DNA of 64,000 bases, taken from contig OY751488.1 in the NCBI GenBank assembly GCA_963565915.1, forward strand, positions 4,712,001 to 4,776,000, given 5' to 3'. The DNA comes from Entoloma clypeatum (lineage: Eukaryota > Basidiomycota > Agaricomycetes > Agaricales > Entolomataceae). This document shows positions 1-64,000 of this stretch, one piece after another (the first letter of the stretch is position 1; each line of letters opens with the position of its first letter). The notes beneath the pieces were generated by a model that worked only from the letters and a program-made list of their open reading frames with translations, was not told the DNA's origin and ran no database searches. The translations under genes were made by a program, and so were the position numbers.

Positions 1-105
1 TGCATCCCGCCTTTCCTGTGTGTCATGTGCCGCTTCTCGTGTGTCCCGTACCACCGGCGCGCGCCTCCCGCCGTTCCCGTGTGTCCCACCATTCGTCGCG
101 TGTTG
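1..105. repeat. GC-rich CCCGCCGTTCC-type degenerate repeat
   Basis: This stretch is made of imperfect units around the core CCCGCCGTTCC / GTGTCCC. The same core returns at 1207-1395 in the same orientation and at 1850-2190 in the opposite orientation. No protein-like reading is present; the open frames only mirror the repeat. It looks like the subterminal repeat field of a DNA transposon, but no transposase is linked to it here. Confidence 0.5.
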
Positions 106-1200
106 AGAAGTGAGTTTGTGACGAGCGCCGAAAATGCGAGAGACTCTGGTCAGAGCTCTACAAACACCTCAAACACCCAACAACACTCTCAACAATTAGT
201 TCAAGGGTGGCGGGAACTTAACCACTTATTTCGTAAGTAGTTAGACTCGTTTGTCTTTTGTAGAAAGTCGTCGTGAGGTCGCGCGTCGACAATCAAGGGT
301 TTTGATCAAATAAAATAATAATATGAGATTGAGTTTCCTCAGGGTTCACTGAGACTCCCTTTGGATGAGACTTAGAAAATCTAACCACTCAATCAATCAC
401 TGAGAGAGAAAGAGGGATTGGATCTGGCTGGGGGGCCTTTCTAATCTACAGTACATGGCAGGAAACTACAGTTTTTATACATGACAAGAGATGAAATATA
501 TATATAAGGTTTATCACAAGATATGTCCATAACAAATCGGTTTCCAGGGTATCTGTTATTTGGGCATGGTCCAAATATTCACATGGGTCTTTTAAACATA
601 TTTCCGAGGTGTCGAGAGGGCAACCGGCCCTGGCGGAGTGGGGCGACAAGAATGCGTCGTTTCACGAGCATTCTAGAACGCCGCATCAATATTGATGTTG
701 TCGATCGATCAATCAAGTTCCTGGTTGTCATTGATCAAGGGTCTGAAGATCTGAAGCGTCACGGACCGGGAACCCGTTTCCAGGGTTTGGTCTATTTCTG
801 GTAAGTCACACAGATCGGCATCACGGCATCTGTGATCGCGCGTCGTACACTGTGATGCTGGGCATCCTGCTCATTAATATGAGTCCCCCGAGCCCTCAGA
901 TTGTCCATAGTCAATAGTAGTGATTGGATAGGGGGATATGTCATAGAATATTCTTATTAATGACTGGTCCCCTCAATGGTCTTATCCATTGAGAAATAAA
1001 GTGTTTTGTGTCAAGTTTTGGTTAAGCCCTCAAAGTGACTGTTCCCAAGATCATGACCAAAGGTGGTCCAGTGGTATTTAGACACTCTTAGGTAGCCAGT
1101 AGTACCATCAGTTCCAATAGAATATGTTTGTGAAGGGGCCAGCATTATATTCTTATATTGACAAAACTGTGGGAAAAGTGAATTTTCACGCACAGCTGCG
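106..1200. other. No gene seen; AT-rich, LTR-like remnant
   Basis: About 1.1 kb without a credible coding region. It carries AT-rich runs, TATA-like stretches near 495-510, and a segment near 885-900 reading GAGTCCCCCGAG that resembles the polypurine side of an LTR element on the minus strand. I could not find paired ends, so I only note the possibility of a solo or partial LTR. Confidence 0.35.
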
Positions 1201-1206
1201 CAGCGG

Positions 1207-1395
1207 TCGTATCAGCGTGTCCCGCCGTTCCTGCGTGTCCCGCCGTTCCTGCGTGTCCCGCCGTTCCTGCGTGTCCCGCCGTTCCTGCATCTCCCATGTT
1301 GTTTCCGGGTCTCCCGCCATTCCTCCCGCGTCTCCCGCCATTCCTCCCGCGTCTCTCGCCTTTCCGCGTGTCCTGTGCCGTTTTCCATGTCGTTT
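1207..1395. repeat. 18-bp tandem repeat array
   Basis: Between about 1214 and 1289 an 18-bp unit with core GTGTCCCGCCGTTCCTGC is repeated head to tail about four times with almost no change, followed by two longer units with GTCTCCCGCCATTCCTCC. The open frames across it (CVSRRS repeats) are a by-product of the repeat. The reverse complement of the same core fills 1850-2190, so the two arrays face each other around the palindromic region between them. Confidence 0.8.
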
Positions 1396-1417
1396 TCCAT
1401 GTGTTTCGTCAGAGGTC

Positions 1418-1826
1418 TGGGATAACGTAAAAGGTGGGGTGCTTACATACACGGCGCCTCCGTGGCCCATGGTGAACAGAGGAGGGAGGAGGGAGGGATG
1501 GAGAAGGGAGGTGATGGAGGACGAGGTGATGGGGGGAAAACAAGAAGACGTGACGGGACTTGTGACTATTGTTCAACTTTCGGCCGTTGCTGGGTTCGGC
1601 AAGCTCCGACGTTTCATCATGAGTGCCTGGGCCCGGAACATGCCGGCTATATATCAATAGCCTAAACTTGCCACGTCAAGTTCTTGTCCCCACATCATCT
1701 TCTTCCACTCCCTCCTCCTCCATCCCTCCCTCCTCCTCCGTCCCTCCCTCCTCCTCCCCCCCTTCACGTGAGGTCCATGGAGCCCCCATATTGGTAAGCA
1801 CCCCACCTTTCCCGTCACCTCAGACC
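1418..1826. repeat. Long imperfect palindrome / MITE-like inverted repeat
   Basis: The left arm around 1433-1451 contains AAAGGTGGGGTGCTTAC. Its exact reverse complement GTAAGCACCCCACCTTT occurs at about 1794-1810, and similarity continues outward on both sides (GTCTG..., ...CAGAC). Inside, a GGAGGGA-rich arm (about 1478-1540) faces a TCCCTCC-rich arm (about 1706-1768), so the strand could fold into a large hairpin. No protein is encoded. It could be a miniature inverted-repeat element or the folded core of a larger non-autonomous element bounded by the flanking repeat arrays. Confidence 0.55.
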
Positions 1827-1849
1827 ACTGACATGCCAAAAACATCCCA

Positions 1850-2190
1850 GCAACGACACGGGAACGGTGGGCGGCGCTTGAGAAACCACGCAGAATATGT
1901 GAGCACGGCAGGAAACCCGAGAAACAACACGGCCAAGGCGGGAGACGCGGGAGGAACAGTGGGAGACACGAGAAACAGCGCAGAGGCAGCGGGGCATGCG
2001 TGCAACATGCAACAAACGGGACACGCTAGAAACGGGACGGGACACACAGCAACGGCGGGAGGTGCACGAGAAACGGCGAGGCATGCAACGAACGGCGCAG
2101 GACACGCGAGCAAGCGGCGGGGGCGGGGGTGCATGGATTTGTGCGGGAAAGGCGGGATGCGTGCTGGCACGACGGGGGACGCTCTGTAAC
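1850..2190. repeat. Inverted counterpart of the CCCGCCGTTCC repeat field
   Basis: Degenerate units such as AACGGCGGGA and GGGACACG in opposite orientation to the arrays at 1-105 and 1207-1395. Long frames open on both strands here are repeat-driven; composition and periodicity are not those of a gene. Confidence 0.6.
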
Positions 2191-2600
2191 GGCGGGATGC
2201 ACCTGTATTATTTGTAGTTACCGAATTAATAATGTTTTATTTCATTATTTGTGCATATAAACACAATTACACACATGGCTAAAGCAACAGGCAGGGTTAT
2301 TGCCTGTGTGATATGAGTTGTGGCTCTAGCCACCAGTGGCTAGCGTCGGGGATAAATGATTCAATTCTTGTGGCTAGAGCCAGGATACAGAAGGCTATAT
2401 TGTACCGCTAAGGCTCCCAACATTATCATTATTAAACTAGTATAGTGCTGCATATGTGTATTCTAACATCGTTCAGTACCCCCTTCGACCCGCGGGTCAA
2501 CCCAGTTGAGCCAAAAATGCCAGTAGGCAGGCTGGGGTCAAAAGATTATTGAGTGGGCGAAAAATTGGTGTTTTTTTTGCATCTGAAGGTCACGAACCTG
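2191..2600. other. No gene seen
   Basis: AT-rich spacer. A small inverted repeat with GTGGCTCTAGCCAC near 2325 and a related GTGGCTAGAGCCAG near 2370 is the only structure I see. Confidence 0.4.
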
Positions 2601-2990
2601 GTCCAAACCTGAACCGGACCGGACCTATGGGTTTGAGTTCAAGTTCGAGGGATGCCCGAACTGGACCTTCAAGTCCGGGTTCAAGTTCAGCCAAAAAGTG
2701 GCCAAACCTTGGCCGAACCTGCACCGAACCGGACTTCGGCCAGTTTACTCGTGCCCAACAGCCTCCCTTTGTGTGCCCAACGGCCGCCCTTCGCACCCAA
2801 GGTCCCCCTCACGTGCACAACGGCCGCCCCTCGTGTGCAATGGCCCATACTAGCGCGCAACGGCCCTCTCTAATGCGCAACGGCACCTTCTCGCGCCCAA
2901 CGCTCCCCACTCGTGCCCAACGGCCCACTCTCACGTCCAGCAGCCTCCTCTCGTGACCAACGGCCCCTCACTCGCGCCCCATCAGCAAAC
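2601..2990. repeat. Degenerate minisatellite (CGTGCCCAACGGCC units)
   Basis: About 2600-2750 holds variants of GAACCGGACC and GGTTCAAGTTC. About 2748-2985 holds roughly ten units of 22-26 bp around CGTGCCCAACGGCC. Frames open here are translations of the repeat (RAQRP...) and are not taken as genes. Confidence 0.65.
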
Positions 2991-3188
2991 CAGACATGTG
3001 CTAGGTAGCACTTGATAGCACTACATAGTGGTATAGTACTGTAGCATACATTATTTTGTTTGTAGCGCTACAGAGTTACATACTCATGCTACAGAGTGCT
3101 ACAGAGCCACATACTCATGCTACATAGCACTCCACAGCACTTTGCTACAAAACACTCCATAGCACTCCATAGCAAGGAATATCTTATA
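2991..3188. repeat. Short AT-rich repeat around GCTACAGAGT
   Basis: Imperfect tandem copies of CATACTCATGCTACAGAG and CACTCCATAG fill the interval up to the TA dinucleotide (3187-3188) where the Tc1 end begins. Confidence 0.55.
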
Positions 3189-3194
3189 CAGTGC

Positions 3195-3399
3195 CTCACA
3201 AAACTGATTCAATGTTTGCTACTTTGTGAATACCTTCAAAATAACTTTGCAAATAATGCCAATCAAAAGAAGGTATTGGTACCTGGTTAGGAGCCCTGCT
3301 TCAGGACTCTCGGAATCTGCAATAATTATGTAATTCCCATAAAAAATGATCAATATATGATCAAATTACTCCAGGGACTCATTGAATCAGTTTTGTGAG
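3195..3399. repeat. 20-bp inverted repeat at Tc1 terminal region
   Basis: CTCACAAAACTGATTCAATG at 3195-3214 has its exact reverse complement at 3380-3399, 165 bp apart. It could be an IR/DR-type Tc1 terminus or a small derivative element lying against the transposase gene. Confidence 0.7.
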
Positions 3400-3428
3400 T
3401 ATGTACAATAAATACAGTATTTTATACT

Positions 3429-4305
3429 TTAGTACTTGGTATTACCCCCCTTAGCTTTGATTACTGCCTCTACCCTTCTTGGCATACTTTCTATCAGGTT
3501 TTGACACACTTCTGGCTCTATATTATTCCACACCTCTGCTGCTCTGTCCCAAATCTCCCAGACTCCCTTGGGTGGTGTTGGATATTCATTCAACTTCCTT
3601 TTAATATGAACCCAGAGGTGTTCAATAGGATTGAGGTCTGGGGACTGTGCAGGCCAATCCAGCAGAGCAATATTCTTGCTGTCCATCCATTTTTTGGCCT
3701 TCTTGGAGGTGTGCTTGGGGTCATTGTCCTGCTGAAAAATGATCTCCTCTTCAGAGATTCCACTCTCCTCCATGCTGGGCAGCAAATTGTCCTCCAAAAT
3801 GGACACATACTGATCAGCATCCATCCTCCCCTCAACCTCTGCAAGTCTCCCCACACCTTCCCAACCCATACAACCCCAAACCATAATATTTCCTCCCCCA
3901 AACTTGACTGTGCCCTGAACCTCTCTTTCAATAAGCCCCTCACCCTTCTTTTTCCAGACCCATTCCTTGCCATCTGACCCAAACCTGTTGATTTTGGTCT
4001 CATCTGACCAAATGACCCTCTTCCAGTCCTCCACTATCCATTCCCTGTGCTTCATAGCAAATGCCAACCGCCTCTTCCGATGTATGGCCTTTAAGAAAGG
4101 TCTTTTCTTCTTTGTTACAGCCTTGAATTCATGTTTTCTGAGAACCCTTCTCACAGTTTCTGGGGAGACAGGATTGGAGATAACAGTGTTGATGTGTTTG
4201 GTAGCCTGCACAGCATTGGAGGCTCTCCCTGAGGTGATTTGTGAAAGTATGTTTCGTGTGTTGGTGGGAGAAAGCTTGGATGGACGACCACCAGAAGAGA
4301 GAAGT
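3429..4305 (-). pseudogene. Tc1-type DDE transposase, 5'-truncated
   Basis: The continuous part (3429-4211, 260 codons) shows the catalytic core of a Tc1-type cut-and-paste transposase: IWSDET for the first aspartate, QQDNDPKH for the second, and SPDLNPIEHLW for the third acidic residue (DD34E spacing type). Upstream, still in the same frame to about 4305, is GGRPSKLS, the GRPR-like hook that separates the two helix-turn-helix motifs in Tc1 proteins. The first helix-turn-helix and the start codon are missing because the reading runs into gag sequence. A full Tc1 transposase is about 340 residues, so roughly the first 50 are absent. Seen: core motifs and truncation. Inferred: inactive copy. 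Confidence 0.85.
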
Positions 4306-5192
4306 TCACTTTGAACTTCTTCTTTCCCCCATCGGGTCTAAGTCTTAGAGCCACTGCCTTGGCCCTCCTCCACTGGTTGTCTAATCTGGACGCCATGGTG
4401 TACCATTCGTCAATCGTTCCTGGGACCTTATCAAGGCCCAAGATCTTGTCTCGGAGCGCGTGTGGTAACGCCTCCATGAAGTAGTCTTTGAGAGACCGAT
4501 CATCCTTGATCAGGCTCTCCGCAGCCCATAACTTGAACTTCTCGATGTATTCATCGGCTGTCATGCCTTCCATTTTCTGCGTTTTCATCATTGTCAACGC
4601 ATCTCCTTCCTTGTCAACTGGGGAGAACGACTTCCTCAGTTTTTCGATGAAGTCCGCGTATTTCGGGTACACGGATACTCCGGTGATGGAAATATCTCTG
4701 TGCCAGGATTCTTTCCAAGGTCCGGCCGTTCCTCCTTTCATGTACGAGACAGTGAAGAGGATTTTCTTCTTGTCGGTGTTATAGATGTCGTCGTTCATTT
4801 CCAGGTATAGGTTCGTGTCAAATAAAAATTCAGATAGTTTCCTTCTATCTCCATTGAAGATCGCCGGCGGGCTGATCTTGATCTCTTTTTCTGGGGTCCT
4901 TACTTGAGAAGCCATTTCTACAAGTGGAGTCTTTGGGGTGTCTGGGGTCGGTCTGGGTGCAGCAACAGCAGCAGCTGGCGGCGGTGGGTTTTGTCTCGAG
5001 GAGAGGTAAGAGGGTGATGTGGGGTTGACTGGTATGAAAGAGGAGGTTACTCTTCTGTACGGTGTCGGCGGTGGTCGTGGTGTGATAGGTGCGTCAACGA
5101 ACTCCTGTTCGTCTTCTGAGTCGGACGGGACTCCAAAGGTGGATCATCGGGGAGGAATCTTTGCGTCTAAAACCGCAGTGGGTTGACGACAT
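4306..5192 (-). pseudogene. Ty3/Gypsy Gag N-terminal part, truncated by Tc1
   Basis: From 4915 leftward the frame encodes a typical retrotransposon Gag: a capsid-type helical region with the motif FKLWAAESLI and an SFSPVDKEGDAL segment, ending at LRPDGGKKKFKVN where Tc1 sequence takes over. Upstream of the first internal methionine the same frame stays open to about 5146 with a proline/threonine-rich leader peptide. The likely real start is an ATG at about 5189-5191, just downstream of the primer-binding site, in a different frame, so there is also a one-base shift near 5140-5150. No zinc knuckle and no pol follow, because the 3' part is gone. It belongs to the LTR at 5210-5830. Confidence 0.7.
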
Positions 5193-5197
5193 TGATC

Positions 5198-5207
5198 AGC
5201 TTGACCT
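5198..5207 (-). promoter_or_regulatory. Self-priming primer-binding site
   Basis: In element orientation the sequence AGGTCAAGCT lies two bases after the LTR. It is the exact reverse complement of AGCTTGACCT inside the LTR (5419-5428), about 36 bases downstream of a TATATAAA box. This is the arrangement of Tf1/sushi-type elements, in which the 5' end of the RNA folds back to prime minus-strand synthesis. Confidence 0.6.
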
Positions 5208-5209
5208 TT

Positions 5210-5830
5210 TGTTACGGCGATAGCCTACAACAACAAGTCCAAGGATCGGATCACGTGGGTTCGAACTGGTTCCACAACAAGTCCCTCAATAGGTCGACTT
5301 GGTCTATCAGCGAGTTCCTCAGAAGGACGACTTGGTTCGGGTTAAGCAGAGCTAAGTCCTTGCAAGGCACTTAGTTGGAGAGCGTTCGAAGTGGTAGACA
5401 AGTAAGCGTTGTTTGCCTAGGTCAAGCTAAGGACCTCTACTCTAAGGTTACAGGTTTTTATATACGTTATCCTATAGCTATAAATAAGTAGGTGCTGCGC
5501 AGGAGCTAAATAAGCCATTGGTTAGATAGATGTTTCAAGGGGGCTGTGGCATAGGAGTCAGAGATAAGGCCTCAAGGCCATGAGTCAGAGATAACAAGTG
5601 AAAATATATCTAGAAGGAGAATAGTCCGAGTCATTGTGAGTCATAGCGCTGATAGAGGGGACACGTGTCCCAGGGTCATCGGAGTTAAGTGAAACGGGGT
5701 GTGATAGGGATCAAGGGTCGAAGGGTTGTGTGAAGGTGCGTACGAAGAGGGTGAAAAAGTGTAACAGGAGTGATCCTGTATCGCGTGGCCGAATATTCAG
5801 GTGCACATACTAACGTGTTTGTTTTTAACA
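5210..5830 (-). repeat. Gypsy LTR (621 bp), 5' LTR of the gag at 4306-5192
   Basis: Bounded by TGTTA...TAACA. In element orientation it has a TATATAAA box at 5464-5457 and is followed, after two bases, by a self-complementary primer-binding site, which makes it the 5' LTR of the element to its left. The base run to its right, GACTCCCCCG, looks like a polypurine tract in element orientation, which would instead make it the 3' LTR of an element to its right. A tandem or recombined arrangement would satisfy both. Confidence 0.65.
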
Positions 5831-6258
5831 GACTCCCCCGTCCTGGCGCAAGGACTTATCAGCTCGACGGAGCTTTGCGCCGCCTGTTCTTCACGCATAC
5901 GTAGATCCTCGGATCGATGTAGTTTACTCTATGTCAAGCGGACTGTACCCCTAGTATACCGCTATATAAATTGTTGACCAAAAAAAAAAAAAAAAAAAAA
6001 GCCCCACATATCAGCAGTGACCCACCTTTCCAAAGTCTGTGATAGATAACAGCGACCCACCACAACCGCAAGCTGCATTAGACCGTCGGCGCATGAAATG
6101 ACCTGTGATGATGATGAGTGATGAGCCAGAATGCCGAGCATCAGACCTGTGGGAACAGGCTGTACATTGCATATCCGAACGAGCTCTTATAAAAACTTCA
6201 CGGACACCCCTGAGGACATCATATCTCGCCTGGAAGTCGAGATCTAGAAAGGGGGTAA
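5831..6258. other. No intact gene; possible pol tail and 21-bp poly-A
   Basis: A run of 21 A at 5980-6000 is the main landmark. Near 6178-6247 a short plus-strand frame ends in a stop immediately before an AGAAAGGGGG polypurine stretch and an LTR start, which would fit the last codons of a plus-strand pol gene, but it is too short to identify. Confidence 0.3.
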
Positions 6259-6600
6259 TGTTATGACCGTACTTTCACTTTTCATCTTATCTTATCTAAT
6301 CTGCATCTAATCTGCATCATATCATATCTCATCATATCTATGGCTGCGCGACACATGTACGCCTCATGGTATTTACATATATAAGTAGGGTACTTTCACT
6401 GGTATTCGATAGCTTGTTCTCTTGAGATTCCCACTGGGTCTCTTGGCAATACAGCACCTTCATCATCTTTCCATGTTCTTCCTCTAAGTTCAGAAGTTTG
6501 GGCTTGCGACGTCGTGAGACTTAGCGTCGCCTCAACAGCTAGTGTCATCGATAAATCCAATATAATCAATCTCCTTGTTTCACACTTCATTTTGAGAGGT
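6259..6600 (+). repeat. Candidate Gypsy 3' LTR (end not resolved)
   Basis: Starts TGTTATGACC directly after AGAAAGGGGGTAA, a convincing polypurine-tract/LTR junction. It has CTTATC repeats at about 6284-6305 and a TATATAAG box at about 6374, much like the U3 layout of family B in this window (26752-27139). I could not fix the 3' boundary; 6600 is approximate. Confidence 0.45.
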
Positions 6601-6615
6601 GCTTGATAGTCTTAT

Positions 6616-6762
6616 CTATCTCGCAAGACGATCCCATGGCTCTCGAGTATCATAGCTAAGCCCATAGTGGTGACCAGCACTATGTTCTACATTGCCATGG
6701 TCTCTAAATGCTTTAAAATCTCTCTCTAACGTCGCCACTAAGTCCTCAGAATCGGAGCTCAT
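6616..6762 (-). pseudogene. Short 48-codon ORF, gag-like start fragment
   Basis: A 48-codon frame starting MSSDSEDLVATLERDF and ending at a stop in 6616-6618. The acidic serine-rich start is reminiscent of fungal Gag N-termini, but it is too short for assignment and no continuation is seen. It may be the front end of another lost retroelement. Confidence 0.25.
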
Positions 6763-6832
6763 CTAGGACTCTCTATATCCCTTAGAGATAGTGTGAAATG
6801 ATGCAAAATGCAAAGATTTAGGCCTAGATGCA

Positions 6833-8263
6833 TCACGGCCCTATCAGCGGGTCTTGTGTGAGGACTGCGGTGGTTGCATTGTTGTGGGTATGCGCAGGAT
6901 TCGGGACACGTTGGGTGCGTAGATTCTTGACAAGATGCTTGTGAAGGCCGGGACTAGCTGAGCAGAGGTCTTGAACAGGTACAGCAACAACAGTTGCCAT
7001 AATCTTGTCATAGATGCAGTCGACGGATGCGGGGTCGGCTATCTTTGCTTCATATACGAATGCAGGGGGCGGGATTACAGGTCGTTCGGGTATTGTGGTA
7101 GGTGTTACTTGGTCTTTTTGTTCATTGGCTTGCTCCGCGTTGTCAGATGTGTCTGTAGTCGAACGTGTTGCATACACGTATCCCTCGGCATTCCAATGTT
7201 TGAGATCCTCGAAGCCACCCAGCAAGATTTCATCTTTGTCGTCGACATTGTATGATCTGTCCATTTCCTTCACTGCATCCTTTTGCACAGGTTCGTCGGT
7301 GTCCTCAACGACTTCAACCATGACAGCACTGACAGCTGGCATCTGTGACCATCCGCCTGCGAAATAAGCCATTGTAGCAGTATTCTGTGGCGCTGTGTGT
7401 TGCTGATGCCAGTTGTTGATGGATCCTTTAATTCCGTTGGGGTGCCCAAGGAGACGAGAGCCGTTGGGGGTGCAGAATCAGTTGTCCCGGTAGATGCATT
7501 TATTGTCACGGAGATATTCTGTTGCCTGCAGGCATTCCCTCAACAAGTGGCCTTCTTTCCGGCAAAAATGGCAGACGTGGTCCGTTTGTCCCCAAGTCAT
7601 GTTCCGGGGTGCATTGTATGTCGTGTTTGGCGCATTGTACATCGTGTGCGGCGGTTTGTACGTTGCGGGAACCGGTGCTGGGGCCTGATGGTTCTTTGCA
7701 GTGAGGGCAACGAGACTGGCTGGGGGATTCATGAGGCGGGTGACACTTGGGATGATCCCGGCGAGACATGCATAATAGGCAACATATGTATTGTCGGTTG
7801 TCGTCATTGTCACTAACTTCTTTGTCAAGCCCTCAATAGTATCCTTTCCCTTTTTCAATTTAACTGTCTTTACCTTTACAGTTTTCTTCTTTCTGTCCCC
7901 CACGTCAGAATCAGAAGAATTGTCATTGCTATCGTCGCTTTTGTTGTCTGAGTCAGACGTACTAGAGTTGGAGTCTGATGGTCCGTTGTTGATGTGCAAG
8001 ACATCGTTACTGAAGACTTCAAGGGCGACTGGCAAAATTTGATGGACACAAGGTACCCGAGCACGGCTGAAGTGTGTGCTGTCCAGTCCGTTGGCCTGTA
8101 ATTGCGCAAGGATACAGCATTGGGCATTGGCAGGGAAGCCTTTCCAAAATGCCTTGTCAAGTTCCTTCTCAGATATGATTTCCCTTGAAAGTAGACTTCG
8201 TCTGATGCACATGAAGTCGTGATGGTACGTCGTCACTTTGTTTCAATTCCTAATCTTCTTCTT
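6833..8263 (-). pseudogene. Degenerate gag-like gene, 3' part (split by element A1)
   Basis: Continuation, beyond the inserted A1 element, of the reading at 14829-15412. The first block (7478-8236) has a helical Gag-like segment, an Asp/Ser-rich acidic stretch and a CCHC knuckle CHFCRKEGHLLREC. The second block (6833-7372) has the region that in related basidiomycete elements precedes the protease. The blocks are in different frames with stops near 7478 and 7375 and at about 8240, and no protease or reverse transcriptase follows. It resembles the Gag-protease part of an old Ty3/Gypsy element. Confidence 0.6.
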
Positions 8264-8631
8264 TGTTATGCGTAACAAACCGTTCCAAGGTTCGGGCAGA
8301 GTATGCAGGAAGATGGAAAGGCGAAGAGCAATGTGATTGCTAAATCTAAGGAATCTAGCTATAGTACAAAGGGTTTATATAGGTACTGACCATAGGCGAT
8401 AGCATATGAGTCAGTGCTGCGCAAGGCAGTGTATCTGAGTAAGATAACTGCGGAAGGCAGTGCGTCTGAGTAAGACGACTGCGGAATGAGTCAGACAGCT
8501 GCGGAAAGCGAGTCAGCGCGGGAGCGAAGTATACTAAAGGAAATAAAGTATAATACGATATGTGTAAGCGGGGGCCGATGAGTAAAAGTGAAAAAGTAAG
8601 CATATACGTCCGTAGTCGTTAGTCCGTAACA
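8264..8631 (-). repeat. A1 3' LTR
   Basis: 368 bp, TGTTACGG...CGTAACA in element orientation. It contains an extra 20-bp unit (about 8486-8505, carrying TGAGTCA at 8487-8493) that is absent from the 348-bp LTRs of A2 and A3; another TGAGTCA is at 8407-8413. Confidence 0.95.
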
Positions 8632-8633
8632 TG

Positions 8634-8648
8634 TTCCCCTCCTCAAGG
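8634..8648 (-). promoter_or_regulatory. A1 polypurine tract
   Basis: In element orientation CTTGAGGAGGGGAA lies just before the 3' LTR and is the expected plus-strand primer. The same tract precedes the 3' LTR in A2 (about 25357-25371) and A3 (about 40436-40450). Confidence 0.75.
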
Positions 8649-8668
8649 TCTGTGTCCTCACAGACTAC

Positions 8669-9037
8669 CTACTCCCATCCATCGTTGCCATTTGGATCGG
8701 CCCAGGCAGGGTCAACTCGGTTACCCCAATCCTTTATCAGTTCATCGTTTACCGCCGTGGCAAACTCTAAACCTCGAACGGCGAGGCGAAGGCGTCGGTT
8801 CTCGACAGCAAGGGTGTTGGTATAGTTTTTGAGGATGAGTTTCTCCTCAGCGGTGGGGGCGGTTGGCAAATCGGAAAGGGTATGAAGGCGGATATGCATC
8901 TGCCGGTGAAGGATGTCGGCAACGGAGGTTTCGAGCGCATGGATCTGGTCGCGCATGGAGAGCGCTTCGCCGATGAGGGTGGTGATGGTGGGGTTGATAT
9001 CGGAAGCATCGGTGGAGGCGGCGGTGATGTTGGACAT
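8669..9037 (-). CDS. A1 third ORF, small helical protein of unknown function
   Basis: 122 codons, starting MSNITAASTD and ending with GNDGWE, placed 115 bp after pol. The middle is rich in leucine and charged residues with heptad-like spacing (IHALETSVADIL, NTLAVENRRLRLAV), so a coiled coil is likely. No signal peptide or membrane segment is visible, so it is not an envelope-like protein. The protein differs from the A2 and A3 versions only at one residue plus one extra codon, although I count about 20 base changes, nearly all silent. That is the signature of a protein kept by selection. Function unknown; it could bind Gag, RNA or a host factor. Confidence 0.75.
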   Translation of the reverse strand: MSNITAASTDASDINPTITTLIGEALSMRDQIHALETSVADILHRQMHIRLHTLSDLPTAPTAEEKLILKNYTNTLAVENRRLRLAVRGLEFATAVNDELIKDWGNRVDPAWADPNGNDGWE

Positions 9038-9152
9038 GGCAGAAATGATGTTTGAAAGGTATAAGAAGAACAGCGTGTTGGGCGAGAAGAGTTGGAGCGG
9101 GGAACTCGATGTGACAGAAGTTGATGTGGAAAATGGCTCAAAGTTTGTTCTT

Positions 9153-12100
9153 TTATTGTGGACGCGATGGATTTTGCCGATGAAAGTCTCGGATCAAGTC
9201 TTGAGCGTTCTGAACATTAGTCCGAGGTTCCCACGTGTTCTCTTCTGGGCCATACCCTTCCCATTGGACAAGGTACTGGATCTTTCCGCGGAATTTTCGA
9301 GAGTCCAGGATCGTGGAGACATGGTATTCTTCTCGTCCTTCGATGATGATCGGATCAGGGGCTGGCTTCTTTTTCTGAATGGCATACTTCGGGGTTTCGT
9401 ATGGCGATAACAGGGTTTCGTTGAACACAGGGTGGATCATTTTCCAGGTTTTGGGAAGATCAAGACGGTATGCGCTAGCTCCTTTCTTCTCTAGGACTTT
9501 GAACGGTCCGTGTCGGAGGGCGTCAAGTTTCTTTGAGGGACAATCAGTCCTGATGTTAGTCCCTTCCAGCCACACCTTGTCTCCGATGCGGTAATCCCGA
9601 GACGGGCTTCGTCGTGTGTCAACTGTCTTCTTCATCTGATCCTGTGCCTGTTTCAGTGCTGCGTTGGCTTCTTCTCGTGCCTGTTTGAGTTTTTTCAAGA
9701 AGTCGTTTGCTGCCGGATTGGTGTCTTCCAACACAAGTTCTCCCTTCCAAGGATGCAGACCGTAGTTGAGATAGAATGGTGTGTACTTTGTCGCTTGATG
9801 TTCTTTGTCATTGTACTGAAATTCTGCGATTGCGATCCATTCCGCCCAATCATCTTGTAGATGGTTGACAAAGTTTCGTAAGAACACCTCGGTTTCCTGA
9901 TGCGATCGTTCGGCCTGTCCATCAGTCTGTGGATGGTACGCAGTGGACAGATTTCTTTTGATCCCTAACATGCGGCAAAGTATCTCCATAAACTTCGCGG
10001 CGAACTGCGGTCCCCTATCGCTGATGATCTTCTTGGGAATTCCATGAAGTTTCCATATCTGGTCCCGATAGATCTTGGCTAATCCTTCAGCCGATAGTTC
10101 CACGGTTGTCGGGATGAGATGAAGCATTTTTGAATGTCTGTCCGTGATGACCAGAATTGCGTTCTTCCCATCAGATTCTGGTATCGGTCCCACGACGTCA
10201 ATTCCTATGTCTTCCCATGGTTGACTTGGCGCGGCGTTAGGGTGCAGAGGGGCGTGTCTCCTTTGGCGGCTGATCTTGTTGCGTTGACAGGTGTCACAAC
10301 CTTTCACATACTTCTTTACGTCATGTAGGATGGTGGGCCACCAGTAGGTGCGAGTGAGAAGTTCATGTGTTCGATACTGTCCTGGATGTCCTGCCACTGG
10401 TGCGTCGTGCGCTTCAAACATCAGTTCTTGGCGCAATTGTGGGTCTGGTGGAACATAGACTCGTTCTCCTGCGTAGGTGATGCCATTTTCCTGCTGGTAC
10501 CAGTGAGGATTCTTCTTCAGACCCTGGGCTACTTCTGTCTCCATGCGATTCGAGGCCTTGATGCGTACGATCCATGGGTTTTCGATGGTTGTGATGTTTC
10601 CGATTTTGATGGAATCAGATGTTTCACCCCCTTCAAAGAATTGTTCCTCCGTGAACATCTCTATTTGTATCACATCTTCTGATCCCAATCGTTTCAAAAA
10701 TAGCCCCTCCTTGAGCATTTGGTCGCTGTCCTGCGGCTCGAGTTCCGTCTCATACCAGGGTAAACGTGACAGGATGTCTGCTTTCGCGTTTGTCTTCCCA
10801 GGTACATGTCGCAATTCGAAGTCATAGTCTTGTAGCTTCATCTTCCAGCGCCTCTGTCGTTGGTTTAGGTCCTGAGGACGCCGGAAATACTCCAGGTTTT
10901 TGTGATCGGTTAAGATCTCGAAACGTTCCTTGGCTTCAAGTAGATAATGTCGCCAGTCCTTCAGTGCTTCCATGACTGCCAAGAGTTCCTTGTCATAGAT
11001 CTCGTAATTCTGTTCGGCCGCGGACATGGTCCGCGACAAGAACGCGATAGGATGCCACTTGTCGTCTTGTTTCTGTGAGAGTACCGCTCCAATTGCATAA
11101 CCCGATGCATCGGTTTCAACCCTGAACTGTCCGTCCGGTTTGGGCAATGCCAAGACTGGTGCTGTCGTGATTGCCCGTATGAGACCTTCAAATGCTTCTT
11201 GCGCCGCTGGTCCCCATGTGAATGCTGTATTTCCCGTAAGTGTCATGAGTGGCTTTGCGATGTTTGAGTATCCTTCAATGAAGCGTCGATAAAAGTTGGC
11301 AAATCCCAGGAACCTCTGGACTTCCTTTTTTGATGTGGGTACTCGCCAGTTCCGGATTGTGTCCACCTTTTCAGTTTCCATCTCGACACGTCCTTCACCA
11401 ACGACATATCCCAATATGGGGCATTTCGTTACTTCCCAAAGACACTTCTTCTCCTTTAGGAACAAGTCATTGTCCGACAGGATCTGCAAGATCTCTTCGG
11501 TATTCCGGGCGAGTTCTTCCTTGGTTTTACCAATAACCACTATGTCATCCATGTAAATCACACAGATGCGCCGACGGATCTGATCCCTGAATAGGCTGGC
11601 CATCATCCGAGAGAACGTTCCCGGGGAATTGCAGAGACCGAAAAACATGACCAATGGTTCAAACAATCCTCGGCTGGTCAAGAAGGCGGCTTTCCATTCG
11701 TCACCCTTTTTGATCCGCACATTATTGTATCCCCACATGATGTCCATTTTGTTGAAGTAGACTGCGTCCTTCAATACATCCAAGAGGTCGTTGATGTGTG
11801 GGAGTGGGAATTTGTCCTTAACCGTGAATTTGTTAACCGTGCGATAGTCCTGTACCAATCGTTTGGAACCGTCTTTCTTGTTAATGAAGAAGCAGGGTGA
11901 TGCATAAGGGGATTTGGACGGTCGGATCTTTCCGGTTGCCAGGCCTTCATCGATGAATTCGTCCAGTTCTTCTTGCTCCTTTTGGGTCATAGGGTACGTG
12001 TTTCCCCCTAGCTCCTTTGGTGCGTCCGGTGTAAGTTCGATGCCGTGGTCCCATTCCCTTTCCTTTGGGATCTTGTCAAAGTTTTCTTTTTCAAAAAGAT

Positions 12101-12761
12101 GGGCAAAACGTTCAACGTATGAGGGTTGTTTGGTTGTGGGAGGTGGTGTGGGAGTAACTGCTTCCAATATGGGGTCTCCGGGCTTCCATTTCTGATCTGA
12201 TTTCTTGGGTGCGTCCTTGTCTCGTACTTCCACCATGCGAACCCGATGTTTGCGACCATTAAGGTTAACCCTGAAATCCGAGTGTTTGGTTTGACATGTT
12301 GATGGGCACCGGTTGAATGTTACGGCGCCGGTCGTCCAATTGATTGTAGGGTTGTGGTGCACCAGCCAGTCATGTCCCAAAAGCATATCTGTTCTCCCAA
12401 TGTCCAATACCATTGCTTCCATGGTTTCCTGGTGTGTTCCTAAGTCCAGCTTGACTTCGGCAAGTTTTTCTGCTTTCTGTTGTCGGTTCGGCGATCCATC
12501 CGCATTTAGGATTGATATGGGCTTTATTCCACGTGTGGGAAGGTTCTGTTCACGTACTATTCTGGGATGGATACATGTGCGTTCACATCCGCTATCGACC
12601 TCGGGTCGAATGGCCTTTGGTCCTCGTCGTGTTTTGATCTGAGCTTGCAGCTTGATCTCTCGTCGTTTTGGAGGTTTATCTCCCTTGACAATCTTAGTTG
12701 ACGCAACGGCTCGCTTTGCAGGGATAACATAAGTTATATTGTCTGTAACTGCACCAGGCAA
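9153..12761 (-). CDS. pol: A1 Pol polyprotein (protease, RT, RNase H, integrase, chromodomain)
   Basis: About 1200 residues. Order: aspartic protease with DSG near residue 56; reverse transcriptase with YMDDIV near 403; RNase H with [11 protein letters not shown] near 549 and TDHKNLEYF near 616; integrase with an H-H-C-C finger (about 785-826) and D-D-E residues near 854, 912 and 951; C-terminal chromodomain with [17 protein letters not shown] near 1160. The open frame begins without an ATG: the first in-frame methionine is past the protease active site, so Pol must be made as a Gag-Pol fusion, most simply by -1 frameshifting at 12821-12827. The frame is open back through the end of gag. It appears intact. 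Confidence 0.93.
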   Translation of the reverse strand: MPGAVTDNITYVIPAKRAVASTKIVKGDKPPKRREIKLQAQIKTRRGPKAIRPEVDSGCERTCIHPRIVREQNLPTRGIKPISILNADGSPNRQQKAEKLAEVKLDLGTHQETMEAMVLDIGRTDMLLGHDWLVHHNPTINWTTGAVTFNRCPSTCQTKHSDFRVNLNGRKHRVRMVEVRDKDAPKKSDQKWKPGDPILEAVTPTPPPTTKQPSYVERFAHLFEKENFDKIPKEREWDHGIELTPDAPKELGGNTYPMTQKEQEELDEFIDEGLATGKIRPSKSPYASPCFFINKKDGSKRLVQDYRTVNKFTVKDKFPLPHINDLLDVLKDAVYFNKMDIMWGYNNVRIKKGDEWKAAFLTSRGLFEPLVMFFGLCNSPGTFSRMMASLFRDQIRRRICVIYMDDIVVIGKTKEELARNTEEILQILSDNDLFLKEKKCLWEVTKCPILGYVVGEGRVEMETEKVDTIRNWRVPTSKKEVQRFLGFANFYRRFIEGYSNIAKPLMTLTGNTAFTWGPAAQEAFEGLIRAITTAPVLALPKPDGQFRVETDASGYAIGAVLSQKQDDKWHPIAFLSRTMSAAEQNYEIYDKELLAVMEALKDWRHYLLEAKERFEILTDHKNLEYFRRPQDLNQRQRRWKMKLQDYDFELRHVPGKTNAKADILSRLPWYETELEPQDSDQMLKEGLFLKRLGSEDVIQIEMFTEEQFFEGGETSDSIKIGNITTIENPWIVRIKASNRMETEVAQGLKKNPHWYQQENGITYAGERVYVPPDPQLRQELMFEAHDAPVAGHPGQYRTHELLTRTYWWPTILHDVKKYVKGCDTCQRNKISRQRRHAPLHPNAAPSQPWEDIGIDVVGPIPESDGKNAILVITDRHSKMLHLIPTTVELSAEGLAKIYRDQIWKLHGIPKKIISDRGPQFAAKFMEILCRMLGIKRNLSTAYHPQTDGQAERSHQETEVFLRNFVNHLQDDWAEWIAIAEFQYNDKEHQATKYTPFYLNYGLHPWKGELVLEDTNPAANDFLKKLKQAREEANAALKQAQDQMKKTVDTRRSPSRDYRIGDKVWLEGTNIRTDCPSKKLDALRHGPFKVLEKKGASAYRLDLPKTWKMIHPVFNETLLSPYETPKYAIQKKKPAPDPIIIEGREEYHVSTILDSRKFRGKIQYLVQWEGYGPEENTWEPRTNVQNAQDLIRDFHRQNPSRPQ

Positions 12762-12783
12762 GCGAGTTCGTTTAATGGATAAG

Positions 12784-12827
12784 GGTCGCGACTTAGCGTC
12801 GTTTAATCGGACCCTTCGGGAAAATCC
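12784..12827 (-). promoter_or_regulatory. A1 candidate -1 frameshift signal at gag end
   Basis: In element orientation: heptamer GGATTTT (12827-12821; gag codons GAT TTT), a 6-nt spacer, then nested inverted repeats GGGTC...GACCC around CGAC-GCTAA-GTCG. The layout of slippery site, 5-8 nt spacer and stem matches known -1 frameshift signals; GGAUUUA is the known MMTV pro-pol site. The same sequence is present in A2 and A3. Confidence 0.55.
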
Positions 12828-13669
12828 TTCTCATCGGTCTCTATGGTGATGGTTTCATCATCATCGGTATCTCCATCAGACACCTTCCTAATCTTTCCAG
12901 AGTTCTTCTTCGGCTTGCGGCAGTTGCGCGCGATATGTCCTTCTTGGTCGCAGTTGAAACACTTACGACCATCTTTCTTCTTTGGGGCTTTGCAGTCTTT
13001 GGCAAGGTGACCAAAGCGCTGACAGTTGTAGCAACGGGCTACTCCTGCTTTGTCGATCTCCATGGCTTTGCCTTGACCACCATAAGTGGTGCCCGATCCG
13101 GTGCGTGTGTCGCCCCCCCCTCGGATGACTAATGCATGTCCCTCCATCTGTCGTCCCTTGTTTCGGATCTCCTTTGCGTAATCGGTGTACGTCTTGCCAT
13201 CGCTAGCCACTTGTTCAGAAATTCTGCGGTTGACGTTCTTTTCCAGGATGTATTTCCCAGTTTCTTCGCCAAGGTTTGACAGTTTCAAGAGCTCTTCGAA
13301 TTCGTCCAAGAATTCGTCGATGGTGCGTTTCTCCTGTTTCAGGACTTCGAGTCTCGCCTTGGCCGCTGCCGACTTGTTGGCAATAGAGAATCGCGTAGCG
13401 ATGTCGTCTGAGAATCCTAACCAGGTGATGTTCTCGCCATCGGTGGCAAGATCGTCTAACTTGTTGCTGGCCCAGTGTTTACCGGACCCTTCCATCATGC
13501 GGGATAACACCGCCAGGATCTTCTGATCGTCGGACAGGCCCTTCTGGAACCTGATGTATAGTTTGGTGGCTTTCCACCACTCGTCAAAGGTGTGTCTGTC
13601 TTTGAACATCCCAGGATCTTTGATGATCTTGGATGTATCCATCGTTTGCACTGTCGGTGCTTCTGCCAT
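12803..13669 (-). CDS. gag: A1 Gag with two CCHC zinc knuckles
   Basis: 288 codons starting at the first ATG of the predicted transcript (context GACATGG in A2 and A3; AACATGG here). Residues about 1-185 form the capsid-like helical part with [15 protein letters not shown] and [14 protein letters not shown]. Two knuckles follow: [14 protein letters not shown] (about 213-226) and [14 protein letters not shown] (about 237-250), then an acidic tail. Gag forms the virus-like particle and packages the RNA. The stop is followed 41 bp later by the nominal pol start in the -1 frame. Confidence 0.92.
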   Translation of the reverse strand: MAEAPTVQTMDTSKIIKDPGMFKDRHTFDEWWKATKLYIRFQKGLSDDQKILAVLSRMMEGSGKHWASNKLDDLATDGENITWLGFSDDIATRFSIANKSAAAKARLEVLKQEKRTIDEFLDEFEELLKLSNLGEETGKYILEKNVNRRISEQVASDGKTYTDYAKEIRNKGRQMEGHALVIRGGGDTRTGSGTTYGGQGKAMEIDKAGVARCYNCQRFGHLAKDCKAPKKKDGRKCFNCDQEGHIARNCRKPKKNSGKIRKVSDGDTDDDETITIETDEKDFPEGSD

Positions 13670-14447
13670 GTTTAGAACCTGCGGAGTAGGAGAGGTGTCG
13701 GGTTGTTGGGATGAAGATGGGGTTCGGGATACAGGTAGGGGTTGAAAATTAGTCCCTGTTCTAGGCGTCTGTTCGGTGTCTGACTTCGCGGAGTCAAAAG
13801 TAAATTCGTCAGGGGACTCGTCGGCGGAATCGGTGGCAAAACGTTCGGGGTATTTCCTCTGTAGATCTCTAAGGAATCTCTGTTCCTGCGCGTCTGTTGG
13901 TCGCGAGAAGGGGTCAAGTCTCTCGTTTCGTGCCCAACGGTTGTACTCGGTCTGTTGCTCGTTAGTGGTGAAGTGGGCGTAGATCTGCTGCTTCGAGTAA
14001 GACGTGGTGATGCGGCTCTGGGACGTCTCAATGTGAGCGTCCTAATAAATCTTCTGATAACGGTTGTCTGGACACCGATAAACTCTCTGATCTCTGTGAT
14101 CCGACCTGTCTGAGGTCCTTCTTGAACGCGAAAGCTTTCGAGTTCGTTCTGTCGGGCGTTGTAACGCGCGATCTGATGTTGCCGAGCAAGATGGATGCTC
14201 TCTGCTATCTCGCCGTGGGGGCGATGCTCGTCGTTGTCTAGTTCTTCGTCAAGCACCTGCTGTAGGATGCGACGGATCTCCGATTCGATGTACTGCTGGA
14301 TGAGTGTAAAATCGATACTGTCTCGAGGACTTAGCTCCTCCTGTCGGGCTTCTGGTGAGGCGAATGGGTTACTGGTGAAGTTTTCAAAGAAGCGCGACGT
14401 CTTGACTCGTCTGGTAGTTGCTCTCTTCGCTCTGGGCGAACCTAACG
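13670..14447 (-). promoter_or_regulatory. A1 ATG-free gag leader with overlapping open frames
   Basis: The region between primer-binding site and gag ATG has no ATG on the element's sense strand, but many on the opposite strand. One frame is open for over 260 codons (up to 13672) and a second, in frame with gag, is open for about 125 codons before the gag ATG; neither has an AUG. Reported starts in this region are GTG. Either this is an untranslated leader purged of upstream AUGs, or a non-AUG-initiated Gag extension exists. Confidence 0.6.
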
Positions 14448-14458
14448 AGATTTAGCAA
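14448..14458 (-). promoter_or_regulatory. A1 self-priming primer-binding site
   Basis: TTGCTAAATCT in element orientation, two bases inside the LTR. It is the exact 11-nt reverse complement of AGATTTAGCAA at 14544-14534, the expected RNA 5' end about 34 bp after TATATAAA. Confidence 0.75.
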
Positions 14459-14460
14459 CT

Positions 14461-14828
14461 TGTTATGCGTAACAAACCGTTCCAAGGTTCGGGCAGAGTA
14501 TGCAGGAAGATGGAAAGGCGAAGAGCAATGTGATTGCTAAATCTAAGGAATCTAGCTATAGTACAAAGGGTTTATATAGGTACTGACCATAGGCGATAGC
14601 ATATGAGTCAGTGCTGCGCAAGGCAGTGTATCTGAGTAAGATAACTGCGGAAGGCAGTGCGTCTGAGTAAGACGACTGCGGAATGAGTCAGACAGCTGCG
14701 GAAAGCGAGTCAGCGCGGGAGCGAAGTATACTAAAGGAAATAAAGTATAATACGATATGTGTAAGCGGGGGCCGATGAGTAAAAGTGAAAAAGTAAGCAT
14801 ATACGTCCGTAGTCGTTAGTCCGTAACA
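14461..14828 (-). repeat. A1 5' LTR with promoter
   Basis: 368 bp, same sequence as the 3' LTR. TATATAAA at 14578-14571, predicted transcription start near 14544. U3 holds repeated CTGAGTAAGA.AACTGCGGAA-type units and two TGAGTCA sites (14604-14610, 14684-14690). Confidence 0.95.
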
Positions 14829-15412
14829 TTCTTCCTCCACCGTTTCACGATTTTATCAAGTTCAGCCTCAGTCTTCTTTCCACCGTCGATGGCATCAGGA
14901 TACGAGTCAATAAGCGTCTGGTGGAAGTCCGCCCAATTCTTGTCATGATAACCGTTGAAAGTCTTCCATACTTCGCGTGTTCAGATGTCAGTGTAATGCA
15001 CGATCCAATCAACCTTTTCTATGTTTGACATTTGGCAGGCATCAGTCAAGCTTTCATATTCGTGCAAAAAATCCATGAGGCCTTCCGATTTCTTTGGATC
15101 GAAATGTAAAGTCTTCGAGTTGTGTGGGCGTGGCATCATTGTGACGTCGCGCGACTGTGTGTAGTTTCGGACCCAGGGAGGAAGTTGTGGTCCTTCGGTA
15201 GCATCGGGGTCGGCCATGTTGAGATTGATAGGACCGGAGGATGATGATGAAGAAGGTAAAGAAGATAGAGGACTAGATGGACGACATACGGAGTTGGTTG
15301 GGGTGGCTGTGGCTGACTGTGTGTTGGTCGCAGCGTTATCGACTGTTTGGCGGGTGGAAGTTCCGCGGATCCCAAGATGCGGAGCAAGTTGTCGAGTTGA
15401 CGGTCTTGGCAC
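14829..15412 (-). pseudogene. Degenerate gag-like gene, 5' part (split by element A1)
   Basis: Begins MPRPSTRQLAPHLG, with a serine/proline-rich leader, then a Gag-like start of the capsid region (FDPKKSEGLMDFLHEYESL). An in-frame stop lies at about 14981-14983 (VHYTDI then stop), after which the same frame continues with recognisable protein up to the A1 insertion. The rest resumes at 8263. A TATA-like TATAAAAAG on the minus strand near 15825 may have been its promoter. Seen: a split, stop-containing reading. Inferred: remnant of an older Gypsy-type element. Confidence 0.55.
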
Positions 15413-16002
15413 AGCACAGGTTGAAGCGCGACCTCAGCGAGGAGGGAAACCTCGAGTAGAACGGCGTGAAGGGAAAGAAATTGTGGCTACGATGTGAAGC
15501 AGGTGACAGAGAACGGCAAGCAACCAGAGACATGACAGGGAATACAGCGAGCAGCGCTGATGACATGCAGAGACGGCAGCAAGACAGACATGTAAATGGA
15601 CGAGTGGCTGACAGAGGTTTGGTAGGCGACGGGTACACGGCAAGGTCAGTGTCGGCAGCAGCGGCGGCAGGGCTCTCCTCAATGTTCGTCTCGACTCGCA
15701 GTGGGCTCCACTTTTGTGGCATCCAGACCACAGGCGGCGAGTGCGCGTCGAGAGAAGCGAGAGAGCGCGAGCACGAGAAAAGCGAGAGGGAACCGAATGA
15801 TGATTCCATACTACATACCACATCCTTTTTATACTACTTCGTCGTGGCTGACCATAGACCCAATATAACCAAAACCTGCTAAGAATGGAATCCCAAGAAA
15901 CTATATATAACCCAGAGCCGGGGTGCCATTGAGAGGGGCGCGCTCAGACCGTGTGACAAGATCCAAGGTCAGCCAGAGTCGGTCCCCCACACAAGGTGTA
16001 AA
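15413..16002. other. Leader/LTR-like region of the old gag element; no gene
   Basis: Frames open on the minus strand here are arginine/leucine/serine rich and not protein-like. TATA-type sequences occur near 15825 (minus) and 15905 (ACTATATATAACCC). It probably contains the leader and promoter of the old gag element, cut at 16003 by the large KDZ transposon. Confidence 0.35.
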
Positions 16003-16016
16003 TAGGGTCTTTCAAA
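16003..16016 (+). repeat. Candidate left TIR of KDZ element
   Basis: TAGGGTCTTTCAAA, exact inverse of 50268-50281. Homology between the ends stops after these 14 bases, so this is suggestive, not proof. Confidence 0.45.
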
Positions 16017-16313
16017 GTAGCCATTTTGAGTCCATTTTGTAACCATTTTGATCTTCCTGGTGGCCCGAAAATGAGATCAAAATGAGATCAAGAAGGACAG
16101 TAGAAATGATGGCAGAAATAACCATTTCGGCAAAGGGACACCCGAGCATTATTTTACATGAAAATGCCATTTTGATTTTCCTGCTTATTTTCCTGCTCAG
16201 CATGATGGGAATGATTTCTTGTCACACTTTCCTAAATTGGCCTGTGCTCCCCCTTAAAAGATGTCAGAATTTGCCGGACCTTGATGGATACCCATGCCAA
16301 ACAATTCCCTGCA

Positions 16314-16448
16314 CAAAAAGGGTTTCATTTTCTCCATCATTTTTCTAACTTTTTTGACTGGGGGTCTCAAAGTTAATCATTTTGGACCCCTGCTGGTTCC
16401 CATGCTGAAGCCCATTAAGCAGTTTTTTCTGCCAAAATCATCAAAATG
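16314..16448 (+). repeat. 135-bp repeat, left copy (direct repeat with 50092-50226)
   Basis: About 135 bp starting near GGGTTTCATTTT and containing GGGGGTCTCAAAGTTAATCA matches 50092-50226 in the same orientation with roughly a dozen differences. Several differences are CpG in the right copy and TpG or CpA in the left copy (for example ACCGG versus ACTGG), as expected from decay of methylated CpG. Confidence 0.75.
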
Positions 16449-16539
16449 GCAGGTAGTCAACCTACACTGTATTGTAATATACGGTCTAGCGAACACATAC
16501 ACTGTATGGTAAATTACGGAAGCAGCGAATTCGCCACAG

Positions 16540-17170
16540 CGGGCGGCGACAGAATGAAATGTGGCCGGCGACAAGTCAATGCGGCCAGCAACAAACTCTA
16601 TGCCCCCGGCGACAAACTCAATGCAGCCGGCGACAGTCAATGCAGCCGGCGACAACGATCGGCCGACGACAGTCAAATGGAATGTGGCCGGCGACAACAC
16701 ATCAATCGACAGTCAAATGTTGGCCAGTGACGATGTCAATCCAGCCGGCGACAACAGGTCAATCCAGCCGGTGACCCTCAAATGAAATGTGGCCGGCGAA
16801 AAAACTCAATGGTCACCAGCGAAAGGAAGGACCGGCGAAAGGAAGGACCGGCGAAAGGAAGGACCGGCGAAAGGTGGCCGGCGACAAAACTCAATGCAGC
16901 CCTCAATGCAGCCAACACCAGGATTGCTGTTGTCATCTTGACGGAGTAGTCCGTTGCGGCATGAGACATTGATCTTGCCTGGACGTGTCGCCGGCACAAG
17001 ACATGTCCTGAGACCGGCAACACGGCAAACACGTACCGGCGAAACGATGGTCACCGGCGAAAGGAAGGACTGGCGAAAAGGTTTACCGGCAAAAGGAAGG
17101 GCGGCGAAAGGAAGGATCGGCGAAAGAATGTCGGTGAAAGGATGTCGAAAGGATGTCAGCGAGGAATCAA
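16540..17170 (+). repeat. Left subterminal array of CCGGCGAC / CCGGCGAAAGGA units
   Basis: First, 20-30 bp units with CCGGCGACAAACTCAATG-type sequence; then four close copies of GACCGGCGAAAGGAAG at about 16829-16880; then mixed units to 17170. The mirror array lies at 49328-49565. Such subterminal repeats commonly bind the transposase in large DNA transposons. They are contiguous and variable and have nothing to do with CRISPR. Confidence 0.8.
16918..17165 (-). pseudogene. Inverted partial copy of the KDZ transposase gene (intron/exon junction)
   Basis: Read on the minus strand, this segment matches 38775-39010 of the transposase gene: the TTCGCCGG-rich intron end, the acceptor region, and the start of the exon reading ARSMSHAATDY. 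A few substitutions separate them. The copy is broken off after about 16918. It shows that transposase-gene sequence was duplicated, inverted, into the left subterminal region. Confidence 0.75.
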
Positions 17171-17248
17171 GCCGGCGACAACAGTCATCTGTTACAAACC
17201 AGGAGGTGTTTCACGTTATCCTATTTTACATTGCAACCCCTAATGTAC

Positions 17249-18119
17249 CTATTCCCCATCGCCCAACCGCCCACCCGCACCCTCCCCATCTTGTTCCTGC
17301 ATTGCCCCACGATCTATATTGATGATCCTGTCGGCGATATTGTCGCTGACCATCTCATCAACCATTTGCCGGGTGTCAGCCGCCTGGCGCCGGGAAGTGT
17401 CAAGGGTGTGGATCCTGTGTACCTCTGCATGGTACAGACGGTGTGCAGCATCCTTGTAGCTGATGCCCAGCTGTGCCTGGAGGGCTTTGACCTCCGCATG
17501 AAGCGCGAGAAGTTCTCTATGGCTCAAACCCTATAGAAAGCGGTGAGAGCGAAACACACAGGGGAGGGAAATGACATACTGGTACAGCGGGTGCTGGGAC
17601 AGTACCCCGGTTGATGAGGCCTGACGACAGGGCTTCCATAGAAAGGGGCTGAGGAGCAAGGAGGTCAGCCGGATGAATAAGACACTGATCGGCGAAACAT
17701 AGCAAAAGGCTGCTCGGCGAAAAGACCAGCGAACAAGACAAACAAGACCGGCGAACACTGCACGGCGAATAACCGGCGAAGAGCATCGGCGAATGACCCT
17801 GCACGGCGAATAACCGGCGAAGAGCATCGGCGAATGACCGGCGACAACTTGTCGGCCAACAAATATCGGCGACGATGCTCATCCGCACACATGAGGTGGA
17901 TGGAGTCAAGGAATGTGGTGGTGGGTGGTATGGGGAACAGCTCACCCCTCCTGCGGCGTGCTCCACATCAAGAGAGCGCCGCATCTCTGCCATGTTCAGG
18001 GCCAGATCCGTGGCAGGGACAAGGAAATTTGGCACCAGATACTCGTGCCCATCCGGGGTGGTACCTATTGTATAGCCCGGCGGCACATCACGATGGGGTT
18101 GGTTGGATGGGGCAGACAT
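17249..18119 (-). CDS. KDZ cargo gene A, hypothetical three-exon gene
   Basis: Exon 1 18119-17946 (MSAPSNQPHRDVPPGY... to AAGG), exon 2 17648-17580 (PLSMEALSSG...), exon 3 17530-17249; all three introns-exon joins keep phase 0 and use GT-AG (GTGAGC, GTATGT donors). The product is about 175 residues. The last exon is helical with LHAEVKALQAQLG and SYKDAAHRLYHAEV, probably a coiled coil. Intron 1 (17649-17945) is packed with TTCGCCGG motifs (as CCGGCGAA on the plus strand). No catalytic motif seen and no function assigned. It lies inside the KDZ transposon next to its left array. Confidence 0.6.
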
Positions 18120-19198
18120 GAGGAGTAGCAGAAAAGAAGGCGACCGGTGGGAATTAGGTTGCCGATCATCACAATGATCAGGGCGGAAGTAGTCACGTGT
18201 TAGAAAAGTTTGTTTTTTTTTGTTTATTCAACGGCGAGCGGCGATTACACACGTTTCCAACTCATCTACCTACCTACTACCAACACATTTCCACAACACC
18301 GCCCTCAAGATGTCCGCTACTCCCCGCAAGACCAGAGACATTGTCACCGACTTCGCCCGTTTTGACGCCACCATTCGCAAGGGGATGGCTGATGGGACCA
18401 TCATTGAAGGGTTAAAGGGGATGAAGGGAAAGTTGGTGAGTAACCCCCGGAGCCGTTGTATTGACCCAATTCTAACGTATTTCACGAACAGTTGAAATTG
18501 TTCAAGGAAGCAGCGGGGCAACCGGCAGCACCGTTTGTCAGGTTCGCCTGGATAAATCAGTTCGTCGTGTCCTGGGCCCACAAGCGCAAAGAGGACGGGT
18601 TTCTGGAAGGTCAACGCCTCGCCCTGGCAACGTTCGACAGCCTGCGGGTACAAGAGGCAACGGCCCCTGTCACTGCACCATTGGCTGGGCCAAGCAATGT
18701 GCCGACAGGAGCCGCGGGTGGACGTCCGACACCACGCCCCCTTACGGCGAAGGGCAAAGAACCGGCGAAGGGCAAAGAACCGGTGAAGGGAAAAGAGACG
18801 GCGAAGGGAAAGGAAACGGCGAAGGGAAAGGAAACAGCGAAGGAACAGGAGGGGGAGGGGAATGGCAGGCGATCAAGGGAGACAGGGGAAGCCCGGCACG
18901 GGGGGTCAGAGGAGATGGAGGTGGACGAGTTGTCGAAGGAGAAGATGGCGACGGCAAAGGAGAAGACAGAAACGGCGAAGATAACGGCGACAACAACGGC
19001 AAAAACAACAACGGCAAAAACAACGGCAACAACAACGGCGACGGCGAAGCAACCGGCGAAGAAGATAGTGGGTACAGCAAAGGCAGGAACAGGAAAGGTG
19101 GCGAAGGACGCACCTGCGAAGATGACGCTGAGGTCGAAGCCAACCGTGGCTTCAAGCAGTGACGAGGATGAGCAACCAGCACCAGCCCGAGGCGAGAC

Positions 19199-19546
19199 TG
19201 TTACGGACTAACGACTACGGACGTATACGCTTACTTTTTCATTCTTACTCATCGGGCCCCGCTTACCTATATTCTATGACACTCTACTTCCATTAGTATA
19301 CTTCGCTCCCGCGCTGACTCGCTTTCCGCAGTCGTCTTACTCAGACGCACTGCCTTCCGCAGTTATCTTACTCAGATACACTGCCTTGCGCAGCACTGAC
19401 TCATATGCTATCGCCTATAGTCAGTACCTATATAAACCCTTTGTACTATAGCTAGGTTCCTTAGATTTAGCAATCACATTGCTCTTCGCCTTTCCATCTT
19501 CCTGCATACTCTGCCCGAACCTTGGAACGGTTTGTTACGCATAACA
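19199..19546 (+). repeat. A2 5' LTR with promoter
   Basis: TATATAAA at 19429-19436 and predicted RNA start AGATTTAGCAA at 19463-19473. It lacks the 20-bp U3 unit found in A1. Confidence 0.95.
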
Positions 19547-19548
19547 AG

Positions 19549-19559
19549 TTGCTAAATCT
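19549..19559 (+). promoter_or_regulatory. A2 self-priming primer-binding site
   Basis: TTGCTAAATCT, two bases after the LTR, is the exact 11-nt complement of the predicted RNA 5' end at 19463-19473. No tRNA 3'-end match (TGG start) is present at this place. Confidence 0.75.
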
Positions 19560-20337
19560 CGTTAGGTTCGCCCAGAGCGAAGAGAGCAACTACCAGACGA
19601 GTCAAGACGTCGCGCTTCTTTGAAGACTTCACCAGTAACCCATTCGCCTCACCAGAAGCCCGACAGGAGGAGCTAAGTCCTCGAGACAGTATCGATTTTA
19701 CACTCATCCAGCAGTACATCGAATCGGAGATCCGTCGCATCCTACAGCAGGTGCTTGACGAAGAACTAGACAACGACGAGCATCGCCCCCACGGCGAGAT
19801 AGCAGAGAGCATCCATCTTGCTCGGCAACATCAGATCGCGCGTTACAACGCCCGACAGAACGAACTCGAAAGCTTTCGCGTTCAAGAAGGACCTCAGACA
19901 GGTCGGATCACAGAGATCAGAGAGTTTATCGGTGTCCAGACAACCGTTATCAGAAGATTGATTAGGACGCTCACATTGAGACGTCCCAGAGCCGCATCAC
20001 CACGTCTTACTCGAAGCAGCAGATCTACGCCCACTTCACCACCAACGAGCAACAGACCGAGTACAACCGTTGGGCACGAAACGAGAGACTTGACCCCTTC
20101 TCACGACCAACAGACGCGCAGGAACAGAGATTCCTTAGAGATCTACAGAGGAAATACCCCGAACGTTTTGCCACCGATTCCGCCGACGAGTCCCCTGACG
20201 AATTTACTTTTGACTCCGCGCAGTCAGATACCGAACAGACGCCTAGAACAGGGACTAATTTTCAACCCCTACCTGTATCCCGAACCCCATCTTCATCCCA
20301 ACAACCCGACACCTCTCCTACTCCGCAGGTTCTAGAC
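19560..20337 (+). promoter_or_regulatory. A2 ATG-free gag leader
   Basis: From the predicted RNA start (19463) to the gag ATG (20338) I find no ATG in 875 nt on the sense strand, against more than ten on the other strand. A frame without AUG is open from about 19555 to 20335 (starting ISLGSPRAK); a second, in frame with gag, opens after a TAG at about 19955 and runs into gag with protein-like composition (FTTNEQQTEYNRWARNERL). Confidence 0.6.
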
Positions 20338-21204
20338 ATGGCAGAAGCACTGACAGTGCAAACGATGGATACATCCAAGATCATCAAAGATCCTGGGATG
20401 TTCAAAGACAGACACACCTTTGACGAGTGGTGGAAAGCCACCAAACTATACATCAGGTTCCAGAAGGGCCTGTCCGACGATCAGAAGATCCTGGCGGTGT
20501 TATCCCGCATGATGGAAGGGTCCGGTAAACACTGGGCCAGCAACAAGTTAGACGATCTTGCTACCGATGGCGAGAACATCACCTGGTTAGGGTTCTCAGA
20601 CGACATCGCTACGCGATTCTCTATTGCCAACAAGTCAGCAGCGGCCAAGGCGAGACTCGAAGTCCTGAAACAGGAGAAACGCACCATTGACGAATTCTTG
20701 GACGAATTCGAAGAGCTCTTGAAGCTGTCAAACCTTGGCGAAGAAACTGGGAAATACATCCTGGAAAAGAACGTCAACCGCAGAATTTCTGAACAAGTGG
20801 CTAGCGATGGCAAGACGTACACCGATTACGCAAAGGAGATCCGAAACAAGGGACGACAGATGGAGGGACATGCATTAGTCATCCGAGGGGGTGGCGACAC
20901 ACGCACCGGATCGGGCACCACTTATGGTGGTCAAGGCAAAGCCATGGAGATCGACAAAGCAGGAGTAGCCCGTTGCTACAACTGTCAACGTTTCGGTCAC
21001 CTCGCTAAAGACTGCAGCGCTCCAAAGAAGAAAGATGGTCGCAAGTGTTTCAACTGCGACCAAGAAGGCCATATTGCGCGCAACTGCCGCAAGCCGAAGA
21101 AGAACTCCGGAAGGGTTAGGAAGGTGTCTGAGGAAGATGCCGAGAAGGATGAAACCACAATCTTAGAAGCCGACGAGAAGGATTTTCCCGAAGGGTCCGA
21201 TTAA
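20338..21204 (+). CDS. gag: A2 Gag with two CCHC zinc knuckles
   Basis: 288 codons beginning at the first AUG of the predicted transcript, in strong context (GACATGG). Same capsid-like region and knuckles [14 protein letters not shown] and [14 protein letters not shown] as A1; the acidic tail differs (EEDAEKDET). It packages element RNA into particles. Pol overlaps in the -1 frame. Confidence 0.93.
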
Positions 21205-21224
21205 ACGACGCTAAGTCGCGACCC
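21180..21224 (+). promoter_or_regulatory. A2 candidate -1 frameshift signal
   Basis: GGATTTT at 21180-21186, six-base spacer, then GGGTC (21193-21197) paired with GACCC (21220-21224) around CGAC-GCTAA-GTCG. The pol frame is open from here through the gag stop (21202-21204). Confidence 0.55.
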
Positions 21225-21245
21225 TTATCTATTAAACGGACTTGC

Positions 21246-24200
21246 TTGCCTTGTATGACTGCAGACAATAGAACCTATGTCATCCCTGCCAAGCGAGCCG
21301 CTGCGTCGACTAAGATTGTGAAGGGAGACAAACCTCCGAAACGACGAGAGATCAGGCTGTTAGCTCAGCTCAAAACACGACGAGGACCAAAGGTCATTCG
21401 ACCTGAGGTTGATAGTGGATGTGAACGCACATGCATCCATCCCAGAATAGTACGCGAACAGAACCTCCCTACGCGAGGAATACCGCCCATAGCAATTCTA
21501 AATGCGGATGGATCACCAAATCGACAACAGAGAGCGAACCAACTTGCCGAAGTCAAGCTGGATTTGGGAACACATCAGGAAACCATGGAAGCGATGGTAC
21601 TGGACATCGGGAGAACTGACATGCTCTTGGGACATGACTGGTTGGTACACCACAATCCTACGATCAATTGGACAACCGGCGCTGTAACGTTCAACCGGTG
21701 CCCAGCAACATGCCGAACCAAACATTCGGAATTCAGGGTTAACCTTGATGGTCGCAAACACCGGGTTCGCATGGTTGAAGTGCGCGACAAAGATGCACCC
21801 AAGAAGTCGGATCAGAAATGGAAGCCTGGAGACCCTATATTGGAAGCTGTCACTCCCACACCACCTCCCACAACCAAACGACCCTCATATGTTGATCGAT
21901 TTACTCACCTCTTCGAGAAGGAGAACTTTGATAAGATCCCGAAGGAAAGGGAATGGGACCATGGTATTGAACTTACACCGGACGCACCAAAGGAACTAGG
22001 GGGAAACACATATCCCATGACACAAAAGGAACAAGAGGAATTGGACGCATTCATTGACGAGGGTCTAGCAACTGGAAAGATCCGCCCGTCCAAATCCCCT
22101 TATGCCTCCCCTTGCTTCTTCATCAACAAGAAGGATGGTTCCAAACGATTGGTACAAGACTACCGCATGGTCAACAAATTCACGGTCAAAGACAAATTCC
22201 CACTCCCTCGCATCTCCGATCTCTTGGACGTGCTGAAAGATGCAGTCTACTTCAATAAGATGGACATCATGTGGGGTTACAACAATGTCCGGATTAAAAA
22301 AGGCGATGAATGGAAGGCTGCCTTCCTTACCAGTCGAGGATTGTTTGAACCATTGGTCATGTTTTTCGGCCTTTGCAACTCCCCGGGAACATTCTCTCGG
22401 ATGATGGCTAGTCTATTCCGGGACCAGATCCGCCGACGCATCTGCGTGATCTACATGGATGACATCGTGGTTATTGGTAAAACCAAGGAAGAACTCGCGC
22501 GAAACACCGAAGAAATTCTGCAGATCCTATCGGACAATGACTTGTTCCTGAAGGAGAAGAAGTGTTTCTGGGAAGTAACAAAATGCCCCATATTGGGATA
22601 TGTCGTTGGTGAAGGACGTGTCGAGATGGAAACCGAGAAGGTGGACACGATCCAGAACTGGCGAACACCCACATCAAAAAAGGAAGTCCAGAAGTTCCTT
22701 GGGTTTGCTAACTTCTATCGGCGCTTCATTGAAGGATACTCAAACATCGCGAAACCACTTACCGCGCTCACAGGCGGCACTGCGTTTACTTGGGGACCAA
22801 CGGAACAAAAGGCATTTGAAGGTCTCATACAGGCGATCACATCGGCACCAGTCTTGGCATTACCAAAACCAGATGGACAGTTCAGGGTCGAAACCGATGC
22901 ATCGGGCTATGCAATTGGGGCTGTACTCTCTCAAAAACAGGACGACAAATGGCATCCTATCGCGTTCTTGTCGCGGACCATGTCCGCGGCCGAACAAAAT
23001 TACGAGATATACGACAAAGAGCTCTTGGCAGTCATGGAAGCACTGAAAGATTGGAGACACTATCTGCTCGAAGCCAGGGAACGCTTCGAGATCTTAACTG
23101 ATCACAAGAACCTGGAGTATTTCCGCCGTCCTCAGGACCTAAATCAACGGCAAAGGCGCTGGAAGATGAAGTTACAAGATTATGACTTCGAACTACGGCA
23201 TGTGCCTGGCAAGACAAATGCAAAAGCGGACATCCTGTCGCGCTTACCCTGGTATGAAACGGAACTCGAACCGCAAGACAGTGACCAAATGCTCAAGGAG
23301 GGACTATTCTTGAAACGATTGGAATCAGAAGATGTGGTACAAATGGAGATGTTCACGGAGGAACAATTCTTTGAAGGGGGTGAAACATCTGAGTCCATCA
23401 AGATTGGAAACGTCACAACCATCGAAAATCCGTGGATCGCACGCATCAAGGGTTCAAACCGCATGGAGACAGAAGTAGCCCAGGGTCTAAAAAAGAACCC
23501 TCATTGGTATCAACAGGAAAACGGCATCACATATGCAGGCGAACGAGTCTATGTTCCACCGGACCCACAACTGCGTCAAGAACTAATGTTTGAATCACAC
23601 GATGCACCAGTGGCTGGACATCCAGGACAGTATCGAACACATGAACTCCTCACTCGCACCTACTGGTGGCCTACCATCCTGCATGATGTAAAGAAGTACG
23701 TAAAGGGTTGCAACACCTGTCAGCGCAACAAGATCAACAGACAGAAACGACATGCTCCGCTACACCCCCATGCAGCACCAAGTCATCCATGGGAAGACAT
23801 AGGGATTGACGTCGTGGGACCAATACCAGAGTCTGATGGAAAGAATGCGATCCTGGTCATCACGGATAGACATTCGAAGATGCTTCATCTCATTCCGACA
23901 ACCATGGAATTATCGGCTGAAGGATTAGCCAAGATCTATCGGGATCAGATATGGAAGCTCCACGGAATCCCCAAGAAAATCATCAGCGACAGGGGACCAC
24001 AGTTCGCCGCGAAGTTCATGGAGATACTTTGCCGCATGTTAGGGATCAAAAGGAACCTGTCCACCGCATACCACCCACAGACGGATGGACAAGCCGAACG
24101 ATCGCATCAGGAAACAGAAGCGTTCTTACGAAACTTTGTCAACCATCTGCAAGATGATTGGGCTGAATGGATCGCGATCGCCGAATTCCAGTACAATGAC

Positions 24201-24854
24201 AAAGAACATCAGGCGACGAAGCATACACCATTCTACCTCAACTATGGCTTACATCCTTGGAAGGGAGAACTTGTGTTGGAAGACACCAACCCGGCTGCCA
24301 ACAGCTTCTTGGAAAAACTCAAACAAGCACGAGAAGAAGCCAATGCAGCGCTGAAACAGGCACAGGATCAGATGAAGAAGACAGTTGATACACGACGGAG
24401 TCCATCTCGAAACTACCGCATCGGAGACAAGGTGTGGCTGGAAGGGACTAACATCAGAACTAACCGCCCCTCGAAGAAACTTGACGCACTCCGACACGGA
24501 CCATTCAAGGTCCTAGAGAAGAAAGGGGCTAGCGCATATGTTCTTGATCTTCCAAAGACTTGGAAAATGATCCACCCTGTGTTCAACGAGACCCTGTTGT
24601 CGCCATACGAAACCCCGAAGTATGCCATTCAGAAAAAGAAGCCAGCCCCTGATCCGATCATCGTCGAAGGACGAGAAGAATACCATGTCTCCACGATCCT
24701 GGACTCTCGGAAATTCCGCGGAAAGATCCAGTACCTTGTCCAATGGGAAGGGTATGGCCCAGAAGAGAACACGTGGGAACCTCGGGATAATGTTCAGAAT
24801 GCTCAAGACTTGATCCGAGATTTTCATCGGCAAAATCCATCGCGTCCACGATAA
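21246..24854 (+). CDS. pol: A2 Pol polyprotein (protease, RT, RNase H, integrase, chromodomain)
   Basis: About 1200 codons. Protease DSG near residue 56, RT YMDDIV near 403, RNase [12 protein letters not shown] near 549, integrase finger CNTCQRNK near 826 and D-D-E near 854/912/951, chromodomain near 1144-1178 ([13 protein letters not shown] ... ENTWEP). Chromodomain integrases steer insertion to marked chromatin in related elements. The frame is open upstream of 21246; an ATG at 21255 exists in A2 and A3 but not in A1, so it is unlikely to be the required start. Intact by eye. Confidence 0.94.
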
Positions 24855-24970
24855 AAGATAAATCGCGAAATCCATTTTCCATACCGATTTCTGTCACATC
24901 GAGTTCCCCGCTCCAACTCTCCTCGCCCAACACGCCGTTCTTCTTATACCTTTCGAACCTCATCTCCACC

Positions 24971-25336
24971 ATGTCCAACATCACCACCTCCACCGACGCT
25001 TCCGACATCAACCCCACCATTACCACCCTCATTGGCGAAGCGCTCTCCATGCGCGACCAGATCCATGCGCTTGAAACCTCCGTCGCCGACATCCTCCACC
25101 GACAGATGCATATCCGTCTCCACACCCTATCCGACTTGCCAACCGCTCCCACCGCTGAGGAGAAACTTATCCTCAAAAATTATACCAACACCCTGGCCGT
25201 CGAGAATCGACGCCTTCGCCTCGCCGTTCGAGGTTTAGAGTTTGCCACGGCGGTAAACGATGAACTGATAAAGGATTGGGGTAACCGAGTTGACCCTGCC
25301 TGGGCCGATCCAAATGGCAACGATGGATGGGAGTAG
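24971..25336 (+). CDS. A2 third ORF, small helical protein of unknown function
   Basis: 121 codons, MSNITTSTDASD... to GNDGWE, 116 bp after the pol stop. Same predicted coiled-coil protein as in A1 and A3. Conserved with mostly silent differences from A1. Function unknown. Confidence 0.75.
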   Translation: MSNITTSTDASDINPTITTLIGEALSMRDQIHALETSVADILHRQMHIRLHTLSDLPTAPTAEEKLILKNYTNTLAVENRRLRLAVRGLEFATAVNDELIKDWGNRVDPAWADPNGNDGWE

Positions 25337-25373
25337 GTAGTCTGTGAGGACACAGACCTTGAGGAGGGGAACA

Positions 25374-25721
25374 TGTTACGGACTAACGACTACGGACGTA
25401 TACGCTTACTTTTTCATTCTTACTCATCGGGCCCCGCTTACCTATATTCTATGACACTCTACTTCCATTAGTATACTTCGCTCCCGCGCTGACTCGCTTT
25501 CCGCAGTCGTCTTACTCAGACGCACTGCCTTCCGCAGTTATCTTACTCAGATACACTGCCTTGCGCAGCACTGACTCATATGCTATCGCCTATAGTCAGT
25601 ACCTATATAAACCCTTTGTACTATAGCTAGGTTCCTTAGATTTAGCAATCACATTGCTCTTCGCCTTTCCATCTTCCTGCATACTCTGCCCGAACCTTGG
25701 AACGGTTTGTTACGCATAACA
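25374..25721 (+). repeat. A2 3' LTR
   Basis: 348 bp; no difference from the 5' LTR seen. Preceded by the polypurine tract CTTGAGGAGGGGAA. Confidence 0.95.
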
Positions 25722-26751
25722 GAGACGACGCAAGGCTGCAGGAATTACGCTCAGCGAGCCCCTGTCCACACCGGCGAATACAACAACATCCCGTGCGATA
25801 GGTGCAAATTGAAGGCGCAGCCGTGTGAGAAGGAGAAGTTTGCTGCAGCGTGTTATGCCTGCTACACGCTGAAGGGGAAATGCCTGACTGGTGGCGAGGC
25901 GCCTCAGAGGAAGAAGAAGACCAAGATGGAGGGCCGCAGTGCGTCACGAAAGGCGAAACCGGCGAAGGAGGCACCATGGCAGAAGGCAACGAAGGCGACT
26001 GAATATGTGGAGGTAGAGACAGAGGTGGACGGTGACGATGAGGACGACGAAGATAAGAACGGCAATGTGGCAACTGGCCCAGGAGCAACCACCTCCTGGC
26101 GACGACCCATCAGCGACGGCGAAGCCAGGGGTGACACTTTGCCGGCGGCGCGTTCGACGCTGCCCCCCGCCCTCACGGATGCGCGTGAGTAATTATACTG
26201 AATCATTTCTTGGACATCATCTCAAGCAGTCTGGCCTGGCAGTGGAGCTATACCTGGTGGACTGGTTCCGCCAGCAGGGAACCATCTCGCAGCGGGCATA
26301 CCATACACAGAGTGGCGCCCTCTTCAAACTCGAAGGGCAGATCAACAAGCTCACGAACCGCTTCAACCGGATCCTCGAGGGGGCAAATGCACAGCTGGCG
26401 ATGCAGGAGGAGAACACGTACTCCCGCCTGTTGTACATGGAGGACACAATAGAGGGGTTGAACGTCAGGTTGACGGACATCGAGAACTACCTGGGTTTCG
26501 ACCGCCGTCCCGCCCACGACGACCGTGAGTACTGGCGACCCTACCTTCCCCCACCACCAGAAGTCAACGTAGAGCGCCTCTGGCCTGCGGACCCCGAGGG
26601 GATGGACCCTGAGCACTACAAGATGGGGGGGTGGCAGCAGGACAAGGGTGCATGGCAAGATTCGCCCCTGCGACGGCCATCGACGATGAGTGACCCGCCG
26701 TCATCGACCCCTCGCGCCTCGCGCCGACCACCCTTCGCCGGATCCTTCGCC

Positions 26752-27139
26752 TGTTAGCGACGCTAAACACCAGTACTCAGGCCTTGCGAGAGAGGAAACG
26801 TGGAGGAAAGGGAAAGGCTTTAGAATGAGGTTTGAAGCGGTAGAAACCAGCTCAAGACTGGGGTTCCATGTTCAAACTATCTACTATATATACTAGTCGT
26901 AACAGGTACCTACCCTAAACGTACATGCACCTTGCATGAGGACGATCCGTGGTCCGCTGATGTAAACTACTGCTGTGGTACTCAACATGTATCTTCCACG
27001 ACTTACTGCGGCTGCGCTGGATACTGTGCATCTACCATGCTGCTACCATGAGTCTGGATAAGATAAGATGATCTACCATCAGATAAGATAAGATGAGATA
27101 AGATAAGATAAGAGAAAAGATGAAAAAGTGTTTATAACA
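26752..27139 (-). repeat. B1 3' LTR
   Basis: TGTTATAAACAC...CGCTAACA in element orientation. Near its start is a cluster of about eight CTTATC/GATAAG motifs (27057-27117), potential GATA-factor sites. Confidence 0.93.
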
Positions 27140-27299
27140 TCACCCCTCCCTTAAGATTGTGCCCTCACAATCTCTTCGAGTTCTATCTCGCATTCTCGTA
27201 TAAGTCTTGCTTGATAGTTTTCTCGTATCTCCCTATACTTTGTTGCCGTTATCCACATGGCCACCATAAGCCCCACCATTATTGCGTAGAAAACAATCA

Positions 27300-27975
27300 T
27301 CACAATAAACTCTCGTTCCATTTTCCTTCTGTCCACTCGTTTATAGGTTTTGCAGTGGTAAGGTTTTCGTATGGTACAAAGTTTAGTCGAATGTTTATTG
27401 GTCGGGGTGCCGATGGATGGTGAGCGTGAAATTCTTCAACAGCTCCTGGAGCGTCGACTTTGATGGTGGACGCTGGTTCCCATGAGCATTCTTCGATCGG
27501 ATATCCAGCCCACTTTACCAGATATTGAAGTCCCCGTCCCTTAACTCTTGAATCCAAGATTTTCTCTATCTCGTATCGCGCTTCTCCGTTAACGACTTCC
27601 GGAGGTGGAGGAGGCGGTTTCTGCTGAGTTGGGTATGTGGCGGGTGTGAATAGGGTGAGGAGTGATTCGTGGAAGACGTCAAAGTGTTGCCACGCTTTTG
27701 GCAGTTCAACTTTATATGATGCGCTTCCAACTTTTCTCACGATCGGAAAGGGGCCGAGACGTCGGTCATCAAGCTTCTTGGCAGGGCGTCCGGTTTTTAT
27801 ATGACTTGCCTCTATATAGACTAAGTCTCCTTGTTTGTACGTAATTACCGGGCCTTTCTTTTTATCGAAGGTCCGTTTCATCGCATCGGCTGCTTGTTTT
27901 AACGCTGCTTCTGCTTCTTCATGAGATTTTGCCATTTGTTTTGCAAAGTCTTCCGCTTCTGGTCGTCTCTCTGAT
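27300..27975 (-). pseudogene. pol: B1 Pol C-terminal part (integrase tail and chromodomain)
   Basis: This frame resumes after the integrase deletion with AEDFAKQMAKSHEEAEAAL, the helix normally found downstream of the integrase core, then a GPFPIV segment and a chromodomain (YLVKWAGYPIEECSWEP). It is out of frame with the upstream pol, so it is not translated as part of Pol in this copy. Confidence 0.8.
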
Positions 27976-30718
27976 CTGGTAATGGTCCTAGGAAGTCTAC
28001 TGAGAACATGTCTCCCGGTCTTTCTGGGATCTGATTCGGGTGTAGTTCCGTATTTGCCGGAGATCTCTTCACTTTGGTCCTTTGGCATGTTTCACATCCT
28101 TGGATATATTTGGTGATGTCAGCCCGTAACCTTGGCCACCAATAATTCCTTGTGACGATTTCAAACATTTTTGCTTGTCCCGGATGTCCCGTTAATGGAG
28201 AATCGTGTGCCAGTTTGAGAATCTGTTCTCTAAGATCTGGTATTTTTGGAACGTAGATGCGATTTTCCCAGTATACAATTCCTTCTACTTCTTCCCAATT
28301 CTTGGACTTCAACGTCAGGTTTCGTTTGACTTGATTTTCTTGTCCCTTGTCCGTTTTGATCTGACTTAAGATCTGTTGATCTAGACCCTGGATCTCGATT
28401 GATCGAAAATATTCCGTTTTTAGAAGGATGACGTCTTCATTGTCATTCACCCCCCTTTCATGTCCTGCTCGTCTCGAGAGGATATCCGCTTTAGTGTTTT
28501 GATTGCCGGGTCTATGTGTCAAGATAAAGTTATAGTCTTGCATTTCCGTTACCCATCTGGCTTGTCTGCGGTTGAGTTTCTGTGGTTTTCGGAAATATTC
28601 GAGATTCTTATGATCTGTCAAGATCTCTACCGGCTCCTTGGTTCCCAGAAGATATTGGCGCCATTCTTCTAGTGCTATCATTACCGCTAAGAGTTCCTTA
28701 TCGTAAATCTCATAGTTCCTTTCTGCACTATTGAGAGATTTTGATATAAACGCGACTGGTTGCCATTTGTCGTTTTCTTGTTGCTGCGATAAGATCCCTC
28801 TGATTGCGAAGTCTGACGCATCAACTTCGACCCTGAATGCCTTATCATTTCTTGGCATTGCTAAAATTGGTGTGGTTGACAGGCGTCTTTTTAATTCATT
28901 AAAAGCGTCCTGTTGTTCCTGTTTCCAACACCATTCCGTTTTCCCCGTTAATTCATTAAGGGGTTTCGCCACCTTGGAATATCCCTCGATGAATCGGCGA
29001 TAGAAATTACAAAATCCCAAGAATTGTTGTATTTCCCTTTTGACTGTTGGTACTGGCCAATCTTCAATTGCTTCGATTTTCTTCGGATCCACTCTGACCG
29101 AGTTTTCTGATACTATTAGGCCTAGAAAGTCTACTTCTTGGGCGCTAAATACACATTTTTCTGGTTTCAAGAATAGTTTATTTTCTCGTAACCTTTCCAA
29201 TACTTTTCTAACATGAATCTTGTGTTCCACCAGTGTCTTTGAAAATACCAGTATATCGTCCATGTATATGATGACAAATCCTTCGTCAATCATGTCTTTG
29301 AAAAGCGCGTTCATCATTGTTTGAAACGTGCTTGGCGAATTTGTTAACCCAAAAAACATTACTAAGGGTTCAAATAATCCTCGATTGGTTCGGAATGCTG
29401 CTTTCCATTCGTCCCCTTTCTTTATTCTGACATTGTTATATCCCCATCGTATATCAAACTTGGAGAAATAACGAGCTCCGGACAACTTGTCCACTAGTTC
29501 CTGAATGAGCGGTAGAGGGTATCTGTTTTTGACCGTCATCTCATTTAATTTCCGATAATCTTGTACCGGTCTCAGGGTTCCATCTTTTTTCTTGATAAAA
29601 AAGAATGGTGATGCCATTGGTGACTTTGATGGTCTTATCCTTCCAGTCGACAGATTTTCATCTAAGAATTCGTCGAGCTGCTTTTGTTCCGATTGACTCA
29701 AGGGATAGATCTTGCAGTCTAAAGGCTTTGCGTCGGGTATCAGCTCGATAGCGTGATCCCATTCTCTTTCCGGAGGCATTTCATCAAACGACTTCTTCTC
29801 GAAGACTTTTAGAAATTCCCAGTATTCTTGGGGAATCTTATCTTTAAGATCCTTTTCTTCGACGAACTCTTTAACCTGAGTCATCGCACGTGCTAACAGT
29901 CGACCTTCCAAATCAACCGCCAGTAACTGTTCCTGGTCTTCCAAGAACGAGGTGGCATCTTCGTCTTCACATCCTTCTGGCAGTTCATTAGGTAGACACT
30001 CCGCAGGACATCTTGTGAATCGGACAGATCCGGTTTTCCAGTCAATATCCGGGTTGTGGAATTTCAGCCACTCATGCCCAATAAAGACTTCCGTTTTCCC
30101 AAGAGACGATACCGCTAATTGTAATCTCTCTTGGTGATTCTTTACTTTAATCATCACATCCACGTACTCTTCTATCCGTCCTCCGGCATTCTCAGTACCG
30201 TCCGCATTGTATACCATAAGCGGAATTGGATATTTCTTCGTAGATATGTGATTCTTATTCACAAACTCTCGATCAATACAAGATCCCGTGCATCCAGAAT
30301 CTAATAGAGCTCTCATTGTGAAGGATCTTTTGTTATCGAGCGTAAACATCGTCAAGGGAATGTCTAACTGATTCCCCCTGTTTACTGAACGAATAAACTT
30401 TCGTGGCTGTGCCAATTCAATTAAGGCGTCGATCACTTTTGTGTCGTCCAGGTCATTTAAGAGCTGAACCGTCTCTGGTGTTGCCTCATTTCTTCTTGAT
30501 CCATGCACCCATGTTTTCAACGTGGCTGTAGCATGATCAATTCTTTGATTTATCAGCTGTTGCGCGATAAATTCAGGAGTGCCGCTTGCAGGCCTGTAGT
30601 TAAAGCGCACGTAGGTAGGAACGTTTGAGTTATAATCTTCATTATTTACGAGGGATGGTATAGATACAAATGAAGTGTTCCTAACTATGTTACTAGGGTG
30701 GGGCAAGTCCGTGCTCAC
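27899..30718 (-). pseudogene. pol: B1 Pol (protease, RT, RNase H; integrase core missing)
   Basis: 939 codons. Protease DSG near residue 140; RT with YMDDILVF; RNase H with VDASDFAIRGIL and [12 protein letters not shown]; zinc finger CETCQRTK; then the integrase stops at FSVDFLGPLPDQ, just after the first catalytic aspartate, and runs out of frame. The second D and the E are absent. The frame starts with GTG overlapping the gag stop (GTGA) and has no methionine before residue 124, so it is made by -1 frameshifting from gag. Reverse transcription functions look intact; integration functions are lost. Confidence 0.85.
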
Positions 30719-31971
30719 TTGCTGCCCTGCTGAAAACCCTTTGCGATAATGTCCATTTGATCCTGCATAGCAGCAATCTGTTGCATAATCACATCCGCGC
30801 TGATGTCCTTTATCTCTTCGACTTTTGAAGTCGATGCCACCGGTACTGCTTCCTGACGTCTTGCAAAGTGTTGTTTTTTCGGTTTTTTACAATCCTTTGC
30901 GATGTGTCCGGTTTCTTGGCAGTTGTAACATGTGATCGGCCTTTTAGTTCGATCAACGTCCATGGCATCAGGAGCCTTTGGTACCGCTGCGACAGCCGGT
31001 GTCTGAGCCTTCTGATTGGTGTTTGCCGATCGTTCCGGGGCCTTTCCTTTGTCCTTGGAGGGTTCTGATCCTCCGCCGTATTGTTTGTCCCAAAAGACAT
31101 TGCGACGCCAATTCCTGTCAGCTGTAACCGCAGCTTCATACCAGGCGTCCAAGTCATTTTGGAGTCCGTCTCTTTCTTGTAATTTCCGTCGCAAGGGTTT
31201 ATTCAATTTGATTTTGAATTTGTTGAGCAAGTCAACATTGCTATATCCCGATGCGATTGCCAGACCTTTGAAGACCATAATAAACTCTTCTGCCGATAGA
31301 CTTCCCTGGGTGAACGCATCCAGTTTCATCTGTGCTTCTTCGGACTCTTCTGTGTACCTGAAGTACTCTAGGAAGCGTTGCGTGAAGTCCGTCCAGTTTT
31401 GAAGCATCGTTGCTTGTTGGCAAAGAATTTCCCTTCGACGTGCATCTGCCCAGTTTGTTGCGATGTCCGCTTTTCCTCCTTTAATTAGGGAAAGCGCGAA
31501 CCGGATTTTCTGCGCGTCGTTATTTTCCTGTACTCCTTCAAGGTAAAAGACCATGCTCATCAACCATTTCTCCGCTTGTTCCGGTTTGCCATCAAAAGGG
31601 TCCGGTGTGGGGAATTTGATTTGAGTGGATCTAGATCCGCCGGGAGTTTGTACCTGTACCTGTGCCTGAGGTCGTCCAGCCATTTGAACGACCGCATCGG
31701 CGATTGCCTTTGTGCTTTCCTGATTTGCTTTCCAGATTGGCACTAGAGAAGCAAACAGGGCGAGCATTTGAGTGATAAGTCCGAAGAGTTGTGTCCAAAA
31801 CCCTTGTGGTTGCTGCGGTGGTGAAGGCGCAGTTTCCTGAATTGGTGTGACCGATGACGGGGGCGTATTGCCAGAGCGGGATGGTTCCCGAGATTCCTGA
31901 TGGGGCCAGTACTGTGACCCATGTGTGCCTGACGGCCCTGCTTGGGGTTGTATCCCCCAGGGGTTAGACAT
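30715..31971 (-). CDS. gag: B1 Gag with one CCHC zinc knuckle
   Basis: 418 codons from the first AUG of the predicted transcript. N-terminus is proline/glutamine rich with a hydrophobic stretch near residues 50-70 (FWTQLFGLITQMLALFASLV). The capsid-like domain (KFPTPDPFDGKPEQAEKW ... NWTDFTQRFLEYFRY) is followed by one knuckle CYNCQETGHIAKDC and a helical C-terminus. Unlike family A there is a single knuckle. Confidence 0.9.
   Translation of the reverse strand: MSNPWGIQPQAGPSGTHGSQYWPHQESREPSRSGNTPPSSVTPIQETAPSPPQQPQGFWTQLFGLITQMLALFASLVPIWKANQESTKAIADAVVQMAGRPQAQVQVQTPGGSRSTQIKFPTPDPFDGKPEQAEKWLMSMVFYLEGVQENNDAQKIRFALSLIKGGKADIATNWADARRREILCQQATMLQNWTDFTQRFLEYFRYTEESEEAQMKLDAFTQGSLSAEEFIMVFKGLAIASGYSNVDLLNKFKIKLNKPLRRKLQERDGLQNDLDAWYEAAVTADRNWRRNVFWDKQYGGGSEPSKDKGKAPERSANTNQKAQTPAVAAVPKAPDAMDVDRTKRPITCYNCQETGHIAKDCKKPKKQHFARRQEAVPVASTSKVEEIKDISADVIMQQIAAMQDQMDIIAKGFQQGSK
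30735..30741 (-). promoter_or_regulatory. B1 slippery heptamer GGGTTTT for -1 frameshifting
   Basis: In gag frame the bases read AAG GGT TTT CAG, so G-GGT-TTT fits the canonical X-XXY-YYZ rule. It lies about 17-20 nt before the gag stop, and the pol frame is the -1 frame and lacks an AUG. Position approximate to a few bases. Confidence 0.6.
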
Positions 31972-32889
31972 TATTCCTTAATGACCGGAGAACCAGTTAG
32001 GATCGTTTCCGGTGAAGCGCGTTGGTCGGGAGATATAAACTAAGCGGTCCTGCGCTTCGTATGGTGCTGTCGCGAAAGCGAAGTCTTTCGGGACGATTGG
32101 GAAGTAGTCGGTGATAAGGAATTGGTCCGAGGTTAGCGGTCCTTGGATTCCTCGGGTGTATGTGTATTTAGGAACTACTGATACGTATTCCTTGTTCCTA
32201 AGTTTCTTTGTGATAAAAGAAACCTCTACTCGTTTGTAGGGTTTGTGTGCTTTGTGATATTGTGGGTTGGTGGCGGTGACAGTGGTCGGGAATTCAAGAA
32301 TCTGCCGACGGTTGTTGCGAATGCGTACAGGAGCCAGCGTGGAAAATCGATAGTGTCTTGTACCGGGCGTGCGACCCCGATTTGGTACTTAGACGTAAGT
32401 GAAAACTTTAAAGGTAAAACCCAAAGAACGATCTGTCTATTTAGGTAGTCGGGTTACCCAAATAGAGGAAGATCTAGGAAAAAATGAAGTCTATGTGGTC
32501 AAAACCCCTACGCACACTAGACTGCTTCTGGGTCCAAAGGATATCTTGAAGAATCTACACCTCTTGCGATTTGAACGTGTCTGACCTTCTCTTCCAAGTC
32601 AGCACACGCGCCAGTAGCTTCTCCGAAGATATGCTACGTCGGCCTTGTATCACCTCGGTACGGGACGGACTCAACGTTTCCCTGTGTACCTCAGACGGCG
32701 AAGTCAAATATAATGGGTGTGGATTTGTCGAATCGAAGGATCCGGAGCAAAGGCTCGGACGGTGGGTGTTGGTTGAAAGTCTCTTTAGCGCTAGAGTCCG
32801 CGCGGTCCGTTACAGTGGACTAGACTGGCGATGGTGATGGAGAGGAAGTGGAGGATGTGTCGAACGGTGAGCAAGTGGTGAGTCTGTCA
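31972..32889 (-). promoter_or_regulatory. B1 ATG-free gag leader
   Basis: Between primer-binding site and gag ATG I find no ATG on the sense strand, whereas the opposite strand has about eleven. Including the R-U5 part, the predicted RNA runs about 1040 nt without an AUG. No convincing coding frame is seen in it. Confidence 0.65.
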
Positions 32890-32900
32890 AGTCTTGAGCT
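32890..32900 (-). promoter_or_regulatory. B1 self-priming primer-binding site
   Basis: AGCTCAAGACT in element orientation, two bases after the LTR, is the exact 11-nt complement of AGTCTTGAGCT at 33010-33000, which lies about 33 bp after a TATATATA box. Confidence 0.75.
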
Positions 32901-32902
32901 AT

Positions 32903-33290
32903 TGTTAGCGACGCTAAACACCAGTACTCAGGCCTTGCGAGAGAGGAAACGTGGAGGAAAGGGAAAGGCTTTAGAATGAGGTTTGAAGCGGTAGAAACCA
33001 GCTCAAGACTGGGGTTCCATGTTCAAACTATCTACTATATATACTAGTCGTAACAGGTACCTACCATAAACGTACATGCACCTTGCATGAGGACGATCCG
33101 TGGTCCGCTGATGTAAACTACTGCTGTGGTACTCAACATGTATCTTCCACGACTTACTGCGGCTGCGCTGGATACTGTGCATCTACCATGCTGCTACCAT
33201 GAGTCTGGATAAGATAAGATGATCTACCATCAGATAAGATAAGATGAGATAAGATAAGATAAGAGAAAAGATGAAAAAGTGTTTATAACA
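32903..33290 (-). repeat. B1 5' LTR with promoter
   Basis: 388 bp. TATATATA at 33043-33036; predicted RNA start near 33010. U3 begins with the GATA-motif cluster (33208-33268). Confidence 0.93.
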
Positions 33291-33907
33291 TCGCCGAGCC
33301 CTTCGCCGAAGGTTCTGGGGCCACGCCTGGCCCATCTCGGCGAGTGCCATTCGCCGGTGGTCATTCACCGGACAACCCCTACGCCGCTTCCTTCGCCGTT
33401 GGGCATTCGCCGGTCAGTCGCCGGGATGACTCTCCCTCGCCGTCGCCCCCAGCTGTCACTGCCACCACCACTACCACCACCACTGCCGCTGCCACCGTCA
33501 CCGCCGCCTCCCACCCCGTCACACACCCCGTCGTCGCCCCTCCTGCAGTCTCCCACCCTGTCGTCGCCCCCCCTGCAGTCAACCTTATCACGCCGACACC
33601 AACGACATCCCAGGAGACGGCGCAAGGCACGGTGCAACTCATCCCCCCCCCACCTGCGAGTCCTATGGCTGTCGTCGCAGAGGAGGAATCTGTGACGGAA
33701 GAGGATGTGCCCGACACCACCGACACTCGTCCGGTGACCCTCGCCGCCTTGCCTGCCGATGCGCTTCGGCGAAGTCCTCGGCTAAGCGACCACTCACGTT
33801 TGCCATCTGCATCAGGCAGTACAGCATCATCTGAGGGGAAACATGGACGAAAGCGCAAGGGTGGGGATGACAGCAGCACGACTGGGGGAAAGCGGTCTCG
33901 CGCGTGA

Positions 33908-34174
33908 ACACGGCCGGCGAATTTTTTATTCTTTATTCACATATCCATTCAACTCGCTTTCATTTGTTTTACGATTTTCTTATTGCTTGTCATGTAAGTA
34001 TTGTATGAAAGGCAATACTACTTTTGTCGTTTGGAACGGCGAAGGCCATTTGAGTGATCTGAATCAGTTATTAGCATGGGGATAATTCAAAATCAGAAAC
34101 ATGAATATCCTACCATTTGGTGTAATCAATGTTGGATCAATCACTGAGTCGTTTGCTCGATTCAACATCAAAGC
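33908..34174. other. Spacer between cargo genes B and C
   Basis: AT-rich, no gene; both flanking genes end here (convergent), so it should hold their 3' ends. Confidence 0.4.
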
Positions 34175-36140
34175 TCATACGGCAGAGGCTGGGACACTAT
34201 ACTGTGGGTCACCATCCAGTGGGCCATTGATCGGCGCCGTGACCATCATGCCCTGTAGAACGAGTTCATTCATTTGCATTTGACCTACAGTCACATATCC
34301 GTCACTGGCGACACCTTTGGTAAAATGTTCTTCGGTGAAAGGTCCTTCGGCGACATCACCGGCGAACCTTTCTTCGGCGACATTCCTGACGGCGAATGGA
34401 TCATCGGTGAAGTTGCCCTCGGCGACAATGGGGCAAACACGGCGAATGTCGCCGGTGGTTATATGACTGCTTGCCGTCCCCTCACTTCCACTGGGCCATT
34501 CTGTATCAGACGCGCGATGACTTCCGCTCCCCTGTGAGACGCTATTGTGATGGCGCTGATCTGGGACAGCAAGCAGGCCATTCCTTGCTGATCGGCTCTG
34601 CCTTCGCCGTCCCCTTTGAGCTTCTGCTAGTATGGGGTATTGGCTTTCCACCTCGTGTCTGTCCTTGTCGACAATCTTCTTGAAGCAAAATGCCTTGCCT
34701 GCACCATGTCGATCCTGCCTTGATTTGACGTGTTCAAAAAAGGCCTTGATCTCCTTCTTGTGCAGGTTTCGTGGATCCTTGATAGTGAACCCCTGTGGGA
34801 GGTATTCAGCTGCCACCAAGAGTCGCATGTTAGCTGCCAGAGTCCCAAATGGCACATGGTTAGTACAGCCAGCCGACGCAAGAGCTGTCATACTTCCAAT
34901 CAGCAGCACTCGATTGAGAACAAACTCGCTTACAGTAGTGTTTGGACAAGAACTCGCGTAGTAAGTGCTCAAGCTGACCCTTGGTCATTGTTCCAAAAGA
35001 GACATCGGGAACGAGGGGAAACCCATTCGGCGAAAGGGCTATTGTCACCGCGATGGCCAGCTGATCAGTTGCATTCGCCGGAGTCAGTCTGTCATTCGCC
35101 GGCATCAGTCTTCCATTCACCGGCGTCAGTCTTCCATTCGCCGGAGTCAGTCTTCCATTCGCCGGAGTATTCGCCGCAATATTCGCCGGAGCATTCGCCG
35201 GAGTCAGTCTTCCAGCATCCGGCACATGTTTGAGGCCCTTAACATACTCCCCAAAAAAACGGCACATCTCATTCACCACGGTGGCCTTGCTCTCCACAAA
35301 TGATGGTGCCTTTTTACCCATCAGTCCCGCTGAGTCCTCATGACTTTAGCCAGTTAGCCAGTTTTGTAAACTGTCGCCGACCAGCGAACATGACGCACCA
35401 CATTATTCTGTATTTCCCATCCTCTCTCGGGTACCCATAGAATGTCATTGTCACTACACCCATCTCACGCCAACACTTTGTGGAGAAATCCTCCACTCTC
35501 GGGGTTGCCTTGGACTTTGCTAGCCTGTCGTCGTGGTTAGGTGTGTACACTGCAATCAGCGAAGACTTACCGGCGCTGTACCTCAGGAGGATTACCTTGT
35601 TCCTGATGCTGGTCCACTAGAATTTGGATTTCCTTCTTACCCTCAGCATCCATGGCTTCATAAATATTTTTTGCGGCACTCAACCTCTGTCCAAAATGTG
35701 CTCGGAGTGCAAGATTCAGATTCTCCACACCAAGCATCCTCTTCATTTCCTCCTTTACCTCATTCCCCTTCACCTGCCACACAACCTCCAGTCTACTCAC
35801 CTTGCGATCATGTTGCCCCCTTGTGGTCACAAATGGTCTCCAGTTGTTCCGGAGCCACTTTGCGAGTCTCTGTACTATGGTTAATTAATCCTGCAACACA
35901 CATATATAGTCCAACTCATACCTCAGTCCGCTCCTTCACTTCCTTTGGTTCTATTGGAACATCCCCATTCTGTGTCCAGTAGTTGAGCAGTGGGTGCAAG
36001 ATTGAAGTTACGATCTCGCGGCGTGCTGCTGAGGATGTTGCAGAGCGGTACTCATGCTTGAAATGTTGAAAGGTGGCTCGCTCCTCTGCCATGTACTGAC
36101 AGTCGGCTCGAGGCTTCCTTTGTGGCACAAAGTCGGACAT
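34175..36140 (-). CDS. KDZ cargo gene C, hypothetical multi-exon gene
   Basis: Exon 1 36140-35922 (MSDFVPQRKPRADCQYMAEE..., 73 codons) joins in phase to exon 2 from 35869 (RLAKWLRNNWRPFVTTRG) through a GTATGA...GTACAG intron. Later blocks read YSAGKSSLIAVYTPNHDDRL (about 35590-35345), MGKKAPSFVESKATVVNEMC (35321 on) and NHVPFGTLAANMRLLVAAEY (about 34880) to a stop at 34175. The block at about 35070-35220 contains repeats of PANGRLT that are simply TTCGCCGG read on the other strand. Exact joins between later blocks are uncertain and one frame change near 35590 is unexplained. Function unknown. It is divergent from the transposase gene, with only about 250 bp between their starts. Confidence 0.5.
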
Positions 36141-36392
36141 GGGTGGTGGGACGTGGAATTATTCAAGAAACATCCTCGATGGAACCCATTGGATATATTG
36201 CTTTAGTGATTTTCGTGAACACATGTTTAATACTTTGATCATTGATGATGTACAAAAATGATAGAAGACAAGCTTTTGCGGTGACAAGTGAACACGCGGA
36301 GATCATTGTGGGCATGTGTTCACCATGCGCCGTCGCATTTTTGCCTGTTTGAACCAATCCTCTCTCGTGAACCAATCCTCCCCAACCTTTCA
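36141..36392. promoter_or_regulatory. Divergent intergenic region of cargo gene C and KDZ transposase
   Basis: 252 bp separating two oppositely oriented start codons; it must contain both promoters. I see no clear TATA box for either. Confidence 0.4.
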
Positions 36393-38718
36393 ATGTCGAG
36401 CCGACGATCAAAGCGACAGAAGAGAATTCATGTATATGATGAGGATGAGGATTATCAGGTGGTTACAGTAAAGAAGGTGACTGTATCGACTCGACAAGGA
36501 CTAATTACCCGAGATGTTGATGTCCCACTATACCCGCCCACCAATTCCAATCTACAATCAGATGACGAGGCAGGTCCAAGCACTGAGCCTGTCAGTGTTG
36601 CGATCCCTCCAGATGGCCCTTTTGGTGATGCTGGATGGGAAGGATTGGCGAGCGATGACATGAATCCAAATAGAAACAAGGTACCAGCTAATAAATGATC
36701 TCGAGTATAATTACTAACAGGCATGGTAAAGCAACACTACTGGATGCAAGAATTTGTCCATCGTGCCGATTCCTTGTTGGCCGCATTACTCTCCCGAGAA
36801 GCTTTGCCGGCTGGTGGATACTGCCAGACATGCACTGGTGAGAAAAGAGCTGTGTGGAGGTGCATAGATTGTACCATAACACCTTTACTCTGTTGTGGGT
36901 GCATGCGTCATGCTCATCGACATGACCCGTTGCACCGCATCGAGTGTTGGACTGGTAGTTTCTTTCGCCGTGCCGCTTTGTGGGAGGTCGGTACATACAT
37001 TCTTGTTCCGCATCATCTGGACACAGACCTCTGCCCATCATTGGAATGGCAAGTCACATTCTTGGAAGAACTTCAGATCCAGCAAGATGAGAAGGAACAG
37101 CATCGACTCACGGTGACAACCTTCGCCGGTGAGAATGCATTCGCCGGTGGGAATGCATTCGCCGGTGACACTACATTCGCCGGTGACACTACATTCGCCG
37201 GTGACACTACATTCGCCGGTGACACTACATTCGCCGGTGACACTAACTTCGCCGATGACGATGCATTCACCGGTGACACTACCTTCACCGGTCCTACTGC
37301 CAATGGGGTGGACGATGATGTTACTGACTACCCGAGTACCAAACTCGGCGAGGATGACGATGAGGACGGCAACTTGATGCCATGCCATGGATATCTCGCC
37401 GAGAATCCCCTGAAGGCGGCGCCCTTCGCCGACAACTCAACGGCCAGCGATTCAGCTGCCGCCGAGGCACACACTAGTTCCATCCCCACCATACCCCAGC
37501 ATGACTCATTGCTCAACCACTATGTGCGTGTTGTTCACCCTAATGGGATCCATCATCTTGCGCTGGTTACCTGTCAGTGCCAAGGCCAGGAGAGTGTTAC
37601 AGAACTCTGTTCTCTGTCGCTGTTCTGGATGATTTCCGCCTTTTGAACCTCGAGTGCAAGGCCATGGCATACCAATACTTTCAAAAGATTCATCGGCTCA
37701 CATTTCCCATGGCACCTCTGAAGGCACCCAACCTCTATCAAGAACTGCTTCGGCTGTCGCGCATCTGGCGCTGGTTGAAGAAGAAGAAGTGGGCTGGTCA
37801 TGGCCACAGAACGGCGACCGGCGAACAGACGGCACCCGCCGAATTTGGCAACTTCTGTCCAGCATGTCCCCAACCAGGAATCAATCTCCCAGAACACTGG
37901 AAAGAGGATCCACAACGGTAGGTGCATCATCCCGATATCGTGTTCCTTGGTGAATCAAATGCACAGGTGGGTGTACAATCGGTCTTTTGTCGCCGACGGC
38001 AACTTCAAGGCCGACCATGTTCGGCAAAAAACCTCTGGCGAGGTGTGGCTGGATGAGGGTGCTGGTATGATGTCAAAGCGTGAAGACTATCTCGGATTCC
38101 TGAAAACCGCCATAGAGCGCCTCACAGTATGAAAGTTTCTGCATTGTTATACAGCCCAGAGATGCTGAAAATTTGATTTCTAGAAGGCACCATGTGAGAA
38201 CCAGTTTCGTGCCATTGAGCTTGCTATGCTTGGCTCCAAGGCATGCGACATCACTGGCATTGTCGCCGTTGCCTGTGCACGGCATGGGTGTTTTGTCCCC
38301 AATGCGATTGCCAATCTGTTCAAGGGTGAGGGCCAAAAAAATGCTGACTGGGTTCTTCTTATGGGTATCAAGTATGGCAATGTGGATGTGGAACAGATCG
38401 TCATGATCATCTACGACATCGTCTGTCAATACTTTGTCTACCTTTATGACCGCATTGGTCACCTCCTCCCCCCTGGCCTGGTGCTTGACCGGGCTATCGG
38501 CCTCTTTCATGTACATGGCCACAAGGAAGAATGTTTTTTCCGGTATGCCACGTCCTTCATTCCTGGCGCCGCCGTCACCGCCGGTGAAATCCTCGAGACT
38601 CTGTGGTCAAATTTGAACGTCATTACAACAACAGTACGGACGGCTACACTGGCAAATAGGGCCGAAACCATTGATGACCATGCAACAGACTCAAACCACA
38701 AGAAGATGTTGAACATGG

Positions 38719-38953
38719 GTAAGTATTCCACAATCATCCCTTTCTTGTTTCCCTGACGATTTCTTCGCTGATATCCTTTCACCGACATTCTTTCGCCAAT
38801 CATCCCTTTCGCCGGTCCTTCCTTTCGCCAATCCTCCCTTTCGCCAATCCTTCCTTTCGCTGTCCTTCCTTTCGCCGGTTACCATCCTTTCGCCGGTACA
38901 TGTTCGCCATTTCGCCGGTCTCAGTACATGTCTTGTGCCGGCGACACGTCCAG
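38719..38953 (+). other. TTCGCCGG-rich intron of the KDZ transposase gene
   Basis: Donor GTAAGT at 38719. The body contains about ten TTCGCC(GG) copies between 38775 and 38935. The reverse complement of this stretch plus the following exon start is present at 16918-17165. The acceptor is not certain: the obvious CAG at 38951-38953 does not keep frame. Confidence 0.55.
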
Positions 38954-40085
38954 GCGAGATCAATGTCTCATGCCGCGACGGACTACTTCGTTAAGATGAC
39001 GACGGCAATCACCCATGATCATGTGAACAACTGGGAGACAGAAATTAAAGCTGCTGAAGCACGTCGCCTCGCCGATGTCACGGCAATGGATATTCTACGT
39101 ACTCATACAACCGAGCCCGAGGAGCCTGTCGATATAATGCCAAGTGAGGTGCACACCCCGGTGGAAGAATAGATAAGAATGGCCCTCAATATTGTGTGTC
39201 ACTCACTTGTAATCCTTCTGATTTCTGGGCAGGATTGAGTTAGAGGACCGTCTCCGGCATTGGAAAAAGAACCCTCGGCCTGAAGATGCAAAACAGATTG
39301 AACACCTTCAAGATAATCTCACATCCCAGCTGACTGTGCTCAATACATTGCAACAGCAGGTTGGGGTGCTGGGAACAGTGGCACCAGATACATCAACATC
39401 AGATGATCCAACAGCCTTTGACGATCTTGATGATGATGAGCATAAAGGCGAGAGCGATGACGACGGTGACGTCCCCAGCCGCTATACTGTCACCGGCAAC
39501 CTCCCACATGAACACCGGCCACTTGTCTTGCCTTCCACTGTGTCTGGTCGCAATCAAGCTCACTGTGCTGTAGAGGTGGCCGAGCGAACGAGGCAGGCCA
39601 CACGGCATCTCAATGCACTTCGCACCATCATCGCCGACAAATCCTTTCACTACTCCCATGTCATCCGAGTAGCACCCCAGAAAAGTGTCAAAACTCGAGC
39701 TCGAGCCGCGATCATCAAGCTCAATCAGCAGATTTCTTTCCATTCTCGAGTATATACATGATGCAGGGCGGCCCTCAGCCGGCTGCAAGCTTCGCCAGAC
39801 GTCATGGCGAGATTTCGGGTTTTAAGCCGAGACAACCTGAAGTGCAGCACGGCTGTTCTGGATCCCAACATCCAGGGTTCAACAACTCTACGCCTGTCCT
39901 GGATATGGCAGATGCAACTGGGTATCAATCCTACATCGCCGGCGGCCGTGCAAGAATGTTAGTCGCCGTGTATTGTCGCCGTGGATCTTCTGATCGCCTT
40001 TTAGTCCAACGTGTTCATTGGTTACATGCACGAGCACGAAGCCACCGCTGGGAGGAGGAAGTCATCCTTGTCCAATATGAGATGG

Positions 40086-40433
40086 TGTTATGCGTAACAA
40101 ACCGTTCCAAGGTTCGGGCAGAGTATGCAGGAAGATGGAAAGGCGAAGAGCAATGTGATTGCTAAATCTAAGGAACCTAGCTATAGTACAAAGGGTTTAC
40201 ATAGGTACTGACTATAGGCGATAGCATATGAGTCAGTGCTGCGCAAGGCAGTGTATCTGAGTAAGATAACTGCGGAAGGCAGTGCGTCTGAGTAAGACGA
40301 CTGCGGAAAGCGAGTCAGCGCGGGAGCGAAGTATACTAATGGAAGTAGAGTGTCATAGAATATAGGTAAGCGGGGCCCGATGAGTAAGAATGAAAAAGTA
40401 AGCGTATACGTCCGTAGTCGTTAGTCCGTAACA
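40086..40433 (-). repeat. A3 3' LTR
   Basis: 348 bp, preceded in element orientation by the polypurine tract at about 40436-40450. Confidence 0.95.
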
Positions 40434-40470
40434 TGTTCCCCTCCTCAAGGTCTGTGTCCTCACAGACTAC

Positions 40471-40836
40471 CTACTCCCATCCATCGTTGCCATTTGGATC
40501 GGCCCAGGCAGGGTCAACTCGGTTACCCCAATCCTTTATCAGTTCATCGTTTACCGCCGTGGCAAACTCTAAACCTCGAACGGCGAGGCGAAGGCGTCGA
40601 TTCTCGACGGCCAGGGTGTTGGTATAATTTTTGAGGATAAGTTTCTCCTCAGCGGTGGGAGCGGTTGGCAAGTCGGATAGGGTGTGGAGACGGATATGCA
40701 TCTGTCGGTGGAGGATGTCGGCGACGGAGGTTTCAAGCGCATGGATCTGGTCGCGCATGGAGAGCGCTTCGCCAATGAGGGTGGTAATGGTGGGGTTGAT
40801 GTCGGAAGCGTCGGTGGAGGTGGTGATGTTGGACAT
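40471..40836 (-). CDS. A3 third ORF, small helical protein of unknown function
   Basis: 121 codons, same sequence as the A2 protein; coiled-coil-like, no membrane segment. It occupies the position where env-like genes sit in some Ty3/Gypsy elements but has no env features. Confidence 0.75.
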   Translation of the reverse strand: MSNITTSTDASDINPTITTLIGEALSMRDQIHALETSVADILHRQMHIRLHTLSDLPTAPTAEEKLILKNYTNTLAVENRRLRLAVRGLEFATAVNDELIKDWGNRVDPAWADPNGNDGWE

Positions 40837-40952
40837 GGTGGAGATGAGGTTCGAAAGGTATAAGAAGAACGGCGTGTTGGGCGAGGAGAGTTGGAGCGGG
40901 GAACTCGATGTGACAGAAATCGGTATGGAAAATGGATTTCGCGATTTATCTT

Positions 40953-43900
40953 TTATCGTGGACGCGATGGATTTTGCCGATGAAAATCTCGGATCAAGTC
41001 TTGAGCATTCTGAACATTATCCCGAGGTTCCCACGTGTTCTCTTCTGGGCCATACCCTTCCCATTGGACAAGGTACTGGATCTTTCCGCGGAATTTCCGA
41101 GAGTCCAGGATCGTGGAGACATGGTATTCTTCTCGTCCTTCGACGATGATCGGATCAGGGGCTGGCTTCTTTTTCTGAATGGCATACTTCGGGGTTTCGT
41201 ATGGCGACAACAGGGTCTCGTTGAACACAGGGTGGATCATTTTCCAAGTCTTTGGAAGATCAAGAACATATGCGCTAGCCCCTTTCTTCTCTAGGACCTT
41301 GAATGGTCCGTGTCGGAGTGCGTCAAGTTTCTTCGAGGGGCGGTTAGTTCTGATGTTAGTCCCTTCCAGCCACACCTTGTCTCCGATGCGGTAGTTTCGA
41401 GATGGACTCCGTCGTGTATCAACTGTCTTCTTCATCTGATCCTGTGCCTGTTTCAGCGCTGCATTGGCTTCTTCTCGTGCTTGTTTGAGTTTTTCCAAGA
41501 AGCTGTTGGCAGCCGGGTTGGTGTCTTCCAACACAAGTTCTCCCTTCCAAGGATGTAAGCCATAGTTGAGGTAGAATGGTGTATGCTTCGTCGCCTGATG
41601 TTCTTTGTCATTGTACTGGAATTCGGCGATCGCGATCCATTCAGCCCAATCATCTTGCAGATGGTTGACAAAGTTTCGTAAGAACGCTTCTGTTTCCTGA
41701 TGCGATCGTTCGGCTTGTCCATCCGTCTGTGGGTGGTATGCGGTGGACAGGTTCCTTTTGATCCCTAACATGCGGCAAAGTATCTCCATGAACTTCGCGG
41801 CGAACTGTGGTCCCCTGTCGCTGATGATTTTCTTGGGGATTCCGTGGAGCTTCCATATCTGATCCCGATAGATCTTGGCTAATCCTTCAGCCGATAATTC
41901 CATGGTTGTCGGAATGAGATGAAGCATCTTCGAATGTCTATCCGTGATGACCAGGATCGCATTCTTTCCATCAGACTCTGGTATTGGTCCCACGACGTCA
42001 ATCCCTATGTCTTCCCATGGATGACTTGGTGCTGCATGGGGGTGTAGCGGAGCATGTCGTTTCTGTCTGTTGATCTTGTTGCGCTGACAGGTGTTGCAAC
42101 CCTTTACGTACTTCTTTACATCATGCAGGATGGTAGGCCACCAGTAGGTGCGAGTGAGGAGTTCATGTGTTCGATACTGTCCTGGATGTCCAGCCACTGG
42201 TGCATCGTGTGATTCAAACATTAGTTCTTGACGCAGTTGTGGGTCCGGTGGAACATAGACTCGTTCGCCTGCATATGTGATGCCGTTTTCCTGTTGATAC
42301 CAATGAGGGTTCTTTTTTAGACCCTGGGCTACTTCTGTCTCCATGCGGTTTGAACCCTTGATGCGTGCGATCCACGGATTTTCGATGGTTGTGACGTTTC
42401 CAATCTTGATGGACTCAGATGTTTCACCCCCTTCAAAGAATTGTTCCTCCGTGAACATCTCCATTTGTACCACATCTTCTGATTCCAATCGTTTCAAGAA
42501 TAGTCCCTCCTTGAGCATTTGGTCACTGTCTTGCGGTTCGAGTTCCGTTTCATACCAGGGTAAGCGCGACAGGATGTCCGCTTTTGCATTTGTCTTGCCA
42601 GGCACATGCCGTAGTTCGAAGTCATAATCTTGTAACTTCATCTTCCAGCGCCTTTGCCGTTGATTTAGGTCCTGAGGACGGCGGAAATACTCCAGGTTCT
42701 TGTGATCAGTTAAGATCTCGAAGCGTTCCCTGGCTTCGAGCAGATAGTGTCTCCAATCTTTCAGTGCTTCCATGACTGCCAAGAGCTCTTTGTCGTATAT
42801 CTCGTAATTTTGTTCGGCCGCGGACATGGTCCGCGACAAGAACGCGATAGGATGCCATTTGTCGTCCTGTTTTTGAGAGAGTACAGCCCCAATTGCATAG
42901 CCCGATGCATCGGTTTCGACCCTGAACTGTCCATCTGGTTTTGGTAATGCCAAGACTGGTGCCGATGTGATCGCCTGTATGAGACCTTCAAATGCCTTTT
43001 GTTCCGTTGGTCCCCAAGTAAACGCAGTGCCGCCTGTGAGCGCGGTAAGTGGTTTCGCGATGTTTGAGTATCCTTCAATGAAGCGCCGATAGAAGTTAGC
43101 AAACCCAAGGAACTTCTGGACTTCCTTTTTTGATGTGGGTGTTCGCCAGTTCTGGATCGTGTCCACCTTCTCGGTTTCCATCTCGACACGTCCTTCACCA
43201 ACGACATATCCCAATATGGGGCATTTTGTTACTTCCCAGAAACACTTCTTCTCCTTCAGGAACAAGTCATTGTCCGATAGGATCTGCAGAATTTCTTCGG
43301 TGTTTCGCGCGAGTTCTTCCTTGGTTTTACCAATAACCACGATGTCATCCATGTAGATCACGCAGATGCGTCGGCGGATCTGGTCCCGGAATAGACTAGC
43401 CATCATCCGAGAGAATGTTCCCGGGGAGTTGCAAAGGCCGAAAAACATGACCAATGGTTCAAACAATCCTCGACTGGTAAGGAAGGCAGCCTTCCATTCA
43501 TCGCCTTTTTTAATCCGGACATTGTTGTAACCCCACATGATGTCCATCTTATTGAAGTAGACTGCATCTTTCAGCACGTCCAAGAGATCGGAGATGCGAG
43601 GGAGTGGGAATTTGTCTTTGACCGTGAATTTGTTGACCATGCGGTAGTCTTGTACCAATCGTTTGGAACCATCCTTCTTGTTGATGAAGAAGCAAGGGGA
43701 GGCATAAGGGGATTTGGACGGGCGGATCTTTCCAGTTGCTAGACCCTCGTCAATGAATGCGTCCAATTCCTCTTGTTCCTTTTGTGTCATGGGATATGTG
43801 TTTCCCCCTAGTTCCTTTGGTGCGTCCGGTGTAAGTTCAATACCATGGTCCCATTCCCTTTCCTTCGGGATCTTATCAAAGTTCTCCTTCTCGAAGAGGT

Positions 43901-44561
43901 GAGTAAATCGATCAACATATGAGGGTCGTTTGGTTGTGGGAGGTGGTGTGGGAGTGACAGCTTCCAATATAGGGTCTCCAGGCTTCCATTTCTGATCCGA
44001 CTTCTTGGGTGCATCTTTGTCGCGCACTTCAACCATGCGAACCCGGTGTTTGCGACCATCAAGGTTAACCCTGAATTCCGAATGTTTGGTTCGGCATGTT
44101 GCTGGGCACCGGTTGAACGTTACAGCGCCGGTTGTCCAATTGATCGTAGGATTGTGGTGTACCAACCAGTCATGTCCCAAGAGCATGTCAGTTCTCCCGA
44201 TGTCCAGTACCATCGCTTCCATGGTTTCCTGATGTGTTCCCAAATCCAGCTTGACTTCGGCAAGTTGGTTCGCTCTCTGTTGTCGATTTGGTGATCCATC
44301 CGCATTTAGAATTGCTATGGGCGGTATTCCTCGCGTAGGGAGGTTCTGTTCGCGTACTATTCTGGGATGGATGCATGTGCGTTCACATCCACTATCAACC
44401 TCAGGTCGAATGACCTTTGGTCCTCGTCGTGTTTTGAGCTGAGCTAACAGCCTGATCTCTCGTCGTTTCGGAGGTTTGTCTCCCTTCACAATCTTAGTCG
44501 ACGCAGCGGCTCGCTTGGCAGGGATGACATAGGTTCTATTGTCTGCAGTCATACAAGGCAA
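40953..44561 (-). CDS. pol: A3 Pol polyprotein
   Basis: About 1200 codons with the same domain order and motifs as A2 (protease DSG, RT YMDDIV, RNase H, integrase HHCC and DDE, chromodomain); I see no amino-acid difference from A2. Intact by eye. Expected to be made by -1 frameshifting at 44621-44627. Confidence 0.94.
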
Positions 44562-44583
44562 GCAAGTCCGTTTAATAGATAAG

Positions 44584-44627
44584 GGTCGCGACTTAGCGTC
44601 GTTTAATCGGACCCTTCGGGAAAATCC
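44584..44627 (-). promoter_or_regulatory. A3 candidate -1 frameshift signal
   Basis: GGATTTT (44627-44621 in element orientation) with the same six-base spacer and nested inverted repeats as in A1 and A2. Confidence 0.55.
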
Positions 44628-45469
44628 TTCTCGTCGGCTTCTAAGATTGTGGTTTCATCCTTCTCGGCATCTTCCTCAGACACCTTCCTAACCCTTCCGG
44701 AGTTCTTCTTCGGCTTGCGGCAGTTGCGCGCAATATGGCCTTCTTGGTCGCAGTTGAAACACTTGCGACCATCTTTCTTCTTTGGAGCGCTGCAGTCTTT
44801 AGCGAGGTGACCGAAACGTTGACAGTTGTAGCAACGGGCTACTCCTGCTTTGTCGATCTCCATGGCTTTGCCTTGACCACCATAAGTGGTGCCCGATCCG
44901 GTGCGTGTGTCGCCACCCCCTCGGATGACTAATGCATGTCCCTCCATCTGTCGTCCCTTGTTTCGGATCTCCTTTGCGTAATCGGTGTACGTCTTGCCAT
45001 CGCTAGCCACTTGTTCAGAAATTCTGCGGTTGACGTTCTTTTCCAGGATGTATTTCCCAGTTTCTTCGCCAAGGTTTGACAGCTTCAAGAGCTCTTCGAA
45101 TTCGTCCAAGAATTCGTCAATGGTGCGTTTCTCCTGTTTCAGGACTTCGAGTCTCGCCTTGGCCGCTGCTGACTTGTTGGCAATAGAGAATCGCGTAGCG
45201 ATGTCGTCTGAGAACCCTAACCAGGTGATGTTCTCGCCATCGGTAGCAAGATCGTCTAACTTGTTGCTGGCCCAGTGTTTACCGGACCCTTCCATCATGC
45301 GGGATAACACCGCCAGGATCTTCTGATCGTCGGACAGGCCCTTCTGGAACCTGATGTATAGTTTGGTGGCTTTCCACCACTCGTCAAAGGTGTGTCTGTC
45401 TTTGAACATCCCAGGATCTTTGATGATCTTGGATGTATCCATCGTTTGCACTGTCGGTGCTTCTGCCAT
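44603..45469 (-). CDS. gag: A3 Gag with two CCHC zinc knuckles
   Basis: 288 codons; starts MAEAPTVQ where A2 has MAEALTVQ; otherwise the same protein. First AUG of the predicted transcript. Confidence 0.93.
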
Positions 45470-46247
45470 GTCTAGAACCTGCGGAGTAGGAGAGGTGTCG
45501 GGTTGTTGGGATGAAGATGGGGTTCGGGATACAGGTAGGGGTTGAAAATTAGTCCCTGTTCTAGGCGTCTGTTCGGTGTCTGACTGCGCGGAGTCAAAAG
45601 TAAATTCGTCAGGGGACTCGTCGGCGGAATCGGTGGCAAAACGTTCGGGGTATTTCCTCTGTAGATCTCTAAGGAATCTCTGTTCCTGCGCGTCTGTTGG
45701 TCGCGAGAAGGGGTCAAGTCTCTCGTTTCGTGCCCAACGGTTGTACTCGGTCTGTTGCTCGTTGGTGGTGAAGTGGGCGTAGATCTGCTGCTTCGAGTAA
45801 GACGTGGTGATGCGGCTCTGGGACGTCTCAATGTGAGCGTCCTAATCAATCTTCTGATAACGGTTGTCTGGACACCGATAAACTCTCTGATCTCTGTGAT
45901 CCGACCTGTCTGAGGTCCTTCTTGAACGCGAAAGCTTTCGAGTTCGTTCTGTCGGGCGTTGTAGCGCGCGATCTGGTGTTGTCGAGCAAGATGGATGCTC
46001 TCTGCTATCTCGCCGTGGGGGCGATGCTCGTCGTTGTCTAGTTCTTCGTCAAGCACCTGCTGTAGGATGCGACGGATCTCCGATTCGATGTACTGCTGGA
46101 TGAGTGTAAAATCGATACTGTCTCGAGGACTTAGCTCCTCCTGTCGGGCTTCTGGTGAGGCGAATGGGTTACTGGTGAAGTCTTCAAAGAAGCGCGACGT
46201 CTTGACTCGTCTGGTAGTTGCTCTCTTCGCTCTGGGCGAACCTAACG
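45470..46247 (-). promoter_or_regulatory. A3 ATG-free gag leader
   Basis: As in A1 and A2: no sense-strand ATG between primer-binding site and gag, two long AUG-less overlapping frames. Confidence 0.6.
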
Positions 46248-46258
46248 AGATTTAGCAA
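46248..46258 (-). promoter_or_regulatory. A3 self-priming primer-binding site
   Basis: TTGCTAAATCT in element orientation, two bases inside the LTR, exact complement of AGATTTAGCAA in the LTR. Confidence 0.75.
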
Positions 46259-46260
46259 CT

Positions 46261-46608
46261 TGTTATGCGTAACAAACCGTTCCAAGGTTCGGGCAGAGTA
46301 TGCAGGAAGATGGAAAGGCGAAGAGCAATGTGATTGCTAAATCTAAGGAACCTAGCTATAGTACAAAGGGTTTACATAGGTACTGACTATAGGCGATAGC
46401 ATATGAGTCAGTGCTGCGCAAGGCAGTGTATCTGAGTAAGATAACTGCGGAAGGCAGTGCGTCTGAGTAAGACGACTGCGGAAAGCGAGTCAGCGTGGGA
46501 GCGAAGTATACTAATGGAAGTAGAGTGTCATAGAATATAGGTAAGCGGGGCCCGATGAGTAAGAATGAAAAAGTAAGCGTATACGTCCGTAGTCGTTAGT
46601 CCGTAACA
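46261..46608 (-). repeat. A3 5' LTR
   Basis: 348 bp. TATA region reads TATGTAAA (plus strand TTTACATA near 46371) instead of TATATAAA. Confidence 0.95.
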
Positions 46609-46932
46609 GATGGGTTGGACGACCCGATATTTTATCCATCAACGGGACATTTGGGACAGCCGGCGACAAGTCGCCACTTCGCCGGGACTCATGGCACATG
46701 CAGCGAGAAAGGCGGCGATGTGGCAGATCCTTGTGACAGATGCTGAAGATGAATTTGCGGGTACTACAAGGTCATATGTGCGGATAATTGAGTAGTGTTT
46801 TCACATTTACACATAAAATAAGGAAAAAAAACATGCATGTAACGTGTAACAATGTGACACATGGCATAAGCACATTGTTATCTGTCACATTTACCGCCAT
46901 CTTCTTCTCATCCACAGTCTATTGCAACTACA

Positions 46933-49243
46933 ATGCCCTCTTCCTCCACCTCAACTTCGTTTATGACTGCTCCTCCTCGTCCCGATCTAAATACAGTAGT
47001 TGCATACTGTGAGTCACGCTTCCGTGCCGCTTTGCTCGGTATCCAGCGGCACCGGCAAATCAGCATGGGTGGATGAAGGATATACTTGCCTCGGAATTGG
47101 TAAGCTGATGTGCCGATTAAATAATCTGTATACTCACATATCATAGGCCGTGTCGATGCGCTTTGTCGGCCTGGCGGCAAGTGCTGGAGTGCCAATAGAC
47201 ATTCCAATCATCACTCGCACACTGTCGTTCACCGATCTGGGTGGATATGGAAACGACGCTCATCCCCATTTTCCTTGGTCAGCCGTGCTTGATGGGAGCT
47301 CCCACCCGACGCAAGAATTTGGCATTGTGCCGCACTACCACCTCGACTGGTGGAACCACCCAGAGCGCCCCCAGCAGATTTTGGATGTCGACACGCTCAC
47401 CCAGTGTCTCGAAGTCCACCACGGCGTGCTTGGTCACCCGCCGGGCGGCGAGACTGTCGCCGGTCCATTCGCCGGTCCATTCGCCAGTCCATTCGCCGGT
47501 CACTCTCTTGCTGACTATCCATCAATTCCCCCTCCCCATATCTCTCTGAACTCTCAGGCAGCGGCGGGGTACCGCGCCGTGGCCCTTGACGCCTCTCACC
47601 AACTCCAAGCGGTGGCGAACAGGCTTCATGCTCAGGAAACAGCGTCGGCGAATGTGTTGCACTTGGCCATCCGTCGTGCTAGTGGTTTCAACATGCTCTA
47701 TGAGCACGCCATGACTCTTGAATCCCTGGAACCCGCAAGGGGACACATTGCAGGACCACCATATCAGCCATCGGCAACCATTGGCAATCGCGCCGGTTCG
47801 CCGGCGGCCACTCCCCAACCCTCATCCTCACGGCCGATGCGCAAATCAACCACCGCTCAAACGCAACGGAAAGGTAGGCCGAGGAGCAAGAAAGTCACCC
47901 TCCAGGATCTGGCCACCATGATCCAGGAGACTGCAGCGGCTGAACACGACCGATACCAGCAGCACCCCAGCCTGAAGTGGACCTGGGGCATCGATCTCGA
48001 AGTTGACAACATCAGGAAGCTGGTGAGAGCAGCAGAAAACCAGTACCAGCTGCCGCATTCTGGATATGACGAGTCCCTAGCCGACGGCGGTTTTGCAGGT
48101 AACGACTCTGATGGCCCAGGAGAAGCCCCCTTCTCGGACATGATTGGTCGCCATTCCGCTGCCTCGCCATCTCTCATCACCGACCTTGGCACCCTCGATA
48201 TTCCCCACCATTTCAGAGAGTACCCACTTCGCCGAGCCCACACGGCCACGCCAGCAGACAACCTGCCACATGGGGCAGGTGACAACTCCGCTGCTGCTTT
48301 TCTTCCTGCCCCTTCCCTCACCGCTCTCGATGCCAAGTGTGACTCACCGATTTTCACTCCAATCCCCAGGTCACCCCCAACTCAAACTCCGGCCACCTCC
48401 ACATCACCTGTCGCCGATCACCAGGAGGTTGTCGACATTATCATGGGCGATATCAGTGATGAACAAGCGACCTCTGCGGGCGATATTCCTCTCCACCTTG
48501 TCATGCAGACACTGGAGGATATGAGTGACACCGACTCGCCATCCCAACATTCGCTGGCCGACCCTTCGCCGTCCAAACCTTCGCCATCTTCGCCGTCTTC
48601 GCCGTCTTCACTGTCTTCGCTGTCTTCACCGTGCCACCCTTCGCCGAAGCCTGTTGTGCCAATAAGGTGTTCACTGTCCATTGATTCCCCGGTCACTCCT
48701 TCCGCCGCGATCTATCATCAGACTCTGGACGTTGTCATGAACGTCCTAGAGGAGGAGGAGAGTGACATAGAGGATGACCAGAGCGGGCCCCCACCGTCAA
48801 CACTATTTGACAATGCACTGGCGGCTCTTGAGGATTCCGATGAAGCCGACGACGAGGCTGATGGCAGCAACGAAACTGACGGCACCCATAACGGCGACAG
48901 TGACGGCGACAATCACGGCGACAATCACGGCGACGGCGAACCTGACGGCGAAACTGACGGCGAAACTGACGGCGAAACTGACAACGACAGCGACAGCAGT
49001 GGATCCATCACCAACGCACCTACTGCCGCCAACATCGCCAGCGCACTTGAAGGTGTCGACTCCGATGTCTCTGATAGTGAGCCAACTGGACCCCCCCCTC
49101 TCATTCGTTCGCCGGGGCTCTTTGCCCATGCCCCTGGGGCTCAATTCCAATGCCGCCCTTGGACCGCTGAAGATTTAGCTGATGTGCGTGTCCCTGGCAG
49201 TTCGAGTGATACTGGGTCATTGGAGAGCGAGGGTGCAGAGTGA
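46933..49243 (+). CDS. KDZ cargo gene E, large acidic hypothetical protein
   Basis: Exon 1 46933-47099 (MPSSSTSTSFMTAPPRP... with AYCESRFRAALLGIQRHR), intron 47100-47146 (GTAAGC...CATAG), exon 2 47147-49243. Joined to exon 2, the end of exon 1 reads GWMKDILASEL, one frame away from its beginning, so a one-base lesion or an unseen splice lies near 47065. The folded part is about residues 60-160 (FVGLAASAGVPIDIPIITRT, HFPWSAVLDGS, GIVPHYHLDWWNHPERPQQ), the rest is Ser/Pro-rich and then very acidic with DGETDGETDG repeats. TTCGCCGG copies encode PFAGPFASPFAG at 47460-47500. No known function. It starts about 140 bp after the transposase stop, same strand. Confidence 0.6.
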
Positions 49244-49327
49244 TATGCCTATAGCGGGGTACCATTGTTATTACATTATACTATATACAGATGTCTACCC
49301 TTCTTCTCTACAATAAAATGAGCCTTG

Positions 49328-49565
49328 GTTGTCGCCGGCCATATTGAACCACATTGAATTGTTGTTGCCGGCTGCATTTACTGTTGCCGGCTGCATTGAG
49401 TTTGTCGCCGGCCACATTGACGTTGTCGCCGGCTGCATTGAGTTTGTCGCCGGCCACATTGACGTTGTCGCAGGCTGCATTGAGTTTGTCGCCGGCTGCA
49501 TTGACTGTCGCCGGCTGCGTTGGGTTTGTCGCCGGCTGCATTGAGTTTGTCGCCGGATGCATTGA
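49328..49565 (+). repeat. Right subterminal array of GTCGCCGGC units
   Basis: About ten units of 20-25 bp of the type GCATTGAGTTTGTCGCCGGC, the inverse of the units at 16560-16800. Non-coding. Together with the left array it brackets the KDZ element. Confidence 0.85.
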
Positions 49566-50091
49566 TCAAGGTTTCCAGACCCTAAACAACATCTGAATCT
49601 ACGAACAGATCACTCCAAGAACAAATTTCACCTCTGGCCATCACCTGCACAATTCCGCCATCATGGCTGGCGTGAGCAAGCGCACTGAAGTTCAGTGAGT
49701 TATGCGCCTCGCCATACCATGAAAAACATCGTCGGGACATCGCGAGTATCATTTGGGTCAATTGGAGGACAGAGAGGAGGGGCGACCTTGGCCGTGGGCG
49801 AGCAACACACTAGAGCGGGGGAAAGGGTTCAGATCGCAAGGAGATCCCGGACAATCAAAATGTTCATAAGCGATGCTAAGCGGTTAGAAATGGTGGATTT
49901 AGACTAGAGGGGGGGGTGGAGGACCCTCGTTCAGATGCAAGGTTTAGAAACGGTGTGTTTTCGAACCCCAATGACAGATGCATGTACCTCGTCCACATTT
50001 GGCTCGGCTACACTCACATCAAGGGTTTAGAAAGGTTTAGATTTTATTTTTAGCTTTCTAAACGTTACGGAAAGTCATCCAATCCCCTGCG
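49566..50091. other. Right terminal region of KDZ element; no gene
   Basis: Contains several GGTTTAGAAA motifs (about 49940-50035). Short frames are not protein-like. Confidence 0.4.
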
Positions 50092-50226
50092 CAAAGAGGG
50101 TTTCATTTTCGCCATCATTTCGCTAACTTTTTTGACCGGGGGTCTCAAAGTTAATCATGTTGGACCCCTGCCGGTTCCCATGCCGAAGCCCATTAAGCTA
50201 TTTTTTCGGCCAAAATCATCGAAATG
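50092..50226 (+). repeat. 135-bp repeat, right copy (direct repeat with 16314-16448)
   Basis: Same orientation as the left copy, and richer in CpG. Direct rather than inverted orientation is unexpected for element ends. Confidence 0.75.
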
Positions 50227-50267
50227 GGTGCTGGCATGGGATCCAGCAGGAACCTGGCAGGTCCAAT

Positions 50268-50281
50268 TTTGAAAGACCCTA
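50268..50281 (-). repeat. Candidate right TIR of KDZ element
   Basis: TTTGAAAGACCCTA, exact inverse of 16003-16016, followed by ATG-TTAGC flanking sequence. Confidence 0.45.
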
Positions 50282-50801
50282 ATGTTAGCTTGGACTTAGG
50301 AATGCGCAATTAAAGCACTGGAGAGAAAATGCTCCTAGGACATAACGCAGGTCAGCATTGAATATGACAAGTCCTCTCAAGCTCACTTGAAACACTTTAG
50401 ATGGAAAAAACAAACCCCTGAAAACGTGACAAGGCCAGCAGCTTGAATCCACCACGCCTCTGGACAAATTATTTCAAGTTGGCCTTCACTCGACGCTTTC
50501 GCAAGTTGTTTTCCCAAGTCATCTGTACCGTTCCTATCTATCTATGGTCTGCGACGAGGCCACAATTATTTATATGTCTCAACGACTCACGCGGACAGTC
50601 TTACGCATGTACTAGGTACAGTACACAGCGAAAAGACATATATCATTCGACGTTAGGGCAGGAAAAAGAGTAACAGAAAAGACACATTGGTTCAACCGCT
50701 TTCTTTCGATCGGATCGCCGTCTGGAGAAAAGAGGAAGGGGGGTTGGTGATATATACGCATCGAACAAGCCGGAAGAGGAAGGACTTCTTTGCTTACCGT
50801 G
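50282..50801. other. Spacer; no gene seen
   Basis: AT-rich junction between the KDZ element and the first host-like gene. It should contain the 3' end of the gene at 50802-51746. Confidence 0.4.
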
Positions 50802-51746
50802 TTAGATGGTGAAGGAGCAGTGCAGGCCGCAGTGGTCGCTCCAGGGTCTACCGGCGCTGAAGAGACCAGGCTGGAGGACTTGGATCTCGTCGGGCTTCAA
50901 GCCCAGCATTGCGACCTTGTCCAACCTCCCTGCCTTCCGTCCGCCCTCCAGCTCGACGCCAACACCCCACGTGGCTCCGCCAGGCGCCGTGCTGCCGTGC
51001 AGCGCGAGCCAGCCATCGAGCAGCCCGTTGTCGTCGACGAGGGCGTGATCCTCGGGGGAGATGGCGTTGAAGTCGCCTGCGATGATCCCGCCGCTGCAGC
51101 TGGGCTCGCGCAGCAGGCCAGCGAGAGCCCACATCTGTAGGGTGCGCCGGAAATGCGAGTCGAGGGACTCGAGGTGCACGTTGAGGAGACGGATGATGGC
51201 ACCAGGCGCAGCTGGGGCGGCGACATCCACGCAGAGCGCATCCCTCCCGTACCTGCTGGGCAGCTCCATGCGGAAGACGCTGTCCAACACCAGCTTCCGC
51301 CCTCCCTCGCCCGAGTCCTCGTCGAGCAACGGAGAGCCAAAACGCCTGTTGGAGAGCAGCGTCATGGTCGCGAACGGCGGGCGCTGGAATGCCGTGTCGT
51401 CCTCCGCGTCGGTCGTCAAGAAGGCCGAGCGCACTCTGGGGTCGTCGAGGAGAAATTGTCGGGCGCTGGAAGTGACTTCCTGGAGATGGATAATGTCCGA
51501 AGAGTTGGGCCTCGTCAAGATGTGATCAAGGATGAGCTTGGCGCGTGCGGCGGGCTCAAACTGGGAGGCCTGAATGTTCCAGGACGTGAGGGATAGGCTC
51601 TTCCTGCCATCGATGGCGTCTGCTGGGCGACAAGAAGACGTCTGGCCGTTGACTGGGCCATGTGGATCGCGCAGAGCGATGGCTGCCCAGCGACGGGTGA
51701 CGGGGTTGAAGGAAGAAAGAGCACGGTGGACTCGGTCGAGGAACAT
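50802..51746 (-). CDS. Endonuclease/exonuclease/phosphatase-family protein
   Basis: 314 codons, single exon, complete. The fold's signature residues are present in order: SWNIQ (Asn about 57), LQEV (Glu about 90), LLNVHLESL, AGDFNAIS (Asp/Asn about 225-227) and the C-terminal SDHCGLHC (Asp/His about 304-305). These bind the metal and cleave phosphodiester bonds in DNase I-like and tyrosyl-DNA-phosphodiesterase-2-like enzymes. In many basidiomycetes such genes resemble Tdp2-type proteins; the substrate here cannot be read from sequence. No signal peptide, so intracellular. GC-rich codon use and intact motifs mark it as a real host gene. Confidence 0.88.
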   Translation of the reverse strand: MFLDRVHRALSSFNPVTRRWAAIALRDPHGPVNGQTSSCRPADAIDGRKSLSLTSWNIQASQFEPAARAKLILDHILTRPNSSDIIHLQEVTSSARQFLLDDPRVRSAFLTTDAEDDTAFQRPPFATMTLLSNRRFGSPLLDEDSGEGGRKLVLDSVFRMELPSRYGRDALCVDVAAPAAPGAIIRLLNVHLESLDSHFRRTLQMWALAGLLREPSCSGGIIAGDFNAISPEDHALVDDNGLLDGWLALHGSTAPGGATWGVGVELEGGRKAGRLDKVAMLGLKPDEIQVLQPGLFSAGRPWSDHCGLHCSFTI

Positions 51747-53121
51747 CGGACAGTGCTACCTTGAATAGGGGGACTGCGGCGGTACCAGGCGCGGATCAAG
51801 TTAGACTGAACCGAATTATCATCATTGCGTCACGCGACGCGGCGTCCAAGTTGAACGGATGACTCGCTTCTATCAAATTTATGACAGGCTTCCTTATATG
51901 CCCTCGAAGAGCTCACAGCCCCCTCGAGTTCCCTTCGAGTTGAGCAGCGCATTTCGCGAACCGTCACGCTCACAACTATGACGTCCCAGACATCAGCATC
52001 GCGTCGCGCCTGCCCTCCGAACTAGACGTCTGTTCAAGGCGTCGACCTTGGTTTTGAGATGGACGGACTATAAGACTATCTTGGGAACATGTGATGACTT
52101 CGAATAACTGTATATATGCAGCTATGGCTTCTGCGACAAAATCTGAGGCTCCGGGTCCTTCAAACTCAACAACCGCTTGTCTTCCTGCACCAGCACCATG
52201 TTGCATATGTTACTTATGTAGTAGTATGATGTACGGTTCGGAACTTGGTTTACAGTATGCTCAGGTCCAAGACATTGCCTCACTGCCAACTGACGCGATG
52301 ACGACTATCCTTCAAGTTCTACCTTATACAAACAAGTACCATTAATGAGCATATTCCTCTTCTCCTCTGCCTCTTGCCTGCTGTTCCTGGCCTCTGGAAA
52401 ACAACAAAGGCAACCTGAGTCTCTCAAACCCAACCCGTTTTTTTTGGTTTTCCGATTCGAACCTTGACTTTTCTCCCGCAAATGTCATATATGTTATTTA
52501 TGAAAACTGCAACAACTAATATACAGTAGAATACAAGGTCTTTTATACCATTGAAAGAACTGGGCTGGACAATAAATGAGACGTGATTAGGGATGAATTT
52601 CCAAATATCTGCCTAATTGCACGATTCATGACACAACTACGTTGTACAGAAAAAGAAAAAAAACGACTTTTATAACAGGTAACGAAGTACGTACATAAAA
52701 TAAAAACAAAATGAGAGCTAGTACAAATACATGCACAAATATTTTTTTTGCCTTTACCGTGAACGTTAAAAACATGAACATTGAATGACGCCCCCCCCCC
52801 CCCCCCCCTTCCCCCTTCAGTGTTCGGAAGAACGATGGCGAGAAAGTCGGATCCAAGGGGAGGGGGTTTCGTAAGATGGCGGGCCAGCAGCGATAAGTCG
52901 TGTCAAAGGATACAGATACGAGTCAGGTGTGGGGTGTGTGTGTGTGGGTGAAAACAACGATTTGGCGAGGGCAAGGGAACAGCGGCGGAGAGGTGAGTAC
53001 AACGCCCAAACGAGGATCAACGCCACAGCCATATCACACCAATAGGACAACGCCCGAGAGGGGGTGTGTGTCCGTGTGTGTGTGTGTGTGTCTGTCTGTC
53101 TGAGCAGCCACCGTTCCCTTG
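51747..53121. other. Intergenic region with homopolymer and GT microsatellite
   Basis: No gene recognised. Landmarks: an 18-bp C run at 52791-52808 and a (GT)n/(CTGT)n microsatellite at about 53063-53100 near the 3' end of the next gene. Confidence 0.5.
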
Positions 53122-54287
53122 TCAGGACCCAGCCCCGCGCATCCTCATCCCCAACACCTTCGCCCGCGCCTTCTCCATCGACTCCCTTATCTCCGGGCTC
53201 TCCCACGCGCCGCCCGTCTCCTCTCTATACCCCGCCGCACTCGTAGCAGCAGCAGGAGTCATCGCCAGCGCCAGCGCCGGCGAACACTCAAACCCAGCCT
53301 TGTGCGGGGACGGCGACGGCGTCTGCAGCTGCAACTGCTGCTGTGGGAAATGCGGGGCCGCAGGCGTCAGGCTCCTCGGTCTCCGGGCGCGCTTGACCGA
53401 GCTCGAGCTAGACACCGACACCGACGTCCGGATGCTCGCCGCGTCGTTGTCGCTGTTGTGCCGGTGGTGGTGCCGGTGGTGGTGATGGTGGTGGTGATCA
53501 GGTCGTGGTTCATCTTCCTCCTCCCACGCTCCGCTCCCGTCGTCGACCTCGTCCTCCTGCGCATCGGACATGACGACCACCTCCCGACTGAGCGCTTGCT
53601 TGCCCTGTTGGATCAGCATGGAGAGCTTGTCGCCGATCCAGTCCATCTGGATCGTGGTTGTTCAAAAGGTCAGCGTTGGTGTGTGTGCGGCAAGGAAAAA
53701 GACAAACCTGGTCATCGGCAACAGGCTCGGGCTCAAAATCAAACTCGGGCTGCGGGGGTGGGAAGAGCGGCGGGGCTGAGGTCGAAGACGACGAGGCCGA
53801 GGACGTGCTCGGGTAGCTTTGGTGGTGCTGCGTCTGGCTATGATGATGGGGGTGGGATACCACGCCCCTCCGCACCGTCCGGCGGTGCGTAGTCCGCTTG
53901 CCCACAGACGAGGACACGCCGGCGGGGTGGCGGCCTTTGCGGAAGTTGCGTGATGTGGCTGGTGTAACGTGCGATGGTGGTGGTGGTGGTGGCAATTGTG
54001 ATTGTAGTGATGCGGCCTGCCGCTGGTGTTGGTGTTTGTCGTGGTCTGGGGTCCACTCGCCCTGTTGGTAGGGCGGGGGCGGGGGGAGGCGTTCGGGGCC
54101 TTTGCCGCGGTCTCTCCAGCTATATGATGAGTGGTGTGTAAGTAAGGGGGATGGTATGGAGGGACGGAGGGGGGACTGACAGGCGATACATGGTGAGCCC
54201 GACCGCGGTGCCAATGAGGGCAGCGTTGAGTGCGGTGTCGACGATGGAGCCTGCGAGGCCGCGGCGGCGTTTAGCCGGAGGAGGCAT
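53122..54287 (-). CDS. Hypothetical host gene, three exons, His-rich
   Basis: Exon 1 54287 to about 54182 (MPPPAKRRRGLAGSIVDTALN, then AALIGTAVGLTMYRL, one probable membrane helix), intron GTCAGT...ATATAG, exon 2 about 54119-53710 (Pro/Ser/His-rich, WRDRGKGPERLPPPPPYQ), intron GTTTGT...CCAG, exon 3 about 53646-53122 (MDWIGDKLSMLIQQGKQAL, acidic stretch, histidine run, ending MRMRGAGS). Both joins keep frame. The layout (basic start, glycine/alanine-rich helix, low-complexity middle, conserved-looking amphipathic helix) suggests a membrane-attached organelle protein, but I do not recognise the family. Confidence 0.6.
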
Positions 54288-54481
54288 TTCTGCGTGAAGA
54301 ACGAGGATGAGACGATCGAAAAAGTCGATTTGAATGAAAGTGATTTGGAACATTGTCACGGAATAAAAAAAAAAGATTGGTGAATGAGCGAGGATTGTGG
54401 TGCGTGAAAAGAGATGGATTGGATTGTGTGGTTGATAAATGGTAGAAACACGTGTATGCAATGCGCATCACCTCGCGCACA

Positions 54482-55353
54482 TCATATCGGAAAAAAAAAA
54501 CGCGGCTGATGGCAAGGGATGAACGCACCTGTATCTGAAGCAATCGCCTCCTGGTATTCATCCAGGGCCATCTGTGGATATGGAGTGTCTAGATACCCTC
54601 TGGTGAGAGAAGTGGTCGATCGAGTGGGTTCAGCGAACGTGGGCTCCCAGCCCCTCTTGCGTGATATAGGGAGGCCAGACAGTGGCGTCGGCGGTTTTGA
54701 GACGGAAGAAGCGAATCGGCGCGGCGAAATGTACCCCCTGTCAATCAAAGAATCCGAGACCCGAGGCGGGGAAGTTGAGGAATAGGGTGCCTTTGCGGGG
54801 GAAAAGGGGTTAGCGAGACCTGGCACGGATAGCTTGAATGTGAAAGAGAAAGGCATTTCGTCAAGAAAATATGTAGTGAGGAAGGGTGTGGCACAAGGCG
54901 CAGAACAACACGTTCTCCACTCAACTGCGGATTCACCCGAACTTTTTGATGCCATCAACTTTCCTTCTCGACCGTTCTCCATAAGTATCTCCGCGGACAA
55001 GCGAACCGATATACTATGATCCCCCTGCAAATACGGTATCTTCCCTCTCTCCACTCCCGCAACTGCTGCTCCGTCTCCTCTAAAATCCAAACCCATAGCG
55101 GAAGATCCATCCCACCTTTGACTACCATCCTACTCGTAGCGAGTAAATGCGCCGGTAACGGCGTCAAGACATGCATCCGAGTCGAAGTTAACGACATCGA
55201 CCGTATGAGCGCCAGCCCGTGGCATCGAGATGTCGCTGGTGAAGGCACGGGGAATCCCTGCGAGTAGGGCACCTGTCGGCTCTCATATTCGCCAGTGATC
55301 ATCGCATCGTCGATGTCGAGCGGTTCCTGGTTCACATGCGACGAGTCCGACAA
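54482..55353 (-). pseudogene. Possible hypothetical gene, frame-interrupted
   Basis: Minus-strand reading from ATG 55353 (MSDSSHVNQEPLDIDDAMIT) through MVVKGGMDLPLWVWILEETE looks coding; near 55010-55020 the protein-like reading moves to another frame (SISVRLSAEILMENGREGKL) and continues to about 54482. No family recognised. It might be a decayed gene, or an intron I cannot place. Confidence 0.3.
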
Positions 55354-56500
55354 TGGCCGCGCTGAGCACGAGGCGGATTTCGGACGGGACGACGTCTTCT
55401 ATCCGAGAATGACCTTGTCGAATGCCTTGGCGCACTCGCCCTCGAACGGCGGTCGTGCGCAAAGGGGAAAGAGATGTATCCCATGAGGCCGCCGCTACTT
55501 GGTCGAGCTCGCTGCTCGGATCGGGACGAGGAAAGTGAAACAGAGCGATGGTCGGCTGCAGTAAAGTTTGTCGATAGAACGGACGGCGGGATGGCTTGAA
55601 GAAGAGGGCTCTAATGAGCGCATACTAAAGTATGGGTCTTCAACTACATTGATTGCTACCAGATGAATTCCGCCTGACCTAGATCGCATTCAAGATACGC
55701 AACCTTCTGGTACCTGGTGGAGGACCATCATTCCTCGTTCGGAAGAAAAGATTGAACGACTTACCGTGTCAGGAGTTTGTTTGTTCGTGACTGTCCGAGC
55801 GAACGTGCTCTTTCCAGACTTCTTGTGGGGGGTCCCTTTACGAAATGTATGCCGGCTTGAGCGTCCGCTGGCCGCGACGAAAGGGCAGTTGCCCATGAGT
55901 GAATGCCTGGATGTATTTCATTTGTTGTGTAACCTGATGCAAAGCGCGTTCGCGAAAAAGGGTGCAGTGAATCGACTACGATGACATCTTCCTGTTGCTT
56001 GAACGAGTCGGTAAAATATCTTTGCTGCGTTTCCGATGTTTGTCTGCCGTTCTTCTTCCGTTTTGGAGGACGTGGTGTTTGACTAGAAGGACTTCCGCTT
56101 CGACGGTGGTTTAGTGACAGGAGGTGCCTCGCCGGGAGATGGTGGTGGAGAAGGGACTACCACTGGAACTCTCTTGGACGGTCGTCCCAAGTCATTTCAA
56201 ACTCCTCTGACGACGGGCTGTGTTGCATAATCTCTCTCCCAACTCCACCTCACTTCCACCTCCCCCTCCTAGCTCGACGGGTTTTAGCTGTCCTATGTTC
56301 TCGAAACAACTCTGTAGCTCCCACAACTCCCATGGATGTACCAAGCACAGCGCCGCTGGCGTTTTGATAACTTTTTCAGTATCCTATCCTATCCTATCTG
56401 TTCATCATCGTCAATGGCCGCCAACGTGTTCGATGGTACCTCTGGGTATAACACCCTCCGACTCCCAACTTGAATCGATCCTTCCTGTCTATCCCACCGC
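55354..56500. other. No gene recognised
   Basis: Short frames on both strands without clear domains. A TATCC microsatellite-like run lies at about 56380-56398. Confidence 0.35.
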
Positions 56501-56519
56501 CGCCCGTCGTCCCCACGCG

Positions 56520-57360
56520 GTGACCGTCCAGTCCAAAAACACGTTCTACATCGGCTCCGTCCTCCGCGCCTCTACCGTCCGCATTGGTGTGGACCCTTCT
56601 ACCGGGAAGACGTCCCCCCCCCATGATCCTTGGAGGTTGAGACATCTCCGGTGTCCCCATGGACCAAGCCATGCGCCGCGCCGAGGTCCTGGACTACGAC
56701 CTCCAGCGCCAGGTCGCCCCTTTCATGGCTGCGCTCGGGCAGCACCTACCCTCTATCTACTACCCTGACTTCATCGCCGCGAACCAGGAGGCGCGCGCCG
56801 ACAACGTGATTCCCTGGTACCGACCAGCAGGCCCACCTCGACACAGATCCGTCCGGACATCCGCAAGTTCAAGGCGGACAACGTTGGCCTGGATCGCGTC
56901 GTGTTCTGGACCGCGAACACGCAAAGGTACAGCGACGTGATCCCAGGTATCAACGATACCGAGGATAAACCTCAAATCGGGGCAGACAAGGCTCAAGTCC
57001 GTGCTGGCTGAGTTCCTCGTCAACGCGGGGATCAAGCCGCGGTCCATTGCGTCATAAAACTACCTTAGGAAAAACGACGGGCACAATCTCTCTGGGGGGC
57101 GGTCGACGATCAATATCTTCAATGAGTGCGAGGTTTGTTGGTCTATCTCTCTTGGCTTTTCATTCTGCTTATATCGTCGGAATAGGACTCTCTCCTTGCC
57201 ACTCCCCTCATTCTCGATTTGACTGTGCTCACTGAGCTCCTTACCCGGGCCAAGTTTCGCAAGACCGAGGCCGGCAAGGACGCCGAGTTCAAGCCTTTGT
57301 ACCCCGTCCTTTCGCTACTTTCTTACATGCTCATGGCTCCTCTCGTCAAGCCTGGTAGGC
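56520..57360 (+). pseudogene. INO1: Broken myo-inositol-1-phosphate (3-phosphate) synthase copy
   Basis: Pieces of the enzyme that converts glucose 6-phosphate to inositol phosphate with NAD are spread over three frames. Seen: IGSVLRASTVRIGVD (about 56550), [20 protein letters not shown] (from 56641), [19 protein letters not shown] (about 56755), [18 protein letters not shown] (about 56900), [15 protein letters not shown] (about 56993) and PLYPVLSLLSYML (about 57295). Lesions: the conserved GGWDISG tryptophan is TGA (56638-56640), several frameshifts, a stop at 57054-57056, and a missing stretch of perhaps 60-70 residues after IND. The normal N-terminal NAD-binding glycine motif is not found. 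It is a duplicate relic; the functional gene must lie elsewhere. Confidence 0.8.
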
Positions 57361-57543
57361 ATCCCCTTTCTCTCGTCTGCCTAAGAACCATCTTTGCTCA
57401 ACTGCACGTGTCCAAAACCTCCAGTCGTCTATGTAGGAACATTCTCATGTATTGTAGACAGAATCCACTATCCATCTGCTGCCTTTGCCGTCCGTCGTCG
57501 ACCCTGGCTCCGAGCCTGCCTGAGCCACTCCCATCTCACAGAC

Positions 57544-57835
57544 TCACCAACGTGTAGAGCACACCTACATGCGACATCGAGCTGAGTCAAAGTAAACCTT
57601 TGTCGATGGGATTACTTACCGTGTTCAATTTGATATTAGGGACAGCAGCGGCCCCGTTCGGTAGATAAGGTAAGCATTTCAGTCCATCGCAGCATGGGCG
57701 ACTGGCAGGACAATTCCAGTTTTTAGGCAGGCAGTCTGAAGCTGGTTTTTCCGGGCTTGACGTGGTCACAGGAGTTGCACAGACCCTGCAAACGAAGAGA
57801 GTGATAGAAGAGATGAGGATGCGGCCAAAGTGCAT
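57544..57835 (-). CDS. Small secreted six-cysteine (knottin-like) protein
   Basis: Exon 1 57835-57620, intron 57565-57619 (GTAAGT...GTAG), exon 2 57564-57544 ending with TGA. The predicted product is about 78 residues. Residues 1-20 (MHFGRILISSITLFVCRVCA) are a signal peptide. The mature part has the order C-x6-C-x5-CC-x4-C, and only splicing supplies the sixth cysteine, five residues from the end, giving the C-C-CC-C-C order of cystine-knot miniproteins. A TATATAAA box lies about 70 bp upstream (near 57903). In mushrooms such proteins are often called small secreted proteins or effector candidates; activity is unknown. Confidence 0.65.
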
Positions 57836-60048
57836 TGTTTGATATCGATGCTTTGGTTCGCGACTGTGTTGTGCCGAAGACCAGGACGACCCAGACCGTC
57901 TTTATATATCAAGGACATGATTTTCAATACCGTCCATTGTAAACCAAGTCACACATACGAGGTCGGATCGAACGCTTTGGGAGAAGGTCATGGATGCGGG
58001 TGAATGTGATCGGTTGCTGGGAGATCAAACGGCTTGATGGGGGTCGTACACTTGGGCTATGGGCCAATGCGTGCGCACGGCAGTTCTTGCCGCGCTCAGC
58101 GGTCGTCGTGGTGGAAAACCTTGTCGTGGGGCTGGGGCTGCCGCGCTGGCCGTGGATCACCCGTGTCATTCCCTATTGACAGAATTCCAGCGGCCTGATT
58201 CGGCCTGATTTGTCGCACATAAGCCCAAAACGGGTAAACGGGGCAGGACGGCGTAGGGAGGTCTTGGCAAGAGACGAAGGCATGGACATGGACATGGACG
58301 GGGAGTCGGGGATGGGGACGGGGACGGGGACGGGGACGCGAGTACACATCAGAATCCCGTGAGTCAACTGGGATTCGCTCCCGCCGAGATCCATTCCAGG
58401 CTACACGATCTGAGACTGAAAGTCCATATTGTAAAAGTCGTCGAATGACCATATGTTACGGAAGAGGAGAGGAAGTACCTTGGAATGCTACCTAAAGACC
58501 ACTTTAAATTCTCCTCCTATACGGCCCCCATAAACCAGCGCACTTTGCAAGCGGAACCTGTCCTCTCCTCCGCATCATATATTGGGATGGGGTTCAATTG
58601 AGCAGTGAGGCCGGTGAAGGATGCACATCGGAAGCACGCACCTCTGTCTATCGTTATGTGTGTATCCATCCAGGGAGATTCACCAGCCTGACACAAGGTG
58701 GGGTTGGTGGGTCGTAGACGCGACCGCGATGAAAGAATTGGGATTGAGTGGGAAGAGCTGCATCGCCACCACTTGCGGAACACTCTTGTCTTGCTCAACT
58801 TCTGGGAAGTGGGAAGGATGTCAAGCATTTGCGACACCTAGTGGTGCGGGACAGTGACAATCATTCGTACATTATACATGCATAGTACATATGTACTGAA
58901 GGTGGGCTCTGGCAACTCGATTCGAAATGTGTGAGCTTATGTAATGACCAAACTGCGTTTTCTGTGGCAAATCCTCGCGATCGATGTTCCTCTCGCGTTC
59001 TTCTCCTTATTTCGATGCCCCCGCACGACAAATAAGTTCGGAACTACTATTATATGTCCAGGTAAAGTACAATTACAACCAGGTTGCAGCTTAGTTAATG
59101 GTATAATAGCATTTCATCGTCACTATCATCCTCCTCAGGTCCATCCATGCTTCCAGATGCCTCGCCACTGCCTTGATCGGGCTGTGAGTTGGTTCCGACT
59201 CCCCTCCCTAGCCTATTGAATCGTTCTATTGCGTCTTTCAATGCAGCAACCTCATACATGTATTGGGGTGGGGGAAGTGTTTTTCGGGAGGGAGGACAGG
59301 AGTTTTGTTGAACGGTTGAAGGCAGTTGATTTGTTGCTATGCCGAGATGCGTCGCGACGCGCCAATTTGATTACATAAACAGAGTATTTCCCTCAAATCG
59401 TGGTGGATCTGGTGCAAGCTGAACACGAGCACTTATAACCAAACTGACTATCAGGAACACATTGAATGTTGATTCTACTTGTATTCTATTTGGCAGAATT
59501 GCATTTTCGGAGGTGGAAGGGTGTGCATTGGCTAGGAGGAACATGTGTTCACTGTCATTCAAGAAGAATTTTCGTGTTTTGCCAAATACAATACATATAG
59601 AATTCTATTCCAACCAAAAGTCTCCATACAAACTTCTCGCCATTGTTGGTGGTTCATGCTCTGGTAAAACTTGCCATAAATTTTGTCGGTTTTGGATGGA
59701 AGAGATCAGCTGACGGAGTTTAAATTAACGGTGAATTGCTCGTGCCCACTGAAGGCTATTCCGTCAACAGATTTTTCGAAACACATGATCTTCGGAGGAT
59801 TGAGGGGGTCCCTGACAGGGAAAGTTGGGAATCGAGACACCATTGGGAAATTTCCTGATGGTCCTGGAATTCCCAGCCTTGCAACGAAAAGGTGCATTGC
59901 ACCTGTTCAGACTTCGCACCAACGACACATTACAGTGCTTTGCATATGACTTTTCCATCGGACACGAAAAGAAAATGTCTTAGTAATAATTTGATGTGAC
60001 ACCAGGGGTCAGGACCCTTATTTTTGTCGGTGGTGGGCGCTCGCTTGA
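57836..60048. other. Intergenic region, no gene recognised
   Basis: Contains a short GGGGAC tandem repeat (about 58303-58336) and AT-rich stretches around 58860-59150. No domain is recognisable in the short frames. Confidence 0.4.
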
Positions 60049-60104
60049 GTGTCAAATGTTGGAAGTGGTCAGACAGCTTGGATTTGCATGTTCATGGCCC
60101 CTAT

Positions 60105-60548
60105 TCTCTCTCCAGAAATCTGGCATCTCATCGTAAACTTGAAGCTTGTTCACAGGAAACCTCATGAGGAAATTGGTGCACTCCATGGACTGTCTCCAAT
60201 GTCCTTCACTATTGGCATAACTCCCATACTATTGACAATCCCATTGCCACACCGAGGGGGAGACTTCGAGCACTCAATCCTGGAGATTTGGACTACATAC
60301 TTCTCATCGACGCTTGCCCAAAAATCTTCCTCAACAAGATCCAAGAAGAGTTGGCTGCAAACCGATATATCATGGTCTCATTGGCAACACTTTCCCACAC
60401 ACTCCATCACCAAGCACTGTCCCATAAACGGGTCTCCTGTGCTGCATTGGAGCGTAATGAGCAGCTTTGCTCAGCATGGATTGCTGAATATGGAGACATC
60501 CCGAGGGAATATTTTGTATGGCTAGATGAATCAAGCATTGATAATTGA
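60105..60548 (+). pseudogene. Fungal Tc1-type transposase, N-terminal half, split by Copia element
   Basis: Helix-turn-helix region from about 60105 (SPEIWHLIVNLKLVHRKPHE) with one frame change near 60197, then TPRGRLRALNPGDLDYILL, a second DNA-binding domain (SHKRVSCAALERNEQLCSAW) and YGDIPREYFVWLDESSIDN, whose DE carries the first catalytic aspartate. The reading ends three bases later, at the Copia LTR (60552). The remaining two thirds of the catalytic domain must lie beyond the Copia element, outside the window. Confidence 0.8.
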
Positions 60549-60551
60549 ACA

Positions 60552-60859
60552 TGTTGAAGTTCCACCTGGGCGCTAGCCACAGATGTACTGAGCAACACAG
60601 CTACAGTGGAAGTACTCTACTCTACTGTTCTAGTCACTTACTTGGTTGGGAAGGGTGAGGCTGGTGAGAGCGGTTGAGGCTGGTAAGAGCGATGGAGCTG
60701 GTTAAGAGTCAAGAGACAACTTGTTGATATTGTCAGTTTCCTGGTCTTATATACCGTACTACTGTTTGTACCAACCAAATAAGTATGTAATCAAAGATGT
60801 CTAAGGTCACGTGATATAATCTAATCTAATCTAATCTACGTGATGGAAAAGTTTCAACA
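60552..60859 (-). repeat. Copia 3' LTR
   Basis: 308 bp with ends TGTTGAA...TTCAACA. In element orientation it is immediately preceded by a polypurine run GGGGGGGG. The matching 5' LTR is outside the window. Confidence 0.8.
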
Positions 60860-60926
60860 CCCCCCCCATATTTAGTACATACTTCTAAATACATTTTTAC
60901 TTTTTCCCATATAGGTACTCTTTCGT

Positions 60927-63900
60927 CTAGTTTTTAAGTAATCCAAAGTACGGGATAAACTTGCTAAAGAGGACTTTCCCCAGATTTTTAGTTAAAAGGT
61001 CTGCAGGGTTATTCACTCCTTTGATGAATTCAACCGTAATGATGCCTTCAGATACTTTTTCTCTGACGAAGTGGAATCGCACGTCGATGTGCTTGACCGC
61101 TTTTCAGTTACAGGGTTGGATGCGATAAAGACGGAGCCATTGTTATCTCCATAGATTGGGACTGATCCGATCTGCATCCCAAGTTCGGCAAGCATGCTTC
61201 TAAGCCATGTCACTGCGCGACTGCAATCTGATAGCGCCATGTATTCTGCTTCCGTGGAAGAGAGGGCAATGGTTTTTTGCGCCGATGAAACCCATGTTAT
61301 TGCTCCAGATGCCAGTGATACGAAGTAACCAGTGGTGGACTTTCTGGTGTTTTCGTCTGACGCCCAATCAGAGTCTGTGAATGCGTAGATTCCTTTCCCA
61401 GAATCACCATCGTACATGATCGCGTAATTTTTCGTTGCCCTTAAATACCTGCAAATACCCCTAGCCACTTCTAAATGGCATTTGGTAGGGTTTGCAGAGA
61501 ATTGGGACATTTTGATCACGGCGAAACAAATGTTGGGTCTTGTCCCGATCATTAAGTACAATAATGACCCGATGACGGATTGGTACTTGGATCTGAGTTC
61601 CGCATTGGGTTCATCTTCAGACTTCATGGGTTTGTAGCCTGTCGGGAGTGGGGTATCAGTGGCATTAGATTTGCTCATCCCCATGCGTGCGAGAATTTTC
61701 TCAAGGTAGGGTACTTGATCAATGAAGATCCTCTTCCCACATTGCCTTATTTGGATAGAGAGAAATTCTTTTGGTTCCCCAACAGGGACTAGGTGGCCTA
61801 GGTCCCTACATTCCCATGTTGTCATGAAGGCCTTCTTCTTTTCTAGCATGTATTCCCGGTTTGTGCCGAGAAAAGCAGAGTCATCGACATAAATGACGGC
61901 GATTACAGTTTCCCCTTTGGTACTTGTGTGAATAAAAACTCCCACATCGGAGTGAAGCTGGACAAAGCCGAGCTTTTTCATGGAGGAATCAAGTTCCCTC
62001 CACCAGGCTAATGCGGCCTGCTTGAGTCCATATAGGGCTTTGTATAGTCGGTACACGAGGTGTTCTTTCCCTTTTACTATGTAACCCTCAGGCTGTCGCA
62101 TGTAAATTACCTCACGGAGTGTTCCATAGAGGAAGGCTGATGAGACGTCCAAGAGTGTCATGAACCACCCTTCAAGGGCTGTCAATGCCAGAATCAACCG
62201 GACGGTCTCGTACCTCACTACCGGTGAGAAGATCTGATCGAAGTCGATCCCTTCTACCTGTGAGAAGCCTTTTGCGACGAGGCGCGCTTTCAGATGCCCG
62301 TCGGATTTTTCGTTGTAAACCCATTTGTTCTTTAGAGCTTTCTTCCCTGTGGGTAGGGGTACTAACTCCGTGATCACCCCGCAGCTTTTGAGCATGTCTA
62401 GCTCTTTTCGTTCTGCCGCATACCAATCTTCTTTGTTTGGAAGAGGGTATATGATGATGCCTACTTGGATAGAGATTGCCTCCATTAGGAGATCGTTCAT
62501 CCATGCCGTTTGACCGCCTAATCTACGTCTTCAATCCATTTTTTCAAGATCAGAAACAGGGGTGTCCTCCCCATAGATGCTATCTGACATTCTCCGAACT
62601 CGTCGTTCCCTGATCGGTTGATCTGGTACTTGTTCGGGTTCCGGAGTGGGTACTCGCGGTTCATCGTTGGGCTCGCTAGATGGCAAGTCATCGTCTGATT
62701 CAGGGTGATCCTGTCCAGTGGGAACAGGGTCGTGAGGTTTTTTGTAATGACTGTCATTGTCATTGTTTCTGGGGATGAGGTCCTCAAACTCATCAGCCGG
62801 TTCTGGGTTTTCCATTTCTGGATGGTTTTCTGGCAAAGGATCGATGTGGCATCTAGGGTACTTGCTTTCATCAAAGATAGCTTTCCCACCCATGAAAATT
62901 GTATTAGTCTCAGGATCCATGAAACGGTATCCTTTGACCCCTGGCTTTGATCCGAGATAAATCATCAATCGAGATCTAGACTCCAGGGAATTTCTACGTT
63001 TTTCCTTTGGGATATACACATATGCCTGACATCTGAAGACTCTGATGCTTGACATATCGGGGATCTCATTGGTCACCCTGAAGTAAGGGGTATTCCATTC
63101 GAGACGCTGGGGTTCTGTTGTAGAGAAAAGCTGCATGTTCCAAACAGAATTCCCACCACATAGGGGGTAAGCACGTGTCGAAGCACAAGGCCTGAGATTT
63201 CTCCCACAGGGTTCGATTTATCCGTTCTGCTCTACCATTCTGCTGGTGCTGATACGGGAGCATGACATCGATCAGAATTCCATGATCGGCAAGTACATCC
63301 TTGTATTCGTTAAACTCTCCACCTCCATCAACTCGCCATTTCTTAGGAGTGGCAGCGAATTGATTCTGGATCATTGCAAGGAATTGTCGTAGTGCCGTGA
63401 CGGCATCCGACTTCTTCCTAAGCAAGACGACCCAGACGTGGGATGAAAAGTCGTCCAGAAACATAAGGAAATATTTATATTTGTGGTATGATGCCGTGGA
63501 TATCTGTTTGAGATCGGAATGGATCAGATCAAAGGTTTTTGTTGCCCTTGTCATCGAATTGGGATATGACTGATTCGGCATTTTCCCTTTGAGGCAACCT
63601 GTGCAACTTTCCTGTGATTTCTCACGTACTAGTGTCTCAGGTACCCCTTTGGTACTGGTGGGAATCTTTCGGAGTGCTTGATCATTTGGGTGACCAAGGC
63701 GCTTGTGCCATGTTTCAACAGTGATTTCGCTTGAGATCACATGGATCTGGTCATAGCGTATTTCAGTGTCTAACCAGTAAATGGTTTGACCAAGGATGTG
63801 GGGTGAAAACTGGATTTTGCTCAGCCCTTTGGAGATGTTGATTTCTCCACAAGTCCCATCTACTTTGTAACCATGGTTAAGGAAGACGCCTAGGGACAAT

Positions 63901-64000
63901 AGGCGTGTGTCCATGTCTGGGATGTAGAACACCGGTCTGAGAAGATGGGTTTTAACTTCCCCATTTAGGGTGTGCCGTACTGGAACGGCCCCAACTCCGA
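60927..64000 (-). pseudogene. pol: Copia Pol: integrase, reverse transcriptase, RNase H
   Basis: From the window edge leftward: GAG-pre-integrase motif WHKRLGHPND with CTGCLKGK, integrase with D (IHSDLKQI), D (RVDGGGEF) and E (NGRAERINRTL); a one-base shift near 63100; linker; in-frame TGA at 62528-62530; RT from about 62500 (NKWVYNEKSDGHLKARLVAKG, LDVSSAFLYG, YVDDSAFLG); RNase H with DSDWASDENTRKSTTG and SSTEAEYMALSD; a further one-base shift near 61100, after which HIDVRFHFVREKV and the usual NPADLLTKNLGK end run in another frame to a stop at 60927. Gag and protease lie beyond 64000. Confidence 0.9.

Follow-up and report, generated by a model that had tools for sequence, protein, structure and literature searches.

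A KDZ transposon family of Entoloma clypeatum with four accessory genes and a dispersed sequence word

The KDZ class, reportedly defined by Iyer et al. in 2014, is known chiefly for transposons that carry TET/JBP genes. The window analysed here, a stretch of 64,000 nucleotides from Entoloma clypeatum, holds a KDZ transposase gene (D) beside four genes of another kind (A, B, C and E), and raises the questions of whether the five form one mobile unit, where such a unit would end and what the additional genes could do for it. The window copy is an old, truncated, retroelement-riddled KDZ DNA transposon, and the genome holds many copies of an element of about 14 kb in which the transposase is accompanied by a constant set of four extra genes. 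The earlier note on this DNA named A, B, C and E without coordinates; those in Table 1 are our assignment.

Table 1. Features of the window, with the basis for each
Feature	Position	Strand	Basis
Paralogous empty site of C12 copy, TSD ACCTCTG	3346..4006	.	flank alignments
MITE, left part; end mistaken for element TIR; insertion target	16005..16449	+	whole MITE elsewhere
Left end and left TIR, starts CAGGTAGTCAACCTACACTG	16450..16589	+	varied flanks, 17 loci; TIR comparison
Left subterminal array, CCGGCGA units	16544..17210	+	motif counts
Gene A, small protein	17249..18119	-	exon boundaries inferred; homologues in own genome
Gene B, interrupted by retroelements 1 and 2	18310..33904	+	sister-family counterpart
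LTR retroelement 1, Ty3-like by ORFs, later insertion	19199..25721	+	TSD GAGAC; LTRs 99.2% identical
LTR retroelement 2, later insertion	26752..33287	-	TSD TCGCC; LTRs 99.7% identical
Gene C, ~585 aa, 5 exons (model)	34175..36140	-	relative in Cyclocybe aegerita; sister counterpart
Gene D, KDZ transposase, CxC2-like cysteines upstream; split by retroelement 3	36393..46792	+	PF18758; end inferred from C14 copy
Array in presumed D intron	38717..38996	+	inverted similarity to 16922-17166; 4 octamers in 280 bp
LTR retroelement 3, later insertion	40087..46608	-	TSD GATGG; LTRs 99.7% identical
Gene E, ~750 aa, 2 exons (model)	46932..49243	+	own-genome and metagenomic relatives
Right subterminal array, TCGCCGG units; element homology ends in it	49349..49566	+	motif counts, C12 comparison
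Separate dispersed repeat, outside KDZ element	49566..50080	.	matches C5:4052035 (92%), C2:5441906 (89%)
MITE, right part, probably a different MITE copy	50080..50281	+	comparison with whole MITEs

The element and its copies

The left terminus of the element lies at 16450, where CAGGTAGTCAACC meets differing flanks at 17 loci, the window included. All copies examined terminate at CAGGTAG or its counterpart, and the two read from end to end are about 13.75 kb long with CA..TG ends. In the C12 copy, the one measured, 130 of the 140 terminal positions are identical between left and right ends, giving near-TIRs of about 140 bp; an internal TIR 22-mer has 162 genome-wide matches at two or fewer mismatches and its reversed control none. 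In the window, the last position that aligns with the C12 copy is 49565, and the final 189 bp of that copy have no counterpart, so that the right terminus and its TIR are missing. Among the 13 copies with both ends readable, a set that excludes the window copy because of its lost right end, 7-bp target-site duplications (TSDs) are exact in seven, match at 6 of 7 positions in three and are absent in three. The empty site in the window aligns with the C12 flanks at 99.0% identity over 194 bp and 98.3% over 475 bp, joining at the insertion point.

Co-occurrence was scored as matches to A, B, C and E within 22 kb of merged KDZ loci, grouped by KDZ identity. Among the 22 loci at least 89% identical, all four genes are near 16, and B, C and E near 4 more (20/22). 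At 60-88% identity, at least one of the four is near 8 of 12 loci and none near the other 4, and below 60% none of 29 loci has any. Matches lacking a KDZ within 22 kb are 14 of 34 for A, 20 of 57 for B, 8 of 37 for C and 25 of 73 for E; those that also lack another accessory gene number 4, 3, 1 and 13, respectively. Genome-wide, then, these are not mostly stand-alone genes without KDZ, the pattern that the earlier note had named as speaking against a unit. TIR-bounded copies, TSDs, the empty site and recurrent co-occurrence bear out its proposal that the KDZ gene transposes together with A, B, C and E. A sister element (C9:3441-3454k) has all five genes in the same order, A alone being inverted; its identity to the window element is 77% for KDZ, 34% for E and about 48-49% for the A exon, and B-like and C counterparts are present.

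The KDZ transposase recognised in the earlier note is confirmed by a PF18758 match (E=1.3e-34, 120 bits against a cut-off of 26.6). Two CxC2 cysteine fragments upstream of this domain (E=0.018 and 2.5e-4) both fall under the Pfam cut-off. Compared with the C12 and C14 copies, D in the window is missing 47-49 bp at about 37598, which probably breaks its reading frame. Among the element ORFs scanned, Pfam finds no tyrosine-recombinase captain (Starship); the transposase is the KDZ protein. As the earlier note had stated, there is no TET/JBP gene in the element by PF12851 search, which very divergent PE-type enzymes could escape. That profile has 11 matches genome-wide and none in the window; three have a KDZ copy of 45-47% identity at a distance of 13-20 kb, and none is near any KDZ copy at least 60% identical. 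One match, C8:3819020, has a fragment of E within 22 kb.

With a 7-bp TSD as the criterion (8 bp in Zisupton and Dileera), the sequence features fit a TET-less Kyakuja-type KDZ transposon. The TET-bearing Kyakuja of Agaricomycetes, as described in the part of PMC12730594 used here, are alike in KDZ transposase, 7-bp TSDs and CA..TG ends, but the window family differs from them in having no Tet_JBP match and in its conserved A, B, C and E and dispersed self-word. In the same part of that paper, Kojima describes Kyakuja-1_LB and -2_LB of Laccaria bicolor as having no TIRs, unlike the window family with its near-TIRs, which counts somewhat against the assignment. TIR absence is not known to define Kyakuja beyond these two families, hence the label ‘Kyakuja-type’. 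KDZ1 of Cryptococcus neoformans (about 11 kb, TIRs of 241 bp), in the portion of PMC12810828 consulted, resembles the window family in size, long TIRs and KDZ transposase, whose zinc-chelating CxC region is CxC1 where the window element is CxC2-like; it differs in its 8-bp TSDs. Intact KDZ genes of Pleurotus ostreatus are preceded by a CxC2 cysteine cluster, to which the two fragments upstream of the KDZ domain here may correspond, but no accessory set is mentioned in the sections of PMC7641404 drawn on here.

A dispersed word and its possible use

The mirror-image arrays described in the earlier note are borne out by counts of CCGGCGA against TCGCCGG, 14 to 1 on the left and 0 to 8 on the right. 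The shared internal octamer that it had also reported, TTCGCCGG, is far above chance, with 41 occurrences in the 13.5 kb of element and a single one in the 49.3 kb of the window used as control; no 8-mer exceeds 7 in 20 approximately dinucleotide-preserving shuffles. There are 23 in the C12 copy, 32 in the C14 copy and none in 3.6 kb of flanks. With the element divided into 28 bins of 500 bp, the word is present in 16; it is densest at the element ends and in introns; the presumed intron of gene A contains more CGGCGAA units. Genome-wide it occurs 1736 times against 1270 for the reversed word, or about 0.03 per kb compared with about 3 per kb in the element. Among the first 100 sites listed on C1, 46 lie in three TIR-bounded intervals totalling 18.5 kb. 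One of the three, 135616-140417, has 21 sites and no A-E protein match, which shows that arrays can outlast the genes.

Exons hold 25 of the octamers, against a mean of 4.6 and a maximum of 10 in 500 synonymous-codon shuffles, and the excess is seen in each gene tested. These sites take up four of the six strand/phase combinations. In exons of D and C, tandem runs of the word give rise to the simple protein repeats FAGDTT and PAN. Other sites stand singly in B, C and E, scattered over both strands and four phases. The sister element has no TTCGCCGG but 17 copies of another word, ACCGGCAC (shuffle maximum 6), as does the locus at C9:4655k (11 against a shuffle maximum of 4, again with no TTCGCCGG). 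Two family words are therefore clear from the counts, and what is new here is this dispersed self-word, exons included, with a different word in the sister. A third, CAGCAACA/GGCAGCAA, with 7 each at C6:1649k and C1:3964k, is tentative; it is no stronger than the top 8-mer of retroelement 1 (7), and another 8-mer is present 14 times in retroelement 2, although these counts are mostly paired LTR copies (6/7 and 12/14).

On balance we lean towards a five-protein, TET-less Kyakuja-type element (A, B, C, transposase D and E) with genes of its own and a family-specific self-recognition word. As the copies show, the transposase moves the element by cut and paste between its CA..TG ends and duplicates 7 bp of the target; the subterminal arrays are putative cis binding sites. 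The word in introns and exons may allow a DNA-binding protein encoded by the element to locate that element and coat it, and each family probably has its own word; such self-recognition is the use of the word that we favour. Coating would most likely aid transposition and/or relieve silencing by cytosine methylation, since CpG decay accounts for most of the divergence among the copies: of 2195 differences at CpGs, 2115 are CA/TG, and CpG context contributes 70% of the substitutions overall.

The best candidate for the binder is B, whose predicted protein has a basic region, a cysteine cluster (CDRCKLKAQPCEKEKFAAACYACYTLKGKC), a helical stretch and a basic C-terminus. Gal4-type Zn2Cys6 domains bind CGG triplets, which makes a Gal4-type reading of B attractive, as both family words contain CGG, and the spacing CX2CX6CX8CX2CX6C fits such a domain in the window's own family. 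However, Pfam gives no match to the cluster and the sister counterpart keeps only five of the six cysteines, so the identity was rejected and kept as a lead only. Homology searches found no database relative of B, a further point against recognition through it.

A plainer account, less probable in our judgement but a serious competitor, is that the words do no more than bind the transposase, or a TnpA-like protein, near the ends, with internal copies arising by array slippage and gene conversion and kept where the proteins tolerate repeats. Near-end sites are known for other cut-and-paste transposons, and the concentration of the word at ends and in introns and the simple repeats in D and C would be expected. 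So would the lack of conservation after insertion, which also weighs against self-recognition: CpGs are retained at 294 of 398 positions within octamers and 3918 of 4990 elsewhere, and non-CpG positions at 764 of 798 and 72933 of 74396, so that octamer sites are no better conserved across copies than others and selective protection of the motif is not found. What this account explains poorly is the lone sites in B, C and E, above the synonymous-shuffle expectation, and the different word of a sister whose transposase is 77% identical.

The self-recognition reading also has to accommodate the four KDZ loci at 60-88% identity that lack any accessory gene, and coding constraint that is moderate only. 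For exon 1 of A, dN/dS is 0.28 (12 copies), but the frame-shifted control is erratic across the element exons (0.30-1.56), and in three of them, exons 1 and 5 of C and the cysteine exon of D, it falls below the value for the true frame.

VANDALs are Mutator-type transposons of plants. Their short family-specific words lie in arrays in terminal regions and introns, as set out in the portion of PMC5735166 used here, and the E. clypeatum element resembles them in having words in arrays, words that differ between related families and fast-changing accessory proteins. VANC words are mainly non-coding, whereas the word here is also in exons; VANC binds its word and demethylates (PMC5735166, same portion), and the likeness of the element to it is one of sequence. 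No VANC-family protein is matched over the Pfam cut-off among the A, B, C and E ORFs. A VANC-like anti-silencing role is plausible, by this analogy, but unproven. The bolder version, which we hold to be rather unlikely, is a fungal, TET-free counterpart of VANC: a fast-evolving DNA-binding protein in each Kyakuja subfamily would match its own word, mark the whole element, exons included, as self and keep or free it from CpG methylation, while TET-bearing Kyakuja in the same genome would use an enzyme instead. A branch of KDZ transposons that has no TET but keeps a constant set of four genes and a shifting self-word would mean that fungal transposons can evolve sequence-specific self-recognition, as plant VANDALs do. 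The family provides concrete proteins and DNA words for testing how transposons in fungi cope with DNA methylation. It is also a possible source of family-specific DNA-binding proteins.

The four accessory genes

The earlier note assigned no function to A, B, C and E, and none is recognised here: none of their ORFs scanned has a Pfam match above the curated cut-off, and no description of the set was found in the open-licence PMC literature. Gene A has 37 matches in its own genome (34 in the KDZ-proximity count). The relative of C in Cyclocybe aegerita is 24% identical over 99% (E=2.1e-34). Gene E has 73 matches in its own genome and five metagenomic relatives of 27-30% identity, and the motifs KWTWG and LPHxGYDxSL are common to all seven aligned E sequences. 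The best hit of a PDB profile search with E was not below E=0.33, and neither E nor the Cyclocybe relative of C gave an informative structure model (mean pLDDT 40.5 and 36.4, too poor for a fold search).

The earlier note left these genes as transposition partners or selfish cargo. Conservation of the set in the sister family suggests that they are the element's own genes; cargo is less likely, because the set was kept while E diverged to 34% identity and the transposase to 77%. That they are captured passengers of no use to the transposon is improbable, even though no known domain ties them to transposition, given their presence in so diverged a sister and near 20 of the 22 close KDZ loci, and the relatives of E and C elsewhere.

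Boundaries and later insertions

The earlier note had placed a 34.3-kb element at 16003-50281, with AGGGTCTTTCAAA/TTTGAAAGACCCT as TIRs and a net size of 14.7 kb. The 13-bp inverted ends do exist, as do the apparent 3-bp repeats beside them, but this reading is scarcely tenable, since the same ends flank a MITE of about 0.5 kb elsewhere and every copy examined ends at the termini given above. The MITE is whole at C6:259239 and C6:115047, probably one insertion, duplicated, in view of their common flanks, and is present with an insert of about 150 bp at C8:4918216. These whole MITEs and the 16450 junction exclude both proposed boundaries; the right end of the element was lost at about 49566, and the net length of the window copy, without its retroelements, is about 13.5 kb. 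The two MITE pieces in the window overlap by 148 bp at 90.5% identity and so are not both sides of one clean insertion.

The three later retroelements of the earlier note hold up, with LTR pairs 99.2-99.7% identical, TSDs of 5 bp in each case and a C12 copy that is uninterrupted at these sites. The body of retroelement 3 is 99.9% identical to that of retroelement 1.

A five-gene mobile unit

The earlier note had read this locus as a giant KDZ transposon, and the KDZ transposase (D) and the accessory genes A, B, C and E do form one mobile unit, with its own ends, target-site duplications (TSDs) and an empty site, and with the gene set kept across the clade. Exon queries against the own genome (60 Mb in 20 contigs) gave 77 matches for D, 73 for E, 50 and 39 for the two parts of B, 48 for C and 37 for A. 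The co-occurrence that the note had proposed to look for is found at the merged KDZ loci of at least 89% identity (one of them a 24-residue fragment): B, C and E lie within 22 kb in 20 of 22, and A too in 16, although a ±22-kb radius may borrow genes from an adjacent copy. At 60-88% identity at least one accessory gene is nearby in 8 of 12 loci, and below 60% none of A, B, C or E lies within 22 kb of any of 29 loci, where absence of E or C near distant elements may reflect a detection limit. The gene set is real and, as far as searches of the open-licence literature went, undescribed, the transposon class itself being known; the named relative of C comes from the mushroom Cyclocybe aegerita. 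KDZ and Tet_JBP genes both occur in this genome, which together with the relative of C fits a mushroom-forming fungus, the sole TET match near an accessory gene lying about 3 kb from a short fragment of E.

Two end-to-end copies, of 13750 bp (C12) and 13761 bp (C14), align to the window copy at 95.0% and 94.9% identity, counted over the aligned stretches. Among 13 copies with both ends read, the 7-bp TSD is exact in seven, matches at six of seven positions in three and fails to match in three, one of which adjoins the right end of another copy. For the C12 insertion there is a paralogous empty site, within the window itself. The 22-mer of the terminal inverted repeat (TIR) has 162 genome-wide matches at up to two mismatches, and the reversed control none. 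PMC12730594 gives Kyakuja 7-bp TSDs and CA..TG ends, and Zisupton and Dileera 8 bp; on those two features the window family is Kyakuja-type, differing from Kyakuja as described there in its near-TIRs.

Ends and state of the window copy

Coordinates of the features discussed (contig named where outside the window)
Feature	Location	Remark
Empty site of C12 insertion	3346-4006	paralogous
Relative of retroelements 1 and 3	8263-14829	outside element; older, ~91.5%; LTRs identical (100% over 370 bp)
Left-end query	16003-16499	
Window copy	16450 to ~49565	
Retroelement 2	33292 and 26752	inserted into TTCGCC copy; TSD TCGCC
Dispersed repeat	49566-50080	~515 bp; matches C5:4052035, C2:5441906
Whole MITEs	C6:259239, C6:115047	
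MITE with insert	C8:4918216	
KDZ right end (L023)	C6:4837178	~109 kb downstream of window copy's left end, same contig
Tet_JBP match	C8:3819020	
Short E fragment	C8:3821752	
End-to-end copies	C12:476175-489926, C14:179.8-193.6k	
Sister element (L052)	C9:3441-3454k	two adjacent pieces
ORF upstream of sister's B (L059)	C9:3451.6-3452.2k	

The boundaries first proposed, 16003-50281, have to be redrawn. Positions 1-447 of the left-end query match a few places in the own genome and 447-497 match dozens; the former portion, and with it the supposed left TIR, belongs to a MITE with AGGGTCTTTCAAA termini, whose two whole copies are perhaps a single duplicated insertion, since their flanks are shared. 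The true left terminus is CAGGTAGTCAACC, which differing flanks adjoin at 17 loci, the window counted. Complete copies extend 189 bp past the window copy on the right, to a terminus ...GGTTGAGTATGTG (...TATATG in C12); the window copy breaks off and is followed by the unrelated dispersed repeat and then a MITE piece.

At L023, a KDZ right end runs into the MITE that also borders the window copy on its left, at exactly the point that the window copy's left end occupies (16449), and the two loci together give a matching 7-bp TSD, AAAATGG. Both carry E sequence despite this match, pointing to duplication or rearrangement in this region.

The window copy is probably not autonomous, since a 47-49-bp difference seems to break the frame of D, and retroelements cut both B and D. 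Codon tests are compatible, though weakly, with coding function: dN/dS ranges from 0.20 to 0.82, and the frame-shift control was erratic.

Family-specific words

The most frequent 8-mer of the element, TTCGCCGG, occurs 41 times in 13.5 kb, its density peaking in the subterminal arrays and the presumed introns of A and D; 49.3 kb of retroelement and flanking sequence hold a single site. Modelled exons hold 25 sites (mean 4.6, maximum 10 in 500 within-gene synonymous-codon shuffles), and four of the six combinations of strand and phase are used (FAG, PA, TGE, SP). Genome-wide there are 1736 sites, about 0.03 per kb, and 1270 of the reversed word; in 3.26 Mb of C1, 46 of the first 100 matches listed fall in three TIR-bounded intervals (18.5 kb), one without any A-E match.

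In a related ‘sister’ element A, a B-like gene, C, D and E follow one another just as in the window family, except that A is inverted. Identity between the families is 77% for the transposase, 34% for E and about 25-49% by exon for C, so that the accessory proteins change much faster. TTCGCCGG is absent from the sister family and from C9:4655k, where ACCGGCAC takes its place: 17 sites in 10 bins of 500 bp in the sister (shuffle maximum 6) and 11 sites in 4 such bins at C9:4655k (shuffle maximum 4). There are two dispersed words, each family-specific. A third is hinted at in two further loci, no more strongly than in the retroelement control; the top word reaches 5 against a shuffle maximum of 4 at L057, a locus without detected accessory genes, and 3 against 4 in 3 kb beside a TET-associated KDZ.

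CpG is depleted in the sister element (observed/expected 0.51) compared with the window element (0.89) and the retroelements (0.96-0.99). The ORF upstream of its B reads THSYRRGAV...WWG, which we take to resemble the C-terminal part of tyrosine recombinases.

Possible role of the word

An accessory protein would recognise its family's own word, and B, from its architecture, is the candidate reader. A transposase needs only sites near the ends, yet the whole element is marked, and it is this that recalls the VANC proteins as a model. PMC5735166 describes VANC proteins as binding words that are particular to each family of VANDAL elements, and as removing methylation. Self-recognition may well be what the word serves, with anti-silencing as its purpose a tentative and rather improbable extension by analogy.

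When the window is compared with 13 other copies, some of them partial, 70% of 3150 substitutions lie in CpG context and 2115 of the 2195 differences at CpGs read CA or TG, the signature left by decaying methyl-cytosine. Inside the octamer CpGs decay no more slowly (294 of 398 kept, against 3918 of 4990 elsewhere); dead copies are thus unshielded, and if the word is under selection at all, that selection must operate in active copies.
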